A DNA stretch of 64,000 bases from positions 124,001 to 188,000 of IMG/VR virus record IMGVR_UViG_3300046810_000338. One strand, 5' to 3'. Shown piece by piece: positions 1 through 64,000 of this stretch (position 1 is the stretch's first letter; the number at the start of each line of letters is the position of its first letter). The notes under the pieces are model-generated. The model was not told where the DNA came from. It ran no database searches and saw only the letters and a program-made list of their open reading frames with translations. Position numbers and translations under genes: made by a program. This DNA is from a virus.

Positions 1-2423
1 ATGAGGGCAGAAGAGTAGAGCTTAAGGCCAACCACTTTAATGACCTTGTTCATGTCGTTGATGTTTTCCATCCCCTCATTGAACAAGATATTGCCGTAGT
101 CTTCTGCTGTGCCGACTTTGAACATGTCGGTCAGTTGCGGCATGATGTTGTTTTCACGGCAGTAACGCAGCACCAGAGTGGACTTAACGCTGGCTTTAAC
201 CAGAGTGACCCATTCATTACTGCTTGTGCCAACTGCTTGTGCGCCCAACACGTCGTCTGGCAGAATCAGGTCCAGCAGTTTCTCCAACGCATCGGAGTAT
301 TCACCCAGTTCAGTCATGCGATTGCTCAGGCCAGTATCTGGCCGTGGCAGAGTGCAGGTGTAGATACTGAAGAAGATCTCGACGTATTTGTCGATACCCA
401 CTGTAGCAACCTTCTCTTTACCACCCAGATCTTCAACGTACTGACCCACCACTTCACGCAACTGATCCATGATACCCTGGTGGTTGATCACGATCTTGAT
501 GATCGTTTCACGGGTCAGGATATTGGTACGGTCCTGGATAATGATTGCGCGTTTGAGAGACAGTTCGTTACTGGTCGCAATCTTGGAGGAGAACTCAATC
601 TGGTTAGACAGATCGACAATCTCTGGCGCCAAGCCATAGCCCATGGTTTGACGTTTGGCCAGGGATTCATCCATGGACAAATCGATCTCACGATACTGGA
701 TATCACGAGGAACGATCTCAACTTTGGTCCCTGGGTAGTTATCACCCCCTTCCACGCTTACCGACAGGCCAGAGTCCTGAGCCATTTCGATCATGCGTTT
801 AGGGTTGGAGGTAGCCCAAGGAATAGAGTTGCTACGACGACGTGCATACTCGTGGACGATCATCTCTTTGGTGCGAGACTTGTTAGGATCGTCTTCATCG
901 ATCGTGATCTTCATGTCACGGTGATCGATCGAGTTACGGATCATGGTCTCAACGTTCATGAACAGCGTCAGCGCGCGGATAGAGGAAAGGATCTTGTTAT
1001 CCTCCATCAGAGAGCGACCGGTGCCGTTGTCGTTGAAGCGATACGCCCAGTAGACCACCATGTCGGCTGGGATGTAAACCAGACGAGTTTGCTTACCCGA
1101 CAGAGCCCGCTCAAACATCAGGTCGTATGCCATCTGCTGACGACTGACGGTGACATTACCCACACTGCCTGCCATGAAGCGGCTTTCAATGTCCCGTGCT
1201 GCCATGTCGCGAAATGCCATGGACGCCTGTTGAGACATCTGTTGAGTGGCGTAGCCGTCTTCATCGCGCAGCTGACTGGCAGCAGCGCTCAACATACCAG
1301 ACAGTGCAGAGCGGTTGTTAAACACGCCGGCATTGATGGTGTTGAAGTAGTCGGTACGCGCCGTCCTGGAGATCATGCTACCGAATTCATCCAGGATAGC
1401 AATGAACCCGATGGGCTTGTCTGGCTTACCCGGTGGGTGAATCGCCATCAGTGCTTCGGTGGAACCTGGCTTGATCAGAGGACCACCAATCGTTTCACGA
1501 CTGGCTTCTTCTTGACGGTTCAACATGAAGATCTCTTCGGCGCGTAGGTTGCCGTTGTGATAAATGTCTTCAATGTTACGGTAGGAGTTACCACCCAGAC
1601 CTTCCAGCACCATGTTCTGCTTGGCAGTCATGGCAGACTGGGTGATGTCTTCTAACTTCATCATCATCGGGTTGTCGTAAATCTCTGGAGACACCCAACC
1701 CTTGCATTTAGTAAAGACACCACACTGCATAACCGGCAGTGGCTGGGTTGGAATAACCAGTTCCGAATTGACGTCATTGAGCATGGACTCAAGTGTCATC
1801 TTGCGGGCAGTAGGTGTGGCGCTTGGAGCGCCCATGTAGCCAACTGGCTTGCCGATGTTCTTGAGGTCGGTAGATTTACGGTACTCTTCCAGAGCAACCT
1901 TCTTACCAGTACGGCCGTTGATCAGGTCGTCCAGCGAGTTTTCTGGGATGATAAGCGTAACGTCGGCGCCTTCCACGAAAAGAGCTTTACGCAATTTATC
2001 CGGAAGCATGGCCTTAATCTTATAGTCGTTCTCGGCATAGTTCTTGACAATGGCGATCATTTTCGCAGTCATCTCTGCCGGCAGAATATTCGGCTGCACC
2101 TGGTGAGACAACTCTGTGTTGATCATGTCCTTAGGGGACAGGACCAACGCGGTCAGAATCTGGATACAGATTTCGACCTCAGGCTGAAGCTGTTGCTGAT
2201 TGATGGCGTCTTCGATGTTACCAGCGACTTGGTCACTGATCTCTTGAAGATAGCCAAAGTTACCCAGGTAAGGGTCTGACCCTGGTGGTCGTGCATACGG
2301 GCTGGTGTCGTGAATCATTTTCGAATGCACGGCAGCAGCGTCTACACCTGGTCGTACGTGGGCAACACGGGCGCTTGGCTTCGCGGTACGGATAACCGTC
2401 TGCGCAGAGACTTTCTGGTTCAT
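1..2423 (-). CDS. Probable portal protein (partial at window edge)
   Basis: The reading frame is open from an ATG at 2423 to the left edge (about 807 codons), so the C-terminus is missing. The start has an AGAAGGAC ribosome site about 8 nt upstream. The middle reads like a portal: a segment with VYIPADMVVYWAYR is followed by GTGRSLMEDNKILSSIRAL and a long helix ending MIRNSIDHRDMKITID. This is the usual portal layout of a wing strand, a G-R-S turn and a long helix. Further on comes YGLAPEIVDLSNQIEFSS. Portals form the dodecameric DNA gate at the capsid vertex and are commonly 500-900 aa. Recognition is by pattern only; another large head protein remains possible. Confidence 0.55.
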   Translation of the reverse strand, partial: MNQKVSAQTVIRTAKPSARVAHVRPGVDAAAVHSKMIHDTSPYARPPGSDPYLGNFGYLQEISDQVAGNIEDAINQQQLQPEVEICIQILTALVLSPKDMINTELSHQVQPNILPAEMTAKMIAIVKNYAENDYKIKAMLPDKLRKALFVEGADVTLIIPENSLDDLINGRTGKKVALEEYRKSTDLKNIGKPVGYMGAPSATPTARKMTLESMLNDVNSELVIPTQPLPVMQCGVFTKCKGWVSPEIYDNPMMMKLEDITQSAMTAKQNMVLEGLGGNSYRNIEDIYHNGNLRAEEIFMLNRQEEASRETIGGPLIKPGSTEALMAIHPPGKPDKPIGFIAILDEFGSMISRTARTDYFNTINAGVFNNRSALSGMLSAAASQLRDEDGYATQQMSQQASMAFRDMAARDIESRFMAGSVGNVTVSRQQMAYDLMFERALSGKQTRLVYIPADMVVYWAYRFNDNGTGRSLMEDNKILSSIRALTLFMNVETMIRNSIDHRDMKITIDEDDPNKSRTKEMIVHEYARRRSNSIPWATSNPKRMIEMAQDSGLSVSVEGGDNYPGTKVEIVPRDIQYREIDLSMDESLAKRQTMGYGLAPEIVDLSNQIEFSSKIATSNELSLKRAIIIQDRTNILTRETIIKIVINHQGIMDQLREVVGQYVEDLGGKEKVATVGIDKYVEIFFSIYTCTLPRPDTGLSNRMTELGEYSDALEKLLDLILPDDVLGAQAVGTSSNEWVTLVKASVKSTLVLRYCRENNIMPQLTDMFKVGTAEDYGNILFNEGMENINDMNKVIKVVGLKLYSSAL

Positions 2424-2470
2424 CAAGAAGTCCTTCTATTTACAGGTGTTTCATTTTTGGGGTGCTGGCT

Positions 2471-4693
2471 ATGGCCAACGACTTTTATCAGATCTATCGC
2501 GCTGATGTGATGCGTTTGGCCAAGACCATGGTCATCAAATCAGAACTCAGTGCGGTGGCTACGAACAGAGCACTGGTAGAAAAAGGTTTTGCCGTTAGTG
2601 CTGATAAAAGCACCTGGCGTTACTACATGAATATCGCGGGTCTATATCATTCTACGAACTCACCGATGCAGGTGGTGTCGCAGGATACTGGCGAGATCAT
2701 TGATTTTACGGTAGAAAACCTCAAGATACACCGGGCAACCGCTCGTGAATACGCTTACGGCTCTCGTTATTACAACACGTTGAAGAATCAGTACAAGCGT
2801 CAGGAATCGCTGATTCTGGGTATCCTTAATCCGGTACCCATGGCCAAAGCCATCGCTGCCAGAGAGTACGAGATTCTTTGGATCGATCCTTTGCTGATCG
2901 ACTCCAACGAGGAAAGCTTCCAGCAACTGGTGCAGAATCAAATCTACGCAGCGATGGATCGTTGGCACGTAGAGATGTATTCGTTCACTGAAGACCTCTA
3001 CGACTGGCTACGCTTTGAGTTGTTGTTCACCAACCTGCCACAGTTCATCATGGTAGCGCGGACACAACTTAGCCGTACAATCCAATCGCACAGCTTCCAC
3101 ATCCGTCAGTTCCTGGCCAGCAATGGCCAACTGGATGTGTACATGGATGCCATGACGAAGAAGCAACAACTCTTCTTCTACCGCAACCTTACGTATCTGC
3201 ACAGGTTCCCTGGTCATACCTCGTCGTTTAATCTGCTGGTACAGAAGGTCTTGGAAGACCGTCAGTTCCCGCTTGCAGATTACACCATGATTCAAAACGT
3301 TTCAGACATGCCTAACAGCGTCGAGCCTACCGTTGAATTGGTTCGTCGTGAGACCACCGCTGATTATGCCGGTGTTGCACCTACCAAGGTGAGCGTGTTG
3401 AGCGTGTTGCAGAAACAGGTTAAGTTGGCTCGCAGTAACGGCGCATTGATTGGCGATAACGAAACTGAGACCACCAGTCTCATGTTGTCTGCCAAGTCCA
3501 GCACTGTGCAAACCAAGGTGCTTGAGTCCAGCGTGTTGGACATGACGGATTCCCAGATTTATCGTCTGGAAGACTTCCTGCTCAACAACTGGGTGTACCT
3601 GTCTGCCAATGAACGGTATCGGGCTCTGGTAACGTTTGCCAACCCTCGTACTGGGGTGCCTGTACAACTGACGGCACTGGATGCGTTTATCCTGTTCCTG
3701 TTTGCGTACAACCGGTCGATGGGTCAGGATTTACCATTGGTGCCAAACATCAATGCGATCTGTGTGCCTAAGACGCCTGCTCCTACTCCAGCAGAGATGT
3801 TGGATAAGATGGGCACCGTTGGACACTCGACACTGGAAGTGGCGATTGCACTGTGGGACATGTTGCCTCCCATTGGTACGTTCACCTCAACCGATGCTTT
3901 CTACAATGCGATCTACGCCCTTTACATTGGGGCCATGGACCAGCAGACGGTGGCATCGTTTCAGGGTAACTACAACTCCCGTGCTGAAGCTGAAGCCATG
4001 GGCATGTACATGTTCCAGGACGTGTTCGTTAACCTGGCCGATGAAATCCCTACTGCACAGTGGCTGAATGTGCGGGGTCTGGATTCGGTGCTGGACTTCA
4101 GTCAGGCTGAGCTGGATGATCTGTGGACCAACCTGTTGTCTAAAGCTACAGGGATGGACCTTAACACCACGATGAGCCTCAACGATATTCACCGTGCCAT
4201 GATCGGTATCATGTCCCGGCTTTCGTCGTACACGGTTCAGTACCTGCGTGAGATCAACGATGGTCCTCTCAAGCCACTGGCGGTTAAGTTCATTCGCTTC
4301 GGTGATTCTGACAGCGCTGAGGAAGCCACTCACAACTGGGACCTGTTAAAGCTTAAGGAGTTTACTTCCAAAGGCTCCAGCTGGAACCGGTCTGATATGA
4401 CCAAGCTTGAGGATTACCCAATCATCAAGCGGGAAGTGTCGGGTGAGGGCAATGCTTTCATGAAAGTGGGGTTGGAGTTTGAGCAGAACACCACCGCTCA
4501 GGGTTACTCTGAATGGACCCTGCCTACTCTGAGAATGTTTGACCCGGTATTAAGGCCACCTACCGACCTTAGTAACCTCAGCGGTACCAGTGAGTTAAGA
4601 CTGGCGCCTCTGGAACCTGCACTGCGTGACATCCGTGAGTTGATTACGGTAACGACGTTGTCTGGGTTGAACTACCCTAATCGGCTTACCTAG
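2471..4693 (+). CDS. Large protein of unknown function, probably virion-associated
   Basis: This 740-aa protein is transcribed divergently from the portal-like gene, with only 47 nt between the two starts. An in-frame GTG at 2462 would add three residues, but the ATG at 2471 is the more likely start. I recognise no catalytic motif. The protein is rich in aromatic residues and mixed alpha/beta, with a disordered-looking stretch around residues 280-340 and a PAPTPAEM linker near 440. There is no signal peptide or membrane helix. It ends just before a hairpin terminator at 4698. Its position between a portal-like gene and a group of beta-rich proteins suggests a structural or assembly role, which is inference. 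Confidence 0.75.
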   Translation: MANDFYQIYRADVMRLAKTMVIKSELSAVATNRALVEKGFAVSADKSTWRYYMNIAGLYHSTNSPMQVVSQDTGEIIDFTVENLKIHRATAREYAYGSRYYNTLKNQYKRQESLILGILNPVPMAKAIAAREYEILWIDPLLIDSNEESFQQLVQNQIYAAMDRWHVEMYSFTEDLYDWLRFELLFTNLPQFIMVARTQLSRTIQSHSFHIRQFLASNGQLDVYMDAMTKKQQLFFYRNLTYLHRFPGHTSSFNLLVQKVLEDRQFPLADYTMIQNVSDMPNSVEPTVELVRRETTADYAGVAPTKVSVLSVLQKQVKLARSNGALIGDNETETTSLMLSAKSSTVQTKVLESSVLDMTDSQIYRLEDFLLNNWVYLSANERYRALVTFANPRTGVPVQLTALDAFILFLFAYNRSMGQDLPLVPNINAICVPKTPAPTPAEMLDKMGTVGHSTLEVAIALWDMLPPIGTFTSTDAFYNAIYALYIGAMDQQTVASFQGNYNSRAEAEAMGMYMFQDVFVNLADEIPTAQWLNVRGLDSVLDFSQAELDDLWTNLLSKATGMDLNTTMSLNDIHRAMIGIMSRLSSYTVQYLREINDGPLKPLAVKFIRFGDSDSAEEATHNWDLLKLKEFTSKGSSWNRSDMTKLEDYPIIKREVSGEGNAFMKVGLEFEQNTTAQGYSEWTLPTLRMFDPVLRPPTDLSNLSGTSELRLAPLEPALRDIRELITVTTLSGLNYPNRLT

Positions 4694-4697
4694 CCAT

Positions 4698-4725
4698 AGC
4701 GGGCCTTGTGCCCGCTTATTTTTTT
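4698..4725 (+). terminator. Intrinsic terminator with T-tract
   Basis: A perfect 7-bp stem AGCGGGC / GCCCGCT around a 5-nt loop is followed by TATTTTTTT. It lies 4 nt after the stop of the 740-aa gene. It is one of the few hairpins in this window with a conventional U-tract directly after the stem. Confidence 0.85.
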
Positions 4726-4743
4726 GTCGAATGGAAGAAGATC

Positions 4744-5961
4744 ATGAGCGACTTCTATTATGAACGTGCAGTTCGGCTTCCGCCAGCGGATGCCGTTTTG
4801 TTCATGTTCAACTATGAAAACAATACCGGCATCAACATGGACGAGGTGACCATCAGTCCTCCCTATGGCACTGATGAGCAAGGCCACACGATGGTCAAGA
4901 TTACTGGCCTCAACGGAACCACGGTGGCAGGTGACGGTGGTTATTTTAACACCGCAACCTTTGGCTACTACCGCGTGGCTCTGAGTCAGATTGGGTTGTC
5001 GACCACGGGCTCGTTCTTTGACGTGATTGGTTCGCGACCAGGGTTCTTGGACATTGTTGAAGAGCTGACTCGTCAGACCCAGTTCAATTGCTCACCTGAG
5101 GATTTCTATCAGGTGGAGTATCGCTCGGACATCGAGGGCGGGTATGTGCTCAAAGCGCATCCCAATAGCTGGCGATTTACGGGAGAGATCAACATTGGTC
5201 ATCCTCGTCGTGCTAACTTCGACGATGTAATCCCAGCGGGTCTTGAGCTGTCGTTTGAAGACTACAACGGCATCTTCGATCTCAAGGTGGACCGTTTGGC
5301 TATCAACTACGACCTGACCGAATACCCAACGGTTGTTCCTAAACTGATTCAGGGTTACAAGGTTCAGCTCAACGACATCGTGTTGTTCAACACGCTGCTC
5401 GTTCAGGCAGATTACAGTGGGTTGACACTGACCAACTCCACAACGCCTGACTCATTGCTCAACATCTACCAGGCACAGGTGATCTACCACGGACCCCTGC
5501 GCCAAGACAAAGACCCCAAGCACCTGTTCACCTCTCGTGACATGGTGATCGAGCTGCAACCGTCTAGCACCTATGCGCCATTGGCCCTGGGGACTATGAA
5601 GCTTTACTATGCTTCTACGGGGACAGTGGTTCCAACATCTGGCAATGAGTTGATCTATGCGATGCAAATGTACAGTACGCCGGCCTCTGGTAGCCTTCAG
5701 GCAGCCTTCTGGTCTCAGTGCGTAGTGGGCAAGGTGTTGGAGGACAACGGCGGTGCTATGGACGTCTCAGTGGCTTTTGAGGCAGCCTTTGGTCTAAGTT
5801 ATGATGCACTCATCAAACGCGCCTTGAAAGTGACCTACAATGGTCCTGCTAGACCTAACGATTTGGTCCCAGAAGGCAAGACGACTTGTAACGTGGTTGA
5901 ACTCTCCGTCGTGGACAGTCCGCTCACATTTGTCTATGGGCCAGCCAAGGTGTACTACTAA
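4744..5961 (+). CDS. Probable virion structural protein, beta-rich
   Basis: This 405-aa protein starts at ATG 4744, preceded by GGAAG. An upstream in-frame GTG at 4708 lies inside the terminator stem and is not a credible start. The sequence is rich in alternating hydrophobic and polar beta strands and many Gly, Thr, Tyr and Asp residues, with no enzyme motif, signal peptide or membrane helix. It is the first of four consecutive plus-strand genes (4744-7894) that overlap or nearly touch (TAATG and ATGA junctions), so they are probably translated together. The style and context fit tail or baseplate proteins of phiKZ-type phages; no specific role can be named. Confidence 0.75.
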   Translation: MSDFYYERAVRLPPADAVLFMFNYENNTGINMDEVTISPPYGTDEQGHTMVKITGLNGTTVAGDGGYFNTATFGYYRVALSQIGLSTTGSFFDVIGSRPGFLDIVEELTRQTQFNCSPEDFYQVEYRSDIEGGYVLKAHPNSWRFTGEINIGHPRRANFDDVIPAGLELSFEDYNGIFDLKVDRLAINYDLTEYPTVVPKLIQGYKVQLNDIVLFNTLLVQADYSGLTLTNSTTPDSLLNIYQAQVIYHGPLRQDKDPKHLFTSRDMVIELQPSSTYAPLALGTMKLYYASTGTVVPTSGNELIYAMQMYSTPASGSLQAAFWSQCVVGKVLEDNGGAMDVSVAFEAAFGLSYDALIKRALKVTYNGPARPNDLVPEGKTTCNVVELSVVDSPLTFVYGPAKVYY

Positions 5962-6530
5962 TGAGCACAACTATTGATCTTTTGGCCATCTCTCAGGAGG
6001 AGGCCGTCATTCGTGCGTTGTCCGCTCGAATGGCCATCGATTACTCATTGATTCAACCGGGGTTCTTCTTCTTTGGGTATAACCACATTGACGATACCAA
6101 AGTCACTGTGACGTTGAATGCCCGTGCTATCACCATTGATGGCAACGCAACCCCGTGGATCAACGAGCGCAGCATTCAGTTCAGCCGAGCTATTCTGCGC
6201 GGCTTGCCTAGTCAGCGTGTCATGACGGTTAACTGGGTATCGGGCATGGCCATGGAACATGTGTTGCGAGCATTGTTCGTACTGCACAGTTTCTATGTCA
6301 CGTTGGCAGAGCTTGAGTTCTACGATGCCGGCTCTGATACCTGGGTAGCACTGGCTGAAACCTATCGACCACCTGTGGGTGTCATGCGAGTGCGGTTCAA
6401 TACTGCACAGGCACGGATCGTTCCTAGCAGCAGTGAGTTCCAGGTTGAGCTGGTTACCACCCAGCGCTACGACATTGGCGAATACCTGCGGATCATTTCT
6501 GCCGGTACCATCACGGGGGCATTGCAATGA
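5961..6530 (+). CDS. Small beta-rich protein, probable virion component
   Basis: This 189-aa protein has an ATG that shares its first base with the TAA of the preceding gene (TAATG), which indicates coupled translation. It starts with a short helix (AISQEEAVIRALSARMAID) and continues with beta strands. Internal phrases such as VTVTLNARAITIDG and NATPWINERSIQFS resemble parts of the next gene (GDKTNWINGPIEV), so the two may be distantly related; this is a weak observation. No catalytic motif or membrane segment is visible. Confidence 0.75.
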   Translation: MSTTIDLLAISQEEAVIRALSARMAIDYSLIQPGFFFFGYNHIDDTKVTVTLNARAITIDGNATPWINERSIQFSRAILRGLPSQRVMTVNWVSGMAMEHVLRALFVLHSFYVTLAELEFYDAGSDTWVALAETYRPPVGVMRVRFNTAQARIVPSSSEFQVELVTTQRYDIGEYLRIISAGTITGALQ

Positions 6531-7024
6531 AGACGATCGGTCGATCCGAGCTTCGGGGCATTGGTCCCACTCAGCTGATCCTGTTGTATTTGAACCGCGC
6601 TAATGACTTTGTCATTACTGCTGATCAGATCAAGCAGGGGTCGGTTGAGCGCAATGCCGATGGCAATGCGGTCGTTACGCTTCAGCCGGGTGATAAAACC
6701 AATTGGATCAATGGTCCGATCGAGGTGATCATTCCGCCTGTGCAGGTAGACGTCATTTACGGCGCTACTGCAACGATTGAGTACCCCTCTATTGGTGAGC
6801 TTACTCGTGCACAGGTTCTGGCTGCCGCTGACCTACCGCCACTGGCTCCAACGACGGTGGGGGTGGGCGACTTTGCGTTCAATGACGACGGTCCTCTGAC
6901 CGTCTCATACCGCCTCACGTACAACAACTATTTCTTCCAGGGATCGATTGTGGTTGAGATTGCGAATGCTCCAAACGATCTGACTGTACTCGCCCACCTC
7001 AACCAACTGTTTCTGGACATGTAA
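6527..7024 (+). CDS. Small beta-rich protein, probable virion component
   Basis: This 165-aa protein overlaps the preceding stop codon by 4 nt (ATGA). It opens with an amphipathic helix (PTQLILLYLNRAND) followed by strands and a central GDKTNWINGPIEVIIPP segment. The pattern of a short N-terminal helix, strands and a W-I-N turn is shared with the 5961 gene. Nothing identifies a function; operon membership with likely tail or baseplate proteins is the only clue. Confidence 0.75.
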   Translation: MKTIGRSELRGIGPTQLILLYLNRANDFVITADQIKQGSVERNADGNAVVTLQPGDKTNWINGPIEVIIPPVQVDVIYGATATIEYPSIGELTRAQVLAAADLPPLAPTTVGVGDFAFNDDGPLTVSYRLTYNNYFFQGSIVVEIANAPNDLTVLAHLNQLFLDM

Positions 7025-7033
7025 GGACAGGTC

Positions 7034-7894
7034 ATGAAAAATACGATCTCTACCATTTACGGTGCATACTTGCAGGCCTGCCAGTATTTCAAGCAGCCTT
7101 TCGAGCTAACACCGTTCACTACCCTCAATGAAAAGATGGGGGTGTTGTCAGGTGTACAACCATATGAGGGCGAAATGCCATCTGTGGGTTACGTGGCTAT
7201 CGGTAACGGTGGGCACAAGTCGGTGATGTCGGCCAGTGGTCGTCCCTACACCGTGGGCGAGCAGCATTCCACCACGGATGCCAGCTTGTTCAACATGATC
7301 CCATTGGTCGTCCGTCCTCTGACCGCCGACCTGACGCTGGCTGAGCGACTGAACTACAAGATCCGCGTGGTTAAGCTGCACAATGGCGTTTGGTACGCGA
7401 TCTACTACGTCAAGGTATTGGACATGTCCACTGCCCGTCCGAAGATGACGATGAACACTCGCGTCAATGGCCAGATCAGCAGCCGTCCATTCGTGCCGGA
7501 TACCACCAACCTCAACCCAACCCCGTTGGTGCTAACCTCTACTACGCCTCTGGTTGCCAGCGGCGAGTACGCAGCTGTCAACTCGGTAGTGGACGCTATC
7601 TTCTCGGCAGCAGAAATTGCTGACATCATCCTGGGTCAAACGATTCTGGAAGACAACGAAGGTCTGGCGATCATCTCCGAGATTGCAGTGGTGTCGGGTA
7701 TCCCTCGCATCGTTCAAGGCATTGGCGCTGGCAACACCAGCATCGAGTACGGTGATTTGGTTGCTGCCCAGGTTTGCGGTATTCTGAACACCTACCACAG
7801 TCTGCCAAACTCCAACTCCATGGTGAAAGAATCCATGGTATTGGGTACCAGTGATCCAATGTTGACCAACACTGGGTTGACCACTTCCTCCTGA
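7034..7894 (+). CDS. Probable virion structural protein
   Basis: This 286-aa protein follows a strong AAGGACAGG ribosome site, 9 nt after the previous stop. The N-terminal part reads NTISTIYGAYLQACQYFKQPFELTPFTTLNEKMG. The middle alternates Gly/Ser/Thr-rich strands (VGYVAIGNGGHKSV, VNGQISSRPFVPDTTNLNPTPL), typical of phage baseplate or fibre-attachment proteins. No enzyme motif is present. It closes the 4744-7894 group; a resolvase gene starts 14 nt later on the same strand. Confidence 0.75.
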   Translation: MKNTISTIYGAYLQACQYFKQPFELTPFTTLNEKMGVLSGVQPYEGEMPSVGYVAIGNGGHKSVMSASGRPYTVGEQHSTTDASLFNMIPLVVRPLTADLTLAERLNYKIRVVKLHNGVWYAIYYVKVLDMSTARPKMTMNTRVNGQISSRPFVPDTTNLNPTPLVLTSTTPLVASGEYAAVNSVVDAIFSAAEIADIILGQTILEDNEGLAIISEIAVVSGIPRIVQGIGAGNTSIEYGDLVAAQVCGILNTYHSLPNSNSMVKESMVLGTSDPMLTNTGLTTSS

Positions 7895-7908
7895 TACAAG
7901 GCCCGGAC

Positions 7909-8493
7909 ATGGAAACTACCGACAGAGACTGTGTCCGTGTCATGGCGATAGACCCAGGGAGCCGATCCCTGGGTATCTCGATTGTGGACTGCTTTCTTCA
8001 CGAACAGGAACTGGTGTTGACAGAAGCTTGGACGCTCACGACTGAGCAAGCCTTGCGACGTCAACGCTTTAGAGCAGCACGCATTGGCGAGCATGCTGTG
8101 CGACTGGAAGCGATCTATACTGAAGTTCTTCATGGGTTGCAAACGTATTATCCAGATGCCGTCGTCATGGAAACCCCCTACCTGGGTCGGCTTCCACAGT
8201 CCTTCTTTGTTCTAACGCAGGTCATGACCTGCATTGAACGAGCGGTGGCAGATTACTCGTCTGCCATGTACTTGCAAAAGATTGACCCGGCTACTGTTAA
8301 GAAGGCAATAGGAGTCCCTGGGAACTCCTCTGACAAGGAACTAGTTAGACAAGCGGTGTATGCTTTGCCGAACTTGGAAAACCTCTCAGGACGCTCGCTG
8401 GAGAGTCTCAGTGAGCATGCCATTGACGGTACTGCCGTGGCGCATTACTACTGTGTATCCGAACTCGGGCTCAAATGGGTTAAGCCAACATGA
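7909..8493 (+). CDS. RuvC-like Holliday junction resolvase
   Basis: This 194-aa protein belongs to the RNase H/integrase-fold RuvC group. The first acidic residue sits in MAIDPGSRSLGISIVD (Asp15), the second in VVMETPYLG (Glu88), and the last in HAIDGTAVAHYY (Asp173, matching the HxxDA motif of RuvC). A basic VKKAIGVPGNSSDKELV segment at 130-147 also matches RuvC. Such enzymes cut four-way junctions by metal-dependent symmetric nicking; in phages they trim branched replicative DNA before packaging. Length is typical. It is the first gene of a coupled cassette: the next start (ATGA at 8490) overlaps its stop. Having a resolvase at the head of a lysis cassette is unusual. Confidence 0.9.
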   Translation: METTDRDCVRVMAIDPGSRSLGISIVDCFLHEQELVLTEAWTLTTEQALRRQRFRAARIGEHAVRLEAIYTEVLHGLQTYYPDAVVMETPYLGRLPQSFFVLTQVMTCIERAVADYSSAMYLQKIDPATVKKAIGVPGNSSDKELVRQAVYALPNLENLSGRSLESLSEHAIDGTAVAHYYCVSELGLKWVKPT

Positions 8494-9026
8494 TAGACAA
8501 ACTAAAGGGCTGGATCATTGGGGTATTGATCAGTGCCGTAATACTTGGAGGTGCGTTCTTTGGAGCAGCTTCTATCTACGGTACCTGGAAAGTGCACCAG
8601 TCACTCCAAAAGGTTGAAGAGACTCGGGTAGCGAACTTGGAAGAGAAATCGTTTGCCGAGGTGAATACAGAATTGGACGTGGCTAACAAAGCCATTGACA
8701 CCAACGCTGCAACTGCTAAAGATACATTAAAGGAGATCCTCCATGACGCTTCAGCCGAGAGTGACCAGCGGGAGCGCAAGGTTCCAGCCGCCGCCATTAT
8801 CAGCAGCAAAACCACGCCAGGCTCAGTCTCTGCGCCTGCCAAAGTTGAAACAGTGGCTCCTGTCCATCGTCCTAGTGGCACTACCCTGCGTACTATTGAC
8901 AGCGTGTGGGGGAACTACTGTGGAAACTTTCCAGACCAACCTGGTTGCGAAAACTACAAAGCTGGACAAAAAGACGTGTCTGCCAGTGCCACCGCCACCC
9001 CGGTCGCTGATCGAACAGTCAACTGA
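8490..9026 (+). CDS. Inner-membrane spanin (Rz-like)
   Basis: This 178-aa protein has an N-terminal membrane anchor (about residues 7-27, WIIGVLISAVILGGAFFGAA) and a predicted periplasmic domain rich in Glu, Ala and Lys that should form a coiled coil (about 35-90). A Pro/Ala-rich linker and two cysteines (GNYCGNFPDQPGCENY) follow. The decisive evidence is the next gene, which starts inside this one in another frame and encodes a lipoprotein; this nested layout is the hallmark of Rz/Rz1 pairs. Spanins fuse inner and outer membranes in the last step of lysis of Gram-negative hosts. The start overlaps the resolvase stop by 4 nt. Confidence 0.85.
   Translation: MIDKLKGWIIGVLISAVILGGAFFGAASIYGTWKVHQSLQKVEETRVANLEEKSFAEVNTELDVANKAIDTNAATAKDTLKEILHDASAESDQRERKVPAAAIISSKTTPGSVSAPAKVETVAPVHRPSGTTLRTIDSVWGNYCGNFPDQPGCENYKAGQKDVSASATATPVADRTVN
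8729..8735 (+). promoter_or_regulatory. Strong internal ribosome site for the o-spanin
   Basis: AAAGGAG lies inside the i-spanin reading frame, 7 nt before the ATG at 8743. It fixes the o-spanin start and supports real expression of the overlapping frame. Confidence 0.85.
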
Positions 9027-9156
9027 CCAGGAAACTGTAGTGATCTTCGGTGAAGCGATCATTGAGCGTGACGGGGTCATTGCCAAGTGCATTAAGCAGT
9101 TGGACGCCAATGACAAATATCAGCAGCAGATCGATAAAGGTTTGAAAGATAAATGA
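8743..9156 (+). CDS. Outer-membrane lipoprotein spanin (Rz1-like)
   Basis: This 137-aa protein starts out of frame within the i-spanin gene and shares 284 nt with it. A long basic n-region (34 residues) is followed by a hydrophobic signal (WLLSIVLVALPCVLLTAC) ending in a lipobox LLTAC at Cys55, the expected signal peptidase II site. The mature part (about 83 aa) has the proline run VPPPPRS typical of Rz1 proteins and a short coil at the C-terminus. It would be anchored in the outer membrane and bind the i-spanin. The n-region is longer than in most lipoproteins, but the start is fixed by an AAAGGAG site. Its stop overlaps the next ATG by 4 nt. Confidence 0.9.
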   Translation: MTLQPRVTSGSARFQPPPLSAAKPRQAQSLRLPKLKQWLLSIVLVALPCVLLTACGGTTVETFQTNLVAKTTKLDKKTCLPVPPPPRSLIEQSTDQETVVIFGEAIIERDGVIAKCIKQLDANDKYQQQIDKGLKDK

Positions 9157-9569
9157 ACCTATTAGCAGCCACGATGGGTGACCCAGCGGCAGCGATCGGT
9201 GTCCAGCCATGGTACTCATCGATTGTGCCGCTGATTCAACTGAGTTTCCCAACAGGTACCGACATATCTCCTGTGTTGACCTGTAATGAGTTTCTCCAGC
9301 TCATACTCAGCCTGCCGCCTGATGTACGGACACGGATCTTGAACACTGAGATCCCTGAGACGGCCGAACAGATCGAGGAAGTAAAACGAGCGGGACATAA
9401 GAACCTGTTGGTTGCGATCTGCATCGTCCTCCTGGTCTTCACCATTCTTATCACTGGGTTCTATGTTTCCATGACCACCGATCGTGGGCAGCCTATTGAT
9501 TCGAACGTGATGAGTCAGTTCTTTACGTTCATCATCGACATTCTCAAGATGTTGATTGGCGACAACTAA
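9153..9569 (+). CDS. Small membrane protein of the lysis cassette, holin candidate
   Basis: This 138-aa protein has one clear membrane helix at about residues 84-105 (NLLVAICIVLLVFTILITGFYV) and an amphipathic C-terminal helix (SQFFTFIIDILKMLIGD). The N-terminal part has a hydrophobic stretch (SSIVPLIQLSF) too weak to call a second helix. The gene is translationally coupled to the o-spanin (ATGA overlap), so a lysis role such as holin or antiholin is reasonable. No holin family is recognisable, and a two-helix protein downstream of the endolysin (18775) is a rival candidate. Confidence 0.65.
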   Translation: MNLLAATMGDPAAAIGVQPWYSSIVPLIQLSFPTGTDISPVLTCNEFLQLILSLPPDVRTRILNTEIPETAEQIEEVKRAGHKNLLVAICIVLLVFTILITGFYVSMTTDRGQPIDSNVMSQFFTFIIDILKMLIGDN

Positions 9570-9576
9570 ACATATG

Positions 9577-9612
9577 GCCACTGCCATTCCCTGTGAGGGG
9601 AATGGCAGTGGC
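9577..9612. terminator. Bidirectional hairpin terminator
   Basis: A 15-bp stem GCCACTGCCATTCCC / GGGAATGGCAGTGGC lies between convergent genes ending at 9569 and 9621. TTATGC follows on the plus strand and ATATG on the minus strand. There is no U-tract. Confidence 0.8.
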
Positions 9613-9620
9613 TTATGCTG

Positions 9621-10889
9621 TTAGATGAACAGGTCTCGCTTGATATCCAAGATGGCCCCACGGCCAGGCTGTAGGCGGTGCAAGTTGGTACGCACTGAGT
9701 CTACGGCTGGAGCGTTATGCCATTGGATAGAATGCATGCGCAGCCGGTCGTGAATGCCATCTGGCACAATGACCACCCATTTGTCCCCTTCGTCTTCCAA
9801 CACGTAACTCATCAATCGCCCATCGTGGTGAACGGCTGGAGAGGTTACGGTTTCGTGGTGCAGGAACACACAAGGATGCTGTGTGGTTTCCAAAGGGATC
9901 TTGTCGCAATAGACGTCCGGCGACTGGACGGCAATGACAAACGATTGACTGGTGGTCAACAGTTCCAGCAGGAAGTTACGACCCTTGGACTCTGGTACAG
10001 AGATCATGGTGGGGGCCAGTGGGTTGGTGGAGATAGCCGCTCGGATACGCTGCAAGTCCAGATACTTCTCAGCCTTGAGGAAGTTCTCCAAGTACGGGTA
10101 GCGCAACAGGTTCAGTTCAAAACCTGAGTTACCGATCGAGCGGAACGTGCTGCCCAGTGGAATCAGGTAACCACACAGAGAGAGCATGGCCGTGCAGTTA
10201 TCCCAATCCACATCCTGTACGTTGAGATACAGCGGGGTGTCCAACGTGGCACCGTCTTCGGGCAGCCCTGTGATCATGCTTTCCACGATCGGATAGATCT
10301 TGCACCCCCCAAGAGGAGCCAGACTCACAATGCCCACCGAGTTGATCTTGGCTACCTGAGCAGACCGACCACCTTGCTTAACGTAGAGCCCACGTTCAGA
10401 GGAGTAGGTGCGATGCAGAAAGCCGTTGACTTCCACCAGTACGTTTGCCTCAACCAGTCCAGGGGAAAGCGTTGGGTGAGTCAGCAGTAGGTCTGTACGC
10501 TCAGAGAACGGCACTGTTGGATTAGGTCCAGCACCTGGGATAACTTCCTCTACTGAAAAGTTTGCTTCCAATGCGTTGGCGTACTTGGCTTTCACCGTCT
10601 TGGTTGCGGTGAACTCGACAGTAGGCAGTGCTTTGTTAGCCAGTGCAATGAACCAATTGGCAACGGTGATTGCCGAGAAGAAGGGTTGAACGAATGTCGC
10701 CCCATCCTGAGTGAAGTCGAAAAGGTATTGCACGTTGGGACTGGCATCGTGAGTCAAGATCATGCGGCTTTGACCATAAGTTGCAGTCAGTGTCCGAACG
10801 TCCGCTGCGAGGACTTCGGCCAGGTCAACTTCTAACCAGCGCATTCCATTGGCATTCACTTTGTGATAGAACTTTCTTAGCGTGTACAT
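9621..10889 (-). CDS. Probable virion protein, unknown function
   Basis: This 422-aa protein is encoded opposite to its neighbours and diverges from the 875-aa fibre-like gene. No enzyme motif, membrane helix or signal peptide is visible. The sequence is mixed alpha/beta with many hydrophobic strands and a final QPGRGAILDIKRDLFI. The start ATG at 10889 follows GGACCGGAAC. The stop codon TAA and the following CAGCATAAG form part of the bidirectional terminator at 9577. A structural role is inferred from location only. Confidence 0.7.
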   Translation of the reverse strand: MYTLRKFYHKVNANGMRWLEVDLAEVLAADVRTLTATYGQSRMILTHDASPNVQYLFDFTQDGATFVQPFFSAITVANWFIALANKALPTVEFTATKTVKAKYANALEANFSVEEVIPGAGPNPTVPFSERTDLLLTHPTLSPGLVEANVLVEVNGFLHRTYSSERGLYVKQGGRSAQVAKINSVGIVSLAPLGGCKIYPIVESMITGLPEDGATLDTPLYLNVQDVDWDNCTAMLSLCGYLIPLGSTFRSIGNSGFELNLLRYPYLENFLKAEKYLDLQRIRAAISTNPLAPTMISVPESKGRNFLLELLTTSQSFVIAVQSPDVYCDKIPLETTQHPCVFLHHETVTSPAVHHDGRLMSYVLEDEGDKWVVIVPDGIHDRLRMHSIQWHNAPAVDSVRTNLHRLQPGRGAILDIKRDLFI

Positions 10890-10992
10890 AGTTCCGGTCC
10901 CTATATAGAGAGAAGTATGTTATGGACGATAGATGGCTATAGAATAGCCGCCCTACAAACACCCTAGAGACGGCTTTCGGAGTGCACGAGAC
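10890..10992. promoter_or_regulatory. Divergent intergenic region, candidate promoters
   Basis: This 103-nt region separates divergent genes and must hold both promoters if they are transcribed from here. A+T-rich segments CCTATATAGAG (10910-10920) and GGCTATAGAATAGCC (10934-10948) stand out; the second is a near-palindrome. No host-like -35/-10 pair is convincing. Confidence 0.35.
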
Positions 10993-13620
10993 ATGGCAAC
11001 TGATCTCAACACTGTAACCCTCCCCTTCGACCGCTGGGGGACTGCCCTCACCAACAAGCGTGAAGGCGAACGGTACGAGCTGACCGCTGTAACGTGGTCG
11101 GAATTCAACATAATCATCCCGCAGTATGCCCCTTTTTACTCGGCCTCCATCGACTACCTCGTGCATTACCCTAGCGGTGACAAACTGTATCGTGGCATTC
11201 ACTGGATCGAAGGCTGGTACTACCAGTCCGCCTCCGGTGAGATCGGCCTGGACTTGCATTGCTGCATTTACTTCTACGATCCAACGCTGAGCGGGGAGAT
11301 TCTTATCCCAAGCTATCAGGCGATGGGTGGGGAGTGGCAACTCAACGGTATTCTGTTGACTCAGATCCTGGCTAACAAGCTGCTGAACCCACTGCGTTAC
11401 TACTGGGAACAGATTGCTAACCTGCCTGAGATCTTCAACCCGCTGGACCATGACCAGGATATCCAAGACTTCACCAAACTGGGTGACCTGATCGACGTTC
11501 TGCAAGACATGGCTCGTGCGATTGACAGCACCACCGGCGATGCCGGCGCTGACTTCCGTGCACACATGATCAACTACAACAACGTTCACCAGGTAAACAA
11601 AGCGCAGGTCGGGTTGCCGTTGGTTCAGAACTACGGCATTGCTACGGCTTCTGACATCGCTCAAGGTGTGATGACCTCAACGGTGTACATGAACCCACCG
11701 ATGACCAACCTGATGATCCAGCAGATTGCCATTGCTGCCCTGGCTCAACACACCGCCGACCAGACCAACAGCCACCATGTGACTGCTGCTCAAACCGGTG
11801 CGTACAGTCAGTTGGAAATCAACGCGATGTTGGAGTCCCTGGCCAACGGGTTGCTGTACAACATCAAAGCCTACCGTCTGGAAGGCAAAAGTGTTAGCGA
11901 CATCGTGACCATGGCCAAGGAGGATTTGAATGCCTCCATCGACGCCATCAGCAAGAACGTTCAGGCCATTGTGGACAACGTTCTCAAAGATGCTCAAGTT
12001 ACCAACGCCACTCGCTTTGATAACAAGACATCGGCTGAATGGAACGTACTGATTGCTCAGTCGGCCACCGACGTAGCAACTGGTTTGATCGCTACGAAGA
12101 TGGCTGCGCTCAGTGCTACCAACTGGACGTCGATTCCTTCCATCGAAGATCTGATCAACTTGCAGATCGCTGCGGCACCAAAAGATGCCAACGGCAACCC
12201 GATCGTGCTGAACCCGCTGAACGTGACGGATAAAACCGTCGTCTTCTTTGGCGAGTACACTGCGTTCAAAGCCAACGTGGTCAACGGTGCGACAGTGCTG
12301 GAGCCTAACCAGTTCCCGCTAACGATCCAGTACAAGGCCGTGGACACCGTAAGCGATCTGTCGATCCATGCCGAGGTCACGTATAACGCTGTCATGAAAA
12401 ATGGCACTGTCATTTACACGACCGTGCTGGCCAATCCAGAAGCGACCATGATCCCAGTGATCCGTCGTCACCCAACTGACCTTACCAAAGTTCAGGTGGG
12501 CATGCGTTGGGACGCATCGAGCATGCCAGAGATTGGCTATCAGGTCATGATGGGTGTGTCGATGTTCGCCAAACTGGCAGCACCTATCGCCTGGCACACT
12601 GACGCGGCTAACGCAGGTGTTATCACCTTGCCTGCCAACTACGTCGAAGTGGTCAAGCGGATTGAGTTGGTAGGGGATGCCTCGGGTGCTGGTAAGGACT
12701 GGACTGCCGACATCACTGCCCTTAAGAAGGCGCAGGATGATCTGAAAGCTTCGATTGGCGTCATTCAGGACGCCCTCACGCTGTTCAGTAAAAACGCTGC
12801 GACAATGGGTAACCGTGTATCCGCATTGGAACGACTGAACACCCGTAACCTGACGATGTTCGCTGCTGCGAGCATCACTGGTACGGCTGGGGTCAATGTG
12901 GCTCAACCAGTTCTGGGTTGGTTTGCAGAGGCGTTGGTTACAGCTGCTACTCCAATCACGATGACCTTCCAGTTGGACAAAGGTTACATCACCTACCGCA
13001 TTGCCTACGACTTCAATTCGGCAGTGCTGCATGCGGCGTCCGACCACGACGACCTGACTACCCGTCTGTTGCCGGTGGTTACTCTGGATAGTCGCACTGT
13101 TGACGGCGTTACCAGTCAGTACCTGCGTCTGGGTGCCATCAACTTCGATGCTGCCAAGCAACTGACCATGGTTAACATCGTGTCGGTGGGCACTGCGGTG
13201 ATGGTCTTGGCTGCCCCGGTCTACAGTAACGTTGTGGACTCCAGTGCAGTAACGGTTCCGCCTGGCTTCACGCTGACCAAGTTCAGCAGTGCAACTCGGG
13301 TAGAGCTGAATGCTGTGTCGATGGCGGTCACTCAGCTGACACCGGCAGTGATGGCGGGCGATTCCTCTATCTCGGCAGCTGACACGAACATCATTGACTT
13401 GAGTGTCTTGGATGAAACCGTGTTCGATGTAGCGCATCCTAAAGTGACGGTCAGTCTTCTGGACGACACCGTAGGTAGTGCGACCCATGGCATGTACATC
13501 AACTCTGAGGCGGTCATTGTTGTGGCAACCGATGGCACCGCGGTGTATCTGGTTAACACCGATCCGGCCAATGCAGTGGACTGTCGTTACCGGGTGGAAG
13601 TTCCACGACTTCCTGTTTAA
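10993..13620 (+). CDS. Large tail fibre or baseplate-associated protein
   Basis: This 875-aa protein carries the phrase NVHQVNKAQVGLPLVQNYGIATASDIAQGV at about residues 195-225. It is a version of the NPHQVTKAQVGLGNVDN motif common in phage tail fibre and baseplate wedge proteins. A related copy occurs in the next gene. The N-terminal third is beta-rich with aromatic residues. A helical region follows (about 290-380), then long repetitive Thr/Val/Ala strands toward the C-terminus, as in trimeric fibres. The start follows a GGAGTG site. Binding or connector function in the tail is inferred; the receptor cannot be predicted. Confidence 0.8.
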   Translation: MATDLNTVTLPFDRWGTALTNKREGERYELTAVTWSEFNIIIPQYAPFYSASIDYLVHYPSGDKLYRGIHWIEGWYYQSASGEIGLDLHCCIYFYDPTLSGEILIPSYQAMGGEWQLNGILLTQILANKLLNPLRYYWEQIANLPEIFNPLDHDQDIQDFTKLGDLIDVLQDMARAIDSTTGDAGADFRAHMINYNNVHQVNKAQVGLPLVQNYGIATASDIAQGVMTSTVYMNPPMTNLMIQQIAIAALAQHTADQTNSHHVTAAQTGAYSQLEINAMLESLANGLLYNIKAYRLEGKSVSDIVTMAKEDLNASIDAISKNVQAIVDNVLKDAQVTNATRFDNKTSAEWNVLIAQSATDVATGLIATKMAALSATNWTSIPSIEDLINLQIAAAPKDANGNPIVLNPLNVTDKTVVFFGEYTAFKANVVNGATVLEPNQFPLTIQYKAVDTVSDLSIHAEVTYNAVMKNGTVIYTTVLANPEATMIPVIRRHPTDLTKVQVGMRWDASSMPEIGYQVMMGVSMFAKLAAPIAWHTDAANAGVITLPANYVEVVKRIELVGDASGAGKDWTADITALKKAQDDLKASIGVIQDALTLFSKNAATMGNRVSALERLNTRNLTMFAAASITGTAGVNVAQPVLGWFAEALVTAATPITMTFQLDKGYITYRIAYDFNSAVLHAASDHDDLTTRLLPVVTLDSRTVDGVTSQYLRLGAINFDAAKQLTMVNIVSVGTAVMVLAAPVYSNVVDSSAVTVPPGFTLTKFSSATRVELNAVSMAVTQLTPAVMAGDSSISAADTNIIDLSVLDETVFDVAHPKVTVSLLDDTVGSATHGMYINSEAVIVVATDGTAVYLVNTDPANAVDCRYRVEVPRLPV

Positions 13621-13625
13621 AGCAT

Positions 13626-13645
13626 CGCCCCTCTCAGGAGGGGCG
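13626..13645 (+). terminator. Hairpin after the 875-aa gene
   Basis: A perfect 8-bp stem CGCCCCTC / GAGGGGCG with loop TCAG begins 6 nt after the stop. No U-tract follows; it may only attenuate, since the next gene is on the same strand 24 nt later. Confidence 0.6.
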
Positions 13646-13668
13646 TTACCACCTAAGGGCTTATTGTC

Positions 13669-14511
13669 ATGTCCATTCGGCCAGTCAAGTACGAAATTGA
13701 TAAAACCGGTCTTAACCCCAATAACTTGGTTCTCAATGAGGATCATGTTCTGCCGGCTTCGGGGAAACGCTTTCTTGTCACGGACAATGGACCGTTTTAC
13801 ACCCATTCTGTTGTTTTGACAGACATGGCGACTGGTCAGGTTCTGGCACCTAGAACACAGTACACCGCTATCCAGCTGGAAGAAGAAGCCACGCTGGAAT
13901 CGGGCAAAGAAGTTTGCTCTATTCTCATCATCGACGATGACACGGTCAGTGCTAACGTGATGGTCACCTACCAGTGCTATGGCGGCTGGATGAGTTATTC
14001 TGTTCGAGCCATTCTGGAGATGATCCAGAACCTTGATCTGGATAACCGGGTGATTGATTGGGGTATGATTGTTGGTGCCCCTGATCGTTATCCTCCAGCA
14101 CCTCACGCTCACCCACTGTCTGACATTTACGGTTGGAGCAAACTGTTCCCTGCCTTGAATGCCATCCGTGATGCCATTCTGCGTGGCGATGAAGCCAAGT
14201 TCGATGCTATCCGTACAAGCTTTGCAGCAGAGATTGCCAGACTTGAAGGGCGCATCAATGCAAACGACGGTATATTGCAGATCCACATTGCTGACCACGG
14301 CAACCCTCACCAGGTTGACAAGGCTCAAGTTGGCCTGCCTTTAGTACCAAACTTTGCCATGGCTACCAAGCTTGAGGCAACTGCCGGTGTCTTGGACACT
14401 CGGTTCATGAGCCCACTGCGTGTAAGTGATTCTGTCAACTACATCAACGATGGCATGTTGGCCGAACTCTCCGCGCTGTGCCAAAGTCTGACGGTGGTCT
14501 TCGAGGCATAA
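13669..14511 (+). CDS. Tail fibre or baseplate-associated protein with KAQVGL motif
   Basis: This 280-aa protein contains ADHGNPHQVDKAQVGLPLVPNFAMAT near residues 210-235, the same fibre or baseplate motif seen in the 875-aa upstream gene. A HAHPLSDIYGW segment precedes it at about 145; such His-rich turns are frequent in fibre connectors. A helix (RDAILRGDEAKFDAIRTSFAAEIARLEGRI) separates the two. The start follows AAGGG. It may interact with its larger neighbour in the same tail substructure; this is inference from the shared motif. Confidence 0.8.
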   Translation: MSIRPVKYEIDKTGLNPNNLVLNEDHVLPASGKRFLVTDNGPFYTHSVVLTDMATGQVLAPRTQYTAIQLEEEATLESGKEVCSILIIDDDTVSANVMVTYQCYGGWMSYSVRAILEMIQNLDLDNRVIDWGMIVGAPDRYPPAPHAHPLSDIYGWSKLFPALNAIRDAILRGDEAKFDAIRTSFAAEIARLEGRINANDGILQIHIADHGNPHQVDKAQVGLPLVPNFAMATKLEATAGVLDTRFMSPLRVSDSVNYINDGMLAELSALCQSLTVVFEA

Positions 14512-14514
14512 TCC

Positions 14515-15783
14515 ATGGAAAACCTGGCTGCTTACAAGTCAAGGTTCTCAGCGATGATTGAATCCCTCAAACGGTACGCTGAAGTCAGCGGTGCCGTTTG
14601 TTTGGATGGGGCTCGTAACTTTGTGGCCCAAGGTGAAACCCATACCTTCAACATCACGAACTACGACCGTTTCAGTACGTATGCGGTGACTACCAATCAG
14701 GGGTCGGTTACCCTGATTAAAGACACCATCACGATCACCACGTCCGCCACCTTAACCCCAGTTAATCCCTTTGTACTGACTGTTCGTAAGAACGGAATTA
14801 CGCGGGTGATTAATATGAAAATTGTCTCCATTGGGGTTTCGCCGATCGAGTTCATTGCTCCAACGCCGTTTCAGTTCATCGACGGCAACTCGACCTTGTT
14901 GTCGGTTAAGCCGTTCGATGTTTACCCAGCTGGCAGTCAAACGCATGTTAGTACGGATTGGCAAGTTTCTGCTGATCCCAACTTTATCAGCGTGGCCTTC
15001 CAGTCCATGGGTGACGCGGTCAACAAGCTTTCGATCAATGCACTTGGATTGCCTTACGGTACCAGGTTGTATGCTCGGGCCAGACACAATGGTAGTTCGA
15101 CCAATGCCGCTATCAATCAGGGCCCATGGGTTAACGTAGAGTTCAGAACAGGTCAGACTCGTTTGACCAATTTCGATACCAGTTGGGTCACCAGTTGGGA
15201 AGAAGGAATTCTGCGTCAAACCAGTCGCAACACTGCGTGGGACACTCAAGCTGAGCGCTTCAATCAAGACACTCAGCAATACGAGACCTACACCCGGCAG
15301 ACCAGTCGGACTACGTTGTTTGACACGGTTGAATCGTATCAACGACAGACTAACCATTACACTGATAACTTTACCGAATGGGATACGACCAAGCAGGTCT
15401 ACACCAGCTACCAGACTTCTCAGGTCACTGGTTACTGGCAGGCAGGCGGTCCGCGGTACAGTTCTTACGTGTCGGCTGTGGCCAGATACCAGTATGGTCC
15501 GCAAGGTGTCTTCGATGCCAACGGTAACCCAACTGGTGAAGTGATCATGGTCAACCAGTTCATGGGTTACGACTATGTGCCGGTAAACGTCTATGTCGGT
15601 CAGAATCCAGACTACTACGTGAGTTACAACACCGCCTATCAGGCAGGTCGTTGGACAGACTACATCACGCATAAAACGTCTGGCTATAAAGGCCAAACCT
15701 ACTACCTGACAGCAATTGATCCACGACAGACTAGTCGGGTCACTCACGCTACAACAGAGCGCTCTACCCGAGTCGATCCATAG
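14515..15783 (+). CDS. Fibre-like protein A, paralogue of 16771-18039
   Basis: This 422-aa protein has exactly the same length as the protein at 16771-18039. The two are similar from end to end: MENLAAYKSRFSAMIESLKRYAEV against MDNLTEYQSDFSAMVASLKRYAEV, and both share ETHTFNITNY. After an Ig-like region (40-110), residues about 145-212 look like a fibronectin type III domain ending VNVEFRTG. The C-terminal half repeats RQTSR(N/T)T(A/L)(W/F)DT at about 234 and 261, with related RQTN at 277 and RQTSR near 404. It is rich in Thr, Ser and Tyr. This suggests an exposed virion fibre or decoration. It starts 4 nt after the previous gene. Confidence 0.75.
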   Translation: MENLAAYKSRFSAMIESLKRYAEVSGAVCLDGARNFVAQGETHTFNITNYDRFSTYAVTTNQGSVTLIKDTITITTSATLTPVNPFVLTVRKNGITRVINMKIVSIGVSPIEFIAPTPFQFIDGNSTLLSVKPFDVYPAGSQTHVSTDWQVSADPNFISVAFQSMGDAVNKLSINALGLPYGTRLYARARHNGSSTNAAINQGPWVNVEFRTGQTRLTNFDTSWVTSWEEGILRQTSRNTAWDTQAERFNQDTQQYETYTRQTSRTTLFDTVESYQRQTNHYTDNFTEWDTTKQVYTSYQTSQVTGYWQAGGPRYSSYVSAVARYQYGPQGVFDANGNPTGEVIMVNQFMGYDYVPVNVYVGQNPDYYVSYNTAYQAGRWTDYITHKTSGYKGQTYYLTAIDPRQTSRVTHATTERSTRVDP

Positions 15784-15801
15784 GTCGGGGGGTAGAGTAA
15801 T

Positions 15802-15819
15802 GGGGGAGGCGACTCCCCC
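15802..15819 (+). terminator. Hairpin after fibre-like gene A
   Basis: A perfect 7-bp stem GGGGGAG / CTCCCCC with loop GCGA, followed by GTCTTTA. It lies between fibre-like gene A and the glycosyltransferase-like gene. Confidence 0.6.
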
Positions 15820-15834
15820 GTCTTTACCCACGGG

Positions 15835-16737
15835 GTGTTTACATTGAATCCAGTTGACCGTTTGTACCTAGGTTCCCCTCAGGCATCTGAAGTCTCCCGC
15901 ATTGGTCCCAATCAAAGGACCTGTGACAATGATGCCATTTTGGAGTTGGAGAAACTCATTGATCGGATGTGTCCTCTGGCCGTGACGTGCGATGCCCGTC
16001 CCTGCCACCCGCCATTCTTCGACGAATTCTGCTATACCGACATCCAGAATGGGTTGATGCTGCGCACGTTGTCGAGTGAGTTGAATGCTCGTTCGATGAT
16101 GTACGCTTCTAATCAAGAAGCTCGGGAAGCGTTTCCTATCGAGAAGGTTATCGATAAGTACGCATTGGGCGACAATGGCCGTAAGTATCGACGTGTCATC
16201 TTTTTGCCAGGCAACAACTCTGTGTCGTTCATCGACCAGAATCGCATGGCGCAACTGATGGCTACCGGGGATTGGTTTATTAAACCACATCCCGTCTGCA
16301 TTCCTGAAATGGTGAAAGACCTGGCCCGTGTATACGGCTACAGTCGCATCATTGAACCCAACGTATCTGGACATCGTCTATTGGTCGATGCCCAAGAGAT
16401 CGCCACCACCGCCGCCTCTGAGATGTACCTGATGGCAAGGCTGATGGACAAGCCGGTCCTCAACGTTGGGGCGTTTGTCAACCAACACCTAATGTCGTAC
16501 GATTCGATCGTTCGACTTCTGACCAATCGGGATACAGACAAGGCCATCATCAACCGTTGTTTGATGTCGGACTCCTCTGGCTATATTCGTCCCGAGTGGC
16601 CGCTGGAACTGAACCAGAAAATCATTGCCAACTACATCGACTTCGTCATGCACGAACGCGAGAAGTTCAGGATGGTCACCCAGCAGCGCCTGGTGGCTGA
16701 CACCTTTGAAGTTCGCAGTTGGCAGGGTAAGGTCTAG
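15835..16737 (+). CDS. GT-B glycosyltransferase-like protein
   Basis: This is up to 300 aa. The C-terminal half matches the donor-binding half of GT-B enzymes of the capsule-synthesis and CDP-glycerol transferase type. After a strand VIFLPGNN come FIKPHPV (about 144-150), then LLVDAQEIATTAASEMYLMARLMDKPVLNVG, which corresponds to the family pattern of an Asp, a Ser-containing loop, a helix and G/D-K-P-V. The N-terminal half is shorter than in cellular enzymes. The start is uncertain: GTG 15835 sits in a GGGGTG stretch that could instead be the ribosome site for TTG 15844. Being flanked by two paralogous fibre-like genes suggests glycosylation of those proteins. Activity is unproven. Confidence 0.6.
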   Translation: MFTLNPVDRLYLGSPQASEVSRIGPNQRTCDNDAILELEKLIDRMCPLAVTCDARPCHPPFFDEFCYTDIQNGLMLRTLSSELNARSMMYASNQEAREAFPIEKVIDKYALGDNGRKYRRVIFLPGNNSVSFIDQNRMAQLMATGDWFIKPHPVCIPEMVKDLARVYGYSRIIEPNVSGHRLLVDAQEIATTAASEMYLMARLMDKPVLNVGAFVNQHLMSYDSIVRLLTNRDTDKAIINRCLMSDSSGYIRPEWPLELNQKIIANYIDFVMHEREKFRMVTQQRLVADTFEVRSWQGKV

Positions 16738-16770
16738 CGTTACAGATTTACTCACTATTGGGAACAGTCA

Positions 16771-18039
16771 ATGGATAATTTAACGGAGTATCAGAGCGAC
16801 TTTTCCGCCATGGTGGCATCGCTCAAGCGTTATGCCGAAGTGGCAGGTGCTGTGGCGCTGGACGGTTTGAAAGGCATCATTGCTGAAGGTGAAACCCATA
16901 CCTTCAATATCACGAACTATGACATCTTCAGCACCTACACAGTGTCCTCTAACCAAGGTACCGTGTCCATTGCCAAAGATGTCATCACCATTTCGACTTT
17001 GCCAGGCGTGCGGGTAATCAATCCGTATCTGCTTAAGGTAACCAAGAATGGGGTGCCGCGCACAATCGAGATGAAGATTGTGTCCACAGGTGTTTCGCCC
17101 GTGGATATTCTGGCACCGATTGCCATGGAAACCTTCGATACCAATGCCCTGACTATCCGCACGTCGGACTTCGCTGTTTATCCGGTTGGCAGCCAGACGC
17201 ATGTTTCGTCGGACTACCAGATTGCCAGCGACCCCGACTTTACCAACATCGTCTGGTCGTCGATGGCAGACACGGTTAACAAGACTGTCATCTTGGTTAC
17301 CGACCTGCCTTACGCTGAGAAGTTCTACATCCGAGCCAGGCATCGCGGTAGCAGCGCAGACGTGACTGCTAACTTAGGTGATTGGACCAGTGTGGCCTTC
17401 CGTACAGGCAAAACCAAACTGACCAACTTTGCCACCAGTTGGGACACCAGTTGGGATGTGGGTCGCGTCCGTCAGACCAGCCGTCAAACAGCTTGGGCAA
17501 CCGATGTGGTCAAGTGGAATGAAGATGCGCAGGGTTATCAAACCCAGCAGCGTCAGACAAGTCGCCTGACCACCTTCGATACTGTCGAAGCGTATGTTCG
17601 TCAGACCAATCATTACACTGACGACTACACCGAGTGGGACACCACCAAACAAGTCTACACCAGCTACACTGTCTCTCAGATGACGGGTTACTGGCAAGCA
17701 GGTGGTGTACGTTACTCCAGCTACATGAGCTATGGCCAAGAGCAGCATGCTCGCTACACGGGTATCCCTGGTATTCCTGGCGTGCCAGACACCGGCTCTG
17801 ACTGGATGACCATCTGGTACGAGAACAACGGTGGTAGTTTGGTGACAGTGCCTGTGGGTACTAACCCAGATGTCTACGTGAGCTACGCCACGGCGTACCA
17901 AGCGGGTAACTGGACCACGTACACCACCCGTAAGTCGTCTGGCTTCAAAGGCCAAACCTACTACGACACTGCGATTGCGACGAGCCAAACTCATCGCACT
18001 ACCAGTATTCAAACTGAACGCAATACTGACGCCATCTAA
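16771..18039 (+). CDS. Fibre-like protein B, paralogue of 14515-15783
   Basis: This 422-aa protein is a paralogue of fibre-like protein A with the same domain order: a conserved N-terminus, Ig-like strands with GETHTFNITNYD, an FN3-like domain ending VAFRTGKT, and RQTSR repeats in the C-terminal half. The best-conserved C-terminal block is QTNHYTD(D/N)(Y/F)TEWDTTKQVYTSY followed by GYWQAGG. The copies diverge in the segment after SSY, where this one has a Gly-Ile-Pro-rich insert (TGIPGIPGVPDTG). It probably forms a hetero-oligomer with, or an alternative to, protein A. The preceding ribosome site is GGGAACAG. Confidence 0.75.
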   Translation: MDNLTEYQSDFSAMVASLKRYAEVAGAVALDGLKGIIAEGETHTFNITNYDIFSTYTVSSNQGTVSIAKDVITISTLPGVRVINPYLLKVTKNGVPRTIEMKIVSTGVSPVDILAPIAMETFDTNALTIRTSDFAVYPVGSQTHVSSDYQIASDPDFTNIVWSSMADTVNKTVILVTDLPYAEKFYIRARHRGSSADVTANLGDWTSVAFRTGKTKLTNFATSWDTSWDVGRVRQTSRQTAWATDVVKWNEDAQGYQTQQRQTSRLTTFDTVEAYVRQTNHYTDDYTEWDTTKQVYTSYTVSQMTGYWQAGGVRYSSYMSYGQEQHARYTGIPGIPGVPDTGSDWMTIWYENNGGSLVTVPVGTNPDVYVSYATAYQAGNWTTYTTRKSSGFKGQTYYDTAIATSQTHRTTSIQTERNTDAI

Positions 18040-18053
18040 GGCTAGGAGCAGTC

Positions 18054-18677
18054 ATGTCTGTTGCACTGTCTGATTTCAACAAGAAGTTCATCATCACTCG
18101 CTACACCGGCATCGAAGCCGGTTACGTGAATGATCCATCCGATCTGGGTGGTGAGACCAACCACGGTATCACCAAAGGTTTGGCGACTCAGTACGCCGCT
18201 GACCTGAAAGCCAAGTTCGGTTGGGACGGCACCATGCGTAACCTGTCCACTGACGCAGCGTTCTATCTGTACGACGTTGAGTTCTGGGGCAAGATGCAGT
18301 TGGACAACGTCTTCAGTCTGCATCCTCTGATTGCCGACAAGATGTTCGACATCGGTATAAACGCTGGCAAGACGCGTTCGGTGACTTTCCTGCAAGAGTT
18401 CCTGAACGTCAACAACAACGGTCAGAAGCTGTACGCTGACCTCGTGGTAGACGGTGGGATCGGTACCAAGACCTTCAGTGCCCTGCAAGGCTTTGTTACT
18501 GCTCGTGGCAAGGATGGCCTAAAAACCCTCCTGCACTGCCTGATCGCTCGTCAGACCAGCTACTACACCGACATCTCGATGGCGCGTGAGGCTAATGAGC
18601 GCTTTACCTGGGGATGGTTCGGCAGAGCTTACAACTCAGCTGCCGATTACCAGGCACTCGGTTACCTGTACCACTAA
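18054..18677 (+). CDS. Endolysin, GH108-type N-acetylmuramidase
   Basis: This 207-aa protein carries the family signature at its N-terminus: IEAGYVNDPSDLGGETNHGIT (20-40), with the catalytic Glu at position 21 (EGGY in most members, EAGY here). The C-terminal half reads DLVVDGGIGTKTFSALQ, a short peptidoglycan-binding-like turn, and then the usual R-Q-(T)-Y-x-D region. GH108 enzymes cut the glycan strand between N-acetylmuramic acid and N-acetylglucosamine. There is no signal peptide, so release would depend on a holin. A strong AGGAGC site precedes the ATG. The endolysin lies about 8.5 kb from the spanin pair. Confidence 0.9.
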   Translation: MSVALSDFNKKFIITRYTGIEAGYVNDPSDLGGETNHGITKGLATQYAADLKAKFGWDGTMRNLSTDAAFYLYDVEFWGKMQLDNVFSLHPLIADKMFDIGINAGKTRSVTFLQEFLNVNNNGQKLYADLVVDGGIGTKTFSALQGFVTARGKDGLKTLLHCLIARQTSYYTDISMAREANERFTWGWFGRAYNSAADYQALGYLYH

Positions 18678-18690
18678 GCTGCACCATAGA

Positions 18691-18717
18691 GCCGGGGCAA
18701 TGCCCCGGCCTTATGCC
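18691..18717 (+). terminator. Hairpin with TTATGCC tail
   Basis: An 8-bp stem GCCGGGGC / GCCCCGGC with a 3-nt loop is followed by C and TTATGCC (18711-18717). It lies directly downstream of the endolysin. Confidence 0.75.
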
Positions 18718-18774
18718 CCTAGTTTATGACGCTACGTGATAGGGTCTTTATCCACCGTCTAAAGGAGACGCAAG

Positions 18775-19242
18775 ATGGTCACTCGTTATACTGGTTGGGT
18801 AGGCCTGTCCCTAGGCCTGTTCATGATTGCGGCTGCGGTATGGCTTGGCTACTACCGCTGGTTGTTTGGCACCGCAGTGTCCCTGACCTTCATTGGTTAC
18901 TGCTTGATCAAAACAGCCAACGAAGTTGTACGCTACAAAGCATTGGCGGACTCAATGCGTCGGGCTACCAGAGCCACGGAAGAACTACTGGAAAGGACTT
19001 CAGAGGAGGCCCGAGTATTGAAGACTGCTCTGGACCTCTCTAATCGCCGTAACGACGCGATAAGCTTTGAGCTTAGCAAGTTGATCAAGGATAAGGAAGA
19101 TACGTCTGAGACGCCTTCCAGGCGCTTTAACGACGTAATGCTTGATGATCTTCTGGGATTGGACGCAGACATGGCCGGTAGTGGTGGTCGTAGAACGTCA
19201 GATCTTATCAACAGGGTAGCACGCAAGGAAGACAAGTCTTAA
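18775..19242 (+). CDS. Two-helix membrane protein with coiled coil
   Basis: This 155-aa protein has two membrane helices (about 8-25 and 29-45), then a charged coiled coil (about 52-105) rich in Glu, Arg and Ala, and a flexible acidic tail. The ATG follows a strong AAAGGAG site. Immediate proximity to the endolysin and a two-helix topology make it a holin candidate (class II-like), although the long cytoplasmic coil is not typical. The same plan of N-terminal membrane segment plus coil recurs at 22267 and 23584, so it may belong to a family of phage envelope proteins instead. Confidence 0.75.
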   Translation: MVTRYTGWVGLSLGLFMIAAAVWLGYYRWLFGTAVSLTFIGYCLIKTANEVVRYKALADSMRRATRATEELLERTSEEARVLKTALDLSNRRNDAISFELSKLIKDKEDTSETPSRRFNDVMLDDLLGLDADMAGSGGRRTSDLINRVARKEDKS

Positions 19243-19251
19243 ACCGCGATG

Positions 19252-19284
19252 GCCCTCTCCCATTCTGTGCGAGTGGGAGAGGGC
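19252..19284 (+). terminator. Hairpin terminator
   Basis: An 11-bp stem GCCCTCTCCCA / TGGGAGAGGGC with an 11-nt loop is followed by TTGTCGATGCC, a degenerate form of the TATGCC tail seen after other hairpins. Confidence 0.7.
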
Positions 19285-19330
19285 TTGTCGATGCCTCTTA
19301 GCTGCGCCTAACTAAGTGGAGAATGCTACA

Positions 19331-20173
19331 ATGTCTAATTTGCATGCAAACTTGTTGCCGGGCACCAAAGTCATTCACGTTCACCCCGTTGCAAAGTTGC
19401 CGGTGATCCATAGCCGGTACCTGCAAAAGATCACTGCCAATGCCCGCCGTGAAATGAACCTGGTTGGTGCGCGATTCGATGATCAAATTATCTGGCGGTA
19501 TTTCCCAGAAGAGGTTGTTGACGACTTCTTGGTTCGCCAAGGTCAGCAGCCCATGATCGCCCCGTTGATCTTTGCCTACATTTCCGAATGGGCTACTGCT
19601 GAGATTGCAAAGCACGATCGAGTACATGACGGTGGGGCCATGCTGATTGACTCAGACAGCATGTCCATGGCGGCCATCGTTGTTCCTCGACTCAGCGCTT
19701 TCCCAAGCATCCATAGCTTTGCCTTTGTGGAAGTGAAAGGCATCTTGCGTTATCTGGACGCTGGCAGGGACTTCAAGGCAAACATTGGTCAAGTGGCGGT
19801 CGTTGCTGATCCAGACATTGACGTTAACTGCTGGATGTACGCTACGGTACCCTTACGACCACTGAAGTATCTGTGGGAGCTAGAGTGCAAGAATTTCAAT
19901 GAAAGCTCCGGCGAATCATTCTGCACCGCTGCATGGGAAAGAATGAGTTATGATAAACGGCTGGAGTTTGCCAAGAGTGTTATAGGGCAAATGGTTCCGC
20001 CTACCGTTCAAGAACTCTACGACAGACTGGCGGTTAAGAAGGAACTGTTTTGGCACCACCTTTCTTACGAAGAGCAGGTTAGCGCCTCCCAGTGCTTGAG
20101 ACGTCATGGGTTTACTTTCATGAAAGTTCAGCCAGTTGTCTTCCGAACCGATGCATCGGGTCACGGAGAGTAA
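19331..20173 (+). CDS. Unknown protein, possible distant paralogue of 20306-21112
   Basis: This 280-aa protein starts at ATG 19331, preceded by GTGGAG; a GTG at 19316 is in frame but part of that site. The N-terminal half (VIHVHPVAKLPVIHSRYLQ, then DDQIIWRYFPEEV, MIAPLIFAYISEW) follows the same order of hydrophobic blocks as the next gene (IVRVSPYTTVPTIPVSALH, ERHLVWEYVATRE, MVTPLVHVFLSVE). A SFAFVEVKGILRYLDAGRDF block also matches ELLFIEKNGLLQTFGRTDRF. The C-terminal part is helical and charged. No motif or membrane segment is visible and no function can be assigned. Confidence 0.7.
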   Translation: MSNLHANLLPGTKVIHVHPVAKLPVIHSRYLQKITANARREMNLVGARFDDQIIWRYFPEEVVDDFLVRQGQQPMIAPLIFAYISEWATAEIAKHDRVHDGGAMLIDSDSMSMAAIVVPRLSAFPSIHSFAFVEVKGILRYLDAGRDFKANIGQVAVVADPDIDVNCWMYATVPLRPLKYLWELECKNFNESSGESFCTAAWERMSYDKRLEFAKSVIGQMVPPTVQELYDRLAVKKELFWHHLSYEEQVSASQCLRRHGFTFMKVQPVVFRTDASGHGE

Positions 20174-20178
20174 GTTGT

Positions 20179-20209
20179 GTGGCTAGGGCTAACTGCCCTA
20201 GCCATTATG
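20179..20209 (+). terminator. Hairpin with TTATGCC tail
   Basis: A perfect 9-bp stem GGCTAGGGC / GCCCTAGCC with a 5-nt loop is followed immediately by ATTATGCC. It lies 6 nt after the stop of the 280-aa gene. Confidence 0.75.
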
Positions 20210-20229
20210 CCGCTACTGGACTTATGTAC

Positions 20230-20238
20230 TCTATGTGA
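20230..20238 (+). promoter_or_regulatory. Candidate promoter element TCTATGTGA
   Basis: TCTATGTGA lies between the preceding terminator and the next start at 20306. The same TCTAnGTGA core occurs at 21183 and 45678, each time between a terminator or divergent start and a downstream gene. The role is inferred from recurrence. Confidence 0.35.
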
Positions 20239-20305
20239 GAATTCTAAGATTGACAACCTTGGATGAATCTATCGACACCCACCCACTCTCATCTAGAGAA
20301 CACTC

Positions 20306-21112
20306 ATGAAAGCAATCGTCCGTGTAAGTCCATACACCACTGTACCTACCATCCCGGTCAGTGCACTGCATACATTGAAACAGGGAATGAACACTGTTTT
20401 TAATATCAACGAAGAATACCTAGAACGCCACCTGGTCTGGGAATACGTCGCCACTCGCGAAGAAGGTAGCAGTGGCCGCATCATGGTCACGCCGCTGGTC
20501 CATGTCTTCCTGAGCGTCGAGCTGTCGAAGGTGCTGGCCGAGCGCATGCGTTATCCGTTCATGCCACCCGTGATTAGTCTGCCAAGTGGTCCTCGTTCCA
20601 TGGACTGGCAGATCGTTCTTTACACAGACGCTTTTGTGTCCGTGAAAGAACTTCTCTTTATCGAGAAGAACGGTCTGTTGCAAACCTTCGGCCGCACCGA
20701 TCGGTTCCAGAAATGGATTGACAACTATATCGACCTGGGGGAAGACGACTCTTTCGATGTAGGTCAATACTCTGCCGAATGGGCAGCGCCACTGCCTGCG
20801 CCGTTGAGTGCTAACCTGCCAGAAGTTGCGGCGCACGAGGTCAACCGTCAAGGTATGACTCTGCGCGAACTCACGGTCAACCGACTGCATCAGTACACCG
20901 AGCTTGGCAAGCCGGTTGGTCAGGCTAAGAACATCCCCGACGTTTTGGTTGGCCGGCTGTCTCCAAGTCTGACCAAGCAAATTATTGATGAGGGCCTGAT
21001 TCTCAAGGTTGACGACGATGGTTGCCTCACTGCTGTAACTGACAGCAACGGTACCTACCTCGACGGAATGACCGGTCTACCGGCAATCATCTCTGCTGTG
21101 CTGAGTCGCTAA
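20306..21112 (+). CDS. Unknown protein, possible distant paralogue of 19331-20173
   Basis: This 268-aa protein has an N-terminal half (1-150) whose block order matches that of the preceding gene: a proline-containing strand, ERHLVWEYV, a hydrophobic helix PLVHVFLSVELSKVLAERM, and a final strand-turn KELLFIEKNGLLQTFG. The C-terminal part contains a helix-rich region (MTLRELTVNRLHQYTEL) and ends with DGMTGLPAIISAVLSR. There is no signal, membrane helix or catalytic motif. It is flanked by hairpin terminators and so is probably its own transcription unit. Confidence 0.7.
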   Translation: MKAIVRVSPYTTVPTIPVSALHTLKQGMNTVFNINEEYLERHLVWEYVATREEGSSGRIMVTPLVHVFLSVELSKVLAERMRYPFMPPVISLPSGPRSMDWQIVLYTDAFVSVKELLFIEKNGLLQTFGRTDRFQKWIDNYIDLGEDDSFDVGQYSAEWAAPLPAPLSANLPEVAAHEVNRQGMTLRELTVNRLHQYTELGKPVGQAKNIPDVLVGRLSPSLTKQIIDEGLILKVDDDGCLTAVTDSNGTYLDGMTGLPAIISAVLSR

Positions 21113-21120
21113 GCAGCCTC

Positions 21121-21169
21121 TGCTCCTCCCGGCGTAGGTCGGGAGGAGCAGTATGCCGTAACTTTTTTT
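21121..21169 (+). terminator. Hairpin with TATGCC and a distal T-tract
   Basis: An 11-bp stem TGCTCCTCCCG / CGGGAGGAGCA is followed by GTATGCC and, 6 nt later, seven Ts (21163-21169). Here the TATGCC element and the T-tract coexist, which allows the two to be compared. Confidence 0.8.
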
Positions 21170-21170
21170 A

Positions 21171-21191
21171 AGACCTAGATTATCTAAGTGA
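21171..21191 (+). repeat. Intergenic repeat AGACCTAnATTATCTAnGTGA, copy 1
   Basis: This 21-nt sequence matches 45666-45686 at 19 of 21 positions. Both copies are intergenic and upstream of a gene or divergent gene pair. The 3' part, TCTAAGTGA, is also close to 20230-20238. It is a likely promoter or regulator site. Confidence 0.6.
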
Positions 21192-21534
21192 ATGCCTTAG
21201 GATCATTCGACGGCATAGATGCCCTCGCCCAGGTCTTACCCTGAGCGAAGGACTTATTCCTGAAGAGAGATAACATGACGAAAGACTGAAATAAAGGAGC
21301 CCGCTATACGGACGACTGTCCCGACAGATAACCTGAGGCGTTACCTTGACCAACCGGAGATAGCTGTAGTGCCATGCATTCCCTCATGACACCCTCACCT
21401 TATCTAGCTCATTACTATATTGCTTTGTTTGTTAAGGATAATGGAATGCCCTAAATAAAGAAATTTCAAACCTATATTCTTGTTGTGAAATAAGGAAACT
21501 TAACTTTCCCTTATACCAACATTGGAGAAGTAAC

Positions 21535-22248
21535 ATGCATAATCGAACTATGTTTCCAGTCACCAATCCGTACCTGGCTCAAGCTCTCGGGCAACCGGGT
21601 ATCTGGTCTGGTTCCTCGGTACTGGTATCGGGTCGTGAAAAACTGTTGGCCATTGAGATGGCCGACTTGGTATATCAACTGGCGAGTGGTAGCCCAGGCG
21701 ATGGCAGTGAGCCTAAGCCAACCATTCTGCTGCTGTCCTTTCGTGAACAGGACACGATCGAGATGGATCACCTCTGCGGCGAGCTGGAACAGATCGGCTG
21801 GAACGTTGTTCTGCTGGCTATTGAACCAGAGCCAGAGGGTTTGGCGTTGGCAGCAAGTACGCTCAACAACATGCCCAAGGGCGCCCCAAAGATCATGGCG
21901 ATCAACCACCCGCACTTGATCTCTAACGGCAATGACGGAATCTATCAGGAGATGCGTCACTTTGCAGCCGAGCAAGACGTGATCCTGATCTACACTCACC
22001 CCTTCAGTGAAGACGGTGAAACTGCTCTGACCATGATCCATGGCTCAGAGCGTGTGGTTGAAGTAAGCTGTGGTGGCTTCCATCTGGGCAATCCTCGATT
22101 GACTCAGGAGGTTGACATCGAACTACTGGTAGACTCTGGCCCTATGGTCATGGGCTGCTGGCTCACTCGCTATATTGCCAAGCACCGCTCCGTCAATGTG
22201 GTAAGCCGCGATAAGCGCGTCTTCTCCACGTTTATCCCAACCGCCTAA
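21535..22248 (+). CDS. RecA/DnaB-fold-like protein lacking a P-loop (tentative)
   Basis: This 237-aa protein has the strand order of a RecA-fold ATPase. A first strand and turn GSSVLVSGREKLLAIEMADLVYQL occupies the Walker A position but has GREKLLA in place of GxxGxGKT. It is followed by ILLLSFREQD, then PKIMAINHPHLI at the Walker B position without the acidic residue. Next is a helix and strand QEMRHFAAEQDVILIYTHPF, resembling the LAKELxVPVIxLSQ segment of DnaB helicases, and finally SERVVEVSCGGFHLGNPRL. If correct, it would bind but not hydrolyse nucleotide, or would be purely structural. The ATG follows TTGGAGAAG. Confidence 0.65.
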   Translation: MHNRTMFPVTNPYLAQALGQPGIWSGSSVLVSGREKLLAIEMADLVYQLASGSPGDGSEPKPTILLLSFREQDTIEMDHLCGELEQIGWNVVLLAIEPEPEGLALAASTLNNMPKGAPKIMAINHPHLISNGNDGIYQEMRHFAAEQDVILIYTHPFSEDGETALTMIHGSERVVEVSCGGFHLGNPRLTQEVDIELLVDSGPMVMGCWLTRYIAKHRSVNVVSRDKRVFSTFIPTA

Positions 22249-22266
22249 TAGGCAAAGGAAGTTATC

Positions 22267-22881
22267 ATGGAAAAATTAGTGTTTGCGCTGATTGCAATGT
22301 CGGTCGCATTCTTGTGGCTGGCTATTGTATCCCGTAGTTGGTTGCATGCAGCATCCGATTTGCGTGCACGGATCAAGAAGTTGGAGGTTGATCTGGAGAA
22401 CTACGCTGAAACCTATCGGCAATTGCAGCGGGATTACAACCGGCTGGCACCACGGACTGCCAACATGGAAGCACGGGCACTGGCTGCTGAAGCCATGTTG
22501 ATTGGTGCGATCCCTACCATCAGTGGTATGGGTGACACTGCTCGGCGCGCTCCGCTGCATGTTGAAACTGCTCGCGAGATATTGCAACGGGCCGAAGAGT
22601 TCACGCAGTCTCCTAAGGCGGCTGGAACGACCAAGCCGCTTGCAGAACAACGTCGACCAGCCCACCCTATGTCGGCTCCGGTTAATACAGGGCGGGTATC
22701 GATGAGTCACCCTCACGATAACTCTGATGACTTCACCCTAGCAGCTATGGCCACTACTGCATGGTCGGGCAACGACGGTGGTTCGAGTCATCGTTCCTGT
22801 GACAGCGGTAGTTCTGGTGGTTACAGTGGTGGCGGTGATAGTGGTTCGAGCGATTCGGGTGGTGGCGGTGGCTGCGACTAA
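22267..22881 (+). CDS. Membrane-anchored coiled-coil protein with Gly/Ser tail ending in Cys
   Basis: This 204-aa protein follows a good AAAGGAAG site. One N-terminal membrane helix (about 4-22) is followed by a long helix or coil (28-80) and a Pro-rich middle. The last 40 residues are almost only Gly, Ser and Asp (CDSGSSGGYSGGGDSGSSD and so on, ending GGGGGCD). Such low-complexity Ser/Gly tails with a terminal Cys occur in some phage and bacterial envelope proteins of unknown role. It is the first of four consecutive small membrane-protein genes (22267-23997). Confidence 0.75.
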   Translation: MEKLVFALIAMSVAFLWLAIVSRSWLHAASDLRARIKKLEVDLENYAETYRQLQRDYNRLAPRTANMEARALAAEAMLIGAIPTISGMGDTARRAPLHVETAREILQRAEEFTQSPKAAGTTKPLAEQRRPAHPMSAPVNTGRVSMSHPHDNSDDFTLAAMATTAWSGNDGGSSHRSCDSGSSGGYSGGGDSGSSDSGGGGGCD

Positions 22882-22909
22882 CACTGGGTGAGTTGGAAGG
22901 AGCTATCGA

Positions 22910-23254
22910 ATGATAACCTCTCAAGGAGCATTGATAGCTATCGTGGTACTGGTCATAGTCGGAACTATGATCTCTGTGTGGGTAGCTTTTTGTGTGTGGG
23001 CACATAATCCCAAATGTAAGGACTGGAGGTCAATTACTGTATCATTCGACACAGTGAGTCCCCCCGAAGAGAACCCCGAGTTCTTCTTCGAGTGCACAGC
23101 CTCTGGAAAGCACATCACCGTCATAGTGGATAATCCCTACGACCTTGATGAAATGGAGATTGTTCATGCTGTTAGATATGCAGCTGAGCAAGCCAACTTC
23201 GCGGTTGGTCAAATTAGTATTAAGGGGAAGACCTTTGGATTTCGTCGGCTTTGA
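22910..23254 (+). CDS. Small single-helix membrane protein
   Basis: This 114-aa protein follows a strong GGAAGGAGC site. A membrane helix at about 7-30 (ALIAIVVLVIVGTMISVWVAFCVW) is followed by a soluble domain of alternating strands and one helix (TVIVDNPYDLDEMEIVHAVRYAAEQANFAVGQISI). The next gene encodes the same plan with a comparable helix-strand ending, so the two may have arisen by tandem duplication. No family is recognised. Confidence 0.75.
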   Translation: MITSQGALIAIVVLVIVGTMISVWVAFCVWAHNPKCKDWRSITVSFDTVSPPEENPEFFFECTASGKHITVIVDNPYDLDEMEIVHAVRYAAEQANFAVGQISIKGKTFGFRRL

Positions 23255-23567
23255 ATGGATTACTGCGCTGAAGGCTTTGGGTGTTGCTGTACTGGTTGTC
23301 GTAGGTCTCTTTATGCCTGGTCACTTGGTAAGGGTTAAAAGAGCGCGTGCGGTTATTACTGGTGCTGGCCATACTCAATTTCTGGTCATCTCTGTAGATA
23401 ACAAAACTGGGCAAGTCGTAGACAACCCAGTGAGTGTCAAGTTTCCTCCGCACAATAAAAAGCGGGTGATTCGTGCAATACAAGCCTGGGGCGAACTGCG
23501 CCAGATTCCTGTCATTGAAATAAAAGTGAGTGATAAGAATGGAAAAACAATTTTCATTACCTACTAG
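23235..23567 (+). CDS. Small single-helix membrane protein, possible paralogue of 22910
   Basis: The frame is open from 23145, but the better start is TTG at 23235, placed 4 nt after AAGGGGAAG and overlapping the previous gene by 20 nt (110 aa). A membrane helix lies at about residues 10-27 (TALKALGVAVLVVVGLFM). The soluble part ends KRVIRAIQAWGELRQIPVIEIKVSDKNGKTIFITY, the same helix-then-strand ending as the upstream protein. The start codon is the main uncertainty. Confidence 0.6.
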   Translation: MDFVGFEWITALKALGVAVLVVVGLFMPGHLVRVKRARAVITGAGHTQFLVISVDNKTGQVVDNPVSVKFPPHNKKRVIRAIQAWGELRQIPVIEIKVSDKNGKTIFITY

Positions 23568-23583
23568 CGTTCAGGAGAATGCG

Positions 23584-23997
23584 ATGCAAGATACGTTTAA
23601 TTACGTGCTGTTGATTCTAGGTGCTATCGCTATCCTCGCAGGATCGGTGACTAGCAGTCCTACGTTGCTTGTAGGGGGAATTGTTGGTGTGGTGCTGACC
23701 TATCTACTCTTGCGCAGCTCGCGCATCGTAGAAGAGCTTCAGGCAGCTCTGGTGGAATCCACTCGCAAGGCAACTGCCGCTGAAACCAGCGCACGGATGT
23801 CTCGTCGTAGTGAGCAATCGATTGCAACCGAACTGCAAATGGTTCGTCGCTCGGTTGCAGAATGGCAAGGCCGGTATCACAAGTTGCTGATGGATTCGTC
23901 GCATGAACAGATCAAAGAGCATGGGCATCTGCCATTGCCACCCAAACCTGTTCTGATACGGATGCACTCGGTAACCGATATCCAGTCTCGAATGTAA
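23584..23997 (+). CDS. Two-helix membrane protein with coiled coil
   Basis: This is 137 aa from ATG 23584, behind CAGGAG; in-frame upstream ATGs at 23530 and 23539 lie inside the previous gene. Two membrane helices (about 7-22 and 26-44) are followed by a coiled coil (48-95: VEELQAALVESTRKATAAETSARMS). This layout closely parallels the protein at 18775, including the phrase RATRATEELLERT against STRKATAAETS, which suggests a paralogue. Function unknown; an envelope role is inferred from topology. Confidence 0.75.
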   Translation: MQDTFNYVLLILGAIAILAGSVTSSPTLLVGGIVGVVLTYLLLRSSRIVEELQAALVESTRKATAAETSARMSRRSEQSIATELQMVRRSVAEWQGRYHKLLMDSSHEQIKEHGHLPLPPKPVLIRMHSVTDIQSRM

Positions 23998-24022
23998 ATG
24001 TGTTGATTCAGATCCACCCATC

Positions 24023-24054
24023 GGCGGGCCCCTAGAGGGGCCTGCCATTATGCC
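24023..24054 (+). terminator. Hairpin with TTATGCC tail
   Basis: A 10-bp stem GGCGGGCCCC / GGGGCCTGCC (one G-T pair) is followed by ATTATGCC. The next gene starts only 21 nt further at 24075, so the TATG could also be promoter-proximal. Confidence 0.7.
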
Positions 24055-24074
24055 GCTGAAGCAAGGAGCTTATC

Positions 24075-24269
24075 ATGCGTACTGTTAACTTGATTGAGAT
24101 GAACAACCTCACTTTGTCTATTGGCGAAAAACTCAGGTTAGTTTCCCGAGCGATTACCAAGGCAATGCGAGAGCGTCCAAAAGAGGTAGAGTTGTTAGAA
24201 CATGAACAAAAACGCTTGTTGGAAATCCACTCGGATCTGTGTGCCTACATGGGTACATGGAAATTTTAA
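24075..24269 (+). CDS. Small helical protein, unknown function
   Basis: This 64-aa protein follows an AAGGAGC ribosome site. It is charged and probably all-helical (SIGEKLRLVSRAITKAMRERPKEVELLEHEQKRLLEIHSDL), with no membrane segment or cysteine cluster. Such small helical phage proteins are often host-protein inhibitors expressed early, but nothing here identifies a target. Confidence 0.7.
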   Translation: MRTVNLIEMNNLTLSIGEKLRLVSRAITKAMRERPKEVELLEHEQKRLLEIHSDLCAYMGTWKF

Positions 24270-24353
24270 TGACCGCAGAATCGACAGATTCTTAACGTCA
24301 TTCCTTGAGTGCAGTTAATAATCTTCTCGCCTAGTCCTAAGGAGGACTGCTGT

Positions 24354-24986
24354 ATGTCATTGCCAGGTGAAATCGACCGCGTTGCCAAGCCCCGCAGCTG
24401 TGAAGTTAGAAAATGTAGGGCAGAGGCGTTTAATCGTATTTGCATTGAGTCCGATTCGTTCGGTTCAGAATACGAGTACATGTGTGACAAGCACATTGAT
24501 GGGTATCGGGCCAATCTGGCCAAGGCTGAGCCTGAGGAAGGCGAGTGCCGGTGGTGCAAGAAGATGGCCATTCTAAAACCAACCAGAGACTGGGAGGAGG
24601 GTTCTCACGGGCCAGTGTACTACGTCTGCCAACCCTGTATCGATCGTAACAATCAAGTCGATGACAGTGAGGAGGAAGAAGAGGAAGATGACGACTGGGA
24701 AAGTCAGGAAGACGAACCTGATCTGATGGACGATGACGACGATGAACCAACCCTTGAGGAAGAGTTGGAACACAGTCTTAAAACCACATTGCTTAATAGT
24801 GGTATGTCTCATCATTCGGCCATGGAACTCATCAGTCGCATTTGGACATTTGTCGAGGTAGTCGATGCACACATCACTCGACATGAAGTTCTCCAATCAA
24901 TCATTGGAAACATTGAGAAGAGGATCATCGATGAACAAGCCGAAAGAAAAGCCGCTGCCCTCATCAGAGCCATCCAAGCCCCCTGA
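24354..24986 (+). CDS. Zinc-ribbon-like protein with acidic segment
   Basis: This is 210 aa from ATG 24354 behind AAGGAGGA. Two cysteine clusters are visible: Cys16, Cys21, Cys30, Cys44 and His47, then Cys65-x2-Cys68 and Cys92-x2-Cys95. They are consistent with two treble-clef or zinc-ribbon folds. Residues 103-140 are almost entirely Glu and Asp, followed by a helical C-terminal domain (HHSAMELISRIWTFVEVVDA). Zinc ribbons with acidic tails often bind proteins or compete for nucleic-acid-binding surfaces. A role in transcription or host takeover is possible but unproven. Confidence 0.75.
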   Translation: MSLPGEIDRVAKPRSCEVRKCRAEAFNRICIESDSFGSEYEYMCDKHIDGYRANLAKAEPEEGECRWCKKMAILKPTRDWEEGSHGPVYYVCQPCIDRNNQVDDSEEEEEEDDDWESQEDEPDLMDDDDDEPTLEEELEHSLKTTLLNSGMSHHSAMELISRIWTFVEVVDAHITRHEVLQSIIGNIEKRIIDEQAERKAAALIRAIQAP

Positions 24987-25074
24987 TCTACCGTCTGACC
25001 CAGATTCTGGTTGGGCGTTAGATGAACAGTGGCCAGATGAGTCACCTGATGGATTTGATCCACCAGACGAATAA
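24931..25074 (+). CDS. Pro/Ser/Asp-rich 47-aa protein overlapping the zinc-ribbon gene
   Basis: This short frame starts inside the end of the zinc-ribbon gene in another frame (56-nt overlap), behind AGAGG. The protein is highly biased (KPKEKPLPSSEPSKPPDLP, then DSGWALDEQWPDESPDGFD) and negatively charged, with no expected fold. It runs up to the hairpin at 25086. The base composition of the non-overlapping part and the terminator right after it favour a real gene, but the evidence is modest. Confidence 0.5.
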   Translation: MNKPKEKPLPSSEPSKPPDLPSDPDSGWALDEQWPDESPDGFDPPDE

Positions 25075-25085
25075 AGCCCATAATG

Positions 25086-25119
25086 CCCACTCCTCCTAGC
25101 TCTAACTAGGAGGAGTGGG
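25086..25119 (+). terminator. Strong hairpin terminator
   Basis: A perfect 14-bp stem CCCACTCCTCCTAG / CTAGGAGGAGTGGG with a 6-nt loop. CCCATAATG precedes it and ACTTCTAC follows. It is the longest uninterrupted stem noted in this part of the window. Confidence 0.75.
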
Positions 25120-25140
25120 ACTTCTACTACAGGAGGAGCT

Positions 25141-25272
25141 ATGACTCCCTTTGAACGACTCAAACTGCTCACTGGTGCTCAGTGTGCAGCTCTTCCATCT
25201 GCTACCCAAAAGCGCACTTCGCCTCAGGAGCTACTGGCTTTGGTAACGCGACTTAAATCGCTCACACTATAA
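25141..25272 (+). CDS. 43-aa protein with strong ribosome site
   Basis: ATG 25141 is preceded by AGGAGGAGCT, one of the best ribosome sites in the window. The product (MTPFERLKLLTGAQCAALPS and so on, ending TRLKSLTL) is 43 aa, slightly basic and probably helical. The gene lies between two hairpins (25086 and 25281), so it looks like a short single-gene unit. No similarity is recognised. Confidence 0.65.
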   Translation: MTPFERLKLLTGAQCAALPSATQKRTSPQELLALVTRLKSLTL

Positions 25273-25280
25273 GGATGATA

Positions 25281-25306
25281 AGGCTGGCCTCTACGGAGGC
25301 TGGCCT
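25281..25306 (+). terminator. Hairpin terminator of the 43-aa gene
   Basis: An 11-bp stem AGGCTGGCCTC / GAGGCTGGCCT (two G-T pairs) closes a TACG tetraloop, with GTCTTTACTC after it and a run of Ts at 25325-25332. Confidence 0.7.
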
Positions 25307-25335
25307 GTCTTTACTCTACCCTTTATTTTTTTGTA

Positions 25336-25343
25336 TTTAAGTG
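25336..25343 (+). promoter_or_regulatory. Candidate promoter element TTTAAGTG before the structured region
   Basis: An A+T-rich stretch (25318-25375) with TTTAAGTG, related to the TCTAnGTGA motif at 20230, 21183 and 45678. It precedes the structured non-coding region, so it could drive a separate small RNA. Assignment is by resemblance only. Confidence 0.3.
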
Positions 25344-25407
25344 CAAATTATTCCACCTATTTTTAGGGGGAACCTAGCGGAGCGACGGAGGGGGTCAGGT
25401 GATATGC

Positions 25408-25533
25408 CGTTGGCTAGATGAAGCGATTGTGAGGGGTTCTAACAATTACTGCCAACGCTTCCTTTGTTCTCAACTAAGCTGAAGGGCTTGTCCTGGAGGG
25501 ACAGCCCAGAAGCGACTAGGAGGCCCACAGGGC
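25408..25533 (+). ncRNA. Candidate structured RNA
   Basis: This stretch has no credible gene but contains nested complementary segments. Helix A is CGTTGGC (25408-25414) with GCCAACG (25451-25457), enclosing ATTGT/ACAAT (25426-25430 with 25442-25446). Helix B is CGCTTC (25456-25461) with GAAGCG (25509-25514), enclosing a hairpin of GGGCT-GTCC (25484-25493, one bulged T) with GGAC-AGCCC (25499-25507). A small GCCC/GGGC hairpin follows at 25523-25533. A promoter-like stretch lies upstream and a strong bidirectional hairpin at 25574 downstream. Helices A and B share two nucleotides, so they may alternate. No known RNA family is recognised. Confidence 0.45.
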
Positions 25534-25573
25534 TTCAATGCAGTAAATACCATACACACTACTAGGGCATAAA

Positions 25574-25601
25574 GCCAGGCTCCCTACAGGGGAAGCCTGG
25601 C
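25574..25601. terminator. Bidirectional hairpin terminator
   Basis: The stem GCCAGGCT..CCC / GGG..AGCCTGGC (GA bulge) is flanked by GGCATAA on the left and GACTTATGAC on the right. It separates the plus-strand non-coding region from the minus-strand operon ending at 25624. Confidence 0.75.
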
Positions 25602-25623
25602 GACTTATGACACAGAGGATTGC

Positions 25624-26079
25624 TTACGTTGACGGATCAGTTCCAGAGCCAGACCCTGAATGGTCTTTCGTAATACATTCGCCGCCTGCACTTGCTGTGA
25701 CGGAGTGTGTTTCAGAACACTTTGCACCAGGTCGATCTGGCACAGCGGTTGTCCAGGCATTGAGGAAGTCTTCCTGTCGGTCGTAGTGTTTGTCCAAGGC
25801 TTCTTTAAGCCACTGGTCGTTCATACCCAATGCAGCAGTGCCAGGGAAGCGCCGTAGGCTACGGACCCATTCCTTGTCCTCGGCAGATAGCGTACCACCG
25901 TTAAACAATTGCCCATTTATTTCAGCCAATCGATCAATCATCTTGGCTTGATCGACCACCTGTTCTTTGAGCTTTTCAATGATGGCATTGAAAGGACTCA
26001 GCAGTGCCTGAGTAAACCCATCCTTAGGTTCCTTAGGAGGTTGTCCCAAGACCGTCATTCGTTCCTGAAACCTTCTCAT
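25624..26079 (-). CDS. Unknown protein, last gene of the minus-strand operon
   Basis: This is 151 aa from ATG 26079, which overlaps the upstream stop (ATGA) and follows GGGGGTGA; a longer in-frame version exists but would run deep into the previous gene. A coiled coil is likely at about 35-60 (LLSPFNAIIEKLKEQVVDQAKMIDRLAEI). An acidic helical part and a Ser/Gly/Thr-rich tail (SGSGSGTDPST) follow. No motif is recognised. Confidence 0.65.
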   Translation of the reverse strand: MRRFQERMTVLGQPPKEPKDGFTQALLSPFNAIIEKLKEQVVDQAKMIDRLAEINGQLFNGGTLSAEDKEWVRSLRRFPGTAALGMNDQWLKEALDKHYDRQEDFLNAWTTAVPDRPGAKCSETHSVTASAGGECITKDHSGSGSGTDPST

Positions 26080-26387
26080 GCGCTCACCCCCAACAAGTTC
26101 ATCCACGCAGCCTTTTCCTCTTTGGAATAGGTTTCGGTGAAGGTGAAGGATATGTTTGACCGATCGGTCAGCTGAGAACCGCCAATGTCGACAGAGTAAT
26201 CCGACACAGGTTGGCCGCGCATAGCTGCCAACAACTTGCTAGGCATGGCCGATGGAAAGAGCTGAGAGGCATTGACGACTGGTTGGAAGTTGGCTACCAG
26301 GTAATTATCCACGATCCGTTTGATTTTCGGCTTAGGCTCGTAGTACCAGACCAGGGAGTGGTGCGGTGAAATGAGGTCGTCATTCAT
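26076..26387 (-). CDS. Unknown 103-aa protein
   Basis: The ATG at 26387 follows a strong GGAGGAAAG site and overlaps the SUKH gene by 8 nt. The sequence contains PHHSLVWYYEPKPKIKRIVDNYL and a beta-rich second half (DYSVDIGGSQLTDRSNISFTFTETY), then a helix EEKAAWMNLLG. It is co-transcribed with the SUKH gene, so a functional pairing is possible. No family is recognised. Confidence 0.7.
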   Translation of the reverse strand: MNDDLISPHHSLVWYYEPKPKIKRIVDNYLVANFQPVVNASQLFPSAMPSKLLAAMRGQPVSDYSVDIGGSQLTDRSNISFTFTETYSKEEKAAWMNLLGVSA

Positions 26388-26892
26388 CTTTCTTTCCTCC
26401 AGCAGGTTCCCCTGCCTTGTCCATGACCATGTTCAGAAAGGTGCCCAGATCAGGAGCTACCACGTTACGGTTTGCCTTAGCAGACCGGAACATGATGATC
26501 TGCCCGACCTTACCACCGTCACCTGGGGTGGTGTCAACGCAATAAAGGTCACCGCCATTGATACGAGCGAATGGAATCCAACCATCGCTCCACCAGGCCT
26601 GTGCAACGCCCTTGCCTGGTTTGGCACGGGCATCGTCCTTCTCCTTGTTCTTTTCCTTGGAGAAGAGGCTGCGCTGTACGACGATGGTGTCGAAGATCTT
26701 CTTGTAGGGCAAGAAAGTAATCTTGCCCGTCTTGGTCTTGATCAGCATGCCGTTGGCTTGCGTGAGCATGTTGGTCAAGTCAGAAGGCAGCTGTACTTCG
26801 AACTTCTTCTCCAGAGCTGCCACGTTGTCAGGCTTATAGCCCTTACCGCGCTTGACTGCTTTGGGTAATTCTTTCCAGTTAATCTTAGCCAC
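26380..26892 (-). CDS. SUKH (SMI1/KNR4) domain protein
   Basis: This 170-aa protein starts at GTG 26892 behind TAGGAATT. The SUKH pattern is clear: a helix VAALEKKFEVQLPSDLTNMLTQANG (24-48), a strand region, then W-W-S-DGWIPFARINGGDLYCVD (100-120), GKVGQIIMF (128-135) and a final helix after VVAPDLGTFL (144-153). SUKH proteins are best known as immunity proteins in bacterial polymorphic-toxin systems, and as regulators in yeast. A 20-residue Lys-rich insertion (SKEKNKEKDDARAKPGKG) interrupts the middle. The role in the phage is unknown; neutralising a host nuclease or toxin effector is a possibility. Confidence 0.8.
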   Translation of the reverse strand: MAKINWKELPKAVKRGKGYKPDNVAALEKKFEVQLPSDLTNMLTQANGMLIKTKTGKITFLPYKKIFDTIVVQRSLFSKEKNKEKDDARAKPGKGVAQAWWSDGWIPFARINGGDLYCVDTTPGDGGKVGQIIMFRSAKANRNVVAPDLGTFLNMVMDKAGEPAGGKKDE

Positions 26893-26894
26893 GA

Positions 26895-27314
26895 TTAAAT
26901 TCCTATCGGGTATCGGCAGAACAGCTCACGAATGAGTTTAGTCGACCAATTGAAAAAGAAGGGTGTTCTGGCATGCAGGGAAACAAACCCATGTGCACCC
27001 AGACCATATCTCGCACGCTCCAAACGAATCGCTTCCATTTCTTGGAAGAGACGATGACAATGGTCGTGAACAGACCACTCTCCACCCAGCGCGCGGTAAG
27101 TGGTTAGCTCCTCCAACTTAACGTGCAGTTGATCTTCCTGAACGATCCCCAACATCCTCATGACAGCATTGCCCCAACCATCCCGAAGCTCCATAAGGCT
27201 GCGGCTGATAGACGGGGCACCGCTAGGGTAGCTGGATAGGTCGGCCCGGTAGCCCTCATTGCCTGGCGGAAGTGCTGAACCTTTCGTGGTTAACGGTGCT
27301 TTATTCCAACTCAT
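26895..27314 (-). CDS. Unknown 139-aa protein
   Basis: The ATG at 27314 lies behind GGAGGTG and overlaps the previous gene by 14 nt. The start is Pro/Ser-rich (LPPGNEGYRADLSSYPSGAPS), followed by a helical region with HVKLEELTTYRALGGEWSVHDHCHRLFQEMEAIRLERARYGLG. The final segment is aromatic (TPFFFNWSTKLIRELF). No motif is recognised; the HDHCH cluster could bind metal, but this is weak. Confidence 0.65.
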   Translation of the reverse strand: MSWNKAPLTTKGSALPPGNEGYRADLSSYPSGAPSISRSLMELRDGWGNAVMRMLGIVQEDQLHVKLEELTTYRALGGEWSVHDHCHRLFQEMEAIRLERARYGLGAHGFVSLHARTPFFFNWSTKLIRELFCRYPIGI

Positions 27315-27645
27315 CTTTCACCTCCATCAATTTATCCAGACGATCTGTCAGGGGCTTGGAGAGCCCACAGTCCTCTGGAGCGGTCACACGAGAGGCCATC
27401 CACATCTCGGCCCACTGATCATTACGAACGCGCTGCTTGAGCCACGCAACGCGGTTGGCGAAGTTCTCTTGTTGATCATCGCCGGTGAGGTGAGCCGTAA
27501 CGCAGAACGCCACCAGATTGGGTCTGGAGGTCAGAGGCCTTGACTGCTGCGCAGCATCCATCAGTTCCTGGATGTTGTAACTGTTGTCAAAGCTTTTCAG
27601 AGCCTTGGCGTTACGGCGTTTTGCTTTCTGGCGACGGTTGGTCAT
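27301..27645 (-). CDS. Unknown 114-aa basic protein
   Basis: The start at 27645 follows a strong GAGGAGGCAGG. The N-terminus is very basic (TNRRQKAKRRNAKALK), consistent with nucleic-acid binding, and the rest is helical. It overlaps the upstream gene by 35 nt and the next by 14 nt. No family is recognised. Confidence 0.65.
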   Translation of the reverse strand: MTNRRQKAKRRNAKALKSFDNSYNIQELMDAAQQSRPLTSRPNLVAFCVTAHLTGDDQQENFANRVAWLKQRVRNDQWAEMWMASRVTAPEDCGLSKPLTDRLDKLMEVKDELE

Positions 27646-28249
27646 CCTGCCTCCTCGTAGTGATGATCATGTACTCGGGGGTGAGAATAACGGTTGGCCC
27701 GTGAGACTCGCCGATGTTGGCCAAGGCAGCTGCCCAGTTGGACGCAGTCAGCATTTCATCAGCAGATGCCTTGACTGCTGCTTCGTAGGCATCGACGGCA
27801 CCGTTAGTCGCCATGCGGTGCAGCATCTGATCGGACTTGACCTTGAACTCATCCTGGGTAAGTTCTGTCTTGCCGCCGTACTGGGCCCAGACCTGTTCAG
27901 AGATTCGACTAAGGTCCTTGGCGATCTGCTGGGTCATCATGTCGTGGAGGACGCTTGTATCGTCCATCTTTGTTACGGGACCTTTCCACGCCTCGCCCTG
28001 ATTATAATCGACGGCACCAGGCTTCGGTAGTTGTTCCCACAACGCCGCTTGCCAGAACTTGTAGATAAAAAACAGACACAGCACCAACCAGACCAAATAG
28101 AGAGCGCCTGAGGTCTGACTGTCTTCGATGCTGTCAGAGCACTTTTTAGCCAGCCACGCAACTGCGATTATGTGTCCACCGGCGCACAGAAACAGATAGG
28201 CTACCCACAGTGCGGGCAGCGTTTTGAGGTAATCATTTATCCGACGCAT
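27611..28249 (-). CDS. Two-helix membrane protein
   Basis: This 212-aa protein has two membrane helices (about 12-34 and 48-66) joined by a short charged loop. A cytoplasmic or periplasmic domain of about 145 residues follows, mostly helical (DDTSVLHDMMTQQIAKDLSRI, DEFKVKSDQMLHRMATNGAVDAYEAAVKASADEML). The start behind CGGAGAACGACG overlaps the upstream gene by 17 nt. The function is unknown; membrane location suggests superinfection exclusion or envelope remodelling as possibilities, without direct support. Confidence 0.7.
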   Translation of the reverse strand: MRRINDYLKTLPALWVAYLFLCAGGHIIAVAWLAKKCSDSIEDSQTSGALYLVWLVLCLFFIYKFWQAALWEQLPKPGAVDYNQGEAWKGPVTKMDDTSVLHDMMTQQIAKDLSRISEQVWAQYGGKTELTQDEFKVKSDQMLHRMATNGAVDAYEAAVKASADEMLTASNWAAALANIGESHGPTVILTPEYMIITTRRQDDQPSPESKTP

Positions 28250-28658
28250 CGTCGTTCTCCGACTTACGGGTTAGTGGAAGGGGGAAGTATTCTGGGATGT
28301 ACAACACCGTGCCAAAGCTCAACGGGTCGGACTTCCAGACTTCCGGGACTTTCACAAAATTGGTGACCGGTACTTCGCTGACACCGTTTTCGCGGGTGAA
28401 TCGGCCGTCGTCATGCATCGTGACCTTGACGTATTCCAGCTGTCTGGTCAGTGCACTGACAGGGTTATCGGCATTCCAGTCAATACTGAAAGTGACGATG
28501 TCGCCATCGGTGAAATACAGTTCGCCCGTCGAGACCGCAACAGGATAAAGGCTTTCTGGATCAATCCCATGCTTTTCACATTCCGAGCGCAGAATGTCAA
28601 GCATGGCTTTTGGAGAAGTGAGATCACCCTTTGGGACTTCCAAAATATCACGGGTCAT
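28233..28658 (-). CDS. Unknown 141-aa protein
   Basis: The start chosen is ATG 28658, which overlaps the upstream stop by 4 nt (ATGA); an in-frame ATG at 28670 lies further inside that gene. The sequence begins with a helix (SPKAMLDILRSECEKHGID) followed by beta strands (ELYFTDGDIVTFSIDW) and a charged end. No motif, signal or membrane helix is visible. Confidence 0.65.
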   Translation of the reverse strand: MTRDILEVPKGDLTSPKAMLDILRSECEKHGIDPESLYPVAVSTGELYFTDGDIVTFSIDWNADNPVSALTRQLEYVKVTMHDDGRFTRENGVSEVPVTNFVKVPEVWKSDPLSFGTVLYIPEYFPLPLTRKSENDDASDK

Positions 28659-29164
28659 AGTCTGCACCATTTTTCGTTAACAAGGTGGAAGAACACCATC
28701 GATTGAGAACCACGATGGAGTTCTATTTTCAGGATCGGGATGTCCAACACGTTGTGGATGAAGTCATTGACGGTGAGTTCAAACGCAGCGGTCGAGAGCA
28801 CCTCGGACTTGGCGTACCGTGCGAACACCGCTGCTGCCAGAGTGGACAAAGACTGGCGCAGCGCGTACCGATGTTCAGGATTGCTTTTGGCCATAGCCAT
28901 CCACTTCTTGACAAAGGCTGCTTCACTCAACAGTTTGGCCAAGCCGTCATCGGGCGGAATAGCTGGCTCTGATGTCTGACCAAGTTCCAGAGACTTGACC
29001 ATGGGTAGGGCGATGGCAGGAGTGCCCCAGCGCATCACCTGGAAGAAGTACGGCAGATTAACACGCACCTCCTCTACAATGCGATGCTTCTGTTCCTCGG
29101 TCAGGTCAGGGCTCCATGGATCAACCCCAACCAATGATTTATCTTTCAGAGTAACGTTAGACAT
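28655..29164 (-). CDS. Unknown 169-aa helical protein
   Basis: The ATG at 29164 follows GGGAATCGAAC and overlaps the preceding 54-aa gene. The protein is mostly helical, with an acidic first part (DLTEEQKHRIVEEVRVNLPYFFQVM) and a central KNPEH-like basic helix (MAKSNPEHRYALRQSLSTLAAAVFARYA). No family is recognised. It belongs to the overlapping operon that begins with the SbcC-like gene. Confidence 0.65.
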   Translation of the reverse strand: MSNVTLKDKSLVGVDPWSPDLTEEQKHRIVEEVRVNLPYFFQVMRWGTPAIALPMVKSLELGQTSEPAIPPDDGLAKLLSEAAFVKKWMAMAKSNPEHRYALRQSLSTLAAAVFARYAKSEVLSTAAFELTVNDFIHNVLDIPILKIELHRGSQSMVFFHLVNEKWCRL

Positions 29165-29321
29165 GTTCGATTCCCAGTTTGTGAATGATGTCGCGAGTCA
29201 TCGCATTGACTTCTGACCAGTAAGCTGGCATTGTCGGGAGGAGGCAGTGCCGAATTCTGACCTCTATCTTTCCCCGACCATTAGACAATGTCCCGCGATA
29301 AAGCAGCCTGCCTGGAAACAT
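29157..29321 (-). CDS. Unknown 54-aa basic protein
   Basis: The frame starts at ATG 29321, just 2 nt after the upstream stop, with GAGGAA as ribosome site, and ends overlapping the next start. The protein (MFPGRLLYRGTLSNGRGKIE, then VRIRHCLLPTMPAYWSEVNA and MTRDIIHKLGIEHV) is basic. It fills a gap that would otherwise be the only one in a fully overlapping operon, which supports it as a gene. Confidence 0.6.
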   Translation of the reverse strand: MFPGRLLYRGTLSNGRGKIEVRIRHCLLPTMPAYWSEVNAMTRDIIHKLGIEHV

Positions 29322-29323
29322 GA

Positions 29324-29809
29324 CTATTCCTCGTTTGGGACATACGGCGGAATGGCTAGGATTTCGGCAAGGGTGTAAACGGAGATTACGTCGAGACGGA
29401 GGATAAAGAGTAGCAGGTTATCCTCTGTTGCCAACTCGATCATGTGGTTGTCCCCGAACCGCTGCTTGCAGTAATCGCGGAGCATGGCACACATACCTCC
29501 CAACGTAGAAGGTAGGTTATTCGCGTGTATGAAGAGCGCCCGTTGAATGGCTCCGTAAAAACCTACTCGCCACATGGCCTCAGCGGATTTCAGAGCGACG
29601 TCTTCCGTATAGACCGTTGTAAATGTCGTTGGATAAGGAGAAGGCTCCTTACCGCCCCGTACTTCTGCCAGGGCGGCATCGAGCCGCTCTTTTAGCTCTG
29701 GCTTAAGGTACAGGCCACCGTCCGCCGTTACCCCAACCCGACTGTCTTGCGGCTGGCTTGGGTCTTTGGTAGCCCGGTATGTTTCAAAAGCGGTGCTGGA
29801 CTTATTCAT
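29324..29809 (-). CDS. Unknown 161-aa protein
   Basis: The start overlaps the upstream stop by 4 nt (ATGA). The N-terminus is polar and probably disordered (SSTAFETYRATKDPSQPQDSR). The rest is helical with several hydrophobic segments (LLLFILRLDVISVYTLAEILAIPP), though none long enough for a confident membrane helix. No family is recognised. Confidence 0.65.
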   Translation of the reverse strand: MNKSSTAFETYRATKDPSQPQDSRVGVTADGGLYLKPELKERLDAALAEVRGGKEPSPYPTTFTTVYTEDVALKSAEAMWRVGFYGAIQRALFIHANNLPSTLGGMCAMLRDYCKQRFGDNHMIELATEDNLLLFILRLDVISVYTLAEILAIPPYVPNEE

Positions 29810-30123
29810 TTGATTCTACTCTCGAAGTTTTCAGAGATAATCCTTTCTACCAAAGCCTGGCTCTGTTTCAGAGCCGGAGTCGCCGGCCAAAGCGCTTCTG
29901 CCTGTGTGCGGTTGAGCCTGAACTGCTTGAACTTCGGTACGCGGTCGTACCAGAAGTGACCCCGGTCAGTGACCAGCACGGTGGAGCGGTTGCGGGTAAG
30001 CCCGATGTGGTAAACCCGCTTGCTCCCGATGTTGACGCCATGCTCATCGAGGAAGCACAGTTGAACAAAGTCGGTGGGCACCAGAGTGCCCATTACGTTG
30101 ATACCAGGATTGTTAGGAATCAT
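29806..30123 (-). CDS. Unknown 105-aa protein
   Basis: Its ATG overlaps the stop of the SbcC-like gene (ATGA). The first half is beta-rich (GTLVPTDFVQLCFLDEHGVNIGSK, STVLVTDRGHFWYDRV) and the second half helical. Tight coupling to the SbcC-like gene suggests shared function, for example as an accessory to the nuclease complex, but no motif supports this. It is too short to be an SbcD/Mre11 partner. Confidence 0.65.
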   Translation of the reverse strand: MIPNNPGINVMGTLVPTDFVQLCFLDEHGVNIGSKRVYHIGLTRNRSTVLVTDRGHFWYDRVPKFKQFRLNRTQAEALWPATPALKQSQALVERIISENFESRIK

Positions 30124-32597
30124 TCGATTATCACCTGAGTGTTGCAGCCATCCGGCCGAGTTATGTTGCGGTCATCCAATACCACAAACTCGGCCTGATT
30201 AAATGAGCCGTACATCGCAGAGTAGTGACTGACCATGAAAAGTTGACTGAACCGCTGTTGGTCCATCAGCGACTTGATGTAACTCACCAGACGCTCGCGG
30301 TGCTCTTCATCGAAGTCTTTACCGAACTCATCCGCCAGCAGAGGATAGTCGACCAGACCTAACAGCTCCATGGCTACAAGCTTGAAAGCAAAGTCAAACA
30401 TGCTGACCTGCCCGGTTGAACCATCGGAGAAGTCCTCCACTGACTGATCACTGTCGCGCATGATGATAGGAAACTTGCAAGTAAGACTGGCACCGTCTTC
30501 AATGACAGCGTCTACTTCCATGCTGTAGCTCCACACCATCCCCACATGTTCGTTAAGCATGCGTTGGAAGTGCCCAATGAAGTTCTTCACCGTCTCAGCG
30601 ATAATGCCTTCAGTGGGCGACAGGGCGCGTGCAATCAACTTGAATGCCGAATGCTTCTCATCACACTCGATGATCTGTTCCCGGTTGTTTTCATACCGAG
30701 TTGTCAGATCGCGATAGCGTTGAGTTTGGGTGTGCAAAACACCCAGACGAGCCATCGCATTGTCACGAATGGTTTCCAACCCATCTTCTTGCATGGCCCG
30801 ATCAGCAATGGCTTTGTACATGTCGAAGTCGGCCAGAGCATGCTGCATTTCCTCAACGAGTTTATCCAACTTCTCCAGATGGTAAATCTCTTCGCTGATA
30901 GCCCCGCAATCGCCAACCATGTCACGCATCAGATTGGACTTGGAGAAGATCTGAGATTCGAGCAGATCAGACCGAGCCAACAGGAACTTAGGGTCGCCCG
31001 AGTTCTGAATCAGATCCATCCTCGATTGCAGGTCAGCCAAATGCAAACCGACTCGCTGCATCCTCACCTGGTTGTTGAGACGACGAATGGTCTCAGCCAA
31101 CAGAGTAGCAATGGTTGCAGGAGAGTTACGTACCAACTGATCGTCAGACACCTTGTCCCAGAAAGCACCCAATGCCTTGGAGGCATGGCGCAGTCGGGAC
31201 AGTTCGCCCAGCTTAAAGCTGTAGCCGGTGAAGTCTTCAATCTGAACGCTCAGACCATCCAACTGGGTGGTGAGCGCAGCGCACAGGTTACGCGTCTCTG
31301 TGACCTTGGCCTGCATCCTGTTCAACAGGTCAGGGTCCCAGCCTGGCTTAAACGCAGTGCTGCATTTAGGGCAGTTGGTTTCTGGGGTATGGCCTGCATG
31401 TTCCAGTTGGCCTTCCAGCTTGCTAACCAGATTCTGTCCTTCCAGCAGTTGTTGTGACAACCGCTTGTGACGCTCTGTGTTGGCCGTGTACTCGCCACGG
31501 GTGTATGTGTTGGCAGAGTTGACGGGAATCGTTGCACAGAGCTCTGAGAGGCTTACCTGAATGCCTTCTGCAATGGCCAGCAGACCTTCTGGGTTTTCTC
31601 CACGGCAATCGTAGTCAGAGCCTTGAGTTTTGAGATAAGCAATCTCCCCTTCTGCCTCTGCAATGCTGGCAGTCAGAATAGAAGGATCATCCAGAGCTGA
31701 TCGTCCAACGTGACGAATCAGCGACTGAATACCTTCCAGTGCTTTCTCATGCTCGTTGCATTCGCCACGCATCAGCATCATGCGATCACGCAGTTTAACC
31801 AGATCGGCTTCCAACTGCACTTTGGACTTACCGGCCATGGCTTCTGGTCTACGGATGGTCTCAGCCAGAATGGTGTCAGAGCGTTGACGAATGGTCTTGT
31901 AGGCTTCCAGCATGCGGGTGATGGTCTTTTCGCTGTGACCTTCCACAATGCGACCGGCCAATAGCCCACCTACCTGAGCTGCAATCTCTTTGAGCTGCAA
32001 GACCTCATCATCTTTAGTCTTGTAGTCTTCTTCCAGAGACTCAATCTCTTCAGCCATCTTCTTGGTGTTTTCCAAGAGGTAGTTGATAGTCCCTTGCAGG
32101 TCCCGTGCTTTGACACGGAACCGCTCATGCAACTGTGTAGCGAAGGTGAAGTCGGTGCCACTGATCCGCATCAGCCACTCGCGACGCAGTGCAGAACTCA
32201 TCCGGGAGAAACGCAGTTTGCCAGTCACCAGGTCAATGATGTCCTGAGTCAGGTTCACATGTTTCTCAACCAGTTCGCGCTGAGTGGCCTGAGTGCCACC
32301 GTCATTAAGGTTGACACCATTCAACCAGAACTCATGGTACCCGGCCTTAACTTTATAGAGGCTGAAGACCCGGATAATCTGGTTCTCATGATCGAAGGTA
32401 TGATCGTACGAACCCCCTGGAGCAAAGTGCTTGCCCTCAGGTACCAGATTCATAATGGCTCTTAGCAAAGAACTCTTGCCCGCACCATTGCTACCCAGGA
32501 TAACCTGTTCCAGTGCTTCTGGGGTATAAGTGAACTGTCTGATGTTGCTCAACGAAAAACGTTTGTAGCCGACGAGTATAAGGCTGGTGGTGCGCAT
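30120..32597 (-). CDS. Rad50/SbcC-like recombination ATPase (T4 gp46-type)
   Basis: This is 825 aa from ATG 32597 behind ACAGGA. Walker A is GSNGAGKSS (about 35-43, Lys41). A long coiled coil follows, with a zinc-hook CPKC (Cys409, Cys412) at its middle, then a returning coil. The ABC signature is represented by DGSTGQVSMFDFAFKL, Walker B by LLADEFGKDF (Asp756, Glu757) and the H-loop by MVSHYS. These proteins dimerise through the hook and, with an SbcD/gp47 nuclease, resect DNA ends for recombination-dependent replication. No gp47-like partner is seen in the window. It heads a 12-gene overlapping operon. Confidence 0.9.
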   Translation of the reverse strand: MRTTSLILVGYKRFSLSNIRQFTYTPEALEQVILGSNGAGKSSLLRAIMNLVPEGKHFAPGGSYDHTFDHENQIIRVFSLYKVKAGYHEFWLNGVNLNDGGTQATQRELVEKHVNLTQDIIDLVTGKLRFSRMSSALRREWLMRISGTDFTFATQLHERFRVKARDLQGTINYLLENTKKMAEEIESLEEDYKTKDDEVLQLKEIAAQVGGLLAGRIVEGHSEKTITRMLEAYKTIRQRSDTILAETIRRPEAMAGKSKVQLEADLVKLRDRMMLMRGECNEHEKALEGIQSLIRHVGRSALDDPSILTASIAEAEGEIAYLKTQGSDYDCRGENPEGLLAIAEGIQVSLSELCATIPVNSANTYTRGEYTANTERHKRLSQQLLEGQNLVSKLEGQLEHAGHTPETNCPKCSTAFKPGWDPDLLNRMQAKVTETRNLCAALTTQLDGLSVQIEDFTGYSFKLGELSRLRHASKALGAFWDKVSDDQLVRNSPATIATLLAETIRRLNNQVRMQRVGLHLADLQSRMDLIQNSGDPKFLLARSDLLESQIFSKSNLMRDMVGDCGAISEEIYHLEKLDKLVEEMQHALADFDMYKAIADRAMQEDGLETIRDNAMARLGVLHTQTQRYRDLTTRYENNREQIIECDEKHSAFKLIARALSPTEGIIAETVKNFIGHFQRMLNEHVGMVWSYSMEVDAVIEDGASLTCKFPIIMRDSDQSVEDFSDGSTGQVSMFDFAFKLVAMELLGLVDYPLLADEFGKDFDEEHRERLVSYIKSLMDQQRFSQLFMVSHYSAMYGSFNQAEFVVLDDRNITRPDGCNTQVIIE

Positions 32598-32659
32598 GGC
32601 TAAATCCTGTGGCTGGGCATTCTCTAATAAAGTGCCCCTAATCTTTAGGAGATAACATC

Positions 32660-33580
32660 GTGGAAGATGATCGCGATCTATCAAAGTTTAAGCTCTATTC
32701 ACTGGGCACCGCGGTCGATAACAATGACTTTGGACTGTGGGATATTGAAGTTACTCCCATTGAACAGCTCAACCAATTGGATGGCGTCTTGGTTAACCAG
32801 GGCGTGTCTATAGAAAGCTCTGGGACCGACTCTGCGGGCAATGCTTACGCAGACAAGGCTGTGACCTCAACTACCATTAAAGCCACCTGGATGGGCTTAG
32901 GGGAGTCTAACAGACGTACCGCACCTAACGTGGTATCGGGCGAAGAGATTCTCATCTACACCTACGAACAGACAGGCGTCTACTATTGGACGTGTCGGCA
33001 CAGTAACAACAATCGTCGTCGATTGGAAACGGTGGTTATGGCCTGGAGCGGTTCATCTGCCAGTGGCGAGAAGGCAATGAACGACGACGATAGCTACATG
33101 TTGGAAGTCAGCACGCATAAGAAGCGAGTGCTCTTCACTAACAGCCGTGCCAACGGTGAGCTGAGTAAATTCAACATTGCCAGCGATCCAGGGGTAGGTA
33201 AGTTCACAGTGGCCGACGATCACGACAACGAGGTCACCATGGATTCGTTGGAGAACCGTGTCACACTCATCACTGGTAACGACTGTGAGGTCACTCTCAA
33301 AGGGACCAACCTTGACATTACAGTGCCAGGCAATGAGACCCACACGATCCAAGGCAATCTGAACATCACTGTAAATGGCAATGCCTTGGTTAACGTGAAA
33401 GGCAATGCTACTGTGACGGTGGCCGGGTCAGTTGACTACACCGCCGCCAGCATGGCTTTCAAAGCAGCCAACTTTACCTACACAGGTATCTTTGAAATCC
33501 AAGGTACGCTAAACGTGACCGGTGCAACCACGTTGAACGGTGCAAGCAGTCCTCTTCCAATCACTGCTCCAAACATTTGA
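32660..33580 (+). CDS. Beta-helical spike-like baseplate protein
   Basis: This 306-aa protein starts at GTG 32660, fixed by TAGGAGATAAC. The N-terminal half has OB-fold-like content. The C-terminal half is a run of short repeats of the type G-N-x-x-V-x-V (NLNITVNGNALVNVKGNATV, then TVAGSVDYTAASMAF). It resembles the triple beta-helix of T4 gp5 and VgrG spikes and ends in Gly/Ala/Thr-rich turns. Such spikes pierce the outer membrane during contraction. No lysozyme domain is visible here, and no PAAR tip. Divergent from the SbcC-like gene. Confidence 0.7.
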   Translation: MEDDRDLSKFKLYSLGTAVDNNDFGLWDIEVTPIEQLNQLDGVLVNQGVSIESSGTDSAGNAYADKAVTSTTIKATWMGLGESNRRTAPNVVSGEEILIYTYEQTGVYYWTCRHSNNNRRRLETVVMAWSGSSASGEKAMNDDDSYMLEVSTHKKRVLFTNSRANGELSKFNIASDPGVGKFTVADDHDNEVTMDSLENRVTLITGNDCEVTLKGTNLDITVPGNETHTIQGNLNITVNGNALVNVKGNATVTVAGSVDYTAASMAFKAANFTYTGIFEIQGTLNVTGATTLNGASSPLPITAPNI

Positions 33581-33587
33581 CAGCATA

Positions 33588-33621
33588 ATTCCCTCCTTCC
33601 CCTAATGAGGAAGGAGGGAAT
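33588..33621. terminator. Bidirectional hairpin terminator
   Basis: The stem ATTCCCTCCTTCC / GGAAGGAGGGAAT lies between convergent genes. GCATA precedes it and CTATGCC follows on the plus strand; on the minus strand the hairpin is followed by TATGC. Confidence 0.8.
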
Positions 33622-33624
33622 GGC

Positions 33625-34491
33625 CTATGCCGTGTACACGTATTCAGCTGGGGCTGGAGCATCTTCGCCAGCGACATGCCAGTTACGACCTTCGGCCAAC
33701 ACACCGTCGGTTTTGATCAGGCACTCGTTGAAACCATTGTTTGGCGTCATGGTAATAATGCTGCGGCGGCCAGTGTGTTTGTCGAAGTCGATTTCGCCGA
33801 TCCATTTGCCTTGGGCGTTGAAGTACGGAATCAGAGCTTCCAGCAGAATCTTCGACCAGTTCTCGAAGCCTGCACCGGTTTCCAGGTCGTCCAACAGATC
33901 ACGCAACGAAAACATGCCACGAATGATCTGATTAGGCTCTTTACTTTCGATGACGCTACCGGCCGGCAGAGTAGCAACCGACAACGCAGCGAAGTGGATT
34001 TGACCGATGGCGTTGGAGTTGTCGTTGATCCAGCCGAAATGAGAGTAGACTGTGGGGTGCATGCCCGACCCACGAGGCTTGATGATCTCGATCTCTTCTG
34101 CACCCACTTCACGCTCACGGCTGGCTTCCAGGGAAGCGAAGAAGTCGGTGTTACCTTCCCCGTCGCTACGCCGGTCGGTGGCAAAGTCAACGTGACCACT
34201 GTAGCCGAGGGAGTACAGGCCCATCAGTTTTTCTTCGCCAACAGTTTTGGCCCGTTGATAGACAGAGAGCAGATCAGGCTTGTTCTGGTCATCATTGAGG
34301 ATGATGAAGAAGGTGTAGTCGATGGGTTGTTTCTCTGTGGCCCGAGCCTTGAGCACGGCCCGGTCTTCCCAGACAGCATCACCGGATACAGCACAACCGA
34401 AACCTTCGCGGGTCTGCGTGCTGTCCAGAAACAGTTGGTCCAGCAGATCGTCTACGGCTTCGCGTGGATAAGCCAATACTACTTCACCCAT
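33625..34491 (-). CDS. Unknown 288-aa protein
   Basis: Start at ATG 34491 behind AAAAGGAG; a longer frame to 34551 would run through the ribosome site. The stop TAG lies inside the flank of the bidirectional terminator. It begins MGEVVLAYPREAVDDLLDQLF and continues with strands (PIDYTFFIILND) and helices; the middle has YSHFGWINDNSNAIGQIHFAALSV. The composition is acidic. I recognise no family or active-site motif; a virion or assembly role is possible from its neighbours. Confidence 0.7.
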   Translation of the reverse strand: MGEVVLAYPREAVDDLLDQLFLDSTQTREGFGCAVSGDAVWEDRAVLKARATEKQPIDYTFFIILNDDQNKPDLLSVYQRAKTVGEEKLMGLYSLGYSGHVDFATDRRSDGEGNTDFFASLEASREREVGAEEIEIIKPRGSGMHPTVYSHFGWINDNSNAIGQIHFAALSVATLPAGSVIESKEPNQIIRGMFSLRDLLDDLETGAGFENWSKILLEALIPYFNAQGKWIGEIDFDKHTGRRSIITMTPNNGFNECLIKTDGVLAEGRNWHVAGEDAPAPAEYVYTA

Positions 34492-34563
34492 GGGGTTACT
34501 CCTTTTGCGTGATTGAAGGTACGTACAAACTATCCCTCCCTTCAATTTCATTTAACGGCATAA

Positions 34564-34585
34564 CTCTCCCCCACTCGGGGGAGAG
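34564..34585 (-). terminator. Hairpin with TTATGCC tail
   Basis: A perfect 9-bp stem CTCTCCCCC / GGGGGAGAG with a 4-nt loop. Read on the minus strand it is followed by TTATGCC and lies directly after the stop of the 207-aa gene at 34588. Confidence 0.75.
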
Positions 34586-34587
34586 CC

Positions 34588-35211
34588 TTATGTCGTGGCT
34601 GGTTTAACAATGCCCGATTGAAGAATGATCTGCTCGTAGCGTGCAGCCAAAGCAGTAGCCTTGTTCAATTGGTCTTGCAGGGTTTGGTTCTGAGCGTAGT
34701 GAGTAGTGCGACCACGGATGGCTGCAATACGGTTCTGCTCAAAGCTCTCTGCCTGCTCAGGAGTCAGCAGCCCGGTGATAGGTGCTGTGAACTGCTGTAC
34801 ATCGCTTTGCAGCCCGGTCAAGTCACTGACCAGTGCTACGATCTCGGCGGTCACGTAGGTAAGGTCCAGGCCGTCTGGCAGAATACCAATGTCCACTCCA
34901 ATCACCATCCGACTGAAACCTTCCCCAACCGTGGTTGGGGCAGACAGGATGTAGGTGGTTGGAATGATAACCGTCGGATGCTCGTCTGCCTGCAATGTAA
35001 CCAGGCTGGTAGCATTTACCCGATCAGAGTCATAGGTCGCCTGGTCCAGACCCATGGGCGCATAGTAGTTGGCAAAGATATCAATGCCCGCTGCCTGCAC
35101 CTCACGGAAACTACGAATGGCGGTGGCCGTGTAACTAACATCTGCCACCAACGCAAACGGAGCTTGGACCTCGAACTTACCCCGTGCATAGATAAGAACT
35201 GAAGTTGCCAT
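34588..35211 (-). CDS. Unknown 207-aa protein, probable virion component
   Basis: It is cotranscribed with the 445-aa gene upstream (11-nt gap). The N-terminal part is beta-rich (TSVLIYARGKFEVQAPFALVADVSYTATAI). The C-terminal third is a probable coiled coil (QAESFEQNRIAAIRGRTTHYAQNQTLQDQLNKATALAARYEQII). This looks like a tail or baseplate subunit, by style only. The TAA stop is part of ACATAAGG, the left flank of the hairpin at 34564. Confidence 0.7.
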   Translation of the reverse strand: MATSVLIYARGKFEVQAPFALVADVSYTATAIRSFREVQAAGIDIFANYYAPMGLDQATYDSDRVNATSLVTLQADEHPTVIIPTTYILSAPTTVGEGFSRMVIGVDIGILPDGLDLTYVTAEIVALVSDLTGLQSDVQQFTAPITGLLTPEQAESFEQNRIAAIRGRTTHYAQNQTLQDQLNKATALAARYEQIILQSGIVKPATT

Positions 35212-35222
35212 TACTTATCTCC

Positions 35223-36560
35223 TTACTGGGATACCACGACTGGGTTCTTCTCCAACATCGATTCACGGGACACCACGATCAGACTGGTCCGCTCGTAGGT
35301 GCAGGTGACATAAAGAATGTCATCGCGAACCAACCGCAGGAACCCACGAGGCACCGAAGTACGCACGGTCATGGTCTCTGCAATCTGAAGCATTTGGTTA
35401 AGCAAGACGATGAACTTCTGAGTCGCATCGTCCATGCGGCGAAAGTCAATCGAGCTGGTGCTGACCGAGATGTAGTCTTTCCAGCGCTGGTTGATCTGGT
35501 TCTGGCCATCACGGTTGTGGTAGCCACCGATCACGTTGATGTGCAGCGACTTATACACCGAGCTGATGATCGACATGTTGTCGTTCACGTAAGCATCGGT
35601 ATAGCCGGTGCCACGAATCACCAACTTAGCCGCAGCGATAGCCGTAGACAGTTTGGAGATAGGTGAATAGATGCCACCGTTGACCGCATCTTCTGCCATG
35701 GCAATCTGCTGCCAGCTAGGCGCAAAGATGAACTCGGTTGCACTGAAGATGTCGGGGAAGATAACCTGCCACTGGTCTTCGGTGTACGCGGTGTTCGCCA
35801 TGATGTATTCTTGCAGCGCTCGGCGGTTGGCGTCAATGTTACGACCGCCATCACCGTAGGTCAGCACTGGCCATGGAAACGGAATACGGATAGCATCGTT
35901 GGTAGGATCGTGCCACTCGTATTCCTCAGTGACGATCTGAGAAGGAGGGTTACGGCCTTGAGCAATGTTGACCCGAGCCATGATGTCAACGACACCGACC
36001 TCGTTAGTCAGCAGAGCCTGCACGGCGGTTGCGCTGTCGAAGAAACGGTCGATGTTTTCAATCGGCGGTACAACACGGGTTTCCCACAGGTCATACTCGT
36101 TGATCCAATGCTCGTCGGCAAACCAGACCTTGGCCTGATAAGGGGCAGTGGTTGAGGTGCCTTCAAACTGGATATAGCTTGGGAACCAACGGTTGCCGTC
36201 GGTGACCATGACGCCCACGTCAACGTTCTGCAACTGCTCCTGCCACTGGCCCTGGATGTATTCCTTGACTGGGATAGTCTCATCACCCATCAGCCCAGAT
36301 TCGGCGTGACCATAAAGGTTTTCCATGATCTCGATCAGGAAAGCAGAAATGGCTGGCGGTACTACAACGTCCTGCGTGGTGGTCGCTGTCAGTTCGTTGA
36401 AGGAGGCAAACGTCAGCAGGTGACTGTTGGCTCCTTTATAGATCCCTCGATCAATAGCAAAGGTAGCCCCATACAAGGATAGCTCGCCAATTGGGTTGAC
36501 CAGGTTCGGCTGGTTGTTGGCGTAGATTGGAAACTCGCCAAATGCTTTTACACGATACAT
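35223..36560 (-). CDS. Probable virion structural protein
   Basis: This 445-aa protein has no membrane or signal segment. It is rich in Trp, Tyr, Asn and Asp, with segments such as WFPSYIQFEGTSTT and YQAKVWFADEHWINEYDLWETR. The end is beta-rich (DDILYVTCTYERTSLIVVSRE). The composition is typical of tail tube, sheath or baseplate proteins, but no specific family is recognised. It diverges from the 152-aa membrane protein gene on the other strand. Confidence 0.7.
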   Translation of the reverse strand: MYRVKAFGEFPIYANNQPNLVNPIGELSLYGATFAIDRGIYKGANSHLLTFASFNELTATTTQDVVVPPAISAFLIEIMENLYGHAESGLMGDETIPVKEYIQGQWQEQLQNVDVGVMVTDGNRWFPSYIQFEGTSTTAPYQAKVWFADEHWINEYDLWETRVVPPIENIDRFFDSATAVQALLTNEVGVVDIMARVNIAQGRNPPSQIVTEEYEWHDPTNDAIRIPFPWPVLTYGDGGRNIDANRRALQEYIMANTAYTEDQWQVIFPDIFSATEFIFAPSWQQIAMAEDAVNGGIYSPISKLSTAIAAAKLVIRGTGYTDAYVNDNMSIISSVYKSLHINVIGGYHNRDGQNQINQRWKDYISVSTSSIDFRRMDDATQKFIVLLNQMLQIAETMTVRTSVPRGFLRLVRDDILYVTCTYERTSLIVVSRESMLEKNPVVVSQ

Positions 36561-36608
36561 AGTCGCTCCCTTAATTAGAACAGAACTACTCTATGATAGC
36601 CATGTTTG

Positions 36609-37067
36609 ATGAGTGATCCCGAAATGTCAGCACTTTTAAGCGCACTATATCGTTTGCTGATGCCGCTTATCCGGGAATGGTGGAAGAAAAGTAACTGGTC
36701 GGCACATAGCATCCAGAACCTAAAAGAAATCCACTATATTTTTATTGCCGGATTGATTCAGTTTTCGGTGTTTCTCTACGTGGTTGACCATGGGTTAACC
36801 ATGTACCTCTATTACTCCGATATGGCCCACAAGGCTGCGTTGGCTGCCAGTGGCGTTGAGCCATTGATTGCATCTAACAAGACCTTGACCGACCGTAACG
36901 ACCGTTTGGAGGAACAAGTAAAATCCGCCAATGAGTTGATTGCTGAACTCATTCGTAATAACCCAAGTCTTGCCCCTAAGAGATCGCCGTCGGACACTTC
37001 TGTGACCGACTCTGCCGATACCTCTGGACGGTTGGACGCTTTGAAACAACGGTACAAGGGGGAATAA
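36609..37067 (+). CDS. Single-helix membrane protein with coiled coil
   Basis: This 152-aa protein has a membrane helix at about 41-61 (IHYIFIAGLIQFSVFLYVVDH). A short coiled coil follows (ASNKTLTDRNDRLEEQVKSANELIAELI), then a Ser/Asp-rich tail. The ATG at 36609 has a weak ribosome site, and ATG 36624 is an alternative. It is 1 nt from the next gene, a second membrane or exported protein, so the two probably act together in the envelope. Confidence 0.65.
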   Translation: MSDPEMSALLSALYRLLMPLIREWWKKSNWSAHSIQNLKEIHYIFIAGLIQFSVFLYVVDHGLTMYLYYSDMAHKAALAASGVEPLIASNKTLTDRNDRLEEQVKSANELIAELIRNNPSLAPKRSPSDTSVTDSADTSGRLDALKQRYKGE

Positions 37068-37068
37068 G

Positions 37069-37530
37069 ATGGGCAGATATTGGATACCTTTGCTTGGGGT
37101 TGCTTCCGCGATTGTCATGGGCGGTTTGGCCATGACAGTCCTGGACAAGCTGTCAGCCATTATGGCGTCGGTTGAGAGTCGATCATCTGTGGTCTGCGTG
37201 GTGGGTAGCACCTGCCTCAAGTTTCACCACGAGAGCGAGCTGATCCTGCCACCGATCGACACCAAAGGCTGTGCGCCTTACAAGCTGCCAGAAATGGCCC
37301 AGCTGCCTAATCCTGACATCATCAGGATTCCTCCTGGTGCTAGCGAGCCTACCATCAACAAGATCCTGCTCGAATACATCGATAAGGTCATGGACAATGA
37401 CCGCATTGGTCGTGCCATGTTGATGCAGAATTACCAGACTTACCTGTTGGGTTGCAGTCCTCCGGCGCCGACTACGCCTCCGGTAACCCCCGCTCCTGTC
37501 ACTCCTCCTTCACCCCCTACTACTCGGTAA
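37069..37530 (+). CDS. Exported or membrane protein with Pro-rich C-terminus
   Basis: This 153-aa protein has a hydrophobic N-terminal segment (about 5-25, WIPLLGVASAIVMGGLAMTVL) that may be a signal or anchor. The following part has cysteines (CVVGSTCLKF, KGCAPYKL, GCSPPAP) that could form disulphides in the periplasm. The C-terminal 25 residues are a Pro/Thr run (APTTPPVTPAPVTPPSPP). No lipobox is present. The layout with 36609 recalls a two-component envelope system. Confidence 0.65.
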   Translation: MGRYWIPLLGVASAIVMGGLAMTVLDKLSAIMASVESRSSVVCVVGSTCLKFHHESELILPPIDTKGCAPYKLPEMAQLPNPDIIRIPPGASEPTINKILLEYIDKVMDNDRIGRAMLMQNYQTYLLGCSPPAPTTPPVTPAPVTPPSPPTTR

Positions 37531-37560
37531 TATGTGGTAGTGAGTAATAAGGACTGAGTC

Positions 37561-39342
37561 ATGAGCGATCTTCCATTTGACGTGGCGTCACCGATCAGTA
37601 ATGGTGGCCGCGGTTTCTCCAAAGAGTTCATCGAGAGCATCGGTGGTCAAGAGGTCGATCAATCGACGCTCAATGCCACCGATGCGGGTGTGCAACCCCG
37701 ATTCGTTCACATTGCTTCGTTGCCGATAGTGACCTCGTTGAAGGTGGACGCTATTTTTACCGAAGAACCACCGAGCAAGAAAGGTAAGGCAAAAAAAGAA
37801 GCGGTGCCCGAAGAGGAACCCTTCAACGAATTCGCCTGCTTTTATATCAACGAAGCTTCTGATCCAAACAGCCACGATTATGCGGTTGGGGTTCATGGCT
37901 ACGTATCGTCCCAGCTGGTGGCCAAGCGAGGCTATGGGTTGAAGAAGATTATCCCGACTCCTCAGGGATACTCAGACACCTCCACTGACCCTCTCAAGGT
38001 CATCGCCGAGGTCATTGATATTCGCATCCCGCTGTATAAAGAGTCCGACAGGCTCACAGTGGGTAACCTGTTGGCGGCAGGGATGAATGCCACGTTGCAG
38101 TTGGTTGCACAGATGGAGGACATTCCAAAGTCCATTCACCTGATGTTGCCTCGCAAGAACCTGGTGGCCTTTTTCACCAAAGGCTACATCAAGGCAGTCG
38201 AAAACGACTACAAGGACGCCAAAGGTAATCCCATTCCTTTCAAGGAAGGTTTGATCGAATACCTGAGACTGTCTGAGGTGCTCACAGGGAAGGGTTCTAC
38301 GGTAACCCTAGGCCATGTGGCGGCGGATGCTCCAATGGGCTTCCACGAGTCTCTGGCGAACGCTAACGACGGTCTTATGGCCAGCGTTAAGTGTCATTCA
38401 GGGGAGGCCGAATCCCACTGTCTGATCTCTGCACCAGAAGGGTACTGGAACCACGAGCACGGCAGGCATCCTTTGCTGGGCAAGTCTCGTATGGTCTTTC
38501 GTATGCAGGGCGGGGAACCGGTCTGGGGTGAGCACGTCTACCTCATGGACTTTGAACCCACCTCCAAGAAGAAAGAGCAGTTGCACAAGTTGGAGATTGA
38601 GGTGGGACAACTCCTGCCTTCTGCTTCTTACTGTGTGGCCAAGATTGCTAACCTCGATCCCATTATCCATGAGATCGCGGATGAGCATGCCAAGTACCTG
38701 GATACCAAGGTAGGCCGAATGGCGGTGATGTTCCTGGATGCTGTGTTTAAGCCAGGGGCGCATTCGGTAATGACCAAGGTAGGTGCGCGCTTCTTGCACA
38801 GTCGTACCGTGGTAACGGATTTGGTGGACAGCTATGGGTCTATGTTCACGCACGACCTTAACCCTGTTCGCCGAGCTGATCGGGCGTGGGACACCTACTT
38901 GGAGATGGGTGGCCTGGTGAAAGAGTTTCTAAGCACTCTGGAACCTACCAATCCTGACGTTACTGCGTTTCAGCATGTGGCCGGTCCTTATGTGGCTACT
39001 CGTATTACCGACAGCTTCTTCTCGGCGATCGAGGGCGCTAAAGGAAAGGTTGAGTACAAGCCTTCTAAATTGGTAGAGACACCTGCTACCAGTGTCCGAG
39101 TAAAAGGATTCTACTTGGATGAAGCGCTGACGATGCAGCAGTCAGAAGTTAACCTGTCTATTGGCGTGGACATGCCAAAGCGAAATGTAATAGCCGGGCT
39201 AGCCAGCGAAGCTGCCCAAGCGTATATCCTGCTCAGACAGGACACTGCCTTCACTGTGCGACACTTTGTCGTGGTCACGAACGGGGATGAGTACGGTATC
39301 TGGACAGCCCCATTTGCCAATCGAACCTTTGTTAAAAAATAG
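37561..39342 (+). CDS. RNase H-fold domain protein (tentative)
   Basis: This is a 593-aa protein. Residues about 50-290 follow the RNase H order. There is a first strand VTSLKVDAIFT with an Asp, then a Lys/Glu-rich insertion and FACFYINEAS and YAVGVHGYVS strands. These are followed by a helix NLLAAGMNATLQLVAQM, a strand SIHLMLPRKNLVAFF, a helix, STVTLGHVAAD (GH as in the wVxGH motif) and ANDGLMAS (position of NExAD). The second and third catalytic acids are not obvious, so activity is doubtful. The C-terminal 300 residues are helical and unknown. phiKZ-type phages have an RNase H-annotated gene in a similar neighbourhood; this is from memory. Confidence 0.5.
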   Translation: MSDLPFDVASPISNGGRGFSKEFIESIGGQEVDQSTLNATDAGVQPRFVHIASLPIVTSLKVDAIFTEEPPSKKGKAKKEAVPEEEPFNEFACFYINEASDPNSHDYAVGVHGYVSSQLVAKRGYGLKKIIPTPQGYSDTSTDPLKVIAEVIDIRIPLYKESDRLTVGNLLAAGMNATLQLVAQMEDIPKSIHLMLPRKNLVAFFTKGYIKAVENDYKDAKGNPIPFKEGLIEYLRLSEVLTGKGSTVTLGHVAADAPMGFHESLANANDGLMASVKCHSGEAESHCLISAPEGYWNHEHGRHPLLGKSRMVFRMQGGEPVWGEHVYLMDFEPTSKKKEQLHKLEIEVGQLLPSASYCVAKIANLDPIIHEIADEHAKYLDTKVGRMAVMFLDAVFKPGAHSVMTKVGARFLHSRTVVTDLVDSYGSMFTHDLNPVRRADRAWDTYLEMGGLVKEFLSTLEPTNPDVTAFQHVAGPYVATRITDSFFSAIEGAKGKVEYKPSKLVETPATSVRVKGFYLDEALTMQQSEVNLSIGVDMPKRNVIAGLASEAAQAYILLRQDTAFTVRHFVVVTNGDEYGIWTAPFANRTFVKK

Positions 39343-39355
39343 CAGGTAACTCCCA

Positions 39356-39721
39356 ATGGCTACTGAGACCCTATGGACTAAATTATTGCGACTGATCGTC
39401 CCTAAAGGCGTGAAACGTACTCTGGTTCTTATTACGGTGTTCTGTGAGCTGGAAAAGGTACGCGGCAAGGAATCGCCCAGGCTCACTAGTCTGAATGCGC
39501 AAATGCATTTGTTTGACGACGACATGATCCTTGAGCGGATGGCTGATCTCTCCAGTGTGATATTCCAGTCAGCGCCGGCCTGCCCAATTAGCCCTAACGC
39601 TTCTGTTATGGACAATTGTGCCGAGCTGCTCTGCTGGTTGCCGAATTGGTTGGCCTATGGCGATCGGGATGTCATGGTTCACGATCTGGCAGAAGTGACT
39701 GTTTCAAATTTTGACAGTTGA
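39356..39721 (+). CDS. Unknown 121-aa protein
   Basis: It follows the 593-aa gene by 13 nt behind CAGGTAA, so it is probably the same transcript. A basic N-terminus (TKLLRLIVPKGVKRTLVLITVF) precedes a helical middle and several cysteines (CPISPNASVMDNCAELLCW). No motif is recognised. Its stop is immediately followed by the bidirectional terminator. Confidence 0.65.
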   Translation: MATETLWTKLLRLIVPKGVKRTLVLITVFCELEKVRGKESPRLTSLNAQMHLFDDDMILERMADLSSVIFQSAPACPISPNASVMDNCAELLCWLPNWLAYGDRDVMVHDLAEVTVSNFDS

Positions 39722-39730
39722 CAGCATAAC

Positions 39731-39762
39731 CCCTCCCTCCGACCGTCAGGCTGGAGGGAGGG
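39731..39762. terminator. Bidirectional hairpin terminator
   Basis: The stem CCCTCCCTCC / GGAGGGAGGG lies between convergent genes. The plus strand has GCATAA before and AAGTTATGTC after it; the minus strand has TTATGC after it. Confidence 0.8.
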
Positions 39763-39770
39763 AAGTTATG

Positions 39771-41027
39771 TCATTGCCAGTTATAGATCTTGCTGTCGTC
39801 GTCTTGAGTGAACGCCAGCACCAGTGCCTCAACCGTCAGGATACTGCATGCGATGGTATCGCTGTCGGAGCCCTGAGCCGCTGCCAATAGGTTAAGGTTG
39901 GTGATCGGATACAGATGCTCGCCGATGCGTACCGCACCTACAGCGTCCTTGGAGTAGCTGTATTCATCGGTGTCATCGGTACCTACCAACGGGTCACGCT
40001 GAAGGTGCTCGAACACCCAATCCAGATCGGACAGGGGAACCACCTCGTGGTCAGGCCAGTTCAGTTTGTCTTTGACGAAACTGTACGGGATCTTGACGCC
40101 GCCGAACGTGAAGTGTTGTTCGCTCGTCTGCACGAAAGACTCGGTGGCCATCTTGCGACTTTCAGCCAACGGCTTCTTGAGTTCGCCGACTTGATGATCA
40201 CATGCAACCACCAGCTCACGAATCAGGATACCCATTTGACCATACAGGTCAACTGCCTGACTCATGTTCAGGCAGATGCCTGACAGAATAGTAGCAGTCT
40301 GCGCCGAGAGCTTGGGCGTACTCTCATCAGTGCCCTTCTCGATGATGTCGATCACACGACCCACCTTCTCGGAGATCTCACGCACCTGTTTTACAATCTT
40401 GCTAGGATTGGTTTCCAGGTAACGAGTGGCCAACGAGTTAGCGTTGTCCCAAGTAGGCTTGATGGCCGACAGGTTAGGGTACACCGCTTGCAGGGGCAGA
40501 GAATCCACACGCCCGGTTGGATCAACGAACTTGCTCAGTGCGGCACGAGTGCCTTCGATGTCCTGTTCCTTGAAGTGCTTGAGATCGGTTACGCCAGCAG
40601 CCGAGGCCAGGGTGTCAGGACTGGCGATGCGCAGGCTCAACCAGATGCTGAAAGGCTTGAGCACTTCGTTCTCAATGTTCTCAACCTTGAGCAAGGCGTC
40701 GAACAGAGACTCGCTGTAATCGGCCAGGCCGCCCTTGAGACCACGAGGGGTGGTGATCTTGACCTGAGAGATGTCGCTGAAGCGGGCACCGGCCAGATCT
40801 TTGATAACGCTGTTGTAGGCAACCAGAGGAATCTTGGCATCGGGACGGATGCGGTTGTTGGACCAGTCGCCAATGATGTTGGCCACACCACGCAGTTTGG
40901 CATGCACAGAGGACACAACGTCGCCCACCATGCCGATCCCCAACGCGTCGGTGATGATCATCTGGTGTTTAAGTTCAAGATCGCGCATTTCAAGTACCGT
41001 CCACAATGTCGGATTAATAGGTTCCAC
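39771..41027 (-). CDS. Unknown 418-aa protein, probable virion or assembly protein
   Basis: A largely helical protein with segments such as DSLPLQAVYPNLSAIKPTWDN, KIVKQVREISEKVGRVIDIIEKG (coiled coil) and QTATILSGICLNMSQAVDLYGQMGILIRELVVACDHQ. No enzyme motif, signal or membrane helix is recognised. It diverges from the RecA-like gene, with a 96-nt intergenic region that contains TTAAGTGA on its own strand. In phiKZ-type phages this neighbourhood encodes inner-head proteins, so that is the first idea to test. Confidence 0.7.
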   Translation of the reverse strand: MEPINPTLWTVLEMRDLELKHQMIITDALGIGMVGDVVSSVHAKLRGVANIIGDWSNNRIRPDAKIPLVAYNSVIKDLAGARFSDISQVKITTPRGLKGGLADYSESLFDALLKVENIENEVLKPFSIWLSLRIASPDTLASAAGVTDLKHFKEQDIEGTRAALSKFVDPTGRVDSLPLQAVYPNLSAIKPTWDNANSLATRYLETNPSKIVKQVREISEKVGRVIDIIEKGTDESTPKLSAQTATILSGICLNMSQAVDLYGQMGILIRELVVACDHQVGELKKPLAESRKMATESFVQTSEQHFTFGGVKIPYSFVKDKLNWPDHEVVPLSDLDWVFEHLQRDPLVGTDDTDEYSYSKDAVGAVRIGEHLYPITNLNLLAAAQGSDSDTIACSILTVEALVLAFTQDDDSKIYNWQ

Positions 41028-41123
41028 TCGTAAGCGGCTATACTATTTGAATCACTTAAGCGCTACGAGACAGAGAAACGTATTAGAAAGCTATACCGCA
41101 CTTACACGAATTGGGGATAAAAG
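41028..41123. promoter_or_regulatory. Divergent promoter region
   Basis: Between divergent genes, the minus strand contains CTTAAGTGA (41052-41060), related to the TCTAnGTGA motif, about 25 nt from the minus-strand start. The plus strand has GGCTATACTATTT and GAATTGGGGATAAAAG just before the ATG. Promoter function is inferred. Confidence 0.35.
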
Positions 41124-42632
41124 ATGCGTCGTGCTAAATTTGAATCATCGTCCGCAGTATTGCCCGTATTGAATACCGGTGGTATCTGGGACTTGCCTAC
41201 GGGTACTTACTTGACTGGCAAGCATGGGGAAATGATTCTCTGTGGCGGCCTGTCCTGGCTGACGGGCATCGCAGGGCCAGGCAACACCTACAAGTCGTTG
41301 ATGCTCTGGGACATGATCCTGTGTGTTCTGGAAGCCTACTTCGGTCTGGCAGAAGCAACCAGCTACGACACCGAGATGTCGCAGAAACGCAGTCGTCCTC
41401 GCAGCTTGTCTAAGGCGTCTGTATTCGAGCGCCTGCGCGAACTGCATGACATTGTCTTCGATGAGAAGTCCAACGTCGAAGGTATCTTGCAGATGACGTC
41501 TGCTCGTGAATACCTGGGCGACAAATGGTACTCCATTTTGTCCGACGCAATGGACGACAAATGGGACGAGTTTCTCAAAGAAGAGAAACGCAATGCCAAA
41601 GATCCACAAGTATGCCTGACGACCCCTTTCGTCGACGACGACGGCGTCTTTGTCAAGGCTTCTGTGCCAGATCTCTACGGCATCGACTCACTCTCCAACT
41701 TCTTGACGTCTTCCGTTGAGAAGCTGCAAGACGAACACGACATCGGTGAATCCGGTCGGAACATGGAAGTGATGCGCGGTGGCATGGCCAAGACGCAGAT
41801 GATGATGGAGCTGCCTGTTAAGACGGCCCGTGGCGGCGGCTACGTCATCATGACAGCGCATGTGGGCAAAGAGTTCCAGATGGACCCCCGCACCCCTCCA
41901 CAGAAGCAACTGGCGTTCCTCAAGCAAGGGCTCAAGTTCAAGAACGTGCCTGAGAAGTTCTCGTTCCTGGTGAACAACTGCTGGTTCTGCATGATGGCCA
42001 GCCCGCACTGGGTCAGTTCCAGCGACCGCGTGCCGATGTATCCGCGTAACAGTGATGACAAGGTCAGCGGTGATACCGATCTGATGACGGTGTTGATCTC
42101 TAACCTGCGTGGTAAATCTGGTGGCTCCGGCATGCCATTCGATGTTGTGGTTAGTCAATCCGGCGGCGTTAAGCACGGCCTGACCCAATTTGAATGGTTG
42201 AAGAAGTACAACCGTTTCGGCCTGACCGGCGATCTTCAGAAGTATGTGCTGGATCTTCTGCCAGACATTAAACTGTCGCGTACTGCCATCCGTGACAAAC
42301 TGGACAACAGCTACACTCTGCGTCGTGCAATGCATATCACCTGGGAAATGTCGTTCATCCGTACCTGCATGCAGGACTGGCCAGAGAAATGGCGTAACGT
42401 TGCTCCACAAGAGCTGTACGACGGTCTGAAGGCTAAAGGCTACGACTGGAACCAACTGCTGGAAACTCGCACCACCTGGAACTTCAACGAAGCTTCTCAT
42501 CCTCGTGAGTTCCTGTCCACTGCCGACCTTCTGAACATGTACCACGATGAGTACGTTCCTTACTGGATGAAGGAGCCACCAAAAGCCGCTGTCGCAGCCC
42601 ACCAGAAGTGGAAGGCTACGCAGCCGGCATAA
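41124..42632 (+). CDS. RecA/UvsX-like ATPase
   Basis: This 502-aa protein has a P-loop GIAGPGNTYKS (48-58, Lys57) after a strand MILCGGLSWLT. The Walker B-like LYGIDSLSNFL has Asp188. A further strand YVIMTAHVGKEF corresponds to the MTSH/SQ motif of RecA-fold enzymes. The C-terminal part (after about 330) is helical and phage-specific. RecA-like proteins of T4 (UvsX) and giant phages catalyse strand exchange in replication and repair; a DnaB-like helicase role cannot be excluded. The P-loop carries Asn-Thr-Tyr where most have GxGKT/S order. Confidence 0.8.
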   Translation: MRRAKFESSSAVLPVLNTGGIWDLPTGTYLTGKHGEMILCGGLSWLTGIAGPGNTYKSLMLWDMILCVLEAYFGLAEATSYDTEMSQKRSRPRSLSKASVFERLRELHDIVFDEKSNVEGILQMTSAREYLGDKWYSILSDAMDDKWDEFLKEEKRNAKDPQVCLTTPFVDDDGVFVKASVPDLYGIDSLSNFLTSSVEKLQDEHDIGESGRNMEVMRGGMAKTQMMMELPVKTARGGGYVIMTAHVGKEFQMDPRTPPQKQLAFLKQGLKFKNVPEKFSFLVNNCWFCMMASPHWVSSSDRVPMYPRNSDDKVSGDTDLMTVLISNLRGKSGGSGMPFDVVVSQSGGVKHGLTQFEWLKKYNRFGLTGDLQKYVLDLLPDIKLSRTAIRDKLDNSYTLRRAMHITWEMSFIRTCMQDWPEKWRNVAPQELYDGLKAKGYDWNQLLETRTTWNFNEASHPREFLSTADLLNMYHDEYVPYWMKEPPKAAVAAHQKWKATQPA

Positions 42633-42645
42633 ATGCTATCTGTGC

Positions 42646-42669
42646 GGGAGTGGTCCTGTAGCCACTCCC
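42646..42669 (+). terminator. Hairpin after the RecA-like gene
   Basis: A perfect 8-bp stem GGGAGTGG / CCACTCCC with an 8-nt loop, just after the stop. There is no U-tract; the next gene starts 15 nt later with TTGAGGCC as its possible ribosome site. Confidence 0.6.
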
Positions 42670-42683
42670 TTGAGGCCTGAACA

Positions 42684-43031
42684 ATGAAAGCTTATCGCGA
42701 TAATATCTATGAGGTCCTGAGCACTCTGGACTCGGCAGTTGCCAGACAATGGCGACTGTCTTATTACCCACCAGTGGCTCATGCATCTCGCGCTGAAGAG
42801 ATCAAAGCTCTGATGGATTATTTCTTCCGAGCCTTCTCTCGGTTGCCGGGTGATAACACCCACGTACTCAACTGCCTCATTGCTAACGCCAACAACTGGG
42901 AATACTGGTTGCATGACTTCACCCATGTGGTGGCTGTCCAGTTCGTTAGCAATGCTCGCCACATTTTCGCTCCCACTCGCGACCTCGCTGATAACGTCAG
43001 TGAGCTTGGTCAATTGCTGGGAGCCTATTGA
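42684..43031 (+). CDS. Unknown 115-aa helical protein
   Basis: A helical protein with many aromatic and His residues (ANNWEYWLHDFTHVVAVQFVSNARHIF). No motif, membrane helix or signal is recognised. It sits between the RecA-like and RNA polymerase beta C-terminal genes on the same strand, 12 nt before the latter, so a replication or transcription role is possible but not shown. Confidence 0.65.
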   Translation: MKAYRDNIYEVLSTLDSAVARQWRLSYYPPVAHASRAEEIKALMDYFFRAFSRLPGDNTHVLNCLIANANNWEYWLHDFTHVVAVQFVSNARHIFAPTRDLADNVSELGQLLGAY

Positions 43032-43043
43032 CATAGGTGCCCC

Positions 43044-43718
43044 ATGGCTGGTAATCGTAAAGTTGCTGAAAAAATCCTATTTGCAGATTACGCCTTGTAT
43101 GACCCACAGGGCGAGAATCTGAAACGCTATGCTACCTATGTGGCAGGCATGAACGATGGCCAGTTCGATGCGTTTATCAATCGACTGGGGTCAGGTGAAG
43201 AATTCCTTTACCTGAAAGTGCCTAACTTCAAAGGCAGAAGTCTGACCTTTGAACGTATCCTGGAAATCGGTGATATCGTTGGGTACAAGTTCTTCCAGCG
43301 GATCTGGATTACTGACCGGGCAACCGGTGTCACCATGCTCAGTAACCATGAGTACATGATTGTTGTTCTGCCCAACCGTCGGCAGAGTCAATCGCTCATG
43401 GGCAAGATGTCCGTGGCCAAAGATAACAGCCATGTCGATACCTTGACTGACCAGCCTACCAACGAATCCAAAACCAGTAGCCTCTCTTTTGTCGAGACCC
43501 AGGTTCTTTCCAACCAAGGGGTTGATCGGCCATTGGAAGAGTTGATGCGGGTACGGGGCGGTAACCTTAAGGCACTGGCCCGGTTTGAACAACAGTTCCT
43601 GGAAAAAGGTTCGGCCAGTCTGGACGCTCCAGGCATGGAAGTGGGCAAGGTCAAGTCCGTGCAGAACACTTCCATCTATCTCAAAGCCATGCATTTGGAT
43701 AACACTTTCAATCAGTAG
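43044..43718 (+). CDS. RNA polymerase beta subunit, C-terminal fragment
   Basis: This 224-aa protein resembles the end of bacterial RpoB. A strand VGYKFFQRIW, then YMIVVLPNRRQSQSLMGKM, lead to the region 120-175 with DTLTDQPTNESKTSSLSFVE, then LSNQGVDRPLEELMRVRGGN. In RpoB the corresponding order is [40 protein letters not shown] and the ALEAYG-TLQEML helix leading into the clamp-contacting C-terminus. Giant phages of the phiKZ type split beta in this way, so it probably assembles with the beta piece at 59657. The best-conserved RpoB residues of the GGQRFGEME loop are altered. Confidence 0.7.
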   Translation: MAGNRKVAEKILFADYALYDPQGENLKRYATYVAGMNDGQFDAFINRLGSGEEFLYLKVPNFKGRSLTFERILEIGDIVGYKFFQRIWITDRATGVTMLSNHEYMIVVLPNRRQSQSLMGKMSVAKDNSHVDTLTDQPTNESKTSSLSFVETQVLSNQGVDRPLEELMRVRGGNLKALARFEQQFLEKGSASLDAPGMEVGKVKSVQNTSIYLKAMHLDNTFNQ

Positions 43719-43727
43719 GAGATTGTA

Positions 43728-44333
43728 ATGGAATTGGATCGCGCTCAGGCAGCTGCGCATTACGTGGGTCAGGCACAAGAGGCTTTGGCTATTGTTCTGG
43801 CTCGCTGCGAATGGACCTATGGTCAAGACGCCGCCAAGAAAGCTGCACTGATGTTCACGCAGTTGTTCTTCGGTCACAACCTGCCGCTCTACTGCGAACC
43901 CAATGAAGTGCTGACCTTGTTTAACACGATCAGTACCACCGCCATTTCCCCAAAGGTTTGGGGTGGTGAATTCATTATGGGCCTGAGTCAGCAGTTCAAC
44001 ATGTTTGTTGAACCTGCCGTGCAGTACCCACACGTCAAGTCGCCCGCTGACCAGCAACCAAAACTGACAGAGTTGGGCTGGCACCTGGTTGCAGCCATGA
44101 CAGGCATGCATGGCGATACGCCTAAGGACGTTGATCAAGACCTGGTACACCCTTACGGTCACTACATGCTCGACGTGCCCAAGGCGTACCAGGTGACAAC
44201 GATCCTGTTCAACTTCCCTTGGATGACACCGCTCTATCTGTTGTCTCTGGCAGACCCTGCGCACATCTCGGTCATCGTCGGCCCGTATGGCTCACGAGAC
44301 ATCCCTGCCGGTTCCGAGCAAGACGGTGCGTGA
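43728..44333 (+). CDS. Unknown 201-aa protein
   Basis: The ATG follows AGGAGATT, 10 nt after the polymerase fragment. A helix QAAAHYVGQAQEALAIVLARCEW opens the protein. A mixed middle includes LGWHLVAAMTGMHGDTPKDVDQDLVHPYGHYMLDVPKAYQ, and the C-terminus looks disordered (GSRDIPAGSEQDGA). No family is recognised. The next gene overlaps its stop (GTGA), pointing to coupled translation. Confidence 0.65.
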   Translation: MELDRAQAAAHYVGQAQEALAIVLARCEWTYGQDAAKKAALMFTQLFFGHNLPLYCEPNEVLTLFNTISTTAISPKVWGGEFIMGLSQQFNMFVEPAVQYPHVKSPADQQPKLTELGWHLVAAMTGMHGDTPKDVDQDLVHPYGHYMLDVPKAYQVTTILFNFPWMTPLYLLSLADPAHISVIVGPYGSRDIPAGSEQDGA

Positions 44334-45076
44334 ACCGTCGTAAGTTCTGCGTGTTCCTAGACGCTATTCTGGATACGCGTCTGGGAGCCATGAACACCTT
44401 CAGTCCGGATATCTCTGGTAAGCTGGTAGAGACGCCCGACTACTTCAACCGTATCGATGACAACTATGATCGGTTTGGTCCAGGCGTGACCATGATGTGG
44501 CGCAACATCTACGCAGGTCGTAATGTTGAGGTCTTGAAAAGCAGTTTCCCAACCATGATCCCTGCACTGGTAGGTTTGGAAGTTCGCTCGATCTACGCCA
44601 AAGCCATTGACCACCCAGTGCACAAAGGGGTGGACGTTGACATCAACATCTGGCCTTACAAGCTGGATGATATCGAGCAGGATGAAATCTGTCTGGCGTT
44701 GCAGTCTATGATCATTCCCGTCGACGAGTACGACGAGTATGCATTTGACACCCGGTTCAGAACGATCAGTGTTGCTCCCAAGGATTTTACCCTGGAACTG
44801 ATTCGTGAGAACTACGCCATGGTGATCATGTACGACTTTCAGGAGTGGTACGACATCCAGGCAGCGGAGATCATCAAAGGCGAGTCTACTGCGCGTCTGA
44901 CTACGATGTGTGTGCCGATGTTGTTCAAGCACACGCCCAAACGTAAGGATTTGATTGCGCAGGATGGGCAGATACAAAACCCATTCGACGATACCAAACG
45001 AATCCTCTCCCTGTACATCCAATTGGATTTCTGGGATGCACGGGTGTTTTCTCTACCGAGCCCATTCGAAGCATAA
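44330..45076 (+). CDS. Unknown 248-aa protein
   Basis: The start proposed is GTG 44330, which overlaps the upstream stop by 4 nt; ATG 44390 is an alternative (228 aa). It contains NRRKFCVFLDAILDTRLGAM, a central DQPVHKGVD-like segment and many Asp/Glu (DIEQDEICLALQSM, DEYDEYAFDTRF). The end is beta-rich (RILSLYIQLDFWDARVFSLP). No motif is recognised. The GCATAA stop region is part of the bidirectional terminator. Confidence 0.65.
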   Translation: MNRRKFCVFLDAILDTRLGAMNTFSPDISGKLVETPDYFNRIDDNYDRFGPGVTMMWRNIYAGRNVEVLKSSFPTMIPALVGLEVRSIYAKAIDHPVHKGVDVDINIWPYKLDDIEQDEICLALQSMIIPVDEYDEYAFDTRFRTISVAPKDFTLELIRENYAMVIMYDFQEWYDIQAAEIIKGESTARLTTMCVPMLFKHTPKRKDLIAQDGQIQNPFDDTKRILSLYIQLDFWDARVFSLPSPFEA

Positions 45077-45079
45077 GCC

Positions 45080-45111
45080 CTCTCCCTCTTCCCGCAAAGG
45101 AAGAGGGAGAG
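45080..45111. terminator. Bidirectional hairpin terminator
   Basis: A 13-bp stem CTCTCCCTCTTCC / GGAAGAGGGAGAG is flanked by GCATAAGCC and GTATGCC, between convergent genes. The plus-strand gene ends in GCA-TAA, both codons being part of the element. Confidence 0.85.
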
Positions 45112-45117
45112 TATGCC

Positions 45118-45636
45118 CTAGCTTGGATCATGTTCAAGCAGGTTGTTATTGACCCGTGCGTGCTTCTGAGCCAGGTCTTTGTAGGTTATCGTTTGAACAC
45201 CCACATCCATCTCACCAGGCACCGTTGATATCTCAGGCAGACTGGAGTCGTCGATGTGCGGCAACTCGCGTATCCCCGTACGAGCAGTAGGGTCACGCAA
45301 CAGGGGCTTGTTACCTTGCCGCCGGCTGAGTTCAACCAAAGCCTGTGCCACCAACTGTTCGCGCGCAGCAGCAGTGTTGTCGGTCTTCTGTTTCATCAGA
45401 CCAAATGAAACTTGGTCCATGTTGGACAACGTGACCAACAGCAGCTTGGCATCATCCAGATCTTTAGGGACCTTGGTGCCGTCATTGGTTAGGTTGTTGA
45501 CTATCTTGAGCCTGACCGACTGTGTAAGGGCCAAAACCCCTTCAGGTGTATCAGGCAACTTATCTGGATTCTCGTACGCCGGGATCTTGCTAGGCACGTA
45601 GGTATCCAGTTCTTCTTCTCCCATCAATTCTGTCAT
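45118..45636 (-). CDS. Unknown 172-aa protein, weak terminase small-subunit candidate
   Basis: ATG 45636 lies behind GTGGAG; an upstream in-frame GTG is part of that site. The middle is a helical pair (RLKIVNNLTNDGTKVPKDLDDAKLLLVTLSNMDQVSFGLMKQKTDN) with a basic helix (AQALVELSRRQGNKP). The layout of a short linker between two helices with a basic end is seen in T4 gp16-type DNA-packaging small subunits, but the similarity is faint. Without a large terminase in the window the idea is unsupported. Confidence 0.5.
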   Translation of the reverse strand: MTELMGEEELDTYVPSKIPAYENPDKLPDTPEGVLALTQSVRLKIVNNLTNDGTKVPKDLDDAKLLLVTLSNMDQVSFGLMKQKTDNTAAAREQLVAQALVELSRRQGNKPLLRDPTARTGIRELPHIDDSSLPEISTVPGEMDVGVQTITYKDLAQKHARVNNNLLEHDPS

Positions 45637-45665
45637 GATATTCTCCACGAATATAAGGAAATCTC

Positions 45666-45686
45666 AGACCTAAATTATCTACGTGA
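45666..45686 (+). repeat. Intergenic repeat AGACCTAnATTATCTAnGTGA, copy 2
   Basis: Matches 21171-21191 at 19 of 21 positions. It lies in the 147-nt region between the divergent starts at 45636 and 45784, a natural promoter location. Confidence 0.6.
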
Positions 45687-45783
45687 GATAGACAAGTCTG
45701 TTATATTTCAAAGCTACTAAATATGTGTATAGGCTACTTACGACTAGGCGCATGTGATGTTCAAGAAAATCTGGAGATGGATA

Positions 45784-46269
45784 ATGGAGGAGGATGAGGA
45801 CGTAATTACCCCTCAGCCCGATCCGCTAGCAGATCGCATGACGTCGATGTTGGATGTACTTGGCCGATTTGCAAGCCTGCTAGCGCAACACCGGTGGAAA
45901 GGACGCAGGGTAACCTGGCGCACCTCCACAATAACCAGTGTCCATTCGGACATTTATAATCTAATCGATACCGTACGGAGCACCACCCATGCAGTCATGG
46001 TCAAAGGAAAACCAGAAACGACCACCCGACTCAGCCGCAGATTTGTGGACAACCTAACCACGACTACTCTCGATGGCTACCTCGTTGACGAACAAGGTAT
46101 GTCTACCGAACCGAGTGTCATTATGCAGGAGCTGATTACCGCTGTCAGGGAACTGGTCGCCAACATCAACCTGTGTAAGGAAAGCGATGCCATGAACTAT
46201 GAATGGTATCTTGCACAATGCTCAAATCTGTTTGTCGAGCTAGAGATTGTATTTAAGGCCTACCTCTAG
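45784..46269 (+). CDS. Unknown 161-aa protein
   Basis: ATG 45784 is preceded by GGAGAT at a good distance; an in-frame ATG at 45757 (adding FKKIWRWI) has no ribosome site. The protein is helical with a central WKGRRVTWRTSTITSVHSDIYNLIDTVRST region and an acidic start. The C-terminal helices contain ELITAVRELVANINLC and NYEWYLAQCSNLFVELEIVF. No family is recognised. The A+T-rich upstream region carries the repeat motif. Confidence 0.6.
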   Translation: MEEDEDVITPQPDPLADRMTSMLDVLGRFASLLAQHRWKGRRVTWRTSTITSVHSDIYNLIDTVRSTTHAVMVKGKPETTTRLSRRFVDNLTTTTLDGYLVDEQGMSTEPSVIMQELITAVRELVANINLCKESDAMNYEWYLAQCSNLFVELEIVFKAYL

Positions 46270-46295
46270 TCTCCTCAAGCTGAGGGTCTTTCTGG

Positions 46296-46988
46296 ATGAG
46301 TACACAAAGAGGGAGTGACATCTCAATTTTGTTGGCCTCTCACGACAAACGTATCCGAGAAGCGTCTGGCTTATTGAGCAGGCTGTATCGGTTAACCTTG
46401 CTTGAGCTGTCGATAACCCCGTATAAGTGGAACCTGTTGCTGACCAACTACTTGGACAATCTGGCTCACACCCAGAGTCTGTCTCAGGACAAGATTACGA
46501 ACGAGCGCAACAACCTGCGTAAGGGACTGTCTGAGCCTGACATGACATTCGAGATGTTGGCCCGAGGATTAAAGGTCCTCAATCCAAAGGAGATTCATTT
46601 TGACGTGGAGTTAATGTTCCCCCAGAACGTGACACTCACAACGACGATCAACATGATCTCCCCACAGAACGGCGAACAGGGAAAGCTGACTGAGATGTAT
46701 AGCAACATCCTTGCCATGCTTGGCAAGGACGTGAACAACCTGGAACCGGAGATAGATGCCTACCTCTCCAATCCGTTGATTCGCGAAGATATAAAAGGAC
46801 GCAAGAAAGGAAACGACAAGGGCAACCTACGTCGTGAACTACCAGGCATGGCCATGACTTTTGACGTGTTCAAGAAAGGACTACGGATTCTTGCACCCGA
46901 TGAAGTAACCATGACCATCCGACTGCGGTGGAATCGCAGTCGTGTCACCAAACACAAGCTTATCATTGTTACCCCCAAGCAAGCATAA
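46296..46988 (+). CDS. Unknown 230-aa protein with duplicated domain
   Basis: Two copies of an approximately 70-residue unit are visible. The first has NERNNLRKGLSEPDMTFEML, then ARGLKVLNPKEIHFDVELM and strands. The second has NDKGNLRRELPGMAMTFDVF, then KKGLRILAPDEVTMTIRLRW. Both read N-L-R-(K/R)-x-L-(4)-MTF-(3)-(A/K)-(R/K)-GL-(K/R)-(V/I)-L-x-P-x-E followed by paired strands. An N-terminal helical segment precedes them. I recognise no function. It may bind a repetitive partner such as DNA or another virion protein; that is speculation. Confidence 0.7.
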   Translation: MSTQRGSDISILLASHDKRIREASGLLSRLYRLTLLELSITPYKWNLLLTNYLDNLAHTQSLSQDKITNERNNLRKGLSEPDMTFEMLARGLKVLNPKEIHFDVELMFPQNVTLTTTINMISPQNGEQGKLTEMYSNILAMLGKDVNNLEPEIDAYLSNPLIREDIKGRKKGNDKGNLRRELPGMAMTFDVFKKGLRILAPDEVTMTIRLRWNRSRVTKHKLIIVTPKQA

Positions 46989-46993
46989 GTCAG

Positions 46994-47025
46994 CCCTCTC
47001 TCCAGCCTTCGGGTTGGAGAGAGGG
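46994..47025 (+). terminator. Long hairpin with UUCG loop
   Basis: A 14-bp stem (CCCTCTCTCCAGCC / GGTTGGAGAGAGGG with one G-T pair) closes a TTCG tetraloop. A T-rich stretch (TTTATTTTTT) begins about 15 nt after the stem. The gene before it ends GCA-TAA within the motif GCATAAG. Confidence 0.85.
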
Positions 47026-47088
47026 TCTGTTGCCCTCGGTTTATTTTTTGGCCAATCCTATAGTCCTTTTATCAGTGGAATCCTAATC

Positions 47089-48099
47089 ATGAGAACAAAC
47101 ATTGCCCCGACTACGATCTACACGGGTATCGATGAAAAGCTTAAGGTTAAAGACGCCGCTGATATCACGGGCGCAACCGGTAACACCTCGGTAATCGATG
47201 CACTGTCTGGCATGAAAGATGAGGTCGTAGATACCTTACGTAAAACACCTCAGCTGGCTTCCAGGTTGACCCAGTTGGTTCTGGATGTAAAGAATGGTCG
47301 GGCAACAGGCACCGATACCGCTTCTCGTATTGCCAGTGTCTTTAGCAACCGAGGCGGGGTGTTGGACGATCTGTCTAACAGAGCCAAAGGCGTCATGCAA
47401 GATTCGCTGGGTATGTCCCCAGCACTGGCTAACCAGGTATTCATTGCAGCCAAGGGCACTGTCCTGGCCGGTACTGCGTACTTGGGTTCTAGCCGAGACA
47501 TCAGCAGTGCCTCAGGCGTTGCCTCGACACTGCAACGCCTGCTCAATGACAAAGACGCTATCCAGTACGTGGATCTGTCTGCTCAAGCTTCTCTGCTGTC
47601 CGGTGTGATGAACGAGGCTATCAAGTCGGGCATCCCTCAAGGCATCGACATGCTGATGAAGCAGGCGGCCACAGACGCCCAGCGTAGTGCCATTGCCAGT
47701 CAGAACTTGTACGCTGTGGTGTTCAGCGGTAACTTGGATACCGTGGAAGCTATGGTCAAGTACGTAACCCCTGAGGCTATCAAAGCTCGCTATCCAACCT
47801 TTGCTCGTGACTTCCTGGCCCAGTACACCTTGCTGGCCACCGATAACCCACTCACCTACGCTCCAGCTAAAGCCAGAATCTTGGCGCTGTTTCGACTGAT
47901 TGATCCCGTTTGGGACATTACGATGCGTAACGGTGCGCCGGTCCCCTCCCTAGCTCCGTTCGTGTCGGCCTCATCGGATGCTGTGAAAGTATTTGCAACC
48001 TCCGATGAATACCGTAATGCAATGACCATTGCTCCTGGCTTCAAGTCAGTTGAGGCCAAGGCTTGGATTAAACAGCATTACTCGTTCTTCCCTGCTTAA
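47089..48099 (+). CDS. Unknown 336-aa protein, probable virion protein
   Basis: Start at ATG 47089 behind GTGGAA; a longer frame to 46942 would run through the terminator. A largely helical protein rich in Ala, Ser and Leu (LASRLTQLVLDVKNGRATGTDTASRIASVF). An inner region (AYLGSSRDISSASGVASTLQRLL) is consistent with helical bundles of head or inner-body proteins. No signal, membrane or catalytic motif is recognised. A DUF1353 gene follows after 14 nt. Confidence 0.65.
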   Translation: MRTNIAPTTIYTGIDEKLKVKDAADITGATGNTSVIDALSGMKDEVVDTLRKTPQLASRLTQLVLDVKNGRATGTDTASRIASVFSNRGGVLDDLSNRAKGVMQDSLGMSPALANQVFIAAKGTVLAGTAYLGSSRDISSASGVASTLQRLLNDKDAIQYVDLSAQASLLSGVMNEAIKSGIPQGIDMLMKQAATDAQRSAIASQNLYAVVFSGNLDTVEAMVKYVTPEAIKARYPTFARDFLAQYTLLATDNPLTYAPAKARILALFRLIDPVWDITMRNGAPVPSLAPFVSASSDAVKVFATSDEYRNAMTIAPGFKSVEAKAWIKQHYSFFPA

Positions 48100-48113
48100 C
48101 AAAGGCAAAAGTC

Positions 48114-48692
48114 ATGGCTGACAAAGTGCTGATCGTCCCCATACGGCAGTTTAACTTGTATAGCGTTGCATACAACAAGGAGTTCACAGAAGCACTCGGT
48201 AAACCCTACTGGCTGACCAATGAAAACTACGTTTATTACTTGGGCGATAAGTTCAGTAATGAATGGGTGCTGGTACCCCGTGGGTTTGGTACGGATGGCG
48301 CAACTGTCCCTCCAGCCTTTCAGGGCATTCTACCGGTGTTTGGTAAACATGGAGCAGCCGTTATCTTGCATGACTGGTTGTGTGAGAACGGCTATGTGTG
48401 GCACATGGACAAGGCAACTGGGATTGTCCATAAACGGGTGCTGACCCGTAAGGAAATCGATTCTGTTTTCATCGAAGCCCTGACCGTGGTTGAAATGCCA
48501 GCCGATACTATCAAGCTGGTTAACTTGGGCTTTATCGCCTATCGCAGTTGGGCTAACCCATCTGTCCCTAACCCCAACATTGAAAAGAACAAATTGGAAA
48601 TGAACTGGGCTGCCAACAATGGGGTAGTCCCCTTTTCTGGTGAGCAGCTGTACGACGTTGTAGGTCACCCGCCTGCTTGGGTATTCGTGTAA
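48114..48692 (+). CDS. DUF1353 family protein
   Basis: This 192-aa protein has the family pattern at about 48-92: WVLVPRGFGTDGATVPPAFQ followed by LPVFGKHGAAVILHDWLCENG (V-P-x-G-F-x-T-D then A-A-x-x-H-D). A following helix with IDSVFIEALTVVEMPADTIKL matches the D-x-x-F-x-E-A part of the family. DUF1353 proteins are small phage and bacterial proteins of unknown function, often near lysis or tail genes. The His-Asp pair might bind a metal. The protein has no membrane helix. Confidence 0.8.
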   Translation: MADKVLIVPIRQFNLYSVAYNKEFTEALGKPYWLTNENYVYYLGDKFSNEWVLVPRGFGTDGATVPPAFQGILPVFGKHGAAVILHDWLCENGYVWHMDKATGIVHKRVLTRKEIDSVFIEALTVVEMPADTIKLVNLGFIAYRSWANPSVPNPNIEKNKLEMNWAANNGVVPFSGEQLYDVVGHPPAWVFV

Positions 48693-48700
48693 GCGACATA

Positions 48701-48730
48701 GCCTCCTGCTCCTGTGAGGGAGCAGGAGGC
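48701..48730. terminator. Bidirectional hairpin terminator
   Basis: A 12-bp stem GCCTCCTGCTCC / GGAGCAGGAGGC with a 6-nt loop lies between convergent genes. GTATGCTGTTA follows it on the plus strand; on the minus strand it is followed by TATGTC. Confidence 0.8.
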
Positions 48731-48738
48731 GTATGCTG

Positions 48739-50865
48739 TTAGTTGTTGGCCACGGTACCACGACCAAAGATGGAGAGAATCCGACCAGGCAAACTCCCTG
48801 CTACGTTGTTGATAAAACTGGATTGACTGGACCAGGTGTCGAATGAGGTCATCATTCTGGTTTGAGCCAATCGAATCTTCTGCGTGGTGTAGATTTGTTC
48901 TTGCAGTGACAAGCCGCCCAGCACAGCCATCATCTCACTGAACTTGCTGGAGTCGTCATAGGTTGCCGGGTCGAGCAGAGTGGCTTTGGCTTGGGATGAG
49001 TTAGTAGCCTCACCTGTCACCAGGCCGCGCAAGCCATCGTCAATCTTGCCCACAGTTTGCGTCAGGCCGGACCAGAAACTAGCTTCTGTGCTGATTGGCA
49101 TGTGCACGATGCTGGACAGGTCAACGATTTCAAAGTTCAGCGTGACGCCCAGCGCTTCACCTTCAGAGTTACGGCCCAGGTTACCAACACCTACTGCGAT
49201 AGACAAGTTACGTACCATGCCCAGCTTGATGGTGCAGCGCCCACGAGAGTACGCTTCCAGAATGAAAGGCGAGGTGTAGGACATCTTACCGGTCGATTGA
49301 GGCATGACTGTAGCTAGTGCCATGGACACTGGAACCCAAATGTCCTTGAACCGACTGATAGGATCGCCCGACCAACCCCGCAGTTCGATCGTGTAGTTGG
49401 TAGCCGGCATGCTAGCAGCCGAACTCTGCCACACTTGCGGAATGTCAACAAAGGCGTTACCCATCAGCGCTGTCAGGTTAGACACACCGATGAAGTCCAG
49501 ACCGCCTGAGATGACGTTCTTGATCGAACCCACTACTGTGTCAACCAGCCCAATACCGGTTTGGAACTCAGCCGCATTGAAGCGGATAGAGCGTGCGTTG
49601 GATACAGTGCCGTTGAAACCAGAAGCAATCGAAGACTCGCCTACGGTGTTGTCAAACGAGAAGGTACTAGGACCGCTGTTATCCACACGGAAGGTTACCC
49701 ACTCGGCACCCTCGTTCATGCCCGCCTTTTGGTGTTCAACCATGGCGTCCAACATGCTCCATTTGGCCAAGGTACTGGCGTCGGCCGTCTTCTTGCCTGA
49801 GGAGTCAGTGCCACCTGTTTCGTTGTCCGCCTTAAACGACAGCACCGCCCGTTCAAGCTTATCACTGTCCAGGTTCTCAAACTGGTTACCCGTAGCGTTC
49901 AGATAACGACGGGTGTAGGTCATGACGTCACCGATCTTAGTATCGGTTAGCGCGCCAAACGCCGCGTTGTTTGCCCATTGCCTGAAGGAGTCAATGAACC
50001 CGCCCTTAGACGTGGCCTGAATGGCCAGGTCGTTAACCGCTTCCTGGAACTTGAGCGATAGTCGGTTATAGCGGTTGGCCACACCAAACAGATCGATGCC
50101 ACCGTCCTTACGGAAGATGTCTGGCAACATTGCGTTGTACTGCTTGATCTCGTCTGCACGAGCAGCAATCTCTTCCTTGGAATCATCGCGGCCACCCACA
50201 CGAGGAATAATCCCCATGTTGGTAGCCAAGGAGTTGGCAATGTTGTTCGCCGCCATCCAGTAGTTGTGCATCGTTGGTTCCAAGTAGTAATACCTGGAAA
50301 TACTTTTGCCCAACAGAAAAGCAACGGCCTTGCCGACAAACATAATAGGCGCAATGGTTGCCCCCACCACCGCCGTCAGCATCCGCCCCGCCTCATAGAA
50401 GACGCTAGGGCCCGCACCTGTACGAGCCACCACCGAAGCAGTAGGATCATAGAAGCTGAAGAAGAACGACAACAGCCCGTTCATCTTAGGCACACCCAGA
50501 CGCATGGTGATGTATTCACCTGTGTCGTCGTACATCGCCGAATAAGCGCGACCAAGGCCACGAGACGCTGCCACGCTGTTACGCACGTCTGTCTTGCGGT
50601 CTTCTTCACTGATCAACAACTGGTACACCGGGTTGTCAATCGAATAGCTCAGCGCAGTGTTGAGCCCAGGTACCGTCATATCGGCATACTGGGTAAACTG
50701 TGGAAACGGGTTGATGCAGCGAGCGCCACCCAATGTGGTGTCGCTGAATTTTACGCGTGCACCCGAATCCAATCGATTCTGTCGGTCTTGAATGGTACGG
50801 CCTGCCTTTGTAATCAAAAAGCTGGACCGTACCCAACTGTCGTTCCGTACCTGGGTGGTCGCCAT
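48739..50865 (-). CDS. Large virion-like protein, unknown function
   Basis: This 708-aa protein lies immediately downstream of the giant transglycosylase gene on the same strand. Residues about 160-190 are hydrophobic (MLTAVVGATIAPIMFVGKAVAFLL), possibly a membrane-active or buried helix. The rest is mixed, with SFRQWANNAAFG and MPATNYTIELRGWSGDPISRF in the middle. The C-terminus is helical. A neighbour of the tape measure or transglycosylase in phiKZ-type phages is usually a tail or baseplate protein, so a tail role is likely. Confidence 0.7.
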   Translation of the reverse strand: MATTQVRNDSWVRSSFLITKAGRTIQDRQNRLDSGARVKFSDTTLGGARCINPFPQFTQYADMTVPGLNTALSYSIDNPVYQLLISEEDRKTDVRNSVAASRGLGRAYSAMYDDTGEYITMRLGVPKMNGLLSFFFSFYDPTASVVARTGAGPSVFYEAGRMLTAVVGATIAPIMFVGKAVAFLLGKSISRYYYLEPTMHNYWMAANNIANSLATNMGIIPRVGGRDDSKEEIAARADEIKQYNAMLPDIFRKDGGIDLFGVANRYNRLSLKFQEAVNDLAIQATSKGGFIDSFRQWANNAAFGALTDTKIGDVMTYTRRYLNATGNQFENLDSDKLERAVLSFKADNETGGTDSSGKKTADASTLAKWSMLDAMVEHQKAGMNEGAEWVTFRVDNSGPSTFSFDNTVGESSIASGFNGTVSNARSIRFNAAEFQTGIGLVDTVVGSIKNVISGGLDFIGVSNLTALMGNAFVDIPQVWQSSAASMPATNYTIELRGWSGDPISRFKDIWVPVSMALATVMPQSTGKMSYTSPFILEAYSRGRCTIKLGMVRNLSIAVGVGNLGRNSEGEALGVTLNFEIVDLSSIVHMPISTEASFWSGLTQTVGKIDDGLRGLVTGEATNSSQAKATLLDPATYDDSSKFSEMMAVLGGLSLQEQIYTTQKIRLAQTRMMTSFDTWSSQSSFINNVAGSLPGRILSIFGRGTVANN

Positions 50866-50900
50866 GTAAATTCTCCAGAAAGAGGATTGATCATAAAGTA

Positions 50901-50934
50901 AGCCCTGACTCCCACAGGTAGGGGAGTCAGGGCT
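50901..50934 (-). terminator. Hairpin terminator
   Basis: The stem AGCCCTGACTCCC / GGGAGTCAGGGCT (13 bp) with an 8-nt loop separates two minus-strand genes. It lies 8 nt after the stop at 50942, so it ends the transcript of the giant gene. No TATGC element is seen here. Confidence 0.75.
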
Positions 50935-50941
50935 CTAAGGT

Positions 50942-53900
50942 TTACGTAGGGATTCTCAGACTCATGGGACCCGCAGCACGAGGACCTTGATTAGACAAAC
51001 TCTGGCTCAACCCAGCGATGGCTTTAATAACACCTTCAAAGCCATCAGTTTGAACCTTCAATTGCTTCTCAGATACCTCTACCAACTTATCAACCCCACC
51101 ACCGCTCATGTTAGCCGCAGAGGTGGTTTGTGCCGAAGCACTGGCTGCCCGCTGACGATCAATGGCCTCGGCAGTAGGGATGGGCAATGCTGTTTGGGTA
51201 GGTTGAGCAGTAGGCACCGGACTGTTCTGCACAGGATCGGACACTGGCAACATCCCACTAGGGGGCGATGCAATGTCAGAACCCATAGCGTTACCAGCAC
51301 GAGCTGTAGCCGCAGCAGAGGCGACTGGTTGCTCTGTAGCTGGCCCAGTCTCAGGGCCGGACGGTTTGACCTCTGGAGTGGCACTGGAGGCCGCTGTAAC
51401 ACCCATGTCTGGAGCTGGAGCCCCAGTTGCACCCGCAGCAGCAGCGCTGGCAGCGGTATCAGACATCGTTTGTGGAGTGGTTTTAGGAGCATCCATAGAT
51501 GGATTAACCGAAGCGCCACCGGCATTGAAGATGCTATCGTCCACCGTCTCGCCTTTCGACTTGAGGTAGGCGTTCATCATCGGACCGTAGAGGTTGCGGT
51601 TCTTGATTTGCTTGTTGCCTTGAATCGTCAAGATCTCCCTGGCCGTCCGAGGACGATCCAGCTTACCATCCACATAGAAGATCGACTTGTTATTGGCAGC
51701 AGCCTTGGAGTCCAAGTCTTTGCCCAAGCGATCTGGGTTCTTCACCATCTGAGCGTAACCGCCTGCGCCCAAGAAGTGAGCCCCGTACAAATCGACGTCT
51801 GTGAAGTTATCACGACCCAGCGACTTTTTAAGTTGCTCGGAGTTCTGCTTCATGTACATCACCGTCATCAGAGCGTTAGCCCTTGGATCGGTGGCTGGAG
51901 TGTTGGCTGGAATGCCAAACATTGGCCCGTAGGTCTTGAGCATCGTCTTCCATGTACTGCCGATGAACTGACCCAGACCCGTAGCCGAACCCACGGTGTT
52001 CTTGACACTGGAGTTGAATCCAGACTCAGTCGCCACCAACCCTGCCAGAATGCCTGGGTTGATCCCAGTCATCTTGGCCACAGCTGCCAGCAGTTCCTTG
52101 TGCTCGTTAAAGCCTTTAGGTCCTGTTGGCATTGGCAGTTCGGTATAGTTTCCGTACTTACCGCCTTCCCCGCCCTGTGCAAAGGTTGTTGCGACCCCGC
52201 CACCCTGTTGAGGTGTGTACTGATCACCGCCCCCGTTGTATCGGTCTGCCTTGTCGTAGTTGGTCGTTGCATTACTGCGACCACCCGCTACGCTAGGCGT
52301 TGTCCCACCATTGATTCCTTCATTGGGGGACTTGGCACCGAACAACTTGGCAAAGAACCCAGGTTGGTCATCGGCTACAGGCTTGGGCTTGTCATCCCCA
52401 CCGAACCAACCACTGACCGTATCACCAATGCTTGCAAAGAAGCCTTTGGTTTTAGACAGCAGGGAACTTTTGGTCTTACCGTTCTCACCCGACTCTTCGT
52501 CCAGCTGATCCTTCTCGCTGGCTTTGATGATCGCTTTCATGTTCTCAGCGACAGTCGAGGCATCCGTGTTTGGCTTCTGGCCCAGGGTAGGGCTCAGTGG
52601 AATCGACCAAATGGATACAAAGCTGTCTTTGTACACAGCACCGGAACCAATCATGGCTTCGGCCACTTTGTACATCTGAGCAGACTTAAGCTTCTCATGT
52701 GCACGGCTAGGCGTTGCAGTACCCGACACTGCTTTCACAGCGCCAGCAAAGGTTGTCCACGCAGGCAGGAACCGAAGGTCCAGCCATTGTTTGAAGTTGT
52801 TGTAGCTGGCCGACCCAATCTCACCCACACCGAAACGTGGACCACACTGAGCAATCAACTCTTCCAACTTACCTTCATAAGTACCCGCCCCATTGCTATC
52901 CACCTTGGTCTTCTGGTTAGCCACCCATTCCAAATAGATCAATCCATTGACCAGTTCGGTGTTGAGTGTTGTCAGACCGTAGACCCGCATTCGCACAGTA
53001 CGAAACGCATCCAACACTGTCGTCGGATAAAGGTCTTCAGGGAATTGCACAGGGACACCGTCTTTGCTCGTGAACGTCGAGTAAGCACCCGCGATCACAG
53101 CCAGAGCCGCCATACCAGCCGCCCCCGGAGCACCTGCCATCAAAGGAGCCTTGATGCTTACGCCACCAGCTCTTGCAGGCGCCCCTGAGGCCGATGCGCC
53201 TTCAGCCCCGACCAATGCCGCAACTCCGGCAGCAGTAGCCGCAGCAGCTACTGTAGGAGCTGTGGGGGCCACACCCGGTAGAGGAAGCTGGGTGCGTTCC
53301 AATGGTTTGGCACCATCCTTCTTAAAGACGGCTTCTGCTTCGGCTGCAATGTCATCGATCTTCTTCTCGTCGGTCAGAGGCGACATCCCTGGGGTTGCCG
53401 TAACTCCAATCGACCAAGCGTCACGACCCGCGCCACGCACTGCATTGAGCAGGGCGAGTTTGGTATCGGCTTTGAGGTCGTCATCGAGCTTGTTCAAAGC
53501 CTCTTTGATTTCCAACTTAGCCATGGCCTGCAACCAGGTGCTGAACACAGGACGGAACCTGCGCTCGTACCAGATGGAGAAGTTACGCATTGGGAGCGAA
53601 CCAGGCTTCTCTGGATCAAGGTCAAGTTCTTTGATAGCTTCCAGAGCATCATCGCCTCCGGAGGTTACATTGACCTTGCCATCGGTAACGGTAACGTGTT
53701 TGAGCAACTTCTCCTCAAACGCCAACATCTTCTTGGCATAGTCATCGTCATCACCCGAGAACCCGTATTGCGCCAACCGAAGTTTCTGCAATGGGCGTGA
53801 CTTGCTGGAGTCGTACCACTTGTAAGCCATCCAACCCAGCGAAGCCACACCGATCACAGTGCCTGCGATCGCTGCCACGGGAGCAGAGATAATGCCAGCC

Positions 53901-56900
53901 GCTACTGCACCAGCACCCAGAGCACCCCGTAGAGCCCAACTGCCCGCAGTACGAACACCTGCGCCTATCGCTGTGCGGACAGCACCGCTACCCAACAGAC
54001 TACCCAGCTTACCAACCCCTGGTATCTTGTTGAGCATCCGACCCCCCCAACGCATCCCGCGCCCGCCCCAGTTGCGCAGCTTGCCCAACACTCCCTTACC
54101 ATGACTTGCAAGGTCAGCAGCGTTAGCAGCGTCTTGCAAGGACATGCCATCGTCATCCCCTTTCTTCTTGCCGAACAAACCTTTCAGTTTGTCACCCAGG
54201 CCACCGAGCAGGGCAGCAATGCCGCCCTTACCCAATGCTTCTTTCCCAGTAGCTTTACCACCTGCGGCTGCGATCTTGTCCTTGACAGCCTGAGCGCGTT
54301 TACGCTCTTGGTCCTGCCACGAACCATCGACCACGCCATCCCCATCAGCATCGCCCACCTTGCGCTTTGCCTTTTTAGGCTTGCTCAGGTTGGAAACCTG
54401 CTCCAGGATACTCATTTGCACTTGCAGCTGTGCTTTGAGAATGTCGCTGGAATACCCGTCGTCGGAGAACATGTTGGAGATCTTGGAACCGGCCTTGGAC
54501 AACAGACCTACGCCCCACTTACCAAACTTGCGCAACCCATTACCGACAGACTTGCCGATCTTCTTGATACCGTCGAGTGCCCGAGTACCTGTGTTCTTGA
54601 GCCGGGTAATGCCACGCCCAACCCGAGTCATCGCCATTGCCCAACCGGCTTTGATATCTTCACCGTATTGGTCAACCATGCCCTTGCGCATGTCCTTGAG
54701 CGACATCACCAAGTTGCCGTTAGCATCAACAATGTCGCCTTTGATGTCAGACAGCTTCTTGATCACGTTGCCGGTAGCTTTGTCAAAGTACCCACCGTTC
54801 TCCAAAACGGTTTTAAGCAGTCGAGGCAGCTTCTCGCCTTTGAGGTAAACGTCGTGCAGTCCGTTGAGCTTATTCCATGCCCAGTCCTTAACCGCAGTGA
54901 GTTTACCCAGCGCGAAGTTCTTGACACCTGCCCAACGTCCCAGAGCAGAATCGATCAGACTGTTCGCCCCATCCTTGAGGTTCTTCCAGCCAGCCAGAAT
55001 AACGCGCTTACCCAGACGGTCAGTCAGACCCGTCTTGAGATCTTCCAGGCTCAGAACAATGTTGCCAGCCTCATCGACCACAGCACCCTTGATATCAGAG
55101 AGCTTCTTGATGATCTTGCCAGTGGCTTGGTCACGGTAAAGTCCAAGTTGCAACTTACGCGCTTCCAGAGCAGGGTGCTCCCAGCCTTTGACGTAGATAT
55201 CAACCACACTGCCCCGGAAGTTATCCAGTGCAGTACCTGCCTTGCCCAACATGTCGGTAGCACCGCCCACGAGGCTCTTGGCGCGATCCTTGATGTTCTT
55301 GAGATGCTTGTTAGCAAACCCACGGGCACCACGGAACGCGTCCCCAATGCGCTTACCGCCACGCTTAGCACGGTCTTTCCACAGACCGGCCTCTGTGCCT
55401 AACTGTTTACCGCCCACAATGAACAGGTCATCGGTGACTTTAACATTGGCAAACTGACGACCATCCTGGAGAATGTCCATGATCTCTTCCAGAACCAAAG
55501 TTTGGTAGCCTTGGTTGTAGGAATCGTTCAGGGTTTCCAGTGTAGCGATGATCTTGTCCATTTTGTCCAGCGTTGGCTGGGCATCATGGGCTTCAGCTTT
55601 GGGCATAGCGGCTGCAAAGGTGCGTCCCATCAGTTCGTAGTCAAACACGAACGGAGCAGCGGCAGCAGGGGCAGGTTGTGGTGGAGCAGCTTTACCTGGA
55701 TCGTTAGCCGCTTTGGCACCTGACAAAATGTCTTGCAACATTTTGCGCAGTTGATCGTCTTCCTTTTTACGGCGACGAGGAGAACGACTGCCCGGCCCAC
55801 CTGGACCACCATTTCCTCCATTGCCCCCATTCCCGCCGTTGCCTCCATTACCACCGGAACCGCCTGGGCCCCCTGGACCACCAGGGCCGGCTGGAGCAGG
55901 ACGAGGTTTGGACTTAGGAGAGAAGAGGCTGTCTTGGTCGAACAGTTTACCGTCATCTTCGCCGAGGCGCATGTCGGTGACTTTATCGAAGTTGATCGAT
56001 ACAGACCCATTCTTGTTAACCAAGATCCCTGCGTTGAGCAACTCCTCTTTATAGCCCGCTTGAATAAGCGCCTTGATAGGGCCAGACGGGTCAGAGAAGT
56101 TGTGACGCATTGATTGCAGCATGGTGCCTACATCGGCTTCATGACTGTTAACCGCCTCACGGTCTTCCTGGGCAATGTCGCCGTTGATGTCCACCTTGTG
56201 CCGTTGTTGCAACAGCTTACGGATAGCAGCTTTGTCAGCTGGGTGAGCATTGCCATGCAATGCACCACCATTGGCGATGTCTTTAACCTTGAAGGCTTTG
56301 TTGGTCATGTTCAACTGAACCAGATGACGCCCCAACGCTTTACGTTGGTTCTGAGTCAGCTTCTTCTCAGGATCGATTGTATCAATGATACCGTCAAGCC
56401 CTTTGACGTTGTGAGCAGACTGTCCGTCACGTACCAATGAGTTCTTAACCCGACCGATCATGGTGCGTGCATCGGTAAAGGTACCCGAGGCCATGTCGTA
56501 GCGGATCATTGGTACAGAGTCATCGCCTGTGCGTGCTTTAACCGCTTCGTGGTGAATACGGCTCAGCAATCCAGGAATGATGTCGATCAAAGAACGGTTG
56601 GACAGTTTGTTGAAGTTATCAGGCATGTGACCTTTGGAGAGGTCCTCATTCTTGATAGAACTGTCCAGGTTGGTCGAGTGCAGCAGGGACCGACCGAAGT
56701 CAAGCAGCGTACCTTTAATGCCGTCGTGGGTATTACGCTTGCCGGCCTGTTCGTCCAACCAGCGAGCACCGTTGGTCAAGGCATTGCGGGTCAGACCCTG
56801 TTTGCCGTTGAACCGAACGTTCTGCCCCAACCGTGCCCGAGCCTTACCACCAAACTTGTTGATGCCCCAATCACCTGCCGCACCCATGGCCAGTTCAATG

Positions 56901-57946
56901 AGAGAGCCGACAGAGTCATCAGACCCGCCCATCTCCTCTTGCATCTGAACCATGTCACCGCCCATGTCGCCGGCGTCGCGGAATCCATCACGAATACCAC
57001 GCAGTTTGTCACGGGCGGTTGTGGTAACCCGGTCCTTGACACCCTTGGCGGTTTTGTTGATGTAGTCACCGAGGTTGCCATACATGCCAGAACCCAGCGC
57101 CTCCAACAGACGCGCTTGGTTCATCTTGCCAAATTCTTCACTGGCAGTAATCTTGGCAGCTTCAGGCAAACCGGTGTTCTTGGCAATGGCATCCAGTCGT
57201 GCCATGATGTCGACACTGGAACGACCCTGTTGGTCGACCAAATCGTTCATCAGGTAGTTGGACTGCATTTGCAGTTCCAACGTCTTACGCTTCCAACGAG
57301 AATCCAAGCCCTCGTTATAGTCACGCAGCTGTCTTAGGCTGGTGTCCATGGAACTGAAGGCAGCCATCTGCGTCTTGAAACGCTTACGGCCGATTGTTTC
57401 ATTGTTAATGCGACGAGCTTCGCCAATCTCACGATCAGATTGACTCTGGTCGTTCATGGCACCCATGATGTCGTCAAGGCGAGCAGAGGTTTCTTCGGCG
57501 CGTTCCTGCTCCTTGGTTTTACCGCGGTAAGCCGAATCGTCCTCCCCTGCTAATTTCTTAAGCAACGTGCCTAACTTATCAGGGAGCTTTCCTTGAATTT
57601 TAGGCAAAGTGCGACGCAAGGTCTTTTGCATGTCCTTGCGGGTCTTATCGATTTCACTTGCCCCAGCATCGAAGACATCTTTCATCGATGTAGCGGCATC
57701 AAAACCTACGCCCACAGTGTCGCTGTAAGCGCCTGGCAAAACGGCTGTAGCAGCTTTGCGGATACGGGCTGGGTCAGCGACTGTCTTGACCGCTCCTTTG
57801 AGAGCAGAAGAGGCGACCTTGCGGACTGGGGTTCGGTCGTCTTTAGGCTCTTCTATGGAGTCCTCGAAGTCGAAGTCGGGCCAATCCATGTCCTCCATGT
57901 TATCAAAATCGAAATCGACCTTGCCACCGGCTTTCTTGCTGGCCAT
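50942..57946 (-). CDS. Giant tail protein with lytic transglycosylase domain
   Basis: This is 2334 aa from ATG 57946, preceded by GTGGGTGA; a GTG four codons upstream is in frame. After an acidic N-terminus come long helical regions. A Gly-rich hinge (GGPGGPGGSGGNGG-like, about 684-717) follows. Next are two related segments with ATGKIIKKLSDIKGAVVDEAGN and ATGNVIKKLSDIKGDIVDANGN (about 915-980 and 1033-1092). A hydrophobic region is at about 1336-1374. Near 1955-2110 is a soluble lytic transglycosylase domain with ATESGF (catalytic Glu1974) and TGLGQFIGSTW. The C-terminus is Pro/Ala-rich. It may be tape measure and cell-wall drilling enzyme at once, like phiKZ gp181. Confidence 0.85.
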   Translation of the reverse strand: MASKKAGGKVDFDFDNMEDMDWPDFDFEDSIEEPKDDRTPVRKVASSALKGAVKTVADPARIRKAATAVLPGAYSDTVGVGFDAATSMKDVFDAGASEIDKTRKDMQKTLRRTLPKIQGKLPDKLGTLLKKLAGEDDSAYRGKTKEQERAEETSARLDDIMGAMNDQSQSDREIGEARRINNETIGRKRFKTQMAAFSSMDTSLRQLRDYNEGLDSRWKRKTLELQMQSNYLMNDLVDQQGRSSVDIMARLDAIAKNTGLPEAAKITASEEFGKMNQARLLEALGSGMYGNLGDYINKTAKGVKDRVTTTARDKLRGIRDGFRDAGDMGGDMVQMQEEMGGSDDSVGSLIELAMGAAGDWGINKFGGKARARLGQNVRFNGKQGLTRNALTNGARWLDEQAGKRNTHDGIKGTLLDFGRSLLHSTNLDSSIKNEDLSKGHMPDNFNKLSNRSLIDIIPGLLSRIHHEAVKARTGDDSVPMIRYDMASGTFTDARTMIGRVKNSLVRDGQSAHNVKGLDGIIDTIDPEKKLTQNQRKALGRHLVQLNMTNKAFKVKDIANGGALHGNAHPADKAAIRKLLQQRHKVDINGDIAQEDREAVNSHEADVGTMLQSMRHNFSDPSGPIKALIQAGYKEELLNAGILVNKNGSVSINFDKVTDMRLGEDDGKLFDQDSLFSPKSKPRPAPAGPGGPGGPGGSGGNGGNGGNGGNGGNGGPGGPGSRSPRRRKKEDDQLRKMLQDILSGAKAANDPGKAAPPQPAPAAAAPFVFDYELMGRTFAAAMPKAEAHDAQPTLDKMDKIIATLETLNDSYNQGYQTLVLEEIMDILQDGRQFANVKVTDDLFIVGGKQLGTEAGLWKDRAKRGGKRIGDAFRGARGFANKHLKNIKDRAKSLVGGATDMLGKAGTALDNFRGSVVDIYVKGWEHPALEARKLQLGLYRDQATGKIIKKLSDIKGAVVDEAGNIVLSLEDLKTGLTDRLGKRVILAGWKNLKDGANSLIDSALGRWAGVKNFALGKLTAVKDWAWNKLNGLHDVYLKGEKLPRLLKTVLENGGYFDKATGNVIKKLSDIKGDIVDANGNLVMSLKDMRKGMVDQYGEDIKAGWAMAMTRVGRGITRLKNTGTRALDGIKKIGKSVGNGLRKFGKWGVGLLSKAGSKISNMFSDDGYSSDILKAQLQVQMSILEQVSNLSKPKKAKRKVGDADGDGVVDGSWQDQERKRAQAVKDKIAAAGGKATGKEALGKGGIAALLGGLGDKLKGLFGKKKGDDDGMSLQDAANAADLASHGKGVLGKLRNWGGRGMRWGGRMLNKIPGVGKLGSLLGSGAVRTAIGAGVRTAGSWALRGALGAGAVAAGIISAPVAAIAGTVIGVASLGWMAYKWYDSSKSRPLQKLRLAQYGFSGDDDDYAKKMLAFEEKLLKHVTVTDGKVNVTSGGDDALEAIKELDLDPEKPGSLPMRNFSIWYERRFRPVFSTWLQAMAKLEIKEALNKLDDDLKADTKLALLNAVRGAGRDAWSIGVTATPGMSPLTDEKKIDDIAAEAEAVFKKDGAKPLERTQLPLPGVAPTAPTVAAAATAAGVAALVGAEGASASGAPARAGGVSIKAPLMAGAPGAAGMAALAVIAGAYSTFTSKDGVPVQFPEDLYPTTVLDAFRTVRMRVYGLTTLNTELVNGLIYLEWVANQKTKVDSNGAGTYEGKLEELIAQCGPRFGVGEIGSASYNNFKQWLDLRFLPAWTTFAGAVKAVSGTATPSRAHEKLKSAQMYKVAEAMIGSGAVYKDSFVSIWSIPLSPTLGQKPNTDASTVAENMKAIIKASEKDQLDEESGENGKTKSSLLSKTKGFFASIGDTVSGWFGGDDKPKPVADDQPGFFAKLFGAKSPNEGINGGTTPSVAGGRSNATTNYDKADRYNGGGDQYTPQQGGGVATTFAQGGEGGKYGNYTELPMPTGPKGFNEHKELLAAVAKMTGINPGILAGLVATESGFNSSVKNTVGSATGLGQFIGSTWKTMLKTYGPMFGIPANTPATDPRANALMTVMYMKQNSEQLKKSLGRDNFTDVDLYGAHFLGAGGYAQMVKNPDRLGKDLDSKAAANNKSIFYVDGKLDRPRTAREILTIQGNKQIKNRNLYGPMMNAYLKSKGETVDDSIFNAGGASVNPSMDAPKTTPQTMSDTAASAAAAGATGAPAPDMGVTAASSATPEVKPSGPETGPATEQPVASAAATARAGNAMGSDIASPPSGMLPVSDPVQNSPVPTAQPTQTALPIPTAEAIDRQRAASASAQTTSAANMSGGGVDKLVEVSEKQLKVQTDGFEGVIKAIAGLSQSLSNQGPRAAGPMSLRIPT

Positions 57947-58009
57947 ATCGTCACCCACTATTCAAATAGCTTACAAATCATAAATTAACTGTCATCAGAG
58001 AAGGGTGCC

Positions 58010-59635
58010 ATGAAAAGATCCTCTTTACCGGCCAACGTCACTATCCTGGATACACGTTCGCCGCGGGTCGCCCAACTGCGCGAAGTGACCAGTTTGGACA
58101 TCACCGTAGCGGCCACCCGTAACCTGCACCCTGAAGGTCTGTTCTCTACTCAGATCTTTGGTCGTGTCGGATCGGATGAACGCGACACCACGTTCGGTCG
58201 AATCAAGATTGCCGTGCCGGTCTTTGACCCGACCACCTTCGACATCCTGATGTCGCTCAAGGGACTGTATCCTGCGATCATCAACGAAACCAAGTTTGCA
58301 GTGTGGGATGAGGTTGAGCGAGATTTTGTCGCCTCCGATCCCCTCAAGGGCGATACGGGTTACGACTTCTTCTTCCGTCATTGGAACAAGATCCAGTTTG
58401 CCAAGAGCAACTCTGATCGACGCAACATCAAGATCCAGATGTTGGAGAAGTACAAAGACGAAGCGACCCTGCAAAGCTTCGTTGTGCTGCCTGCTGGTTT
58501 GCGTGACATCGAAACCAACGAAGCGGGGCGTCTGGAAGAGAACGAGGTCAACGAGCTGTACCGTCGCGTACTGTCCTCTGCCCGTGTTTTGAACATCGGT
58601 GTAACGACTGGTGATTTGCGTTCACTCAATGCCCCTCGTAGGTCCTTGCAGCGGGCTATCCAGGAAGTCTGGCAGTATTTCTTTGACTTCATTGGTGGCA
58701 AGCGCGGTTACATGGCCCAACGGATGGCCAGTCGTCGTATCTTTGACGGTACTCGAAACGTCATTACAGCGATGGACCCTATTCGTGCTGAGATCGGCAT
58801 GGGTGAGGCGCTGGACATTAACAAGACCCAGGCCGGTATCTTCCAGACCGCCAAGGGCACTCGCCCTATGACAATCGGTATCCTGCGTAAGGTGCTGATG
58901 GAGCATGTCTTCGAGGACACGCCTGAATCCACTCACGCCTGGTTGATCAACCCCAAGACGTTTGAGCGGGTTCATGTCAATGTGGGTTTCCAGATCAAAG
59001 ACCGTTGGACGACCAAAGACGGTTTGGGCAAAGTGATTGAGAGTTTCCGTGAAGACTCTCTGCGTCAATCTGCCCTACAAATCAACGGCATGTACTTGGG
59101 CCTCATCTATGAAAAAGATGGGGCATACAAGATGTTCTATGACATTGCCGAGTTGCCAGAAGGATTGTCTCGTCACAACGTTCGGCCTATCACACTGACC
59201 GACTTCCTTTACCTTAACTGCGTAGAGCGTTGGTTGCAGTGCTACCTGATCCCTACCCGTTATCCGGTGGCAGGTGCTGGTTCTATCTATCCAAGCCAGA
59301 TCGCTCTGGTGTCCACCGTGCCTGCCACTCAGGCTCGGCGGTTGGATGAGAACTGGGAAGCAGGGCCAAACAGCTTTGTGGTAAACAGCTACCCACTGCG
59401 TAACGCTGTGTACTTTGACTCGATGTCGGTGCACCCTGCGATGCTGGTAGGCCTGGGCGCCGACCACGACGGTGACATGGCTTCGGGTAACATTGTCATG
59501 GCCGATGAGTCTATCAAGGAGCTGGACAACTTGATGGATCAGGCAACCACCTATTTGAACCCCCAAGGCGGGTTGAAGTCCTCAATGGACTATTACACCA
59601 CAGCCCTGGTCACTCACAACATGAGCTTGCGTTAA
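58010..59635 (+). CDS. RNA polymerase beta-prime subunit, N-terminal catalytic fragment
   Basis: This 541-aa protein starts behind GAGAAGGGTG. The catalytic Mg-binding motif is LGADHDGDMASGN (Asp485, Asp487, Asp489), matching the NADFDGDQM motif of RpoC with His in place of Phe. Before it, RYPVAGAGSIYPSQI and SMSVHPAMLVGLG match the RAPTLHRLGIQAF and IQLHPLVCAAYN strands of RpoC. Upstream parts form the clamp and active-centre region; the typical zinc-binding N-terminus of RpoC is not seen. The remaining beta-prime half must be encoded elsewhere, since this protein ends soon after the motif. This fits the split beta-prime of phiKZ virion or non-virion polymerases. Confidence 0.9.
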   Translation: MKRSSLPANVTILDTRSPRVAQLREVTSLDITVAATRNLHPEGLFSTQIFGRVGSDERDTTFGRIKIAVPVFDPTTFDILMSLKGLYPAIINETKFAVWDEVERDFVASDPLKGDTGYDFFFRHWNKIQFAKSNSDRRNIKIQMLEKYKDEATLQSFVVLPAGLRDIETNEAGRLEENEVNELYRRVLSSARVLNIGVTTGDLRSLNAPRRSLQRAIQEVWQYFFDFIGGKRGYMAQRMASRRIFDGTRNVITAMDPIRAEIGMGEALDINKTQAGIFQTAKGTRPMTIGILRKVLMEHVFEDTPESTHAWLINPKTFERVHVNVGFQIKDRWTTKDGLGKVIESFREDSLRQSALQINGMYLGLIYEKDGAYKMFYDIAELPEGLSRHNVRPITLTDFLYLNCVERWLQCYLIPTRYPVAGAGSIYPSQIALVSTVPATQARRLDENWEAGPNSFVVNSYPLRNAVYFDSMSVHPAMLVGLGADHDGDMASGNIVMADESIKELDNLMDQATTYLNPQGGLKSSMDYYTTALVTHNMSLR

Positions 59636-59656
59636 TCGTAAGTAAAGGAGATCACC

Positions 59657-62600
59657 ATGGTTCGTTTTGAACCCTTCAACCGACACTACGGGATTGTCCG
59701 AGGTGAGCAAGTAAGCTCTCCTCGAATGTCCGATATGGTTGATGTTGAGTTTCCAACCGGGTCGGTGCTGCACTTCCTGCCCGGCGACATGACTGAGTGG
59801 GCCCCAGAGCCTACCTGGTGGATGATTCGTAAAACTGAGGGCGCTGTCTGGGTTGATCACGTTACCGAGTTCACAGCGACTCACGGTAAGACAACGCCGG
59901 TTACGGGGAGTCCAACTAACTTCATCCGTAAGTTCCACCAAAAGTTCCCATCGCTCAAGAAAGTGATCAACCTGGATGTGCCACTGGGTTCTGCTACCAG
60001 CACCATCGTGATCAACCACGCTCTGGGTATGCACTTTGTTAAGTACCAGTCCAACCGCTTCCTGGACTTCCAGCGCAACCAGAACTTGCGTGACAACATC
60101 TTCGCCAAGGTTAAGGCCTTGGTTGAACAGGTGGATCGTCCGCACTTCATTCCGCTCAAGATGCCTACAAGCTTTCCATCGCTGGGTAAGATCCAGCGGG
60201 CTGAGAAAGAGATGGGCGTGGAAGAGATCAAGTTGTTCGGATCTCTTGAGCGTCTGATGTTCTTGGAAGTGTGGAAATGGTTGGGTGATCCTACTCAGGG
60301 CATTATCGCAACACTGGATCAGTCCAAACTGCATAACGTGAACTTTGTGTTCATGGTGCGGGGCAACTGGTACTTTGCCAACCTCGCCACGCTGGGCGAG
60401 TTGCGCAAAGAGATCATCGTCAAGACCAAGGAATCGGTTAAGGCTGTCGGCGCAGTCTCCGCGGTCTCTTCTGAAGAGTCGACGGAAGAAGTTGCCATTG
60501 CAGGTAAGGTCGGCAAGAAGTCTGGCAAGTACGAACCTGTACAACTGCAAAAGCACTTCCTCAATGGCTTGATCGATTTGATCGAAGCTGGAGTGGTGGC
60601 CGAAAAAAAGCAGCCGCTGCCGCTCGACGACGGGCATGTTCAAAACGACCAGTCCCAAAAAGACCCGTTGACCCAGGCAGAGATCCAGACCCAGAACGAG
60701 GCAACACTGAGTCGAGTGACGGCATCGAAGGAGGTGTCGGGGAAATACGAACAGACGCCCAAGACTTTAGCCAATATCGGCGTGGACAACTCCCAAGCGA
60801 CTACAAAGCAGTCCGTGTCGGTGGAGGAGGAAGCCTCGGCGAAGGAACAGGCGGTCTTGGAAGCGGAACGATCCGAGGCATTATCCAGAAACTTACAGGC
60901 CGGCAAGGTTACCACTGAGTTAACCGACGAGGAGATCGATGCCAACCTGGAAGCACTGGATCGTGTGGATCAGATCCAGAACGGCAACGATTTCGCAACA
61001 CCCCATAACCCCAACACCAACCCGTTGGAAGAAGGCATTCTGGCACCTATTCGTGCTCGGGCCAAAGATGGGTTGATCTCGGGTGCTGAGCTACGTCGTG
61101 GTGAGGCACTGGCAGTTGCCTATAAAAAGATCAAGAACCCGTATGGTTCTGGTCTGCTGCATGAAGCTGCGGTGGTCAAGCCTGAGGAGCTGGTAGTGAC
61201 TCCAGCCAAGTACAAGGTCAAAGGCCTGGTGCTGGATGAGTCCATGCTGGAATCTTCTGTACGGGAGATCAACAAGACCTACGTGCAGAACACCATGCAT
61301 AAGGACTTGGTTAACTCGGTCCTGCATTTCCAGAAGTCGGGCATGGCGGTTGTTGACTACAACGTCAACAAGTCGCGTACCGTGCTCGGGGCTCAAGACA
61401 TTACCTCTGCGCGTTTCCAACCGGTAGACGGTGCTCCAAGTACCGTTCGGTTTATGACGCCGGTGATCGATGATGAGGGTGTGTTCAAGGCCGGTGGTAC
61501 CCGTTATCGCTCACGCTTTCAACGGGTCGATGTGCCTATCCGTAAGGTCAAGCCCAGCCAGGTGTCCCTGACCAGCTACTACGGCAAGATCAGTGTTACG
61601 CTGTCTGATAAAGAAGTACACAACTACCCGACGTGGTTGGGTAATCAATTGTCTGCTATGGACATTGATAAGAAAGGTGTGCTCAAGGACGTTCACTTCA
61701 CCAACGTATTCGACCGTGAGTTCAAGAGCCCCAAGACGTATTCGTTGCTGGCCCACAAAGTCCACTCGATGCGCATTGGTGATCTGACCTTCAACTTCCG
61801 TCATCAAGACCGTTTGACCTGGGGCCTGGACTCCACCATTGCAGCGCTGGAGAAAGACGGCGGTGTGGTGTGTGGGATTGACAGTAAGAAACAACTGGTG
61901 CTCATGGATCGCCAGAACAAGCTGTCGGTTAACGGTCAACCACTGGGCACGATCGAAGAGCTGCTGGGTCTTGACCTGAGCGCTGCTCCTCACCAGATGG
62001 CCATCATCCGGGTACGTGGGCAGAACATCCCACTGGGCGTTGTGATGGCAAGCTACCATGGCCTGACCAACTTGATCGCCATGCTCAAGGCCACTACCCG
62101 CCGTGTGTTGGCTGGCGATCGTGCCAACCTTGAGCGCCACGAATACCCTGTACGCTTCTCTGATGAAACGCTGGTGTTGGATACGCGGGAACCTTTGGCA
62201 ATGATGTTGTTGTCGGGCTTCCGTTACTACCACAAGCAAATCCGTCAGATCAGCATCTACAGTTTTGACACCATGTCGGCTTACAGTCATCTGTTGGATG
62301 CCAATAGTCGTAACGGCACCTACACCGTGGAACTGGATCTGCTGGATAAGCAGTTCGTTGATCCGATGACCGAGCGTACCCTGATTGAGATGGGTGAGCC
62401 TACCACCTGGCGTGGTCTGTTGACGCGTTCTGCTGAGCTGTTGTTGACCGACTACTCCCCTGAGGAAGTAGATGGCGATTACATGCTCTACAAAGGCTAC
62501 GAGCGTGTGGCAGGGGCGGTGTACAAAGAGTTGGTGGTTGCAACGCGTCAGTACAAACTGCGCAGCCGTGTCACCAAAGCTGCAATGGACATGAAGCCCA

Positions 62601-64000
62601 CTGCGGTGTGGAACGTCATCACCGGCGACTCAGCAACCAGCCCTATCAACGACTGTAACCCCATTGCCGATCTGCGGGCTTCTGAAGCCGTTACGTACAT
62701 CGGTACAGGTGGTCGCTCCAAGCGGTCTATGGTGGCGCGTACTCGCAAGATGCACAAGAACGACCGTGGCACTATCGGTGAGGCTACCGTAGACAGCGGT
62801 GACGTGGGTATCAACGTTTACTTCTCGGCCAACCCTCGGATTGTTAACACCGGTGGTAAGGCGTTGATCGGCGATCCAAAAGACATGGGCGTAAGTTCCA
62901 TGGTGTCCACCTCTGCCATGTTGGCTCCGGCGGGCGACATCGACGACCCTAAGCGTTTGGCATTTGTCAGTATCATGCATGGTTCGGGTATTGCAGCGGT
63001 GGGTTATCGCACCATGCCGTACGGTACCAACTATGAAGATATCATTCCTCACCGGGTGGGCAAGAAGTTCTGTTACGTAGCGCGTGGGGCTGGGGTGGTC
63101 ACCAGTTTGAAAGCTGGGGTAATGAAAGTTACCTACGCTGACGGCTCTATTGATGCATTGGAAGTGGGTCGAGTCTTTACCTCTGGTGAAGGTCACACCT
63201 ACCCCAACGATTTGATTACCTTGGTCAAGGCTGGCGACACGTTCATTGAAGGCGACTGCTTGGTTTACAACAAAGCCTTCTTCGAGGAGTCTCCATTCGA
63301 ATCGCGGGCTGTCATGTACAAACATGGCGTACCGTGCACCATCGCTCTGTACGAGTCGGTTAACACGCTGGAAGACAGCTCGATGATTAGCGAGCGGGTG
63401 AGTAAGGCCATGCGGGCTTACGAAACCGAGATTCGTGACGTCGTGATTGACTTCAAAGTCACCTTGCACACCATCGCTCAAGAGGGCGAAACGGTTGAGC
63501 CGGATGATATTTTATGTACTATGGAAGATCCAACTTCCCAAGCGGCAGACCTTTTTAGCGAAGAAGCGGTTGAGTCTCTTCAACTGTTGGCGGATAAATC
63601 GCCTAGCGCTAACCTGCATGGCGTGATTGACAAGATCGAGATCCTCTATAACGGTGAGCTTGAGGACATGTCTCCTTCGCTGCGTAAGTTGGTCGAAGAG
63701 TCTGATCGCAAACTGCGTAATCGCAACCGTGATCTGGGTGACCCTGTGGAAAGTGGACGTGCAGACGAAACTCTGCGCATCCGTAACCAACCTCTACAGA
63801 TGGACACCATGACTATCCGTTTCTACATCTCCCACGGCCGCGATGCGTTCGCAGGCGATAAGGGGGTGGTGGGTAATCAGATGAAAACGGTGTTTGGTCA
63901 GGTTATGGGTGGGACGTTTGAAACCGAGTCTGGTCAGCCATTGGACATGGTGTGCTCCGACAAAGGGATCGAAGATCGAATTGTTCGCTCTGCTCGCAAG
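59657..64000 (+). CDS. RNA polymerase beta subunit, N-terminal part (partial at window edge)
   Basis: The frame opens at ATG 59657 behind AAAGGAG and is still open at the right edge (1448 codons). Residues about 310-430 are a Gln/Glu/Ser/Thr-rich linker. From about 600, VDVPIRKVKPSQVSLTSYYGK matches the RpoB lobe. The Rif-pocket region is INDCNPIADLRASEA-VTYIGTGGR (about 997-1020), followed by GRTIGEATVD-like TIGEATVDSGDVGINVYF. Near the edge AGDKGVVGNQ (Lys1402) matches the catalytic HGNKGVVS lysine region. It should pair with the beta C-terminal piece at 43044 and with the DHDGD beta-prime at 58010. Confidence 0.9.
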   Translation, partial: MVRFEPFNRHYGIVRGEQVSSPRMSDMVDVEFPTGSVLHFLPGDMTEWAPEPTWWMIRKTEGAVWVDHVTEFTATHGKTTPVTGSPTNFIRKFHQKFPSLKKVINLDVPLGSATSTIVINHALGMHFVKYQSNRFLDFQRNQNLRDNIFAKVKALVEQVDRPHFIPLKMPTSFPSLGKIQRAEKEMGVEEIKLFGSLERLMFLEVWKWLGDPTQGIIATLDQSKLHNVNFVFMVRGNWYFANLATLGELRKEIIVKTKESVKAVGAVSAVSSEESTEEVAIAGKVGKKSGKYEPVQLQKHFLNGLIDLIEAGVVAEKKQPLPLDDGHVQNDQSQKDPLTQAEIQTQNEATLSRVTASKEVSGKYEQTPKTLANIGVDNSQATTKQSVSVEEEASAKEQAVLEAERSEALSRNLQAGKVTTELTDEEIDANLEALDRVDQIQNGNDFATPHNPNTNPLEEGILAPIRARAKDGLISGAELRRGEALAVAYKKIKNPYGSGLLHEAAVVKPEELVVTPAKYKVKGLVLDESMLESSVREINKTYVQNTMHKDLVNSVLHFQKSGMAVVDYNVNKSRTVLGAQDITSARFQPVDGAPSTVRFMTPVIDDEGVFKAGGTRYRSRFQRVDVPIRKVKPSQVSLTSYYGKISVTLSDKEVHNYPTWLGNQLSAMDIDKKGVLKDVHFTNVFDREFKSPKTYSLLAHKVHSMRIGDLTFNFRHQDRLTWGLDSTIAALEKDGGVVCGIDSKKQLVLMDRQNKLSVNGQPLGTIEELLGLDLSAAPHQMAIIRVRGQNIPLGVVMASYHGLTNLIAMLKATTRRVLAGDRANLERHEYPVRFSDETLVLDTREPLAMMLLSGFRYYHKQIRQISIYSFDTMSAYSHLLDANSRNGTYTVELDLLDKQFVDPMTERTLIEMGEPTTWRGLLTRSAELLLTDYSPEEVDGDYMLYKGYERVAGAVYKELVVATRQYKLRSRVTKAAMDMKPTAVWNVITGDSATSPINDCNPIADLRASEAVTYIGTGGRSKRSMVARTRKMHKNDRGTIGEATVDSGDVGINVYFSANPRIVNTGGKALIGDPKDMGVSSMVSTSAMLAPAGDIDDPKRLAFVSIMHGSGIAAVGYRTMPYGTNYEDIIPHRVGKKFCYVARGAGVVTSLKAGVMKVTYADGSIDALEVGRVFTSGEGHTYPNDLITLVKAGDTFIEGDCLVYNKAFFEESPFESRAVMYKHGVPCTIALYESVNTLEDSSMISERVSKAMRAYETEIRDVVIDFKVTLHTIAQEGETVEPDDILCTMEDPTSQAADLFSEEAVESLQLLADKSPSANLHGVIDKIEILYNGELEDMSPSLRKLVEESDRKLRNRNRDLGDPVESGRADETLRIRNQPLQMDTMTIRFYISHGRDAFAGDKGVVGNQMKTVFGQVMGGTFETESGQPLDMVCSDKGIEDRIVRSARK

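Follow-up and report, generated by a model that had tools for sequence, protein, structure and literature searches.

Results

Genome and RNA polymerases

The window analyzed here is a stretch of 64,000 nucleotides, positions 124001-188000 of a 228,499-base IMG/VR record. Megablast of a 14-kb piece of the window against phage records found no DNA relative, and neither Rfam nor tRNA scanning produced a match in the window. The phiKZ subunits gp68, gp71, gp73, gp74, and gp123 of the non-virion RNA polymerase (nvRNAP) and gp80, gp149, gp178, and gp180 of the virion RNA polymerase (vRNAP) were used as queries, and we found a homologue of each in the record. Since subunits of both enzymes are encoded, the record is, by its protein sequences, a phiKZ-type jumbo phage (228 kb) with both multisubunit RNA polymerases. 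The GP123 homologue lies at record positions 119708-121267 and matches PDB 7ogp_E (1.6e-54). One vRNAP gene falls within the window:

58010-59635, plus strand: vRNAP beta-like subunit, homologue of phiKZ gp180 (34% identity, by protein comparison).

Its 541-aa product belongs to phrog_2986, phage RNA polymerase beta subunit, and shares 38-39% identity with proteins of Erwinia, Klebsiella, and other jumbo phages.

Hairpins followed by TATG

An initial annotation made from the letters of the window had pointed to eleven hairpins with a TATGC-like element directly 3' of the stem, and each is present as described. These sites, together with one exception, are as follows (window coordinates):

9571-9618, both strands: predicted convergent bidirectional terminator; stem-loop 9577-9612, TTATGC on the plus strand (9613-9618), TATG on the minus strand (9571-9574).
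18685-18717, plus strand: predicted same-strand terminator; stem-loop 18685-18715 with TTATG inside its 3' arm (18711-18715), then CC.
20181-20211, plus strand: predicted same-strand terminator; stem-loop 20181-20203, then ATTATGCC.
21120-21158, plus strand: predicted same-strand terminator; stem-loop 21120-21151, then TATGCCG, with an early-promoter-like motif directly downstream at 21171.
24023-24054, plus strand: predicted same-strand terminator; stem-loop 24023-24046, then ATTATGCC.
25565-25609, minus strand: stem-loop 25574-25601, reading stem-TTTATGCCC on the minus strand after the minus-strand gene 25624-26058; TTATG on the plus side (25605-25609).
33583-33631, both strands: predicted convergent bidirectional terminator; stem-loop 33588-33621, CCTATGCC on the plus strand, TTATGC on the minus strand (GCATAA at 33583-33588).
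34556-34592, minus strand: predicted minus-strand terminator; stem-loop 34564-34585, TTATGCCG on the minus strand (CGGCATAA at 34556-34563), CCTTATG on the plus side.
39724-39771, both strands: predicted convergent bidirectional terminator; stem-loop 39731-39762, TTATGTC on the plus strand, TTATGC on the minus strand.
45071-45117, both strands: predicted convergent bidirectional terminator; stem-loop 45080-45111, TATGCC on the plus strand, CTTATGC on the minus strand, the GCATAA overlapping the stop of gene 44330-45076.
46983-47025, no strand assigned: exception; stem-loop 46994-47025 follows gene 46296-46988, which ends GCATAA, and its sense side lacks TATG.
48697-48736, both strands: predicted convergent bidirectional terminator; stem-loop 48701-48730, GTATGC on the plus strand, TATGTCG on the minus strand.

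Both genes said to end in GCA-TAA, at 45076 and 46988, do so. Between 9577 and 48738 there are 18 gene-end hairpins, of which 11 scored positive for TATG at 15 nt or less on one or both gene-end sides. The same interval holds a convergent junction of about 640 nt without a called gene (24987-25623), with strong hairpins at 24986, 25086, 25281, and 25574.

The association is not random. Hairpins were called from structure alone, TATG playing no part in finding them, and record-wide TATG lies within 12-15 nt 3' of the stem at 46-48 of the 80 gene-end hairpins. In the whole-genome scan that had been proposed as a check, the count at 15 nt or less was 46/80, as compared with 4/272 for the flanks of genic hairpins (Fisher 6e-31); among random intergenic 15-mers, 3.9% contain TATG (binomial 2e-43 for the gene-end hairpins). 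An unbiased count of all 4-mers after gene-end hairpins ranked TATG as the top word (41/80 versus 2.0 expected, corrected p 3e-41) in a genome with a GC content of 52%. The further proposal that the element takes the place of a U-tract is supported by the scarcity of T runs, TTTT occurring in 9/80 and TTTTT in 2/80 of these flanks, and by a canonical terminator scan of 30-50 kb that showed no excess (18 versus 15.5 expected from shuffles). About 40% of gene-end hairpins are without TATG, and some of these have TTTATAC or T-rich tails.

Anatomy and strand use

Across 12 phages, 134 of 165 sites have the first T of TATG at +1 to +4, counted from the final G-C pair of the stem, the mode being +3. 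The usual form of this (T)TTATG element is stem-TTTATGCCGT, and alignment of the sites gives the consensus TTTATG, then C (60%), C (60%), G (54%), and T (54%). The stems are GC rich and start a median of 9 nt past the upstream stop codon. In same-strand gaps the spacing from stem to next gene is variable, with the next start a median of 63 nt downstream, so TATG as the start codon of the next gene was ruled out. The gap to the next start is longer with a TATG hairpin than without one (63 versus 31 nt in the median, p = 0.002). This would be expected if transcripts end at these hairpins rather than the hairpins being spacers inside operons.

At convergent junctions we observed the arrangement originally noted, with GCATAA before the stem and TTATGC after it, so that TATG points out of the gene on both strands; 28 of 33 hairpins at such junctions in this genome carry it. 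Convergent junctions also have the highest TATG rate over the 12 phages (102/123), and neither copy faces a gene start. The companion statement, that same-strand junctions have only the 3' copy, stands for 13 of the 25 hairpins between plus-strand genes with any copy, whereas 9 carry a copy on each side and 3, among them 46994-47025, just the 5' one; it is thus a tendency and not a rule. The strand bias itself is real, with the sense copy favored in this genome (18/47 versus 11/62 antisense, p = 0.03) and at same-strand hairpins of the 12 phages (63/171 versus 43/221, p = 1.5e-4), and antisense TATG, at about 20% of same-strand hairpins, is still above background. In divergent spacers of this genome sense and antisense TATG are about equal (12 versus 11). 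Divergent upstream sequence has a single copy of the longer word TATGCC in 3.1 kb here and none in 7.2 kb of the other phages; in hairpin-bearing same-strand gaps the word occurs at 1.4-2.4 per kb.

Distribution across jumbo phages

Twelve phages were scored as TATG positive (this phage, an IMG/VR relative, phiKZ, 201phi2-1, Noxifer, OBP, FLC9, Eowyn, RAY, SA002, Proteus phage 10, and Goslar) and seven polymerase-encoding phages as negative (SPN3US, EL, Miami, sm033, phiR1-37, AR9, and S6). The pooled frequencies, 183/327 and 8/156 gene-end flanks, respectively, describe this split and do not test it, as the labels were set from the same counts; the per-phage 4-mer tests are the independent evidence. 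DNA is almost unrelated across the 12 phages, and CATAA-stem-TTATG is found at convergent junctions of phiKZ, RAY, Eowyn, Proteus phage 10, and the 49-kb IMG/VR relative, which differ in their stems and in GC (38-55%). Since the negative phages use TTAT, TTTA, TATT, or U-rich tails, TTAT may be the older, shared part of the signal, to which particular lineages added the G (with CCGT). OBP, EL, and Miami form one clade (100/100 support), within which TATG follows 18/28 hairpins in OBP versus 4/54 in EL and Miami (p = 9e-8).

Several phages show other tails. A run of about 7-12 T lies a few nucleotides past TATG on one strand only at convergent junctions of RAY, Proteus phage 10, and SA002, which suggests a second signal of the U-tract type. 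Gene-end hairpins of Vibrio phage sm033 are followed by TTATC or TTAT rather than TATG, possibly a variant of the element, and those of SPN3US have CTTT- or TTTT-rich tails close to ordinary U-tracts, its own polymerases notwithstanding.

Probable early promoters

An early-promoter-like motif, AGACCTA-ATTATCT-AGTGA (AGACCTAaATTATCTAAGTGA), recurs in 19 copies at 5 or fewer mismatches, weak matches among them, all on the plus strand, and copies immediately precede the gp68, gp71-74, and gp123 homologues; it is probably the early (virion-polymerase) promoter of this phage. Copies include:

21171-21191, plus strand: early (vRNAP-type) promoter-like motif AGACCTAGATTATCTAAGTGA, assigned from its repetition, its restriction to the plus strand, and its place upstream of nvRNAP genes.
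45666-45686, plus strand: early promoter-like motif AGACCTAAATTATCTACGTGA, assigned from motif recurrence.
Record positions 13004, 16290, 43225, 50539, 71409, and 76429, plus strand: further copies, assigned from motif recurrence.
Record positions 112267, 118351, 191351, and 213781, plus strand: further copies, likewise assigned.

TATG follows 18 of 20 hairpins at minus-strand gene ends, where there is no early promoter, versus 6 of 22 at plus-strand ends in early segments, as set by a simple rule (p = 4e-5). This contrast would suit a signal of the late polymerase, but most minus-strand ends are convergent, so that it is confounded with junction type (convergent versus same-strand). Within what looks like an early segment (record 214208-217919), a run of gene-end hairpins is without TATG and has TTTATAC, CTTACC, and other tails; these hairpins may be virion-polymerase terminators.

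Discussion

Our preferred reading, to which we give a probability of roughly 0.7, is that these elements are intrinsic-type terminators of the nvRNAP, in which a GC-rich hairpin after the stop codon is followed within 1-4 nt by (T)TTATG in place of a U-tract. From the architecture, position, strand use, and enrichment of the sites, and from their conservation in 12 phages, we infer that transcription ends there. The comparisons support their behaving as terminators and not as promoters, because the stems adjoin the stop codon and TATGCC is almost absent from divergent spacers; the convergent arrangement argues in the same direction. A single stem would terminate both strands at convergent pairs, since TATG flanks it on both sides. 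We regard the terminator reading as well supported, the substitution of TATG for the U-tract as likely, and the mechanism outlined next as plausible.

Purified phiKZ nvRNAP needs 5'-TATG-3' at -3 to +1, with G as +1, and every single substitution in it strongly lowers transcription (PMC4666361). A pocket of the beta-like subunit GP123 binds the tetramer on the non-template strand, and in the transcribing complex as published this pocket is described as being incomplete (PMC12809450). One could envision the hairpin shortening the RNA-DNA hybrid while the polymerase stalls with TATG in the active-center region, where the GP123-like subunit would grip it through its beta-lobe pocket, after which the weak UUUAU hybrid would release. 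As GP123 is a core subunit kept through elongation, it could hold a TATG downstream of a hairpin in the same register, but the incomplete state of the pocket means that gripping it during elongation would need the lobe to reopen. The GP123 homologue has S, F, K, K, H, S, F, and Q at the positions aligned with phiKZ S144, F151, K158, K190, H331, S334, Y406, and Q466, and R and Y at positions 399 (Y) and 402 (S). In a comparison of 15 phages, aligned at only about 20-30% identity, the equivalents of positions 190/406 are R/F in OBP and T or S/H in EL and Miami. Pocket residues and TATG covary only partly: sm033, which is without TATG terminators, keeps several, and EL and Miami keep others. The contrast between OBP and EL/Miami is thus suggestive only as a link to the nvRNAP. 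We advance with some doubt, as a possibility somewhat short of even odds, the broader idea that the same GP123-type pocket reads TATG twice, once at the promoter start and again within the elongation bubble past a hairpin, locking promoter and terminator evolution together, with EL and Miami having changed both.

Alternatively, TTTAT could be a short and degenerate U-tract behind the stem of an ordinary Rho-independent terminator, in which case the G and CCGT after it would be incidental. TTAT, TTTA, or TATT is indeed enriched after gene-end hairpins in most of the jumbo phages examined, some of them TATG negative, and a stable RNA of about 100 nt from the PHIKZ298 3' UTR of phiKZ, attributed to processing (PMC8545117), probably ends at a stem with TTATA behind it, which fits the TTAT core and not TATG itself. 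We nevertheless consider this explanation unlikely, given the conservation of the positions after TATG, the excess of TATG at 52% GC, and the rarity of TTTT. The role of TATG as a necessary late-promoter motif in phiKZ (PMC4666361) raises a different prospect, that the copy past the stem drives late transcription of the next gene, or of antisense RNA, the hairpin itself being a separate terminator or RNA stabilizer; the median of 63 nt to the next start at same-strand junctions would make a plausible leader. Under such circumstances TATG should not be most frequent at convergent junctions, where it faces no gene start, and a promoter there would point into antisense, the very objection raised in the initial annotation. 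Nor would one expect TATGCC to be almost absent from divergent spacers, where promoters must lie, or TATG to be equally common on their two strands; in the p119L late promoter region of phiKZ, a divergent spacer, the sole sense TATG reads TATGTAG, not TATGCC. A promoter function at the hairpin sites is thus improbable. The choice originally posed between promoter and terminator falls in favor of the terminator at these sites but is not exclusive for the tetramer, which appears to serve both functions in different settings.

Two further explanations were considered. A phage-nucleus endonuclease or RNA-binding protein might recognize stem-UUAUG for RNA 3'-end processing or export, in keeping with the position of the element directly after stop codons and with the processing proposed for the phiKZ RNA (PMC8545117), but this would leave both the match to the polymerase start-site tetramer and the difference between OBP and EL/Miami unexplained, and we judge it highly improbable. 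The sequence CGGCATAA-stem-TTATGCCG is an inverted repeat and could act at the DNA level at convergent junctions, as a protein-binding site or cruciform; with half of the same-strand plus-strand sites having the 3' copy only, and with that copy preferred overall, we find this barely credible.

Read as nvRNAP terminators, the elements resemble bacterial intrinsic terminators in having a GC-rich stem-loop within about 10 nt of the stop that is bidirectional at convergent genes, and differ in having the sequence-specific TTATG(CCGT) instead of a U run, part of which would be left untranscribed if release occurs at TAT/G. They share with the phiKZ nvRNAP late promoter its tetranucleotide (5'-TATG-3', G = +1) and an encoded polymerase of the same type; unlike that promoter, TATG here follows a gene-3' hairpin, is extended by CCGT, and shows no enrichment in divergent spacers. 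In bacterial RNA polymerase, base contacts of promoter type are reused in elongation, as in pausing at the core recognition element and sigma-dependent pausing. There too a base-specific contact holds the polymerase, whereas here the contact is proposed to be coupled to a hairpin and to lead to termination. A TTAT motif has reportedly been mentioned for phiKZ terminators. The terminators of AR9 and phiR1-37 are likewise hairpins at operon ends of phages with multisubunit polymerases, but have T-rich tails without TATG, and AR9 promoters are AACA-6N-TA/G; in AR9, RNA-seq showed termination at the predicted sites (PMC5312081). Our literature search found no paper on hairpin-TATG terminators, and an earlier description is possible.

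The reviews and structural studies that we searched say very little about how transcription stops for the phage-encoded multisubunit polymerases of nucleus-forming phages. With a sequence rule valid in 12 phages, operon boundaries can be placed in genomes where ordinary terminator finders miss them, and a direct in vitro test comes within reach, because phiKZ nvRNAP has already been purified. Hairpin-TATG terminators would also partly explain why TATG alone is no promoter.

Follow-up and report, generated by a model that had tools for sequence, protein, structure and literature searches.

A putative CMP-sugar-type glycosyltransferase encoded between two threonine-repeat fibre-like proteins of a phage

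In a 64,000-nucleotide stretch of DNA from a giant phage (here called the window; positions 124,001 to 188,000 of IMG/VR record IMGVR_UViG_3300046810_000338), a gene for a protein with a predicted GT-B-type fold lies between the genes of two paralogous, threonine-rich fibre-like proteins, A and B. We consider it likely that this protein is a phage-encoded glycosyltransferase that uses a CMP-activated sugar to O-glycosylate threonine and serine residues in the fibre repeats, a proposal made without biochemical data or mass spectrometry of virions. The initial annotation had read the three genes as a self-contained unit for decorating a surface fibre. The unit of enzyme and fibre is supported by the predicted fold and by an association with Thr tetrads that is found in both search directions, while glycosylation itself still lacks mass-spectrometric evidence.

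Organization of the locus and the fibre-like proteins

The three open reading frames that had been delineated in this region, of 422, 300 and 422 residues and all on the + strand, proved correct. The locus comprises the following features:

10993..13620, + strand: tail/virion structural protein, 875 aa, phiKZ-like (PHROG_2163 1.8e-51, PHROG_13857 7.6e-40)
13669..14511, + strand: tail/virion structural protein, 280 aa, ending 3 nt 5' of gene A (PHROG_2163 3.7e-77)
14515..15783, + strand: fibre-like protein A, 422 aa (open reading frame, paralogy, Thr periodicity)
15160..15780, + strand: Thr-tetrad region of A, [R/W/Y/F]-x-Thr-[Ser/..], with three RQTSR motifs, the proposed glycosylation substrate (lag-4 Thr z 5.6)
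15784..15834, + strand: strong RNA hairpin without a T-run, located in the gap between A and the enzyme gene (-31.3 kcal/mol, z -3.9)
15835..16737, + strand: 300-aa enzyme, predicted to be a KxHP-type (CMP-sugar) glycosyltransferase with a GT-B-type fold (PHROG, predicted fold, motif)
16282..16293, + strand: KPHP motif, proposed to bind CMP (K150, H152 and P153 invariant in 57/57)
16417..16422, + strand: S195-E196, proposed contacts to the CMP phosphate/ribose (E196 in 57/57; aligned with KpsC)
16771..18039, + strand: fibre-like protein B, paralogous to A and also of 422 aa (open reading frame, paralogy)
17416..18036, + strand: Thr-tetrad region of B, with two RQTSR motifs (lag-4 Thr z 4.0)
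18054..18677, + strand: endolysin (Glyco_hydro_108 and PG_binding_3 domain matches), 14 nt 3' of gene B and last of the late cluster

Gene A follows directly 3' of the phiKZ-like tail protein genes, and relatives of the 875-residue product are found in phiKZ-like jumbo phages; the presence of A and B in the virion is an inference. A scan covering nearly the entire 228-kb record gave one copy of the enzyme gene, the one between A and B; it starts with GTG at 15835, with an alternative in-frame TTG possible at 15844. The hairpin preceding it may be a partial attenuator or a processing site, a function that is likewise inferred.

The paralogy of A and B was confirmed by an identity of 57% over 419 aa, and the repeated RQTSR motif pointed out earlier is present in both. 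Synonymous sites between the two genes are saturated (pS 0.76, with a pN of 0.32), which indicates an old duplication under purifying selection and rules out that the duplication is an assembly artefact. Protein A consists of a short N-terminal helix, an Ig-like domain (residues ~36-105), a beta-rich middle part and the Thr-tetrad region (residues 216-422). The AlphaFold model of A, calculated from three sequences, had a pLDDT of 40 and was uninformative outside the Ig-like domain, the only part predicted with confidence. Residues 17-77 weakly match PHROG_8401, and a tblastn search with A against the phage collection gave no matches.

Threonines recur in both proteins with a period of four residues (lag-4 autocorrelation z of 5.4 for A and 3.4 for B over the whole proteins). 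The signal is confined to residues 216-422, was not found in tail-fibre controls, and is highest in A and B of all segments in the scan, which covered nearly all of the record. Of the 33 threonines in the tetrad region of A, 27 are kept in B, as opposed to 54% of the other residues.

Pairing of the enzyme with Thr-tetrad proteins in other phages

A search in related phages went well beyond what the initial annotation had called for: the pairing of the enzyme with a Thr-tetrad fibre recurs in unrelated phages, whereas the triplet with a duplicated fibre was not seen elsewhere in the loci examined. There, usually one fibre is found per enzyme, and the A/B duplication is peculiar to this phage. 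The earlier suggestion that the duplication provides two differently modified or alternative fibres is conjectural. In the forward direction, non-redundant enzymes (<85% identity) with available upstream sequence were inspected for Thr-rich genes, defined by a Thr content of 25% or more over 60 aa; two loci (L030 and L062) were corrected by reading frame. All 26 enzymes had such a gene within two genes upstream, while only 5 of 176 other genes in the enzyme loci (2.8%) were equally Thr-rich. As many of the marine loci are related, the 26 loci do not represent 26 independent events.

The reverse search used a DNA pattern for tetrads and was blind to the enzyme. Mixed Arg/aromatic tetrads were found on seven contigs, each of which also has the enzyme, immediately downstream in six cases and elsewhere on the contig in one. 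A first pattern, WSN-ACN-WSN, mostly retrieved Ser/Thr microsatellite proteins without the enzyme and was kept as a negative control. Neither simple Thr richness nor the N-terminal domain of the fibre is the common factor: the enzyme was found in 0/80 loci whose Thr/Ser repeats were of other, mostly simple kinds and with 0/25 fibres that share the N-terminal domain but lack tetrads. Since the fibre N-termini vary among the groups, the tetrads are the common element.

The pairing was found in at least eight otherwise different phage groups, and the module is distributed over phiKZ-like phages, Autographiviridae, Straboviridae, Cr30-like and marine phages. Among them are Caulobacter phages Lullwater and Cr30 and Vibrio phages KVP40 and QD01; in Vibrio phages F86, D484 and D479 an unannotated tetrad open reading frame was located just upstream of the enzyme, as predicted. 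The Lullwater module lies directly downstream of a T7-type tail fibre, the KVP40 locus outside any tail cluster, and the Thr-tetrad proteins reach lengths of up to ~1,550 aa. The repeat proteins are gp41 in Lullwater, AGS81089 in Cr30 and gp0254 in KVP40. Some observations count against the proposal: the enzyme of Stenotrophomonas phage DLP_6 adjoins an Ig-repeat fibre without clear tetrads, and the repeat protein of Cr30 has little lag-4 Thr signal (z 0.4). When the window proteins alone served as queries, scans of viral contigs gave no match, and no relatives were found in the genome contig scan.

These data also bear on the possibility that the enzyme modifies a surface glycan of the host, in seroconversion or superinfection exclusion, and adjoins the fibre because both are concerned with the same receptor. 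Its fold resembles that of LPS and capsule Kdo transferases, and phage glycosyltransferases that alter the O-antigen are known, for example in serotype-converting Shigella phages (PMC3636060). However, the enzyme tracks the Thr-tetrad sequence and not the type of receptor-binding domain, no sign of membrane association or export was noticed in it, and its gene sits in the late tail/lysis cluster of this phage. We therefore regard a host glycan as an unlikely target.

Fold, motifs and family of the enzyme

The suggested GT-B-like nature of the enzyme agrees with its AlphaFold model, which has a GT-B-type fold (pLDDT 88, pTM 0.84) and so passes the structural check proposed with the initial annotation. 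The best solved matches of the model are WbbB (GT99; E 2e-5) and KpsC (GT107; E 2e-3), with low structural TM-scores of 0.3-0.45. With these proteins the enzyme shares a reduced N-terminal domain and a KxHP motif followed by a Ser/Glu loop; both the KPHP motif and the loop noted earlier, here SE...KPV, were found. Residues D53, K108, Y109, K150, H152, P153 and E196 are the same in 57/57 relatives, whose identities go down to ~20%, and position 195 is Ser in 54 of the 57 and Thr in the remainder. In sialyl- and Kdo-transferases, KxHP is reported to bind CMP (PMC12887879). The predicted model satisfies one criterion for GT-B fold CMP-sugar glycosyltransferases, a Rossmann-type C-terminal domain together with a (K/R)xHP motif; that the enzyme binds CMP and transfers a sugar is an inference.

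The enzyme belongs to PHROG_26179 (2.5e-41) and PHROG_30602 (1.3e-8), both listed with unknown function. No family match exceeded the curated cut-off; the window protein gave none, and its relatives remained below threshold (PF05159, 16.5 of 20 bits; PF07922, 19.8 of 26.1 bits). Similarity to characterised glycosyltransferases is correspondingly weak, with PF05159 at 0.006 and, for the KVP40 member, GT52 at 5e-4, both below cut-off. HMM searches against the PDB returned only sub-significant matches, KpsC among them at E 0.5-1.

Identity to WbbB and KpsC is only ~13%, and in contrast to theirs the gene stands beside a fibre gene and not in a polysaccharide locus. Retaining Kdo transferases have a QxxxD nucleophile, which was not seen here at the level of sequence: where it is expected, the alignments show FLPGxN without an invariant Q or D. 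Because this nucleophile appears to be absent, the enzyme was not filed as GT99 or GT107. Position 69, Asp or Glu and 97% acidic, is near the end of a hairpin strand (64-70) of the model and might, without a superposition of the structures, correspond to the conserved Glu base that GT99/GT107 enzymes have in an N-terminal beta-hairpin. The inverting sialyltransferases of the (K/R)xHP type (GT29/38/42/52/80) share the CMP-binding motif (PMC12887879), and the weak GT52 match of the KVP40 member points to them as well, but the phage enzyme matches none above the curated cut-off and its catalytic base is not assigned.

The missing QxxxD motif would also suit a GT-B-fold protein without remaining catalytic activity that serves the Thr-repeat fibre as assembly factor or chaperone, and chaperones are often encoded next to tail fibres. 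Against such a role, the seven invariant residues are conserved as expected for a working active site, and the marine loci contain an extra GT29 sialyltransferase-like gene (Glyco_transf_29 4.8e-9), which fits sugar transfer. A non-catalytic function thus appears improbable.

Known DNA glucosyltransferases use UDP-glucose as donor, whereas KxHP is a CMP-sugar motif, and the partners of the enzyme are genes of Thr-repeat proteins in late/tail clusters. We give very little credence to hypermodification of phage DNA bases as by the T4 glucosyltransferases, even though this is a common role of phage glycosyltransferases (also PMC12619734). Modular exchange of tail genes is common and many marine loci are closely related, yet joint recombination of tetrad fibres and enzyme without functional coupling is hardly tenable, as enzymes of only 20-30% identity from podo-, myo- and jumbo phages retain the pairing despite changing fibre N-termini and neighbouring genes, and simple-repeat or tetrad-less fibres lack the enzyme.

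Proposed glycosylation of the fibres

If the enzyme glycosylates the fibres, as we propose, it would be dedicated to the flanking A and B and act during late gene expression. The sugar would be attached to Thr and Ser side chains within the [R/Y/F/W]-x-Thr-[Ser/Thr] tetrads, and it would most likely be an ulosonic acid (Kdo, pseudaminic or sialic acid) from the CMP-activated pool of the host; both acceptor and donor are inferred. Neither a CMP-sugar synthetase (PF02348) nor a GT2 was found in the phage's own record, and without the synthetase the donor must be host-derived. The outcome would be a tail appendage with a mucin-like coat, which may shield or stabilise it or tune adsorption.

Gram-positive serine-rich repeat glycoproteins have glycosyltransferases encoded in the same locus. 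They likewise combine a long Ser/Thr repeat substrate with a dedicated, neighbouring glycosyltransferase and a mucin-like product, but are bacterial surface adhesins modified by other enzymes, and the likeness was drawn without a homology comparison. Glycosylation of phage-particle proteins has few documented cases. In mycobacteriophages, phage-encoded glycosyltransferases are reported to place glycans on the C-termini of capsid and tail-tube proteins (Freeman et al. 2023, via PMC11256854, PMC12619734). The present enzyme is phage-encoded as well, its activity being inferred from fold and motif, but it differs in enzyme family, in the Thr-tetrad fibre-like partner and in the known hosts, which are Gram-negative. 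The literature search yielded no paper that had already described enzyme and tetrad fibre as a pair.

Because the pairing recurs in at least eight groups, phages of many kinds probably sugar-coat parts of their tails. If so, tail appendages of many environmental phages would be glycoproteins, with effects on adsorption, stability and immune recognition, and the enzyme would represent a new family of O-glycosyltransferases acting on a simple peptide repeat. A further generalisation is tentative and may well not hold: Thr-tetrad proteins carrying CMP-derived ulosonic acids could form a widespread class of mucin-like fibres, by which the tails of unrelated phages would present acidic sugars resembling those of the host, and marine phages could extend the glycan with the GT29-like and further enzymes. 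Further downstream in the marine loci, a gene for 315 aa matches nothing in Pfam or the PDB. The hypothetical-protein families PHROG_26179 and PHROG_30602 gain a specific, testable role with a recognisable acceptor repeat, and the module is present in the cultured phages KVP40, Cr30 and Lullwater.

The triplet and its repeat

Reading of the open reading frames confirms the arrangement proposed in the initial annotation, a glycosyltransferase-like gene between two duplicated fibre-like genes:

Window 14515-15783, plus strand: fibre-like protein A, 422 aa
Window 15784-15834: very stable hairpin (z -3.9) between A and the enzyme gene, without a T-run
Window 15835-16737, plus strand: GT-B-type glycosyltransferase-like protein (KxHP enzyme), 300 aa
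Window 16771-18039, plus strand: B, paralogue of A, 422 aa

The triplet is flanked by phiKZ-like tail genes on one side and an endolysin gene on the other and, judged by the tail proteins, its source is a phiKZ-like jumbo phage. Amid tail genes otherwise on the plus strand, a minus-strand ORF (window 9621-10889) has the same length as A and B, 422 aa.

With 57% identity, A and B are indeed paralogues. As the synonymous sites are saturated (pS 0.76, with a pN of 0.32), the duplication is inferred to be old and under purifying selection. The Thr/Ser/Tyr richness ascribed to both proteins is concentrated mainly in residues 216-422, where it forms a period-4 repeat of (R/Y/F/W)-x-Thr-(Ser/Thr) tetrads, the proposed glycosylation substrate. 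The lag-4 Thr signal of this region has z values of 5.6 (A) and 4.0 (B), compared with values near 0 for tail-fibre controls, and 27 of its 33 Thr are conserved between A and B, compared with 54% of the other residues. A scan of the window and the remainder of the 228,499-bp virus record, minus the last 0.6 kb, showed the lag-4 Thr signal to be strongest in A and B and the enzyme gene between them to be single-copy.

Association of the enzyme with tetrad repeats

Named phages with enzyme relatives are Caulobacter Lullwatervirus and Cr30, Vibrio KVP40-like phages and Stenotrophomonas DLP_6. A gene for a short Thr/Ser/Tyr/Arg repeat protein, annotated as hypothetical, lies immediately upstream of the enzyme in Lullwater and Cr30 and two genes upstream in KVP40 and QD01; the initial annotation had suggested searching related phages for the triplet. 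IMG/VR yielded 175 further relatives. Among the best 80 of these, essentially every locus with upstream sequence has a co-oriented Thr-rich repeat gene at the first or second position upstream of the enzyme, encoding a protein of up to ~1,550 aa in which Thr can reach 70% over 60 aa. For non-redundant enzymes (<85% identical), a criterion of at least 25% Thr in 60 aa within two genes upstream was met automatically in 25 of 26 cases and, after correct-frame reading, in the 26th (L030); in the same loci, 2.8% of 176 other genes (at least 100 aa) are equally Thr-rich. Owing to the kinship of the marine loci, the association counts do not represent independent events.

At least eight distinct contexts of the pairing were counted. 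The fibre N-terminus is Ig-like in the window and L017, PISLSDVN-type in L013 and L021 (with related forms in L011 and KVP40), YVNDSGTLR-type in the marine loci and KVWNGSA-type in L091 and L092, and no N-terminal domain is present in Lullwater and L067. The tetrads are the common element of the enzyme-linked fibres, while the N-termini differ.

The reverse search used a pattern of seven tetrads with Arg/aromatic-like first positions and took no account of the enzyme. Besides many low-complexity artefacts, it yielded seven contigs whose mixed tetrads were judged genuine by eye from the listing, without a preset rule. The enzyme lies just downstream of the tetrads in six of them (L281, L336, L278, L315, L266, L294), L281 and L336 encoding an identical fibre; in the seventh, L260, it is present elsewhere on the 35-kb contig. 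An earlier, looser pattern led mainly to simple Ser/Thr repeats, with the enzyme in 0 of its 80 loci. Of 29 loci sharing the PISLSDVN-type N-terminus, the enzyme was found in all four with tetrads, all contigs already known, and in none of the 25 without. Matching the prediction of the association, three Vibrio phages have an unannotated tetrad ORF immediately upstream of the enzyme, at a place where their database entries list either no gene or only small ORFs unrelated to it:

L245:2700-3450: tetrad ORF, phage F86
L246:2800-3450: tetrad ORF, phage D484
L247:2800-3600: tetrad ORF, phage D479

Exceptions were also observed. In DLP_6, the enzyme follows an Ig-repeat fibre without clear tetrads, the gene of which spans the record ends. 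Contig L269 encodes a protein (7942-9015) that contains consecutive Tyr-x-Thr-Cys tetrads as well as Tyr-x-Cys-Asn-Pro repeats, and no enzyme is present on its 11 kb. The Cr30 repeat protein is Thr/Tyr-rich and barely periodic. The KVP40 enzyme locus is outside any tail-gene cluster, hence a virion location is unproven there.

No earlier description of the enzyme family, the proposed acceptor repeat or their pairing was found in the literature searched, which excluded most subscription journals. In mycobacteriophages, capsid and tail-tube proteins of the virion are reported to be glycosylated (Freeman et al. 2023, as cited by PMC11256854 and PMC12619734).

Predicted fold and proposed active site of the enzyme

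By sequence, the enzyme falls into PHROG_26179 and, with a weaker match, PHROG_30602, neither of which has a known function. An AlphaFold2 model built from a 27-member alignment (pLDDT 88, pTM 0.84) supports the GT-B fold initially suggested; its top solved-structure match is WbbB, a GT99 beta-Kdo transferase (E 2.1e-5), followed by KpsC (GT107, 2e-3) and many other GT-B enzymes. Residues D53, K108, Y109, F123, L124, G126, N128, K150, H152, P153 and E196 are invariant across 57 distinct relatives. In sialyltransferases and retaining Kdo transferases, CMP is bound through a (K/R)xHP motif (PMC12887879). By fold and motif, the protein is a putative CMP-sugar-type GT-B enzyme, its activity being inferred. 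It has KxHP in common with the retaining Kdo transferases WbbB and KpsC, but their QxxxD nucleophile is not visible in the enzyme alignments, where the matching stretch is FLPGxN, and for this reason it was not filed in GT99 or GT107. The reaction may be an inverting one; candidate catalytic residues, by inference, are D53 and position 69, which is acidic.

Proposed mechanism

Given the observed gene order, A, the enzyme and B would be expressed late and co-directionally, with the hairpin possibly setting their ratio. The enzyme would bind a CMP-sugar via KxHP and S195/E196, as motif and fold imply, and, as inferred from the two-way association, attach the sugar in the cytoplasm to Thr/Ser of the A and B tetrads, either ahead of assembly or while it proceeds. 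The location in a tail cluster suggests that the particle is then fitted with coated appendages; shielding, stiffening or tuned adsorption as the gain is speculation. The search of the virus record for a donor-synthesis gene was negative. CMP-Kdo is near-universal in Gram-negative bacteria, and host CMP-Kdo would suffice as donor source.

Accompanying genes

Two further genes lie after the enzyme in the marine loci: a conserved one of 315 aa, the kind of which is unknown, and then, on the opposite strand, a GT29 sialyltransferase-like one (match 4.8e-9, above the cut-off). Among named phages, only DLP_6 has a relative of this GT29-like gene, and it is also among the few with the KxHP enzyme.

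L036:6671-8233, also L068, L085 and L094 (marine viral contigs): 315-aa gene and GT29-like gene
DLP_6 (KU682439), 1821-2699 and 115-119 kb: KxHP enzyme, relative of the GT29-like gene and two further genes annotated as sugar transferases
L036:5583-5795, L004:8535-8753, L244:1664-1837, also L013 and L011: small intervening gene

This small gene (~57-82 aa) recurs between the fibre and enzyme genes in many loci, is coiled-coil-like in KVP40 and DLP_6, and possibly encodes an adaptor or chaperone.
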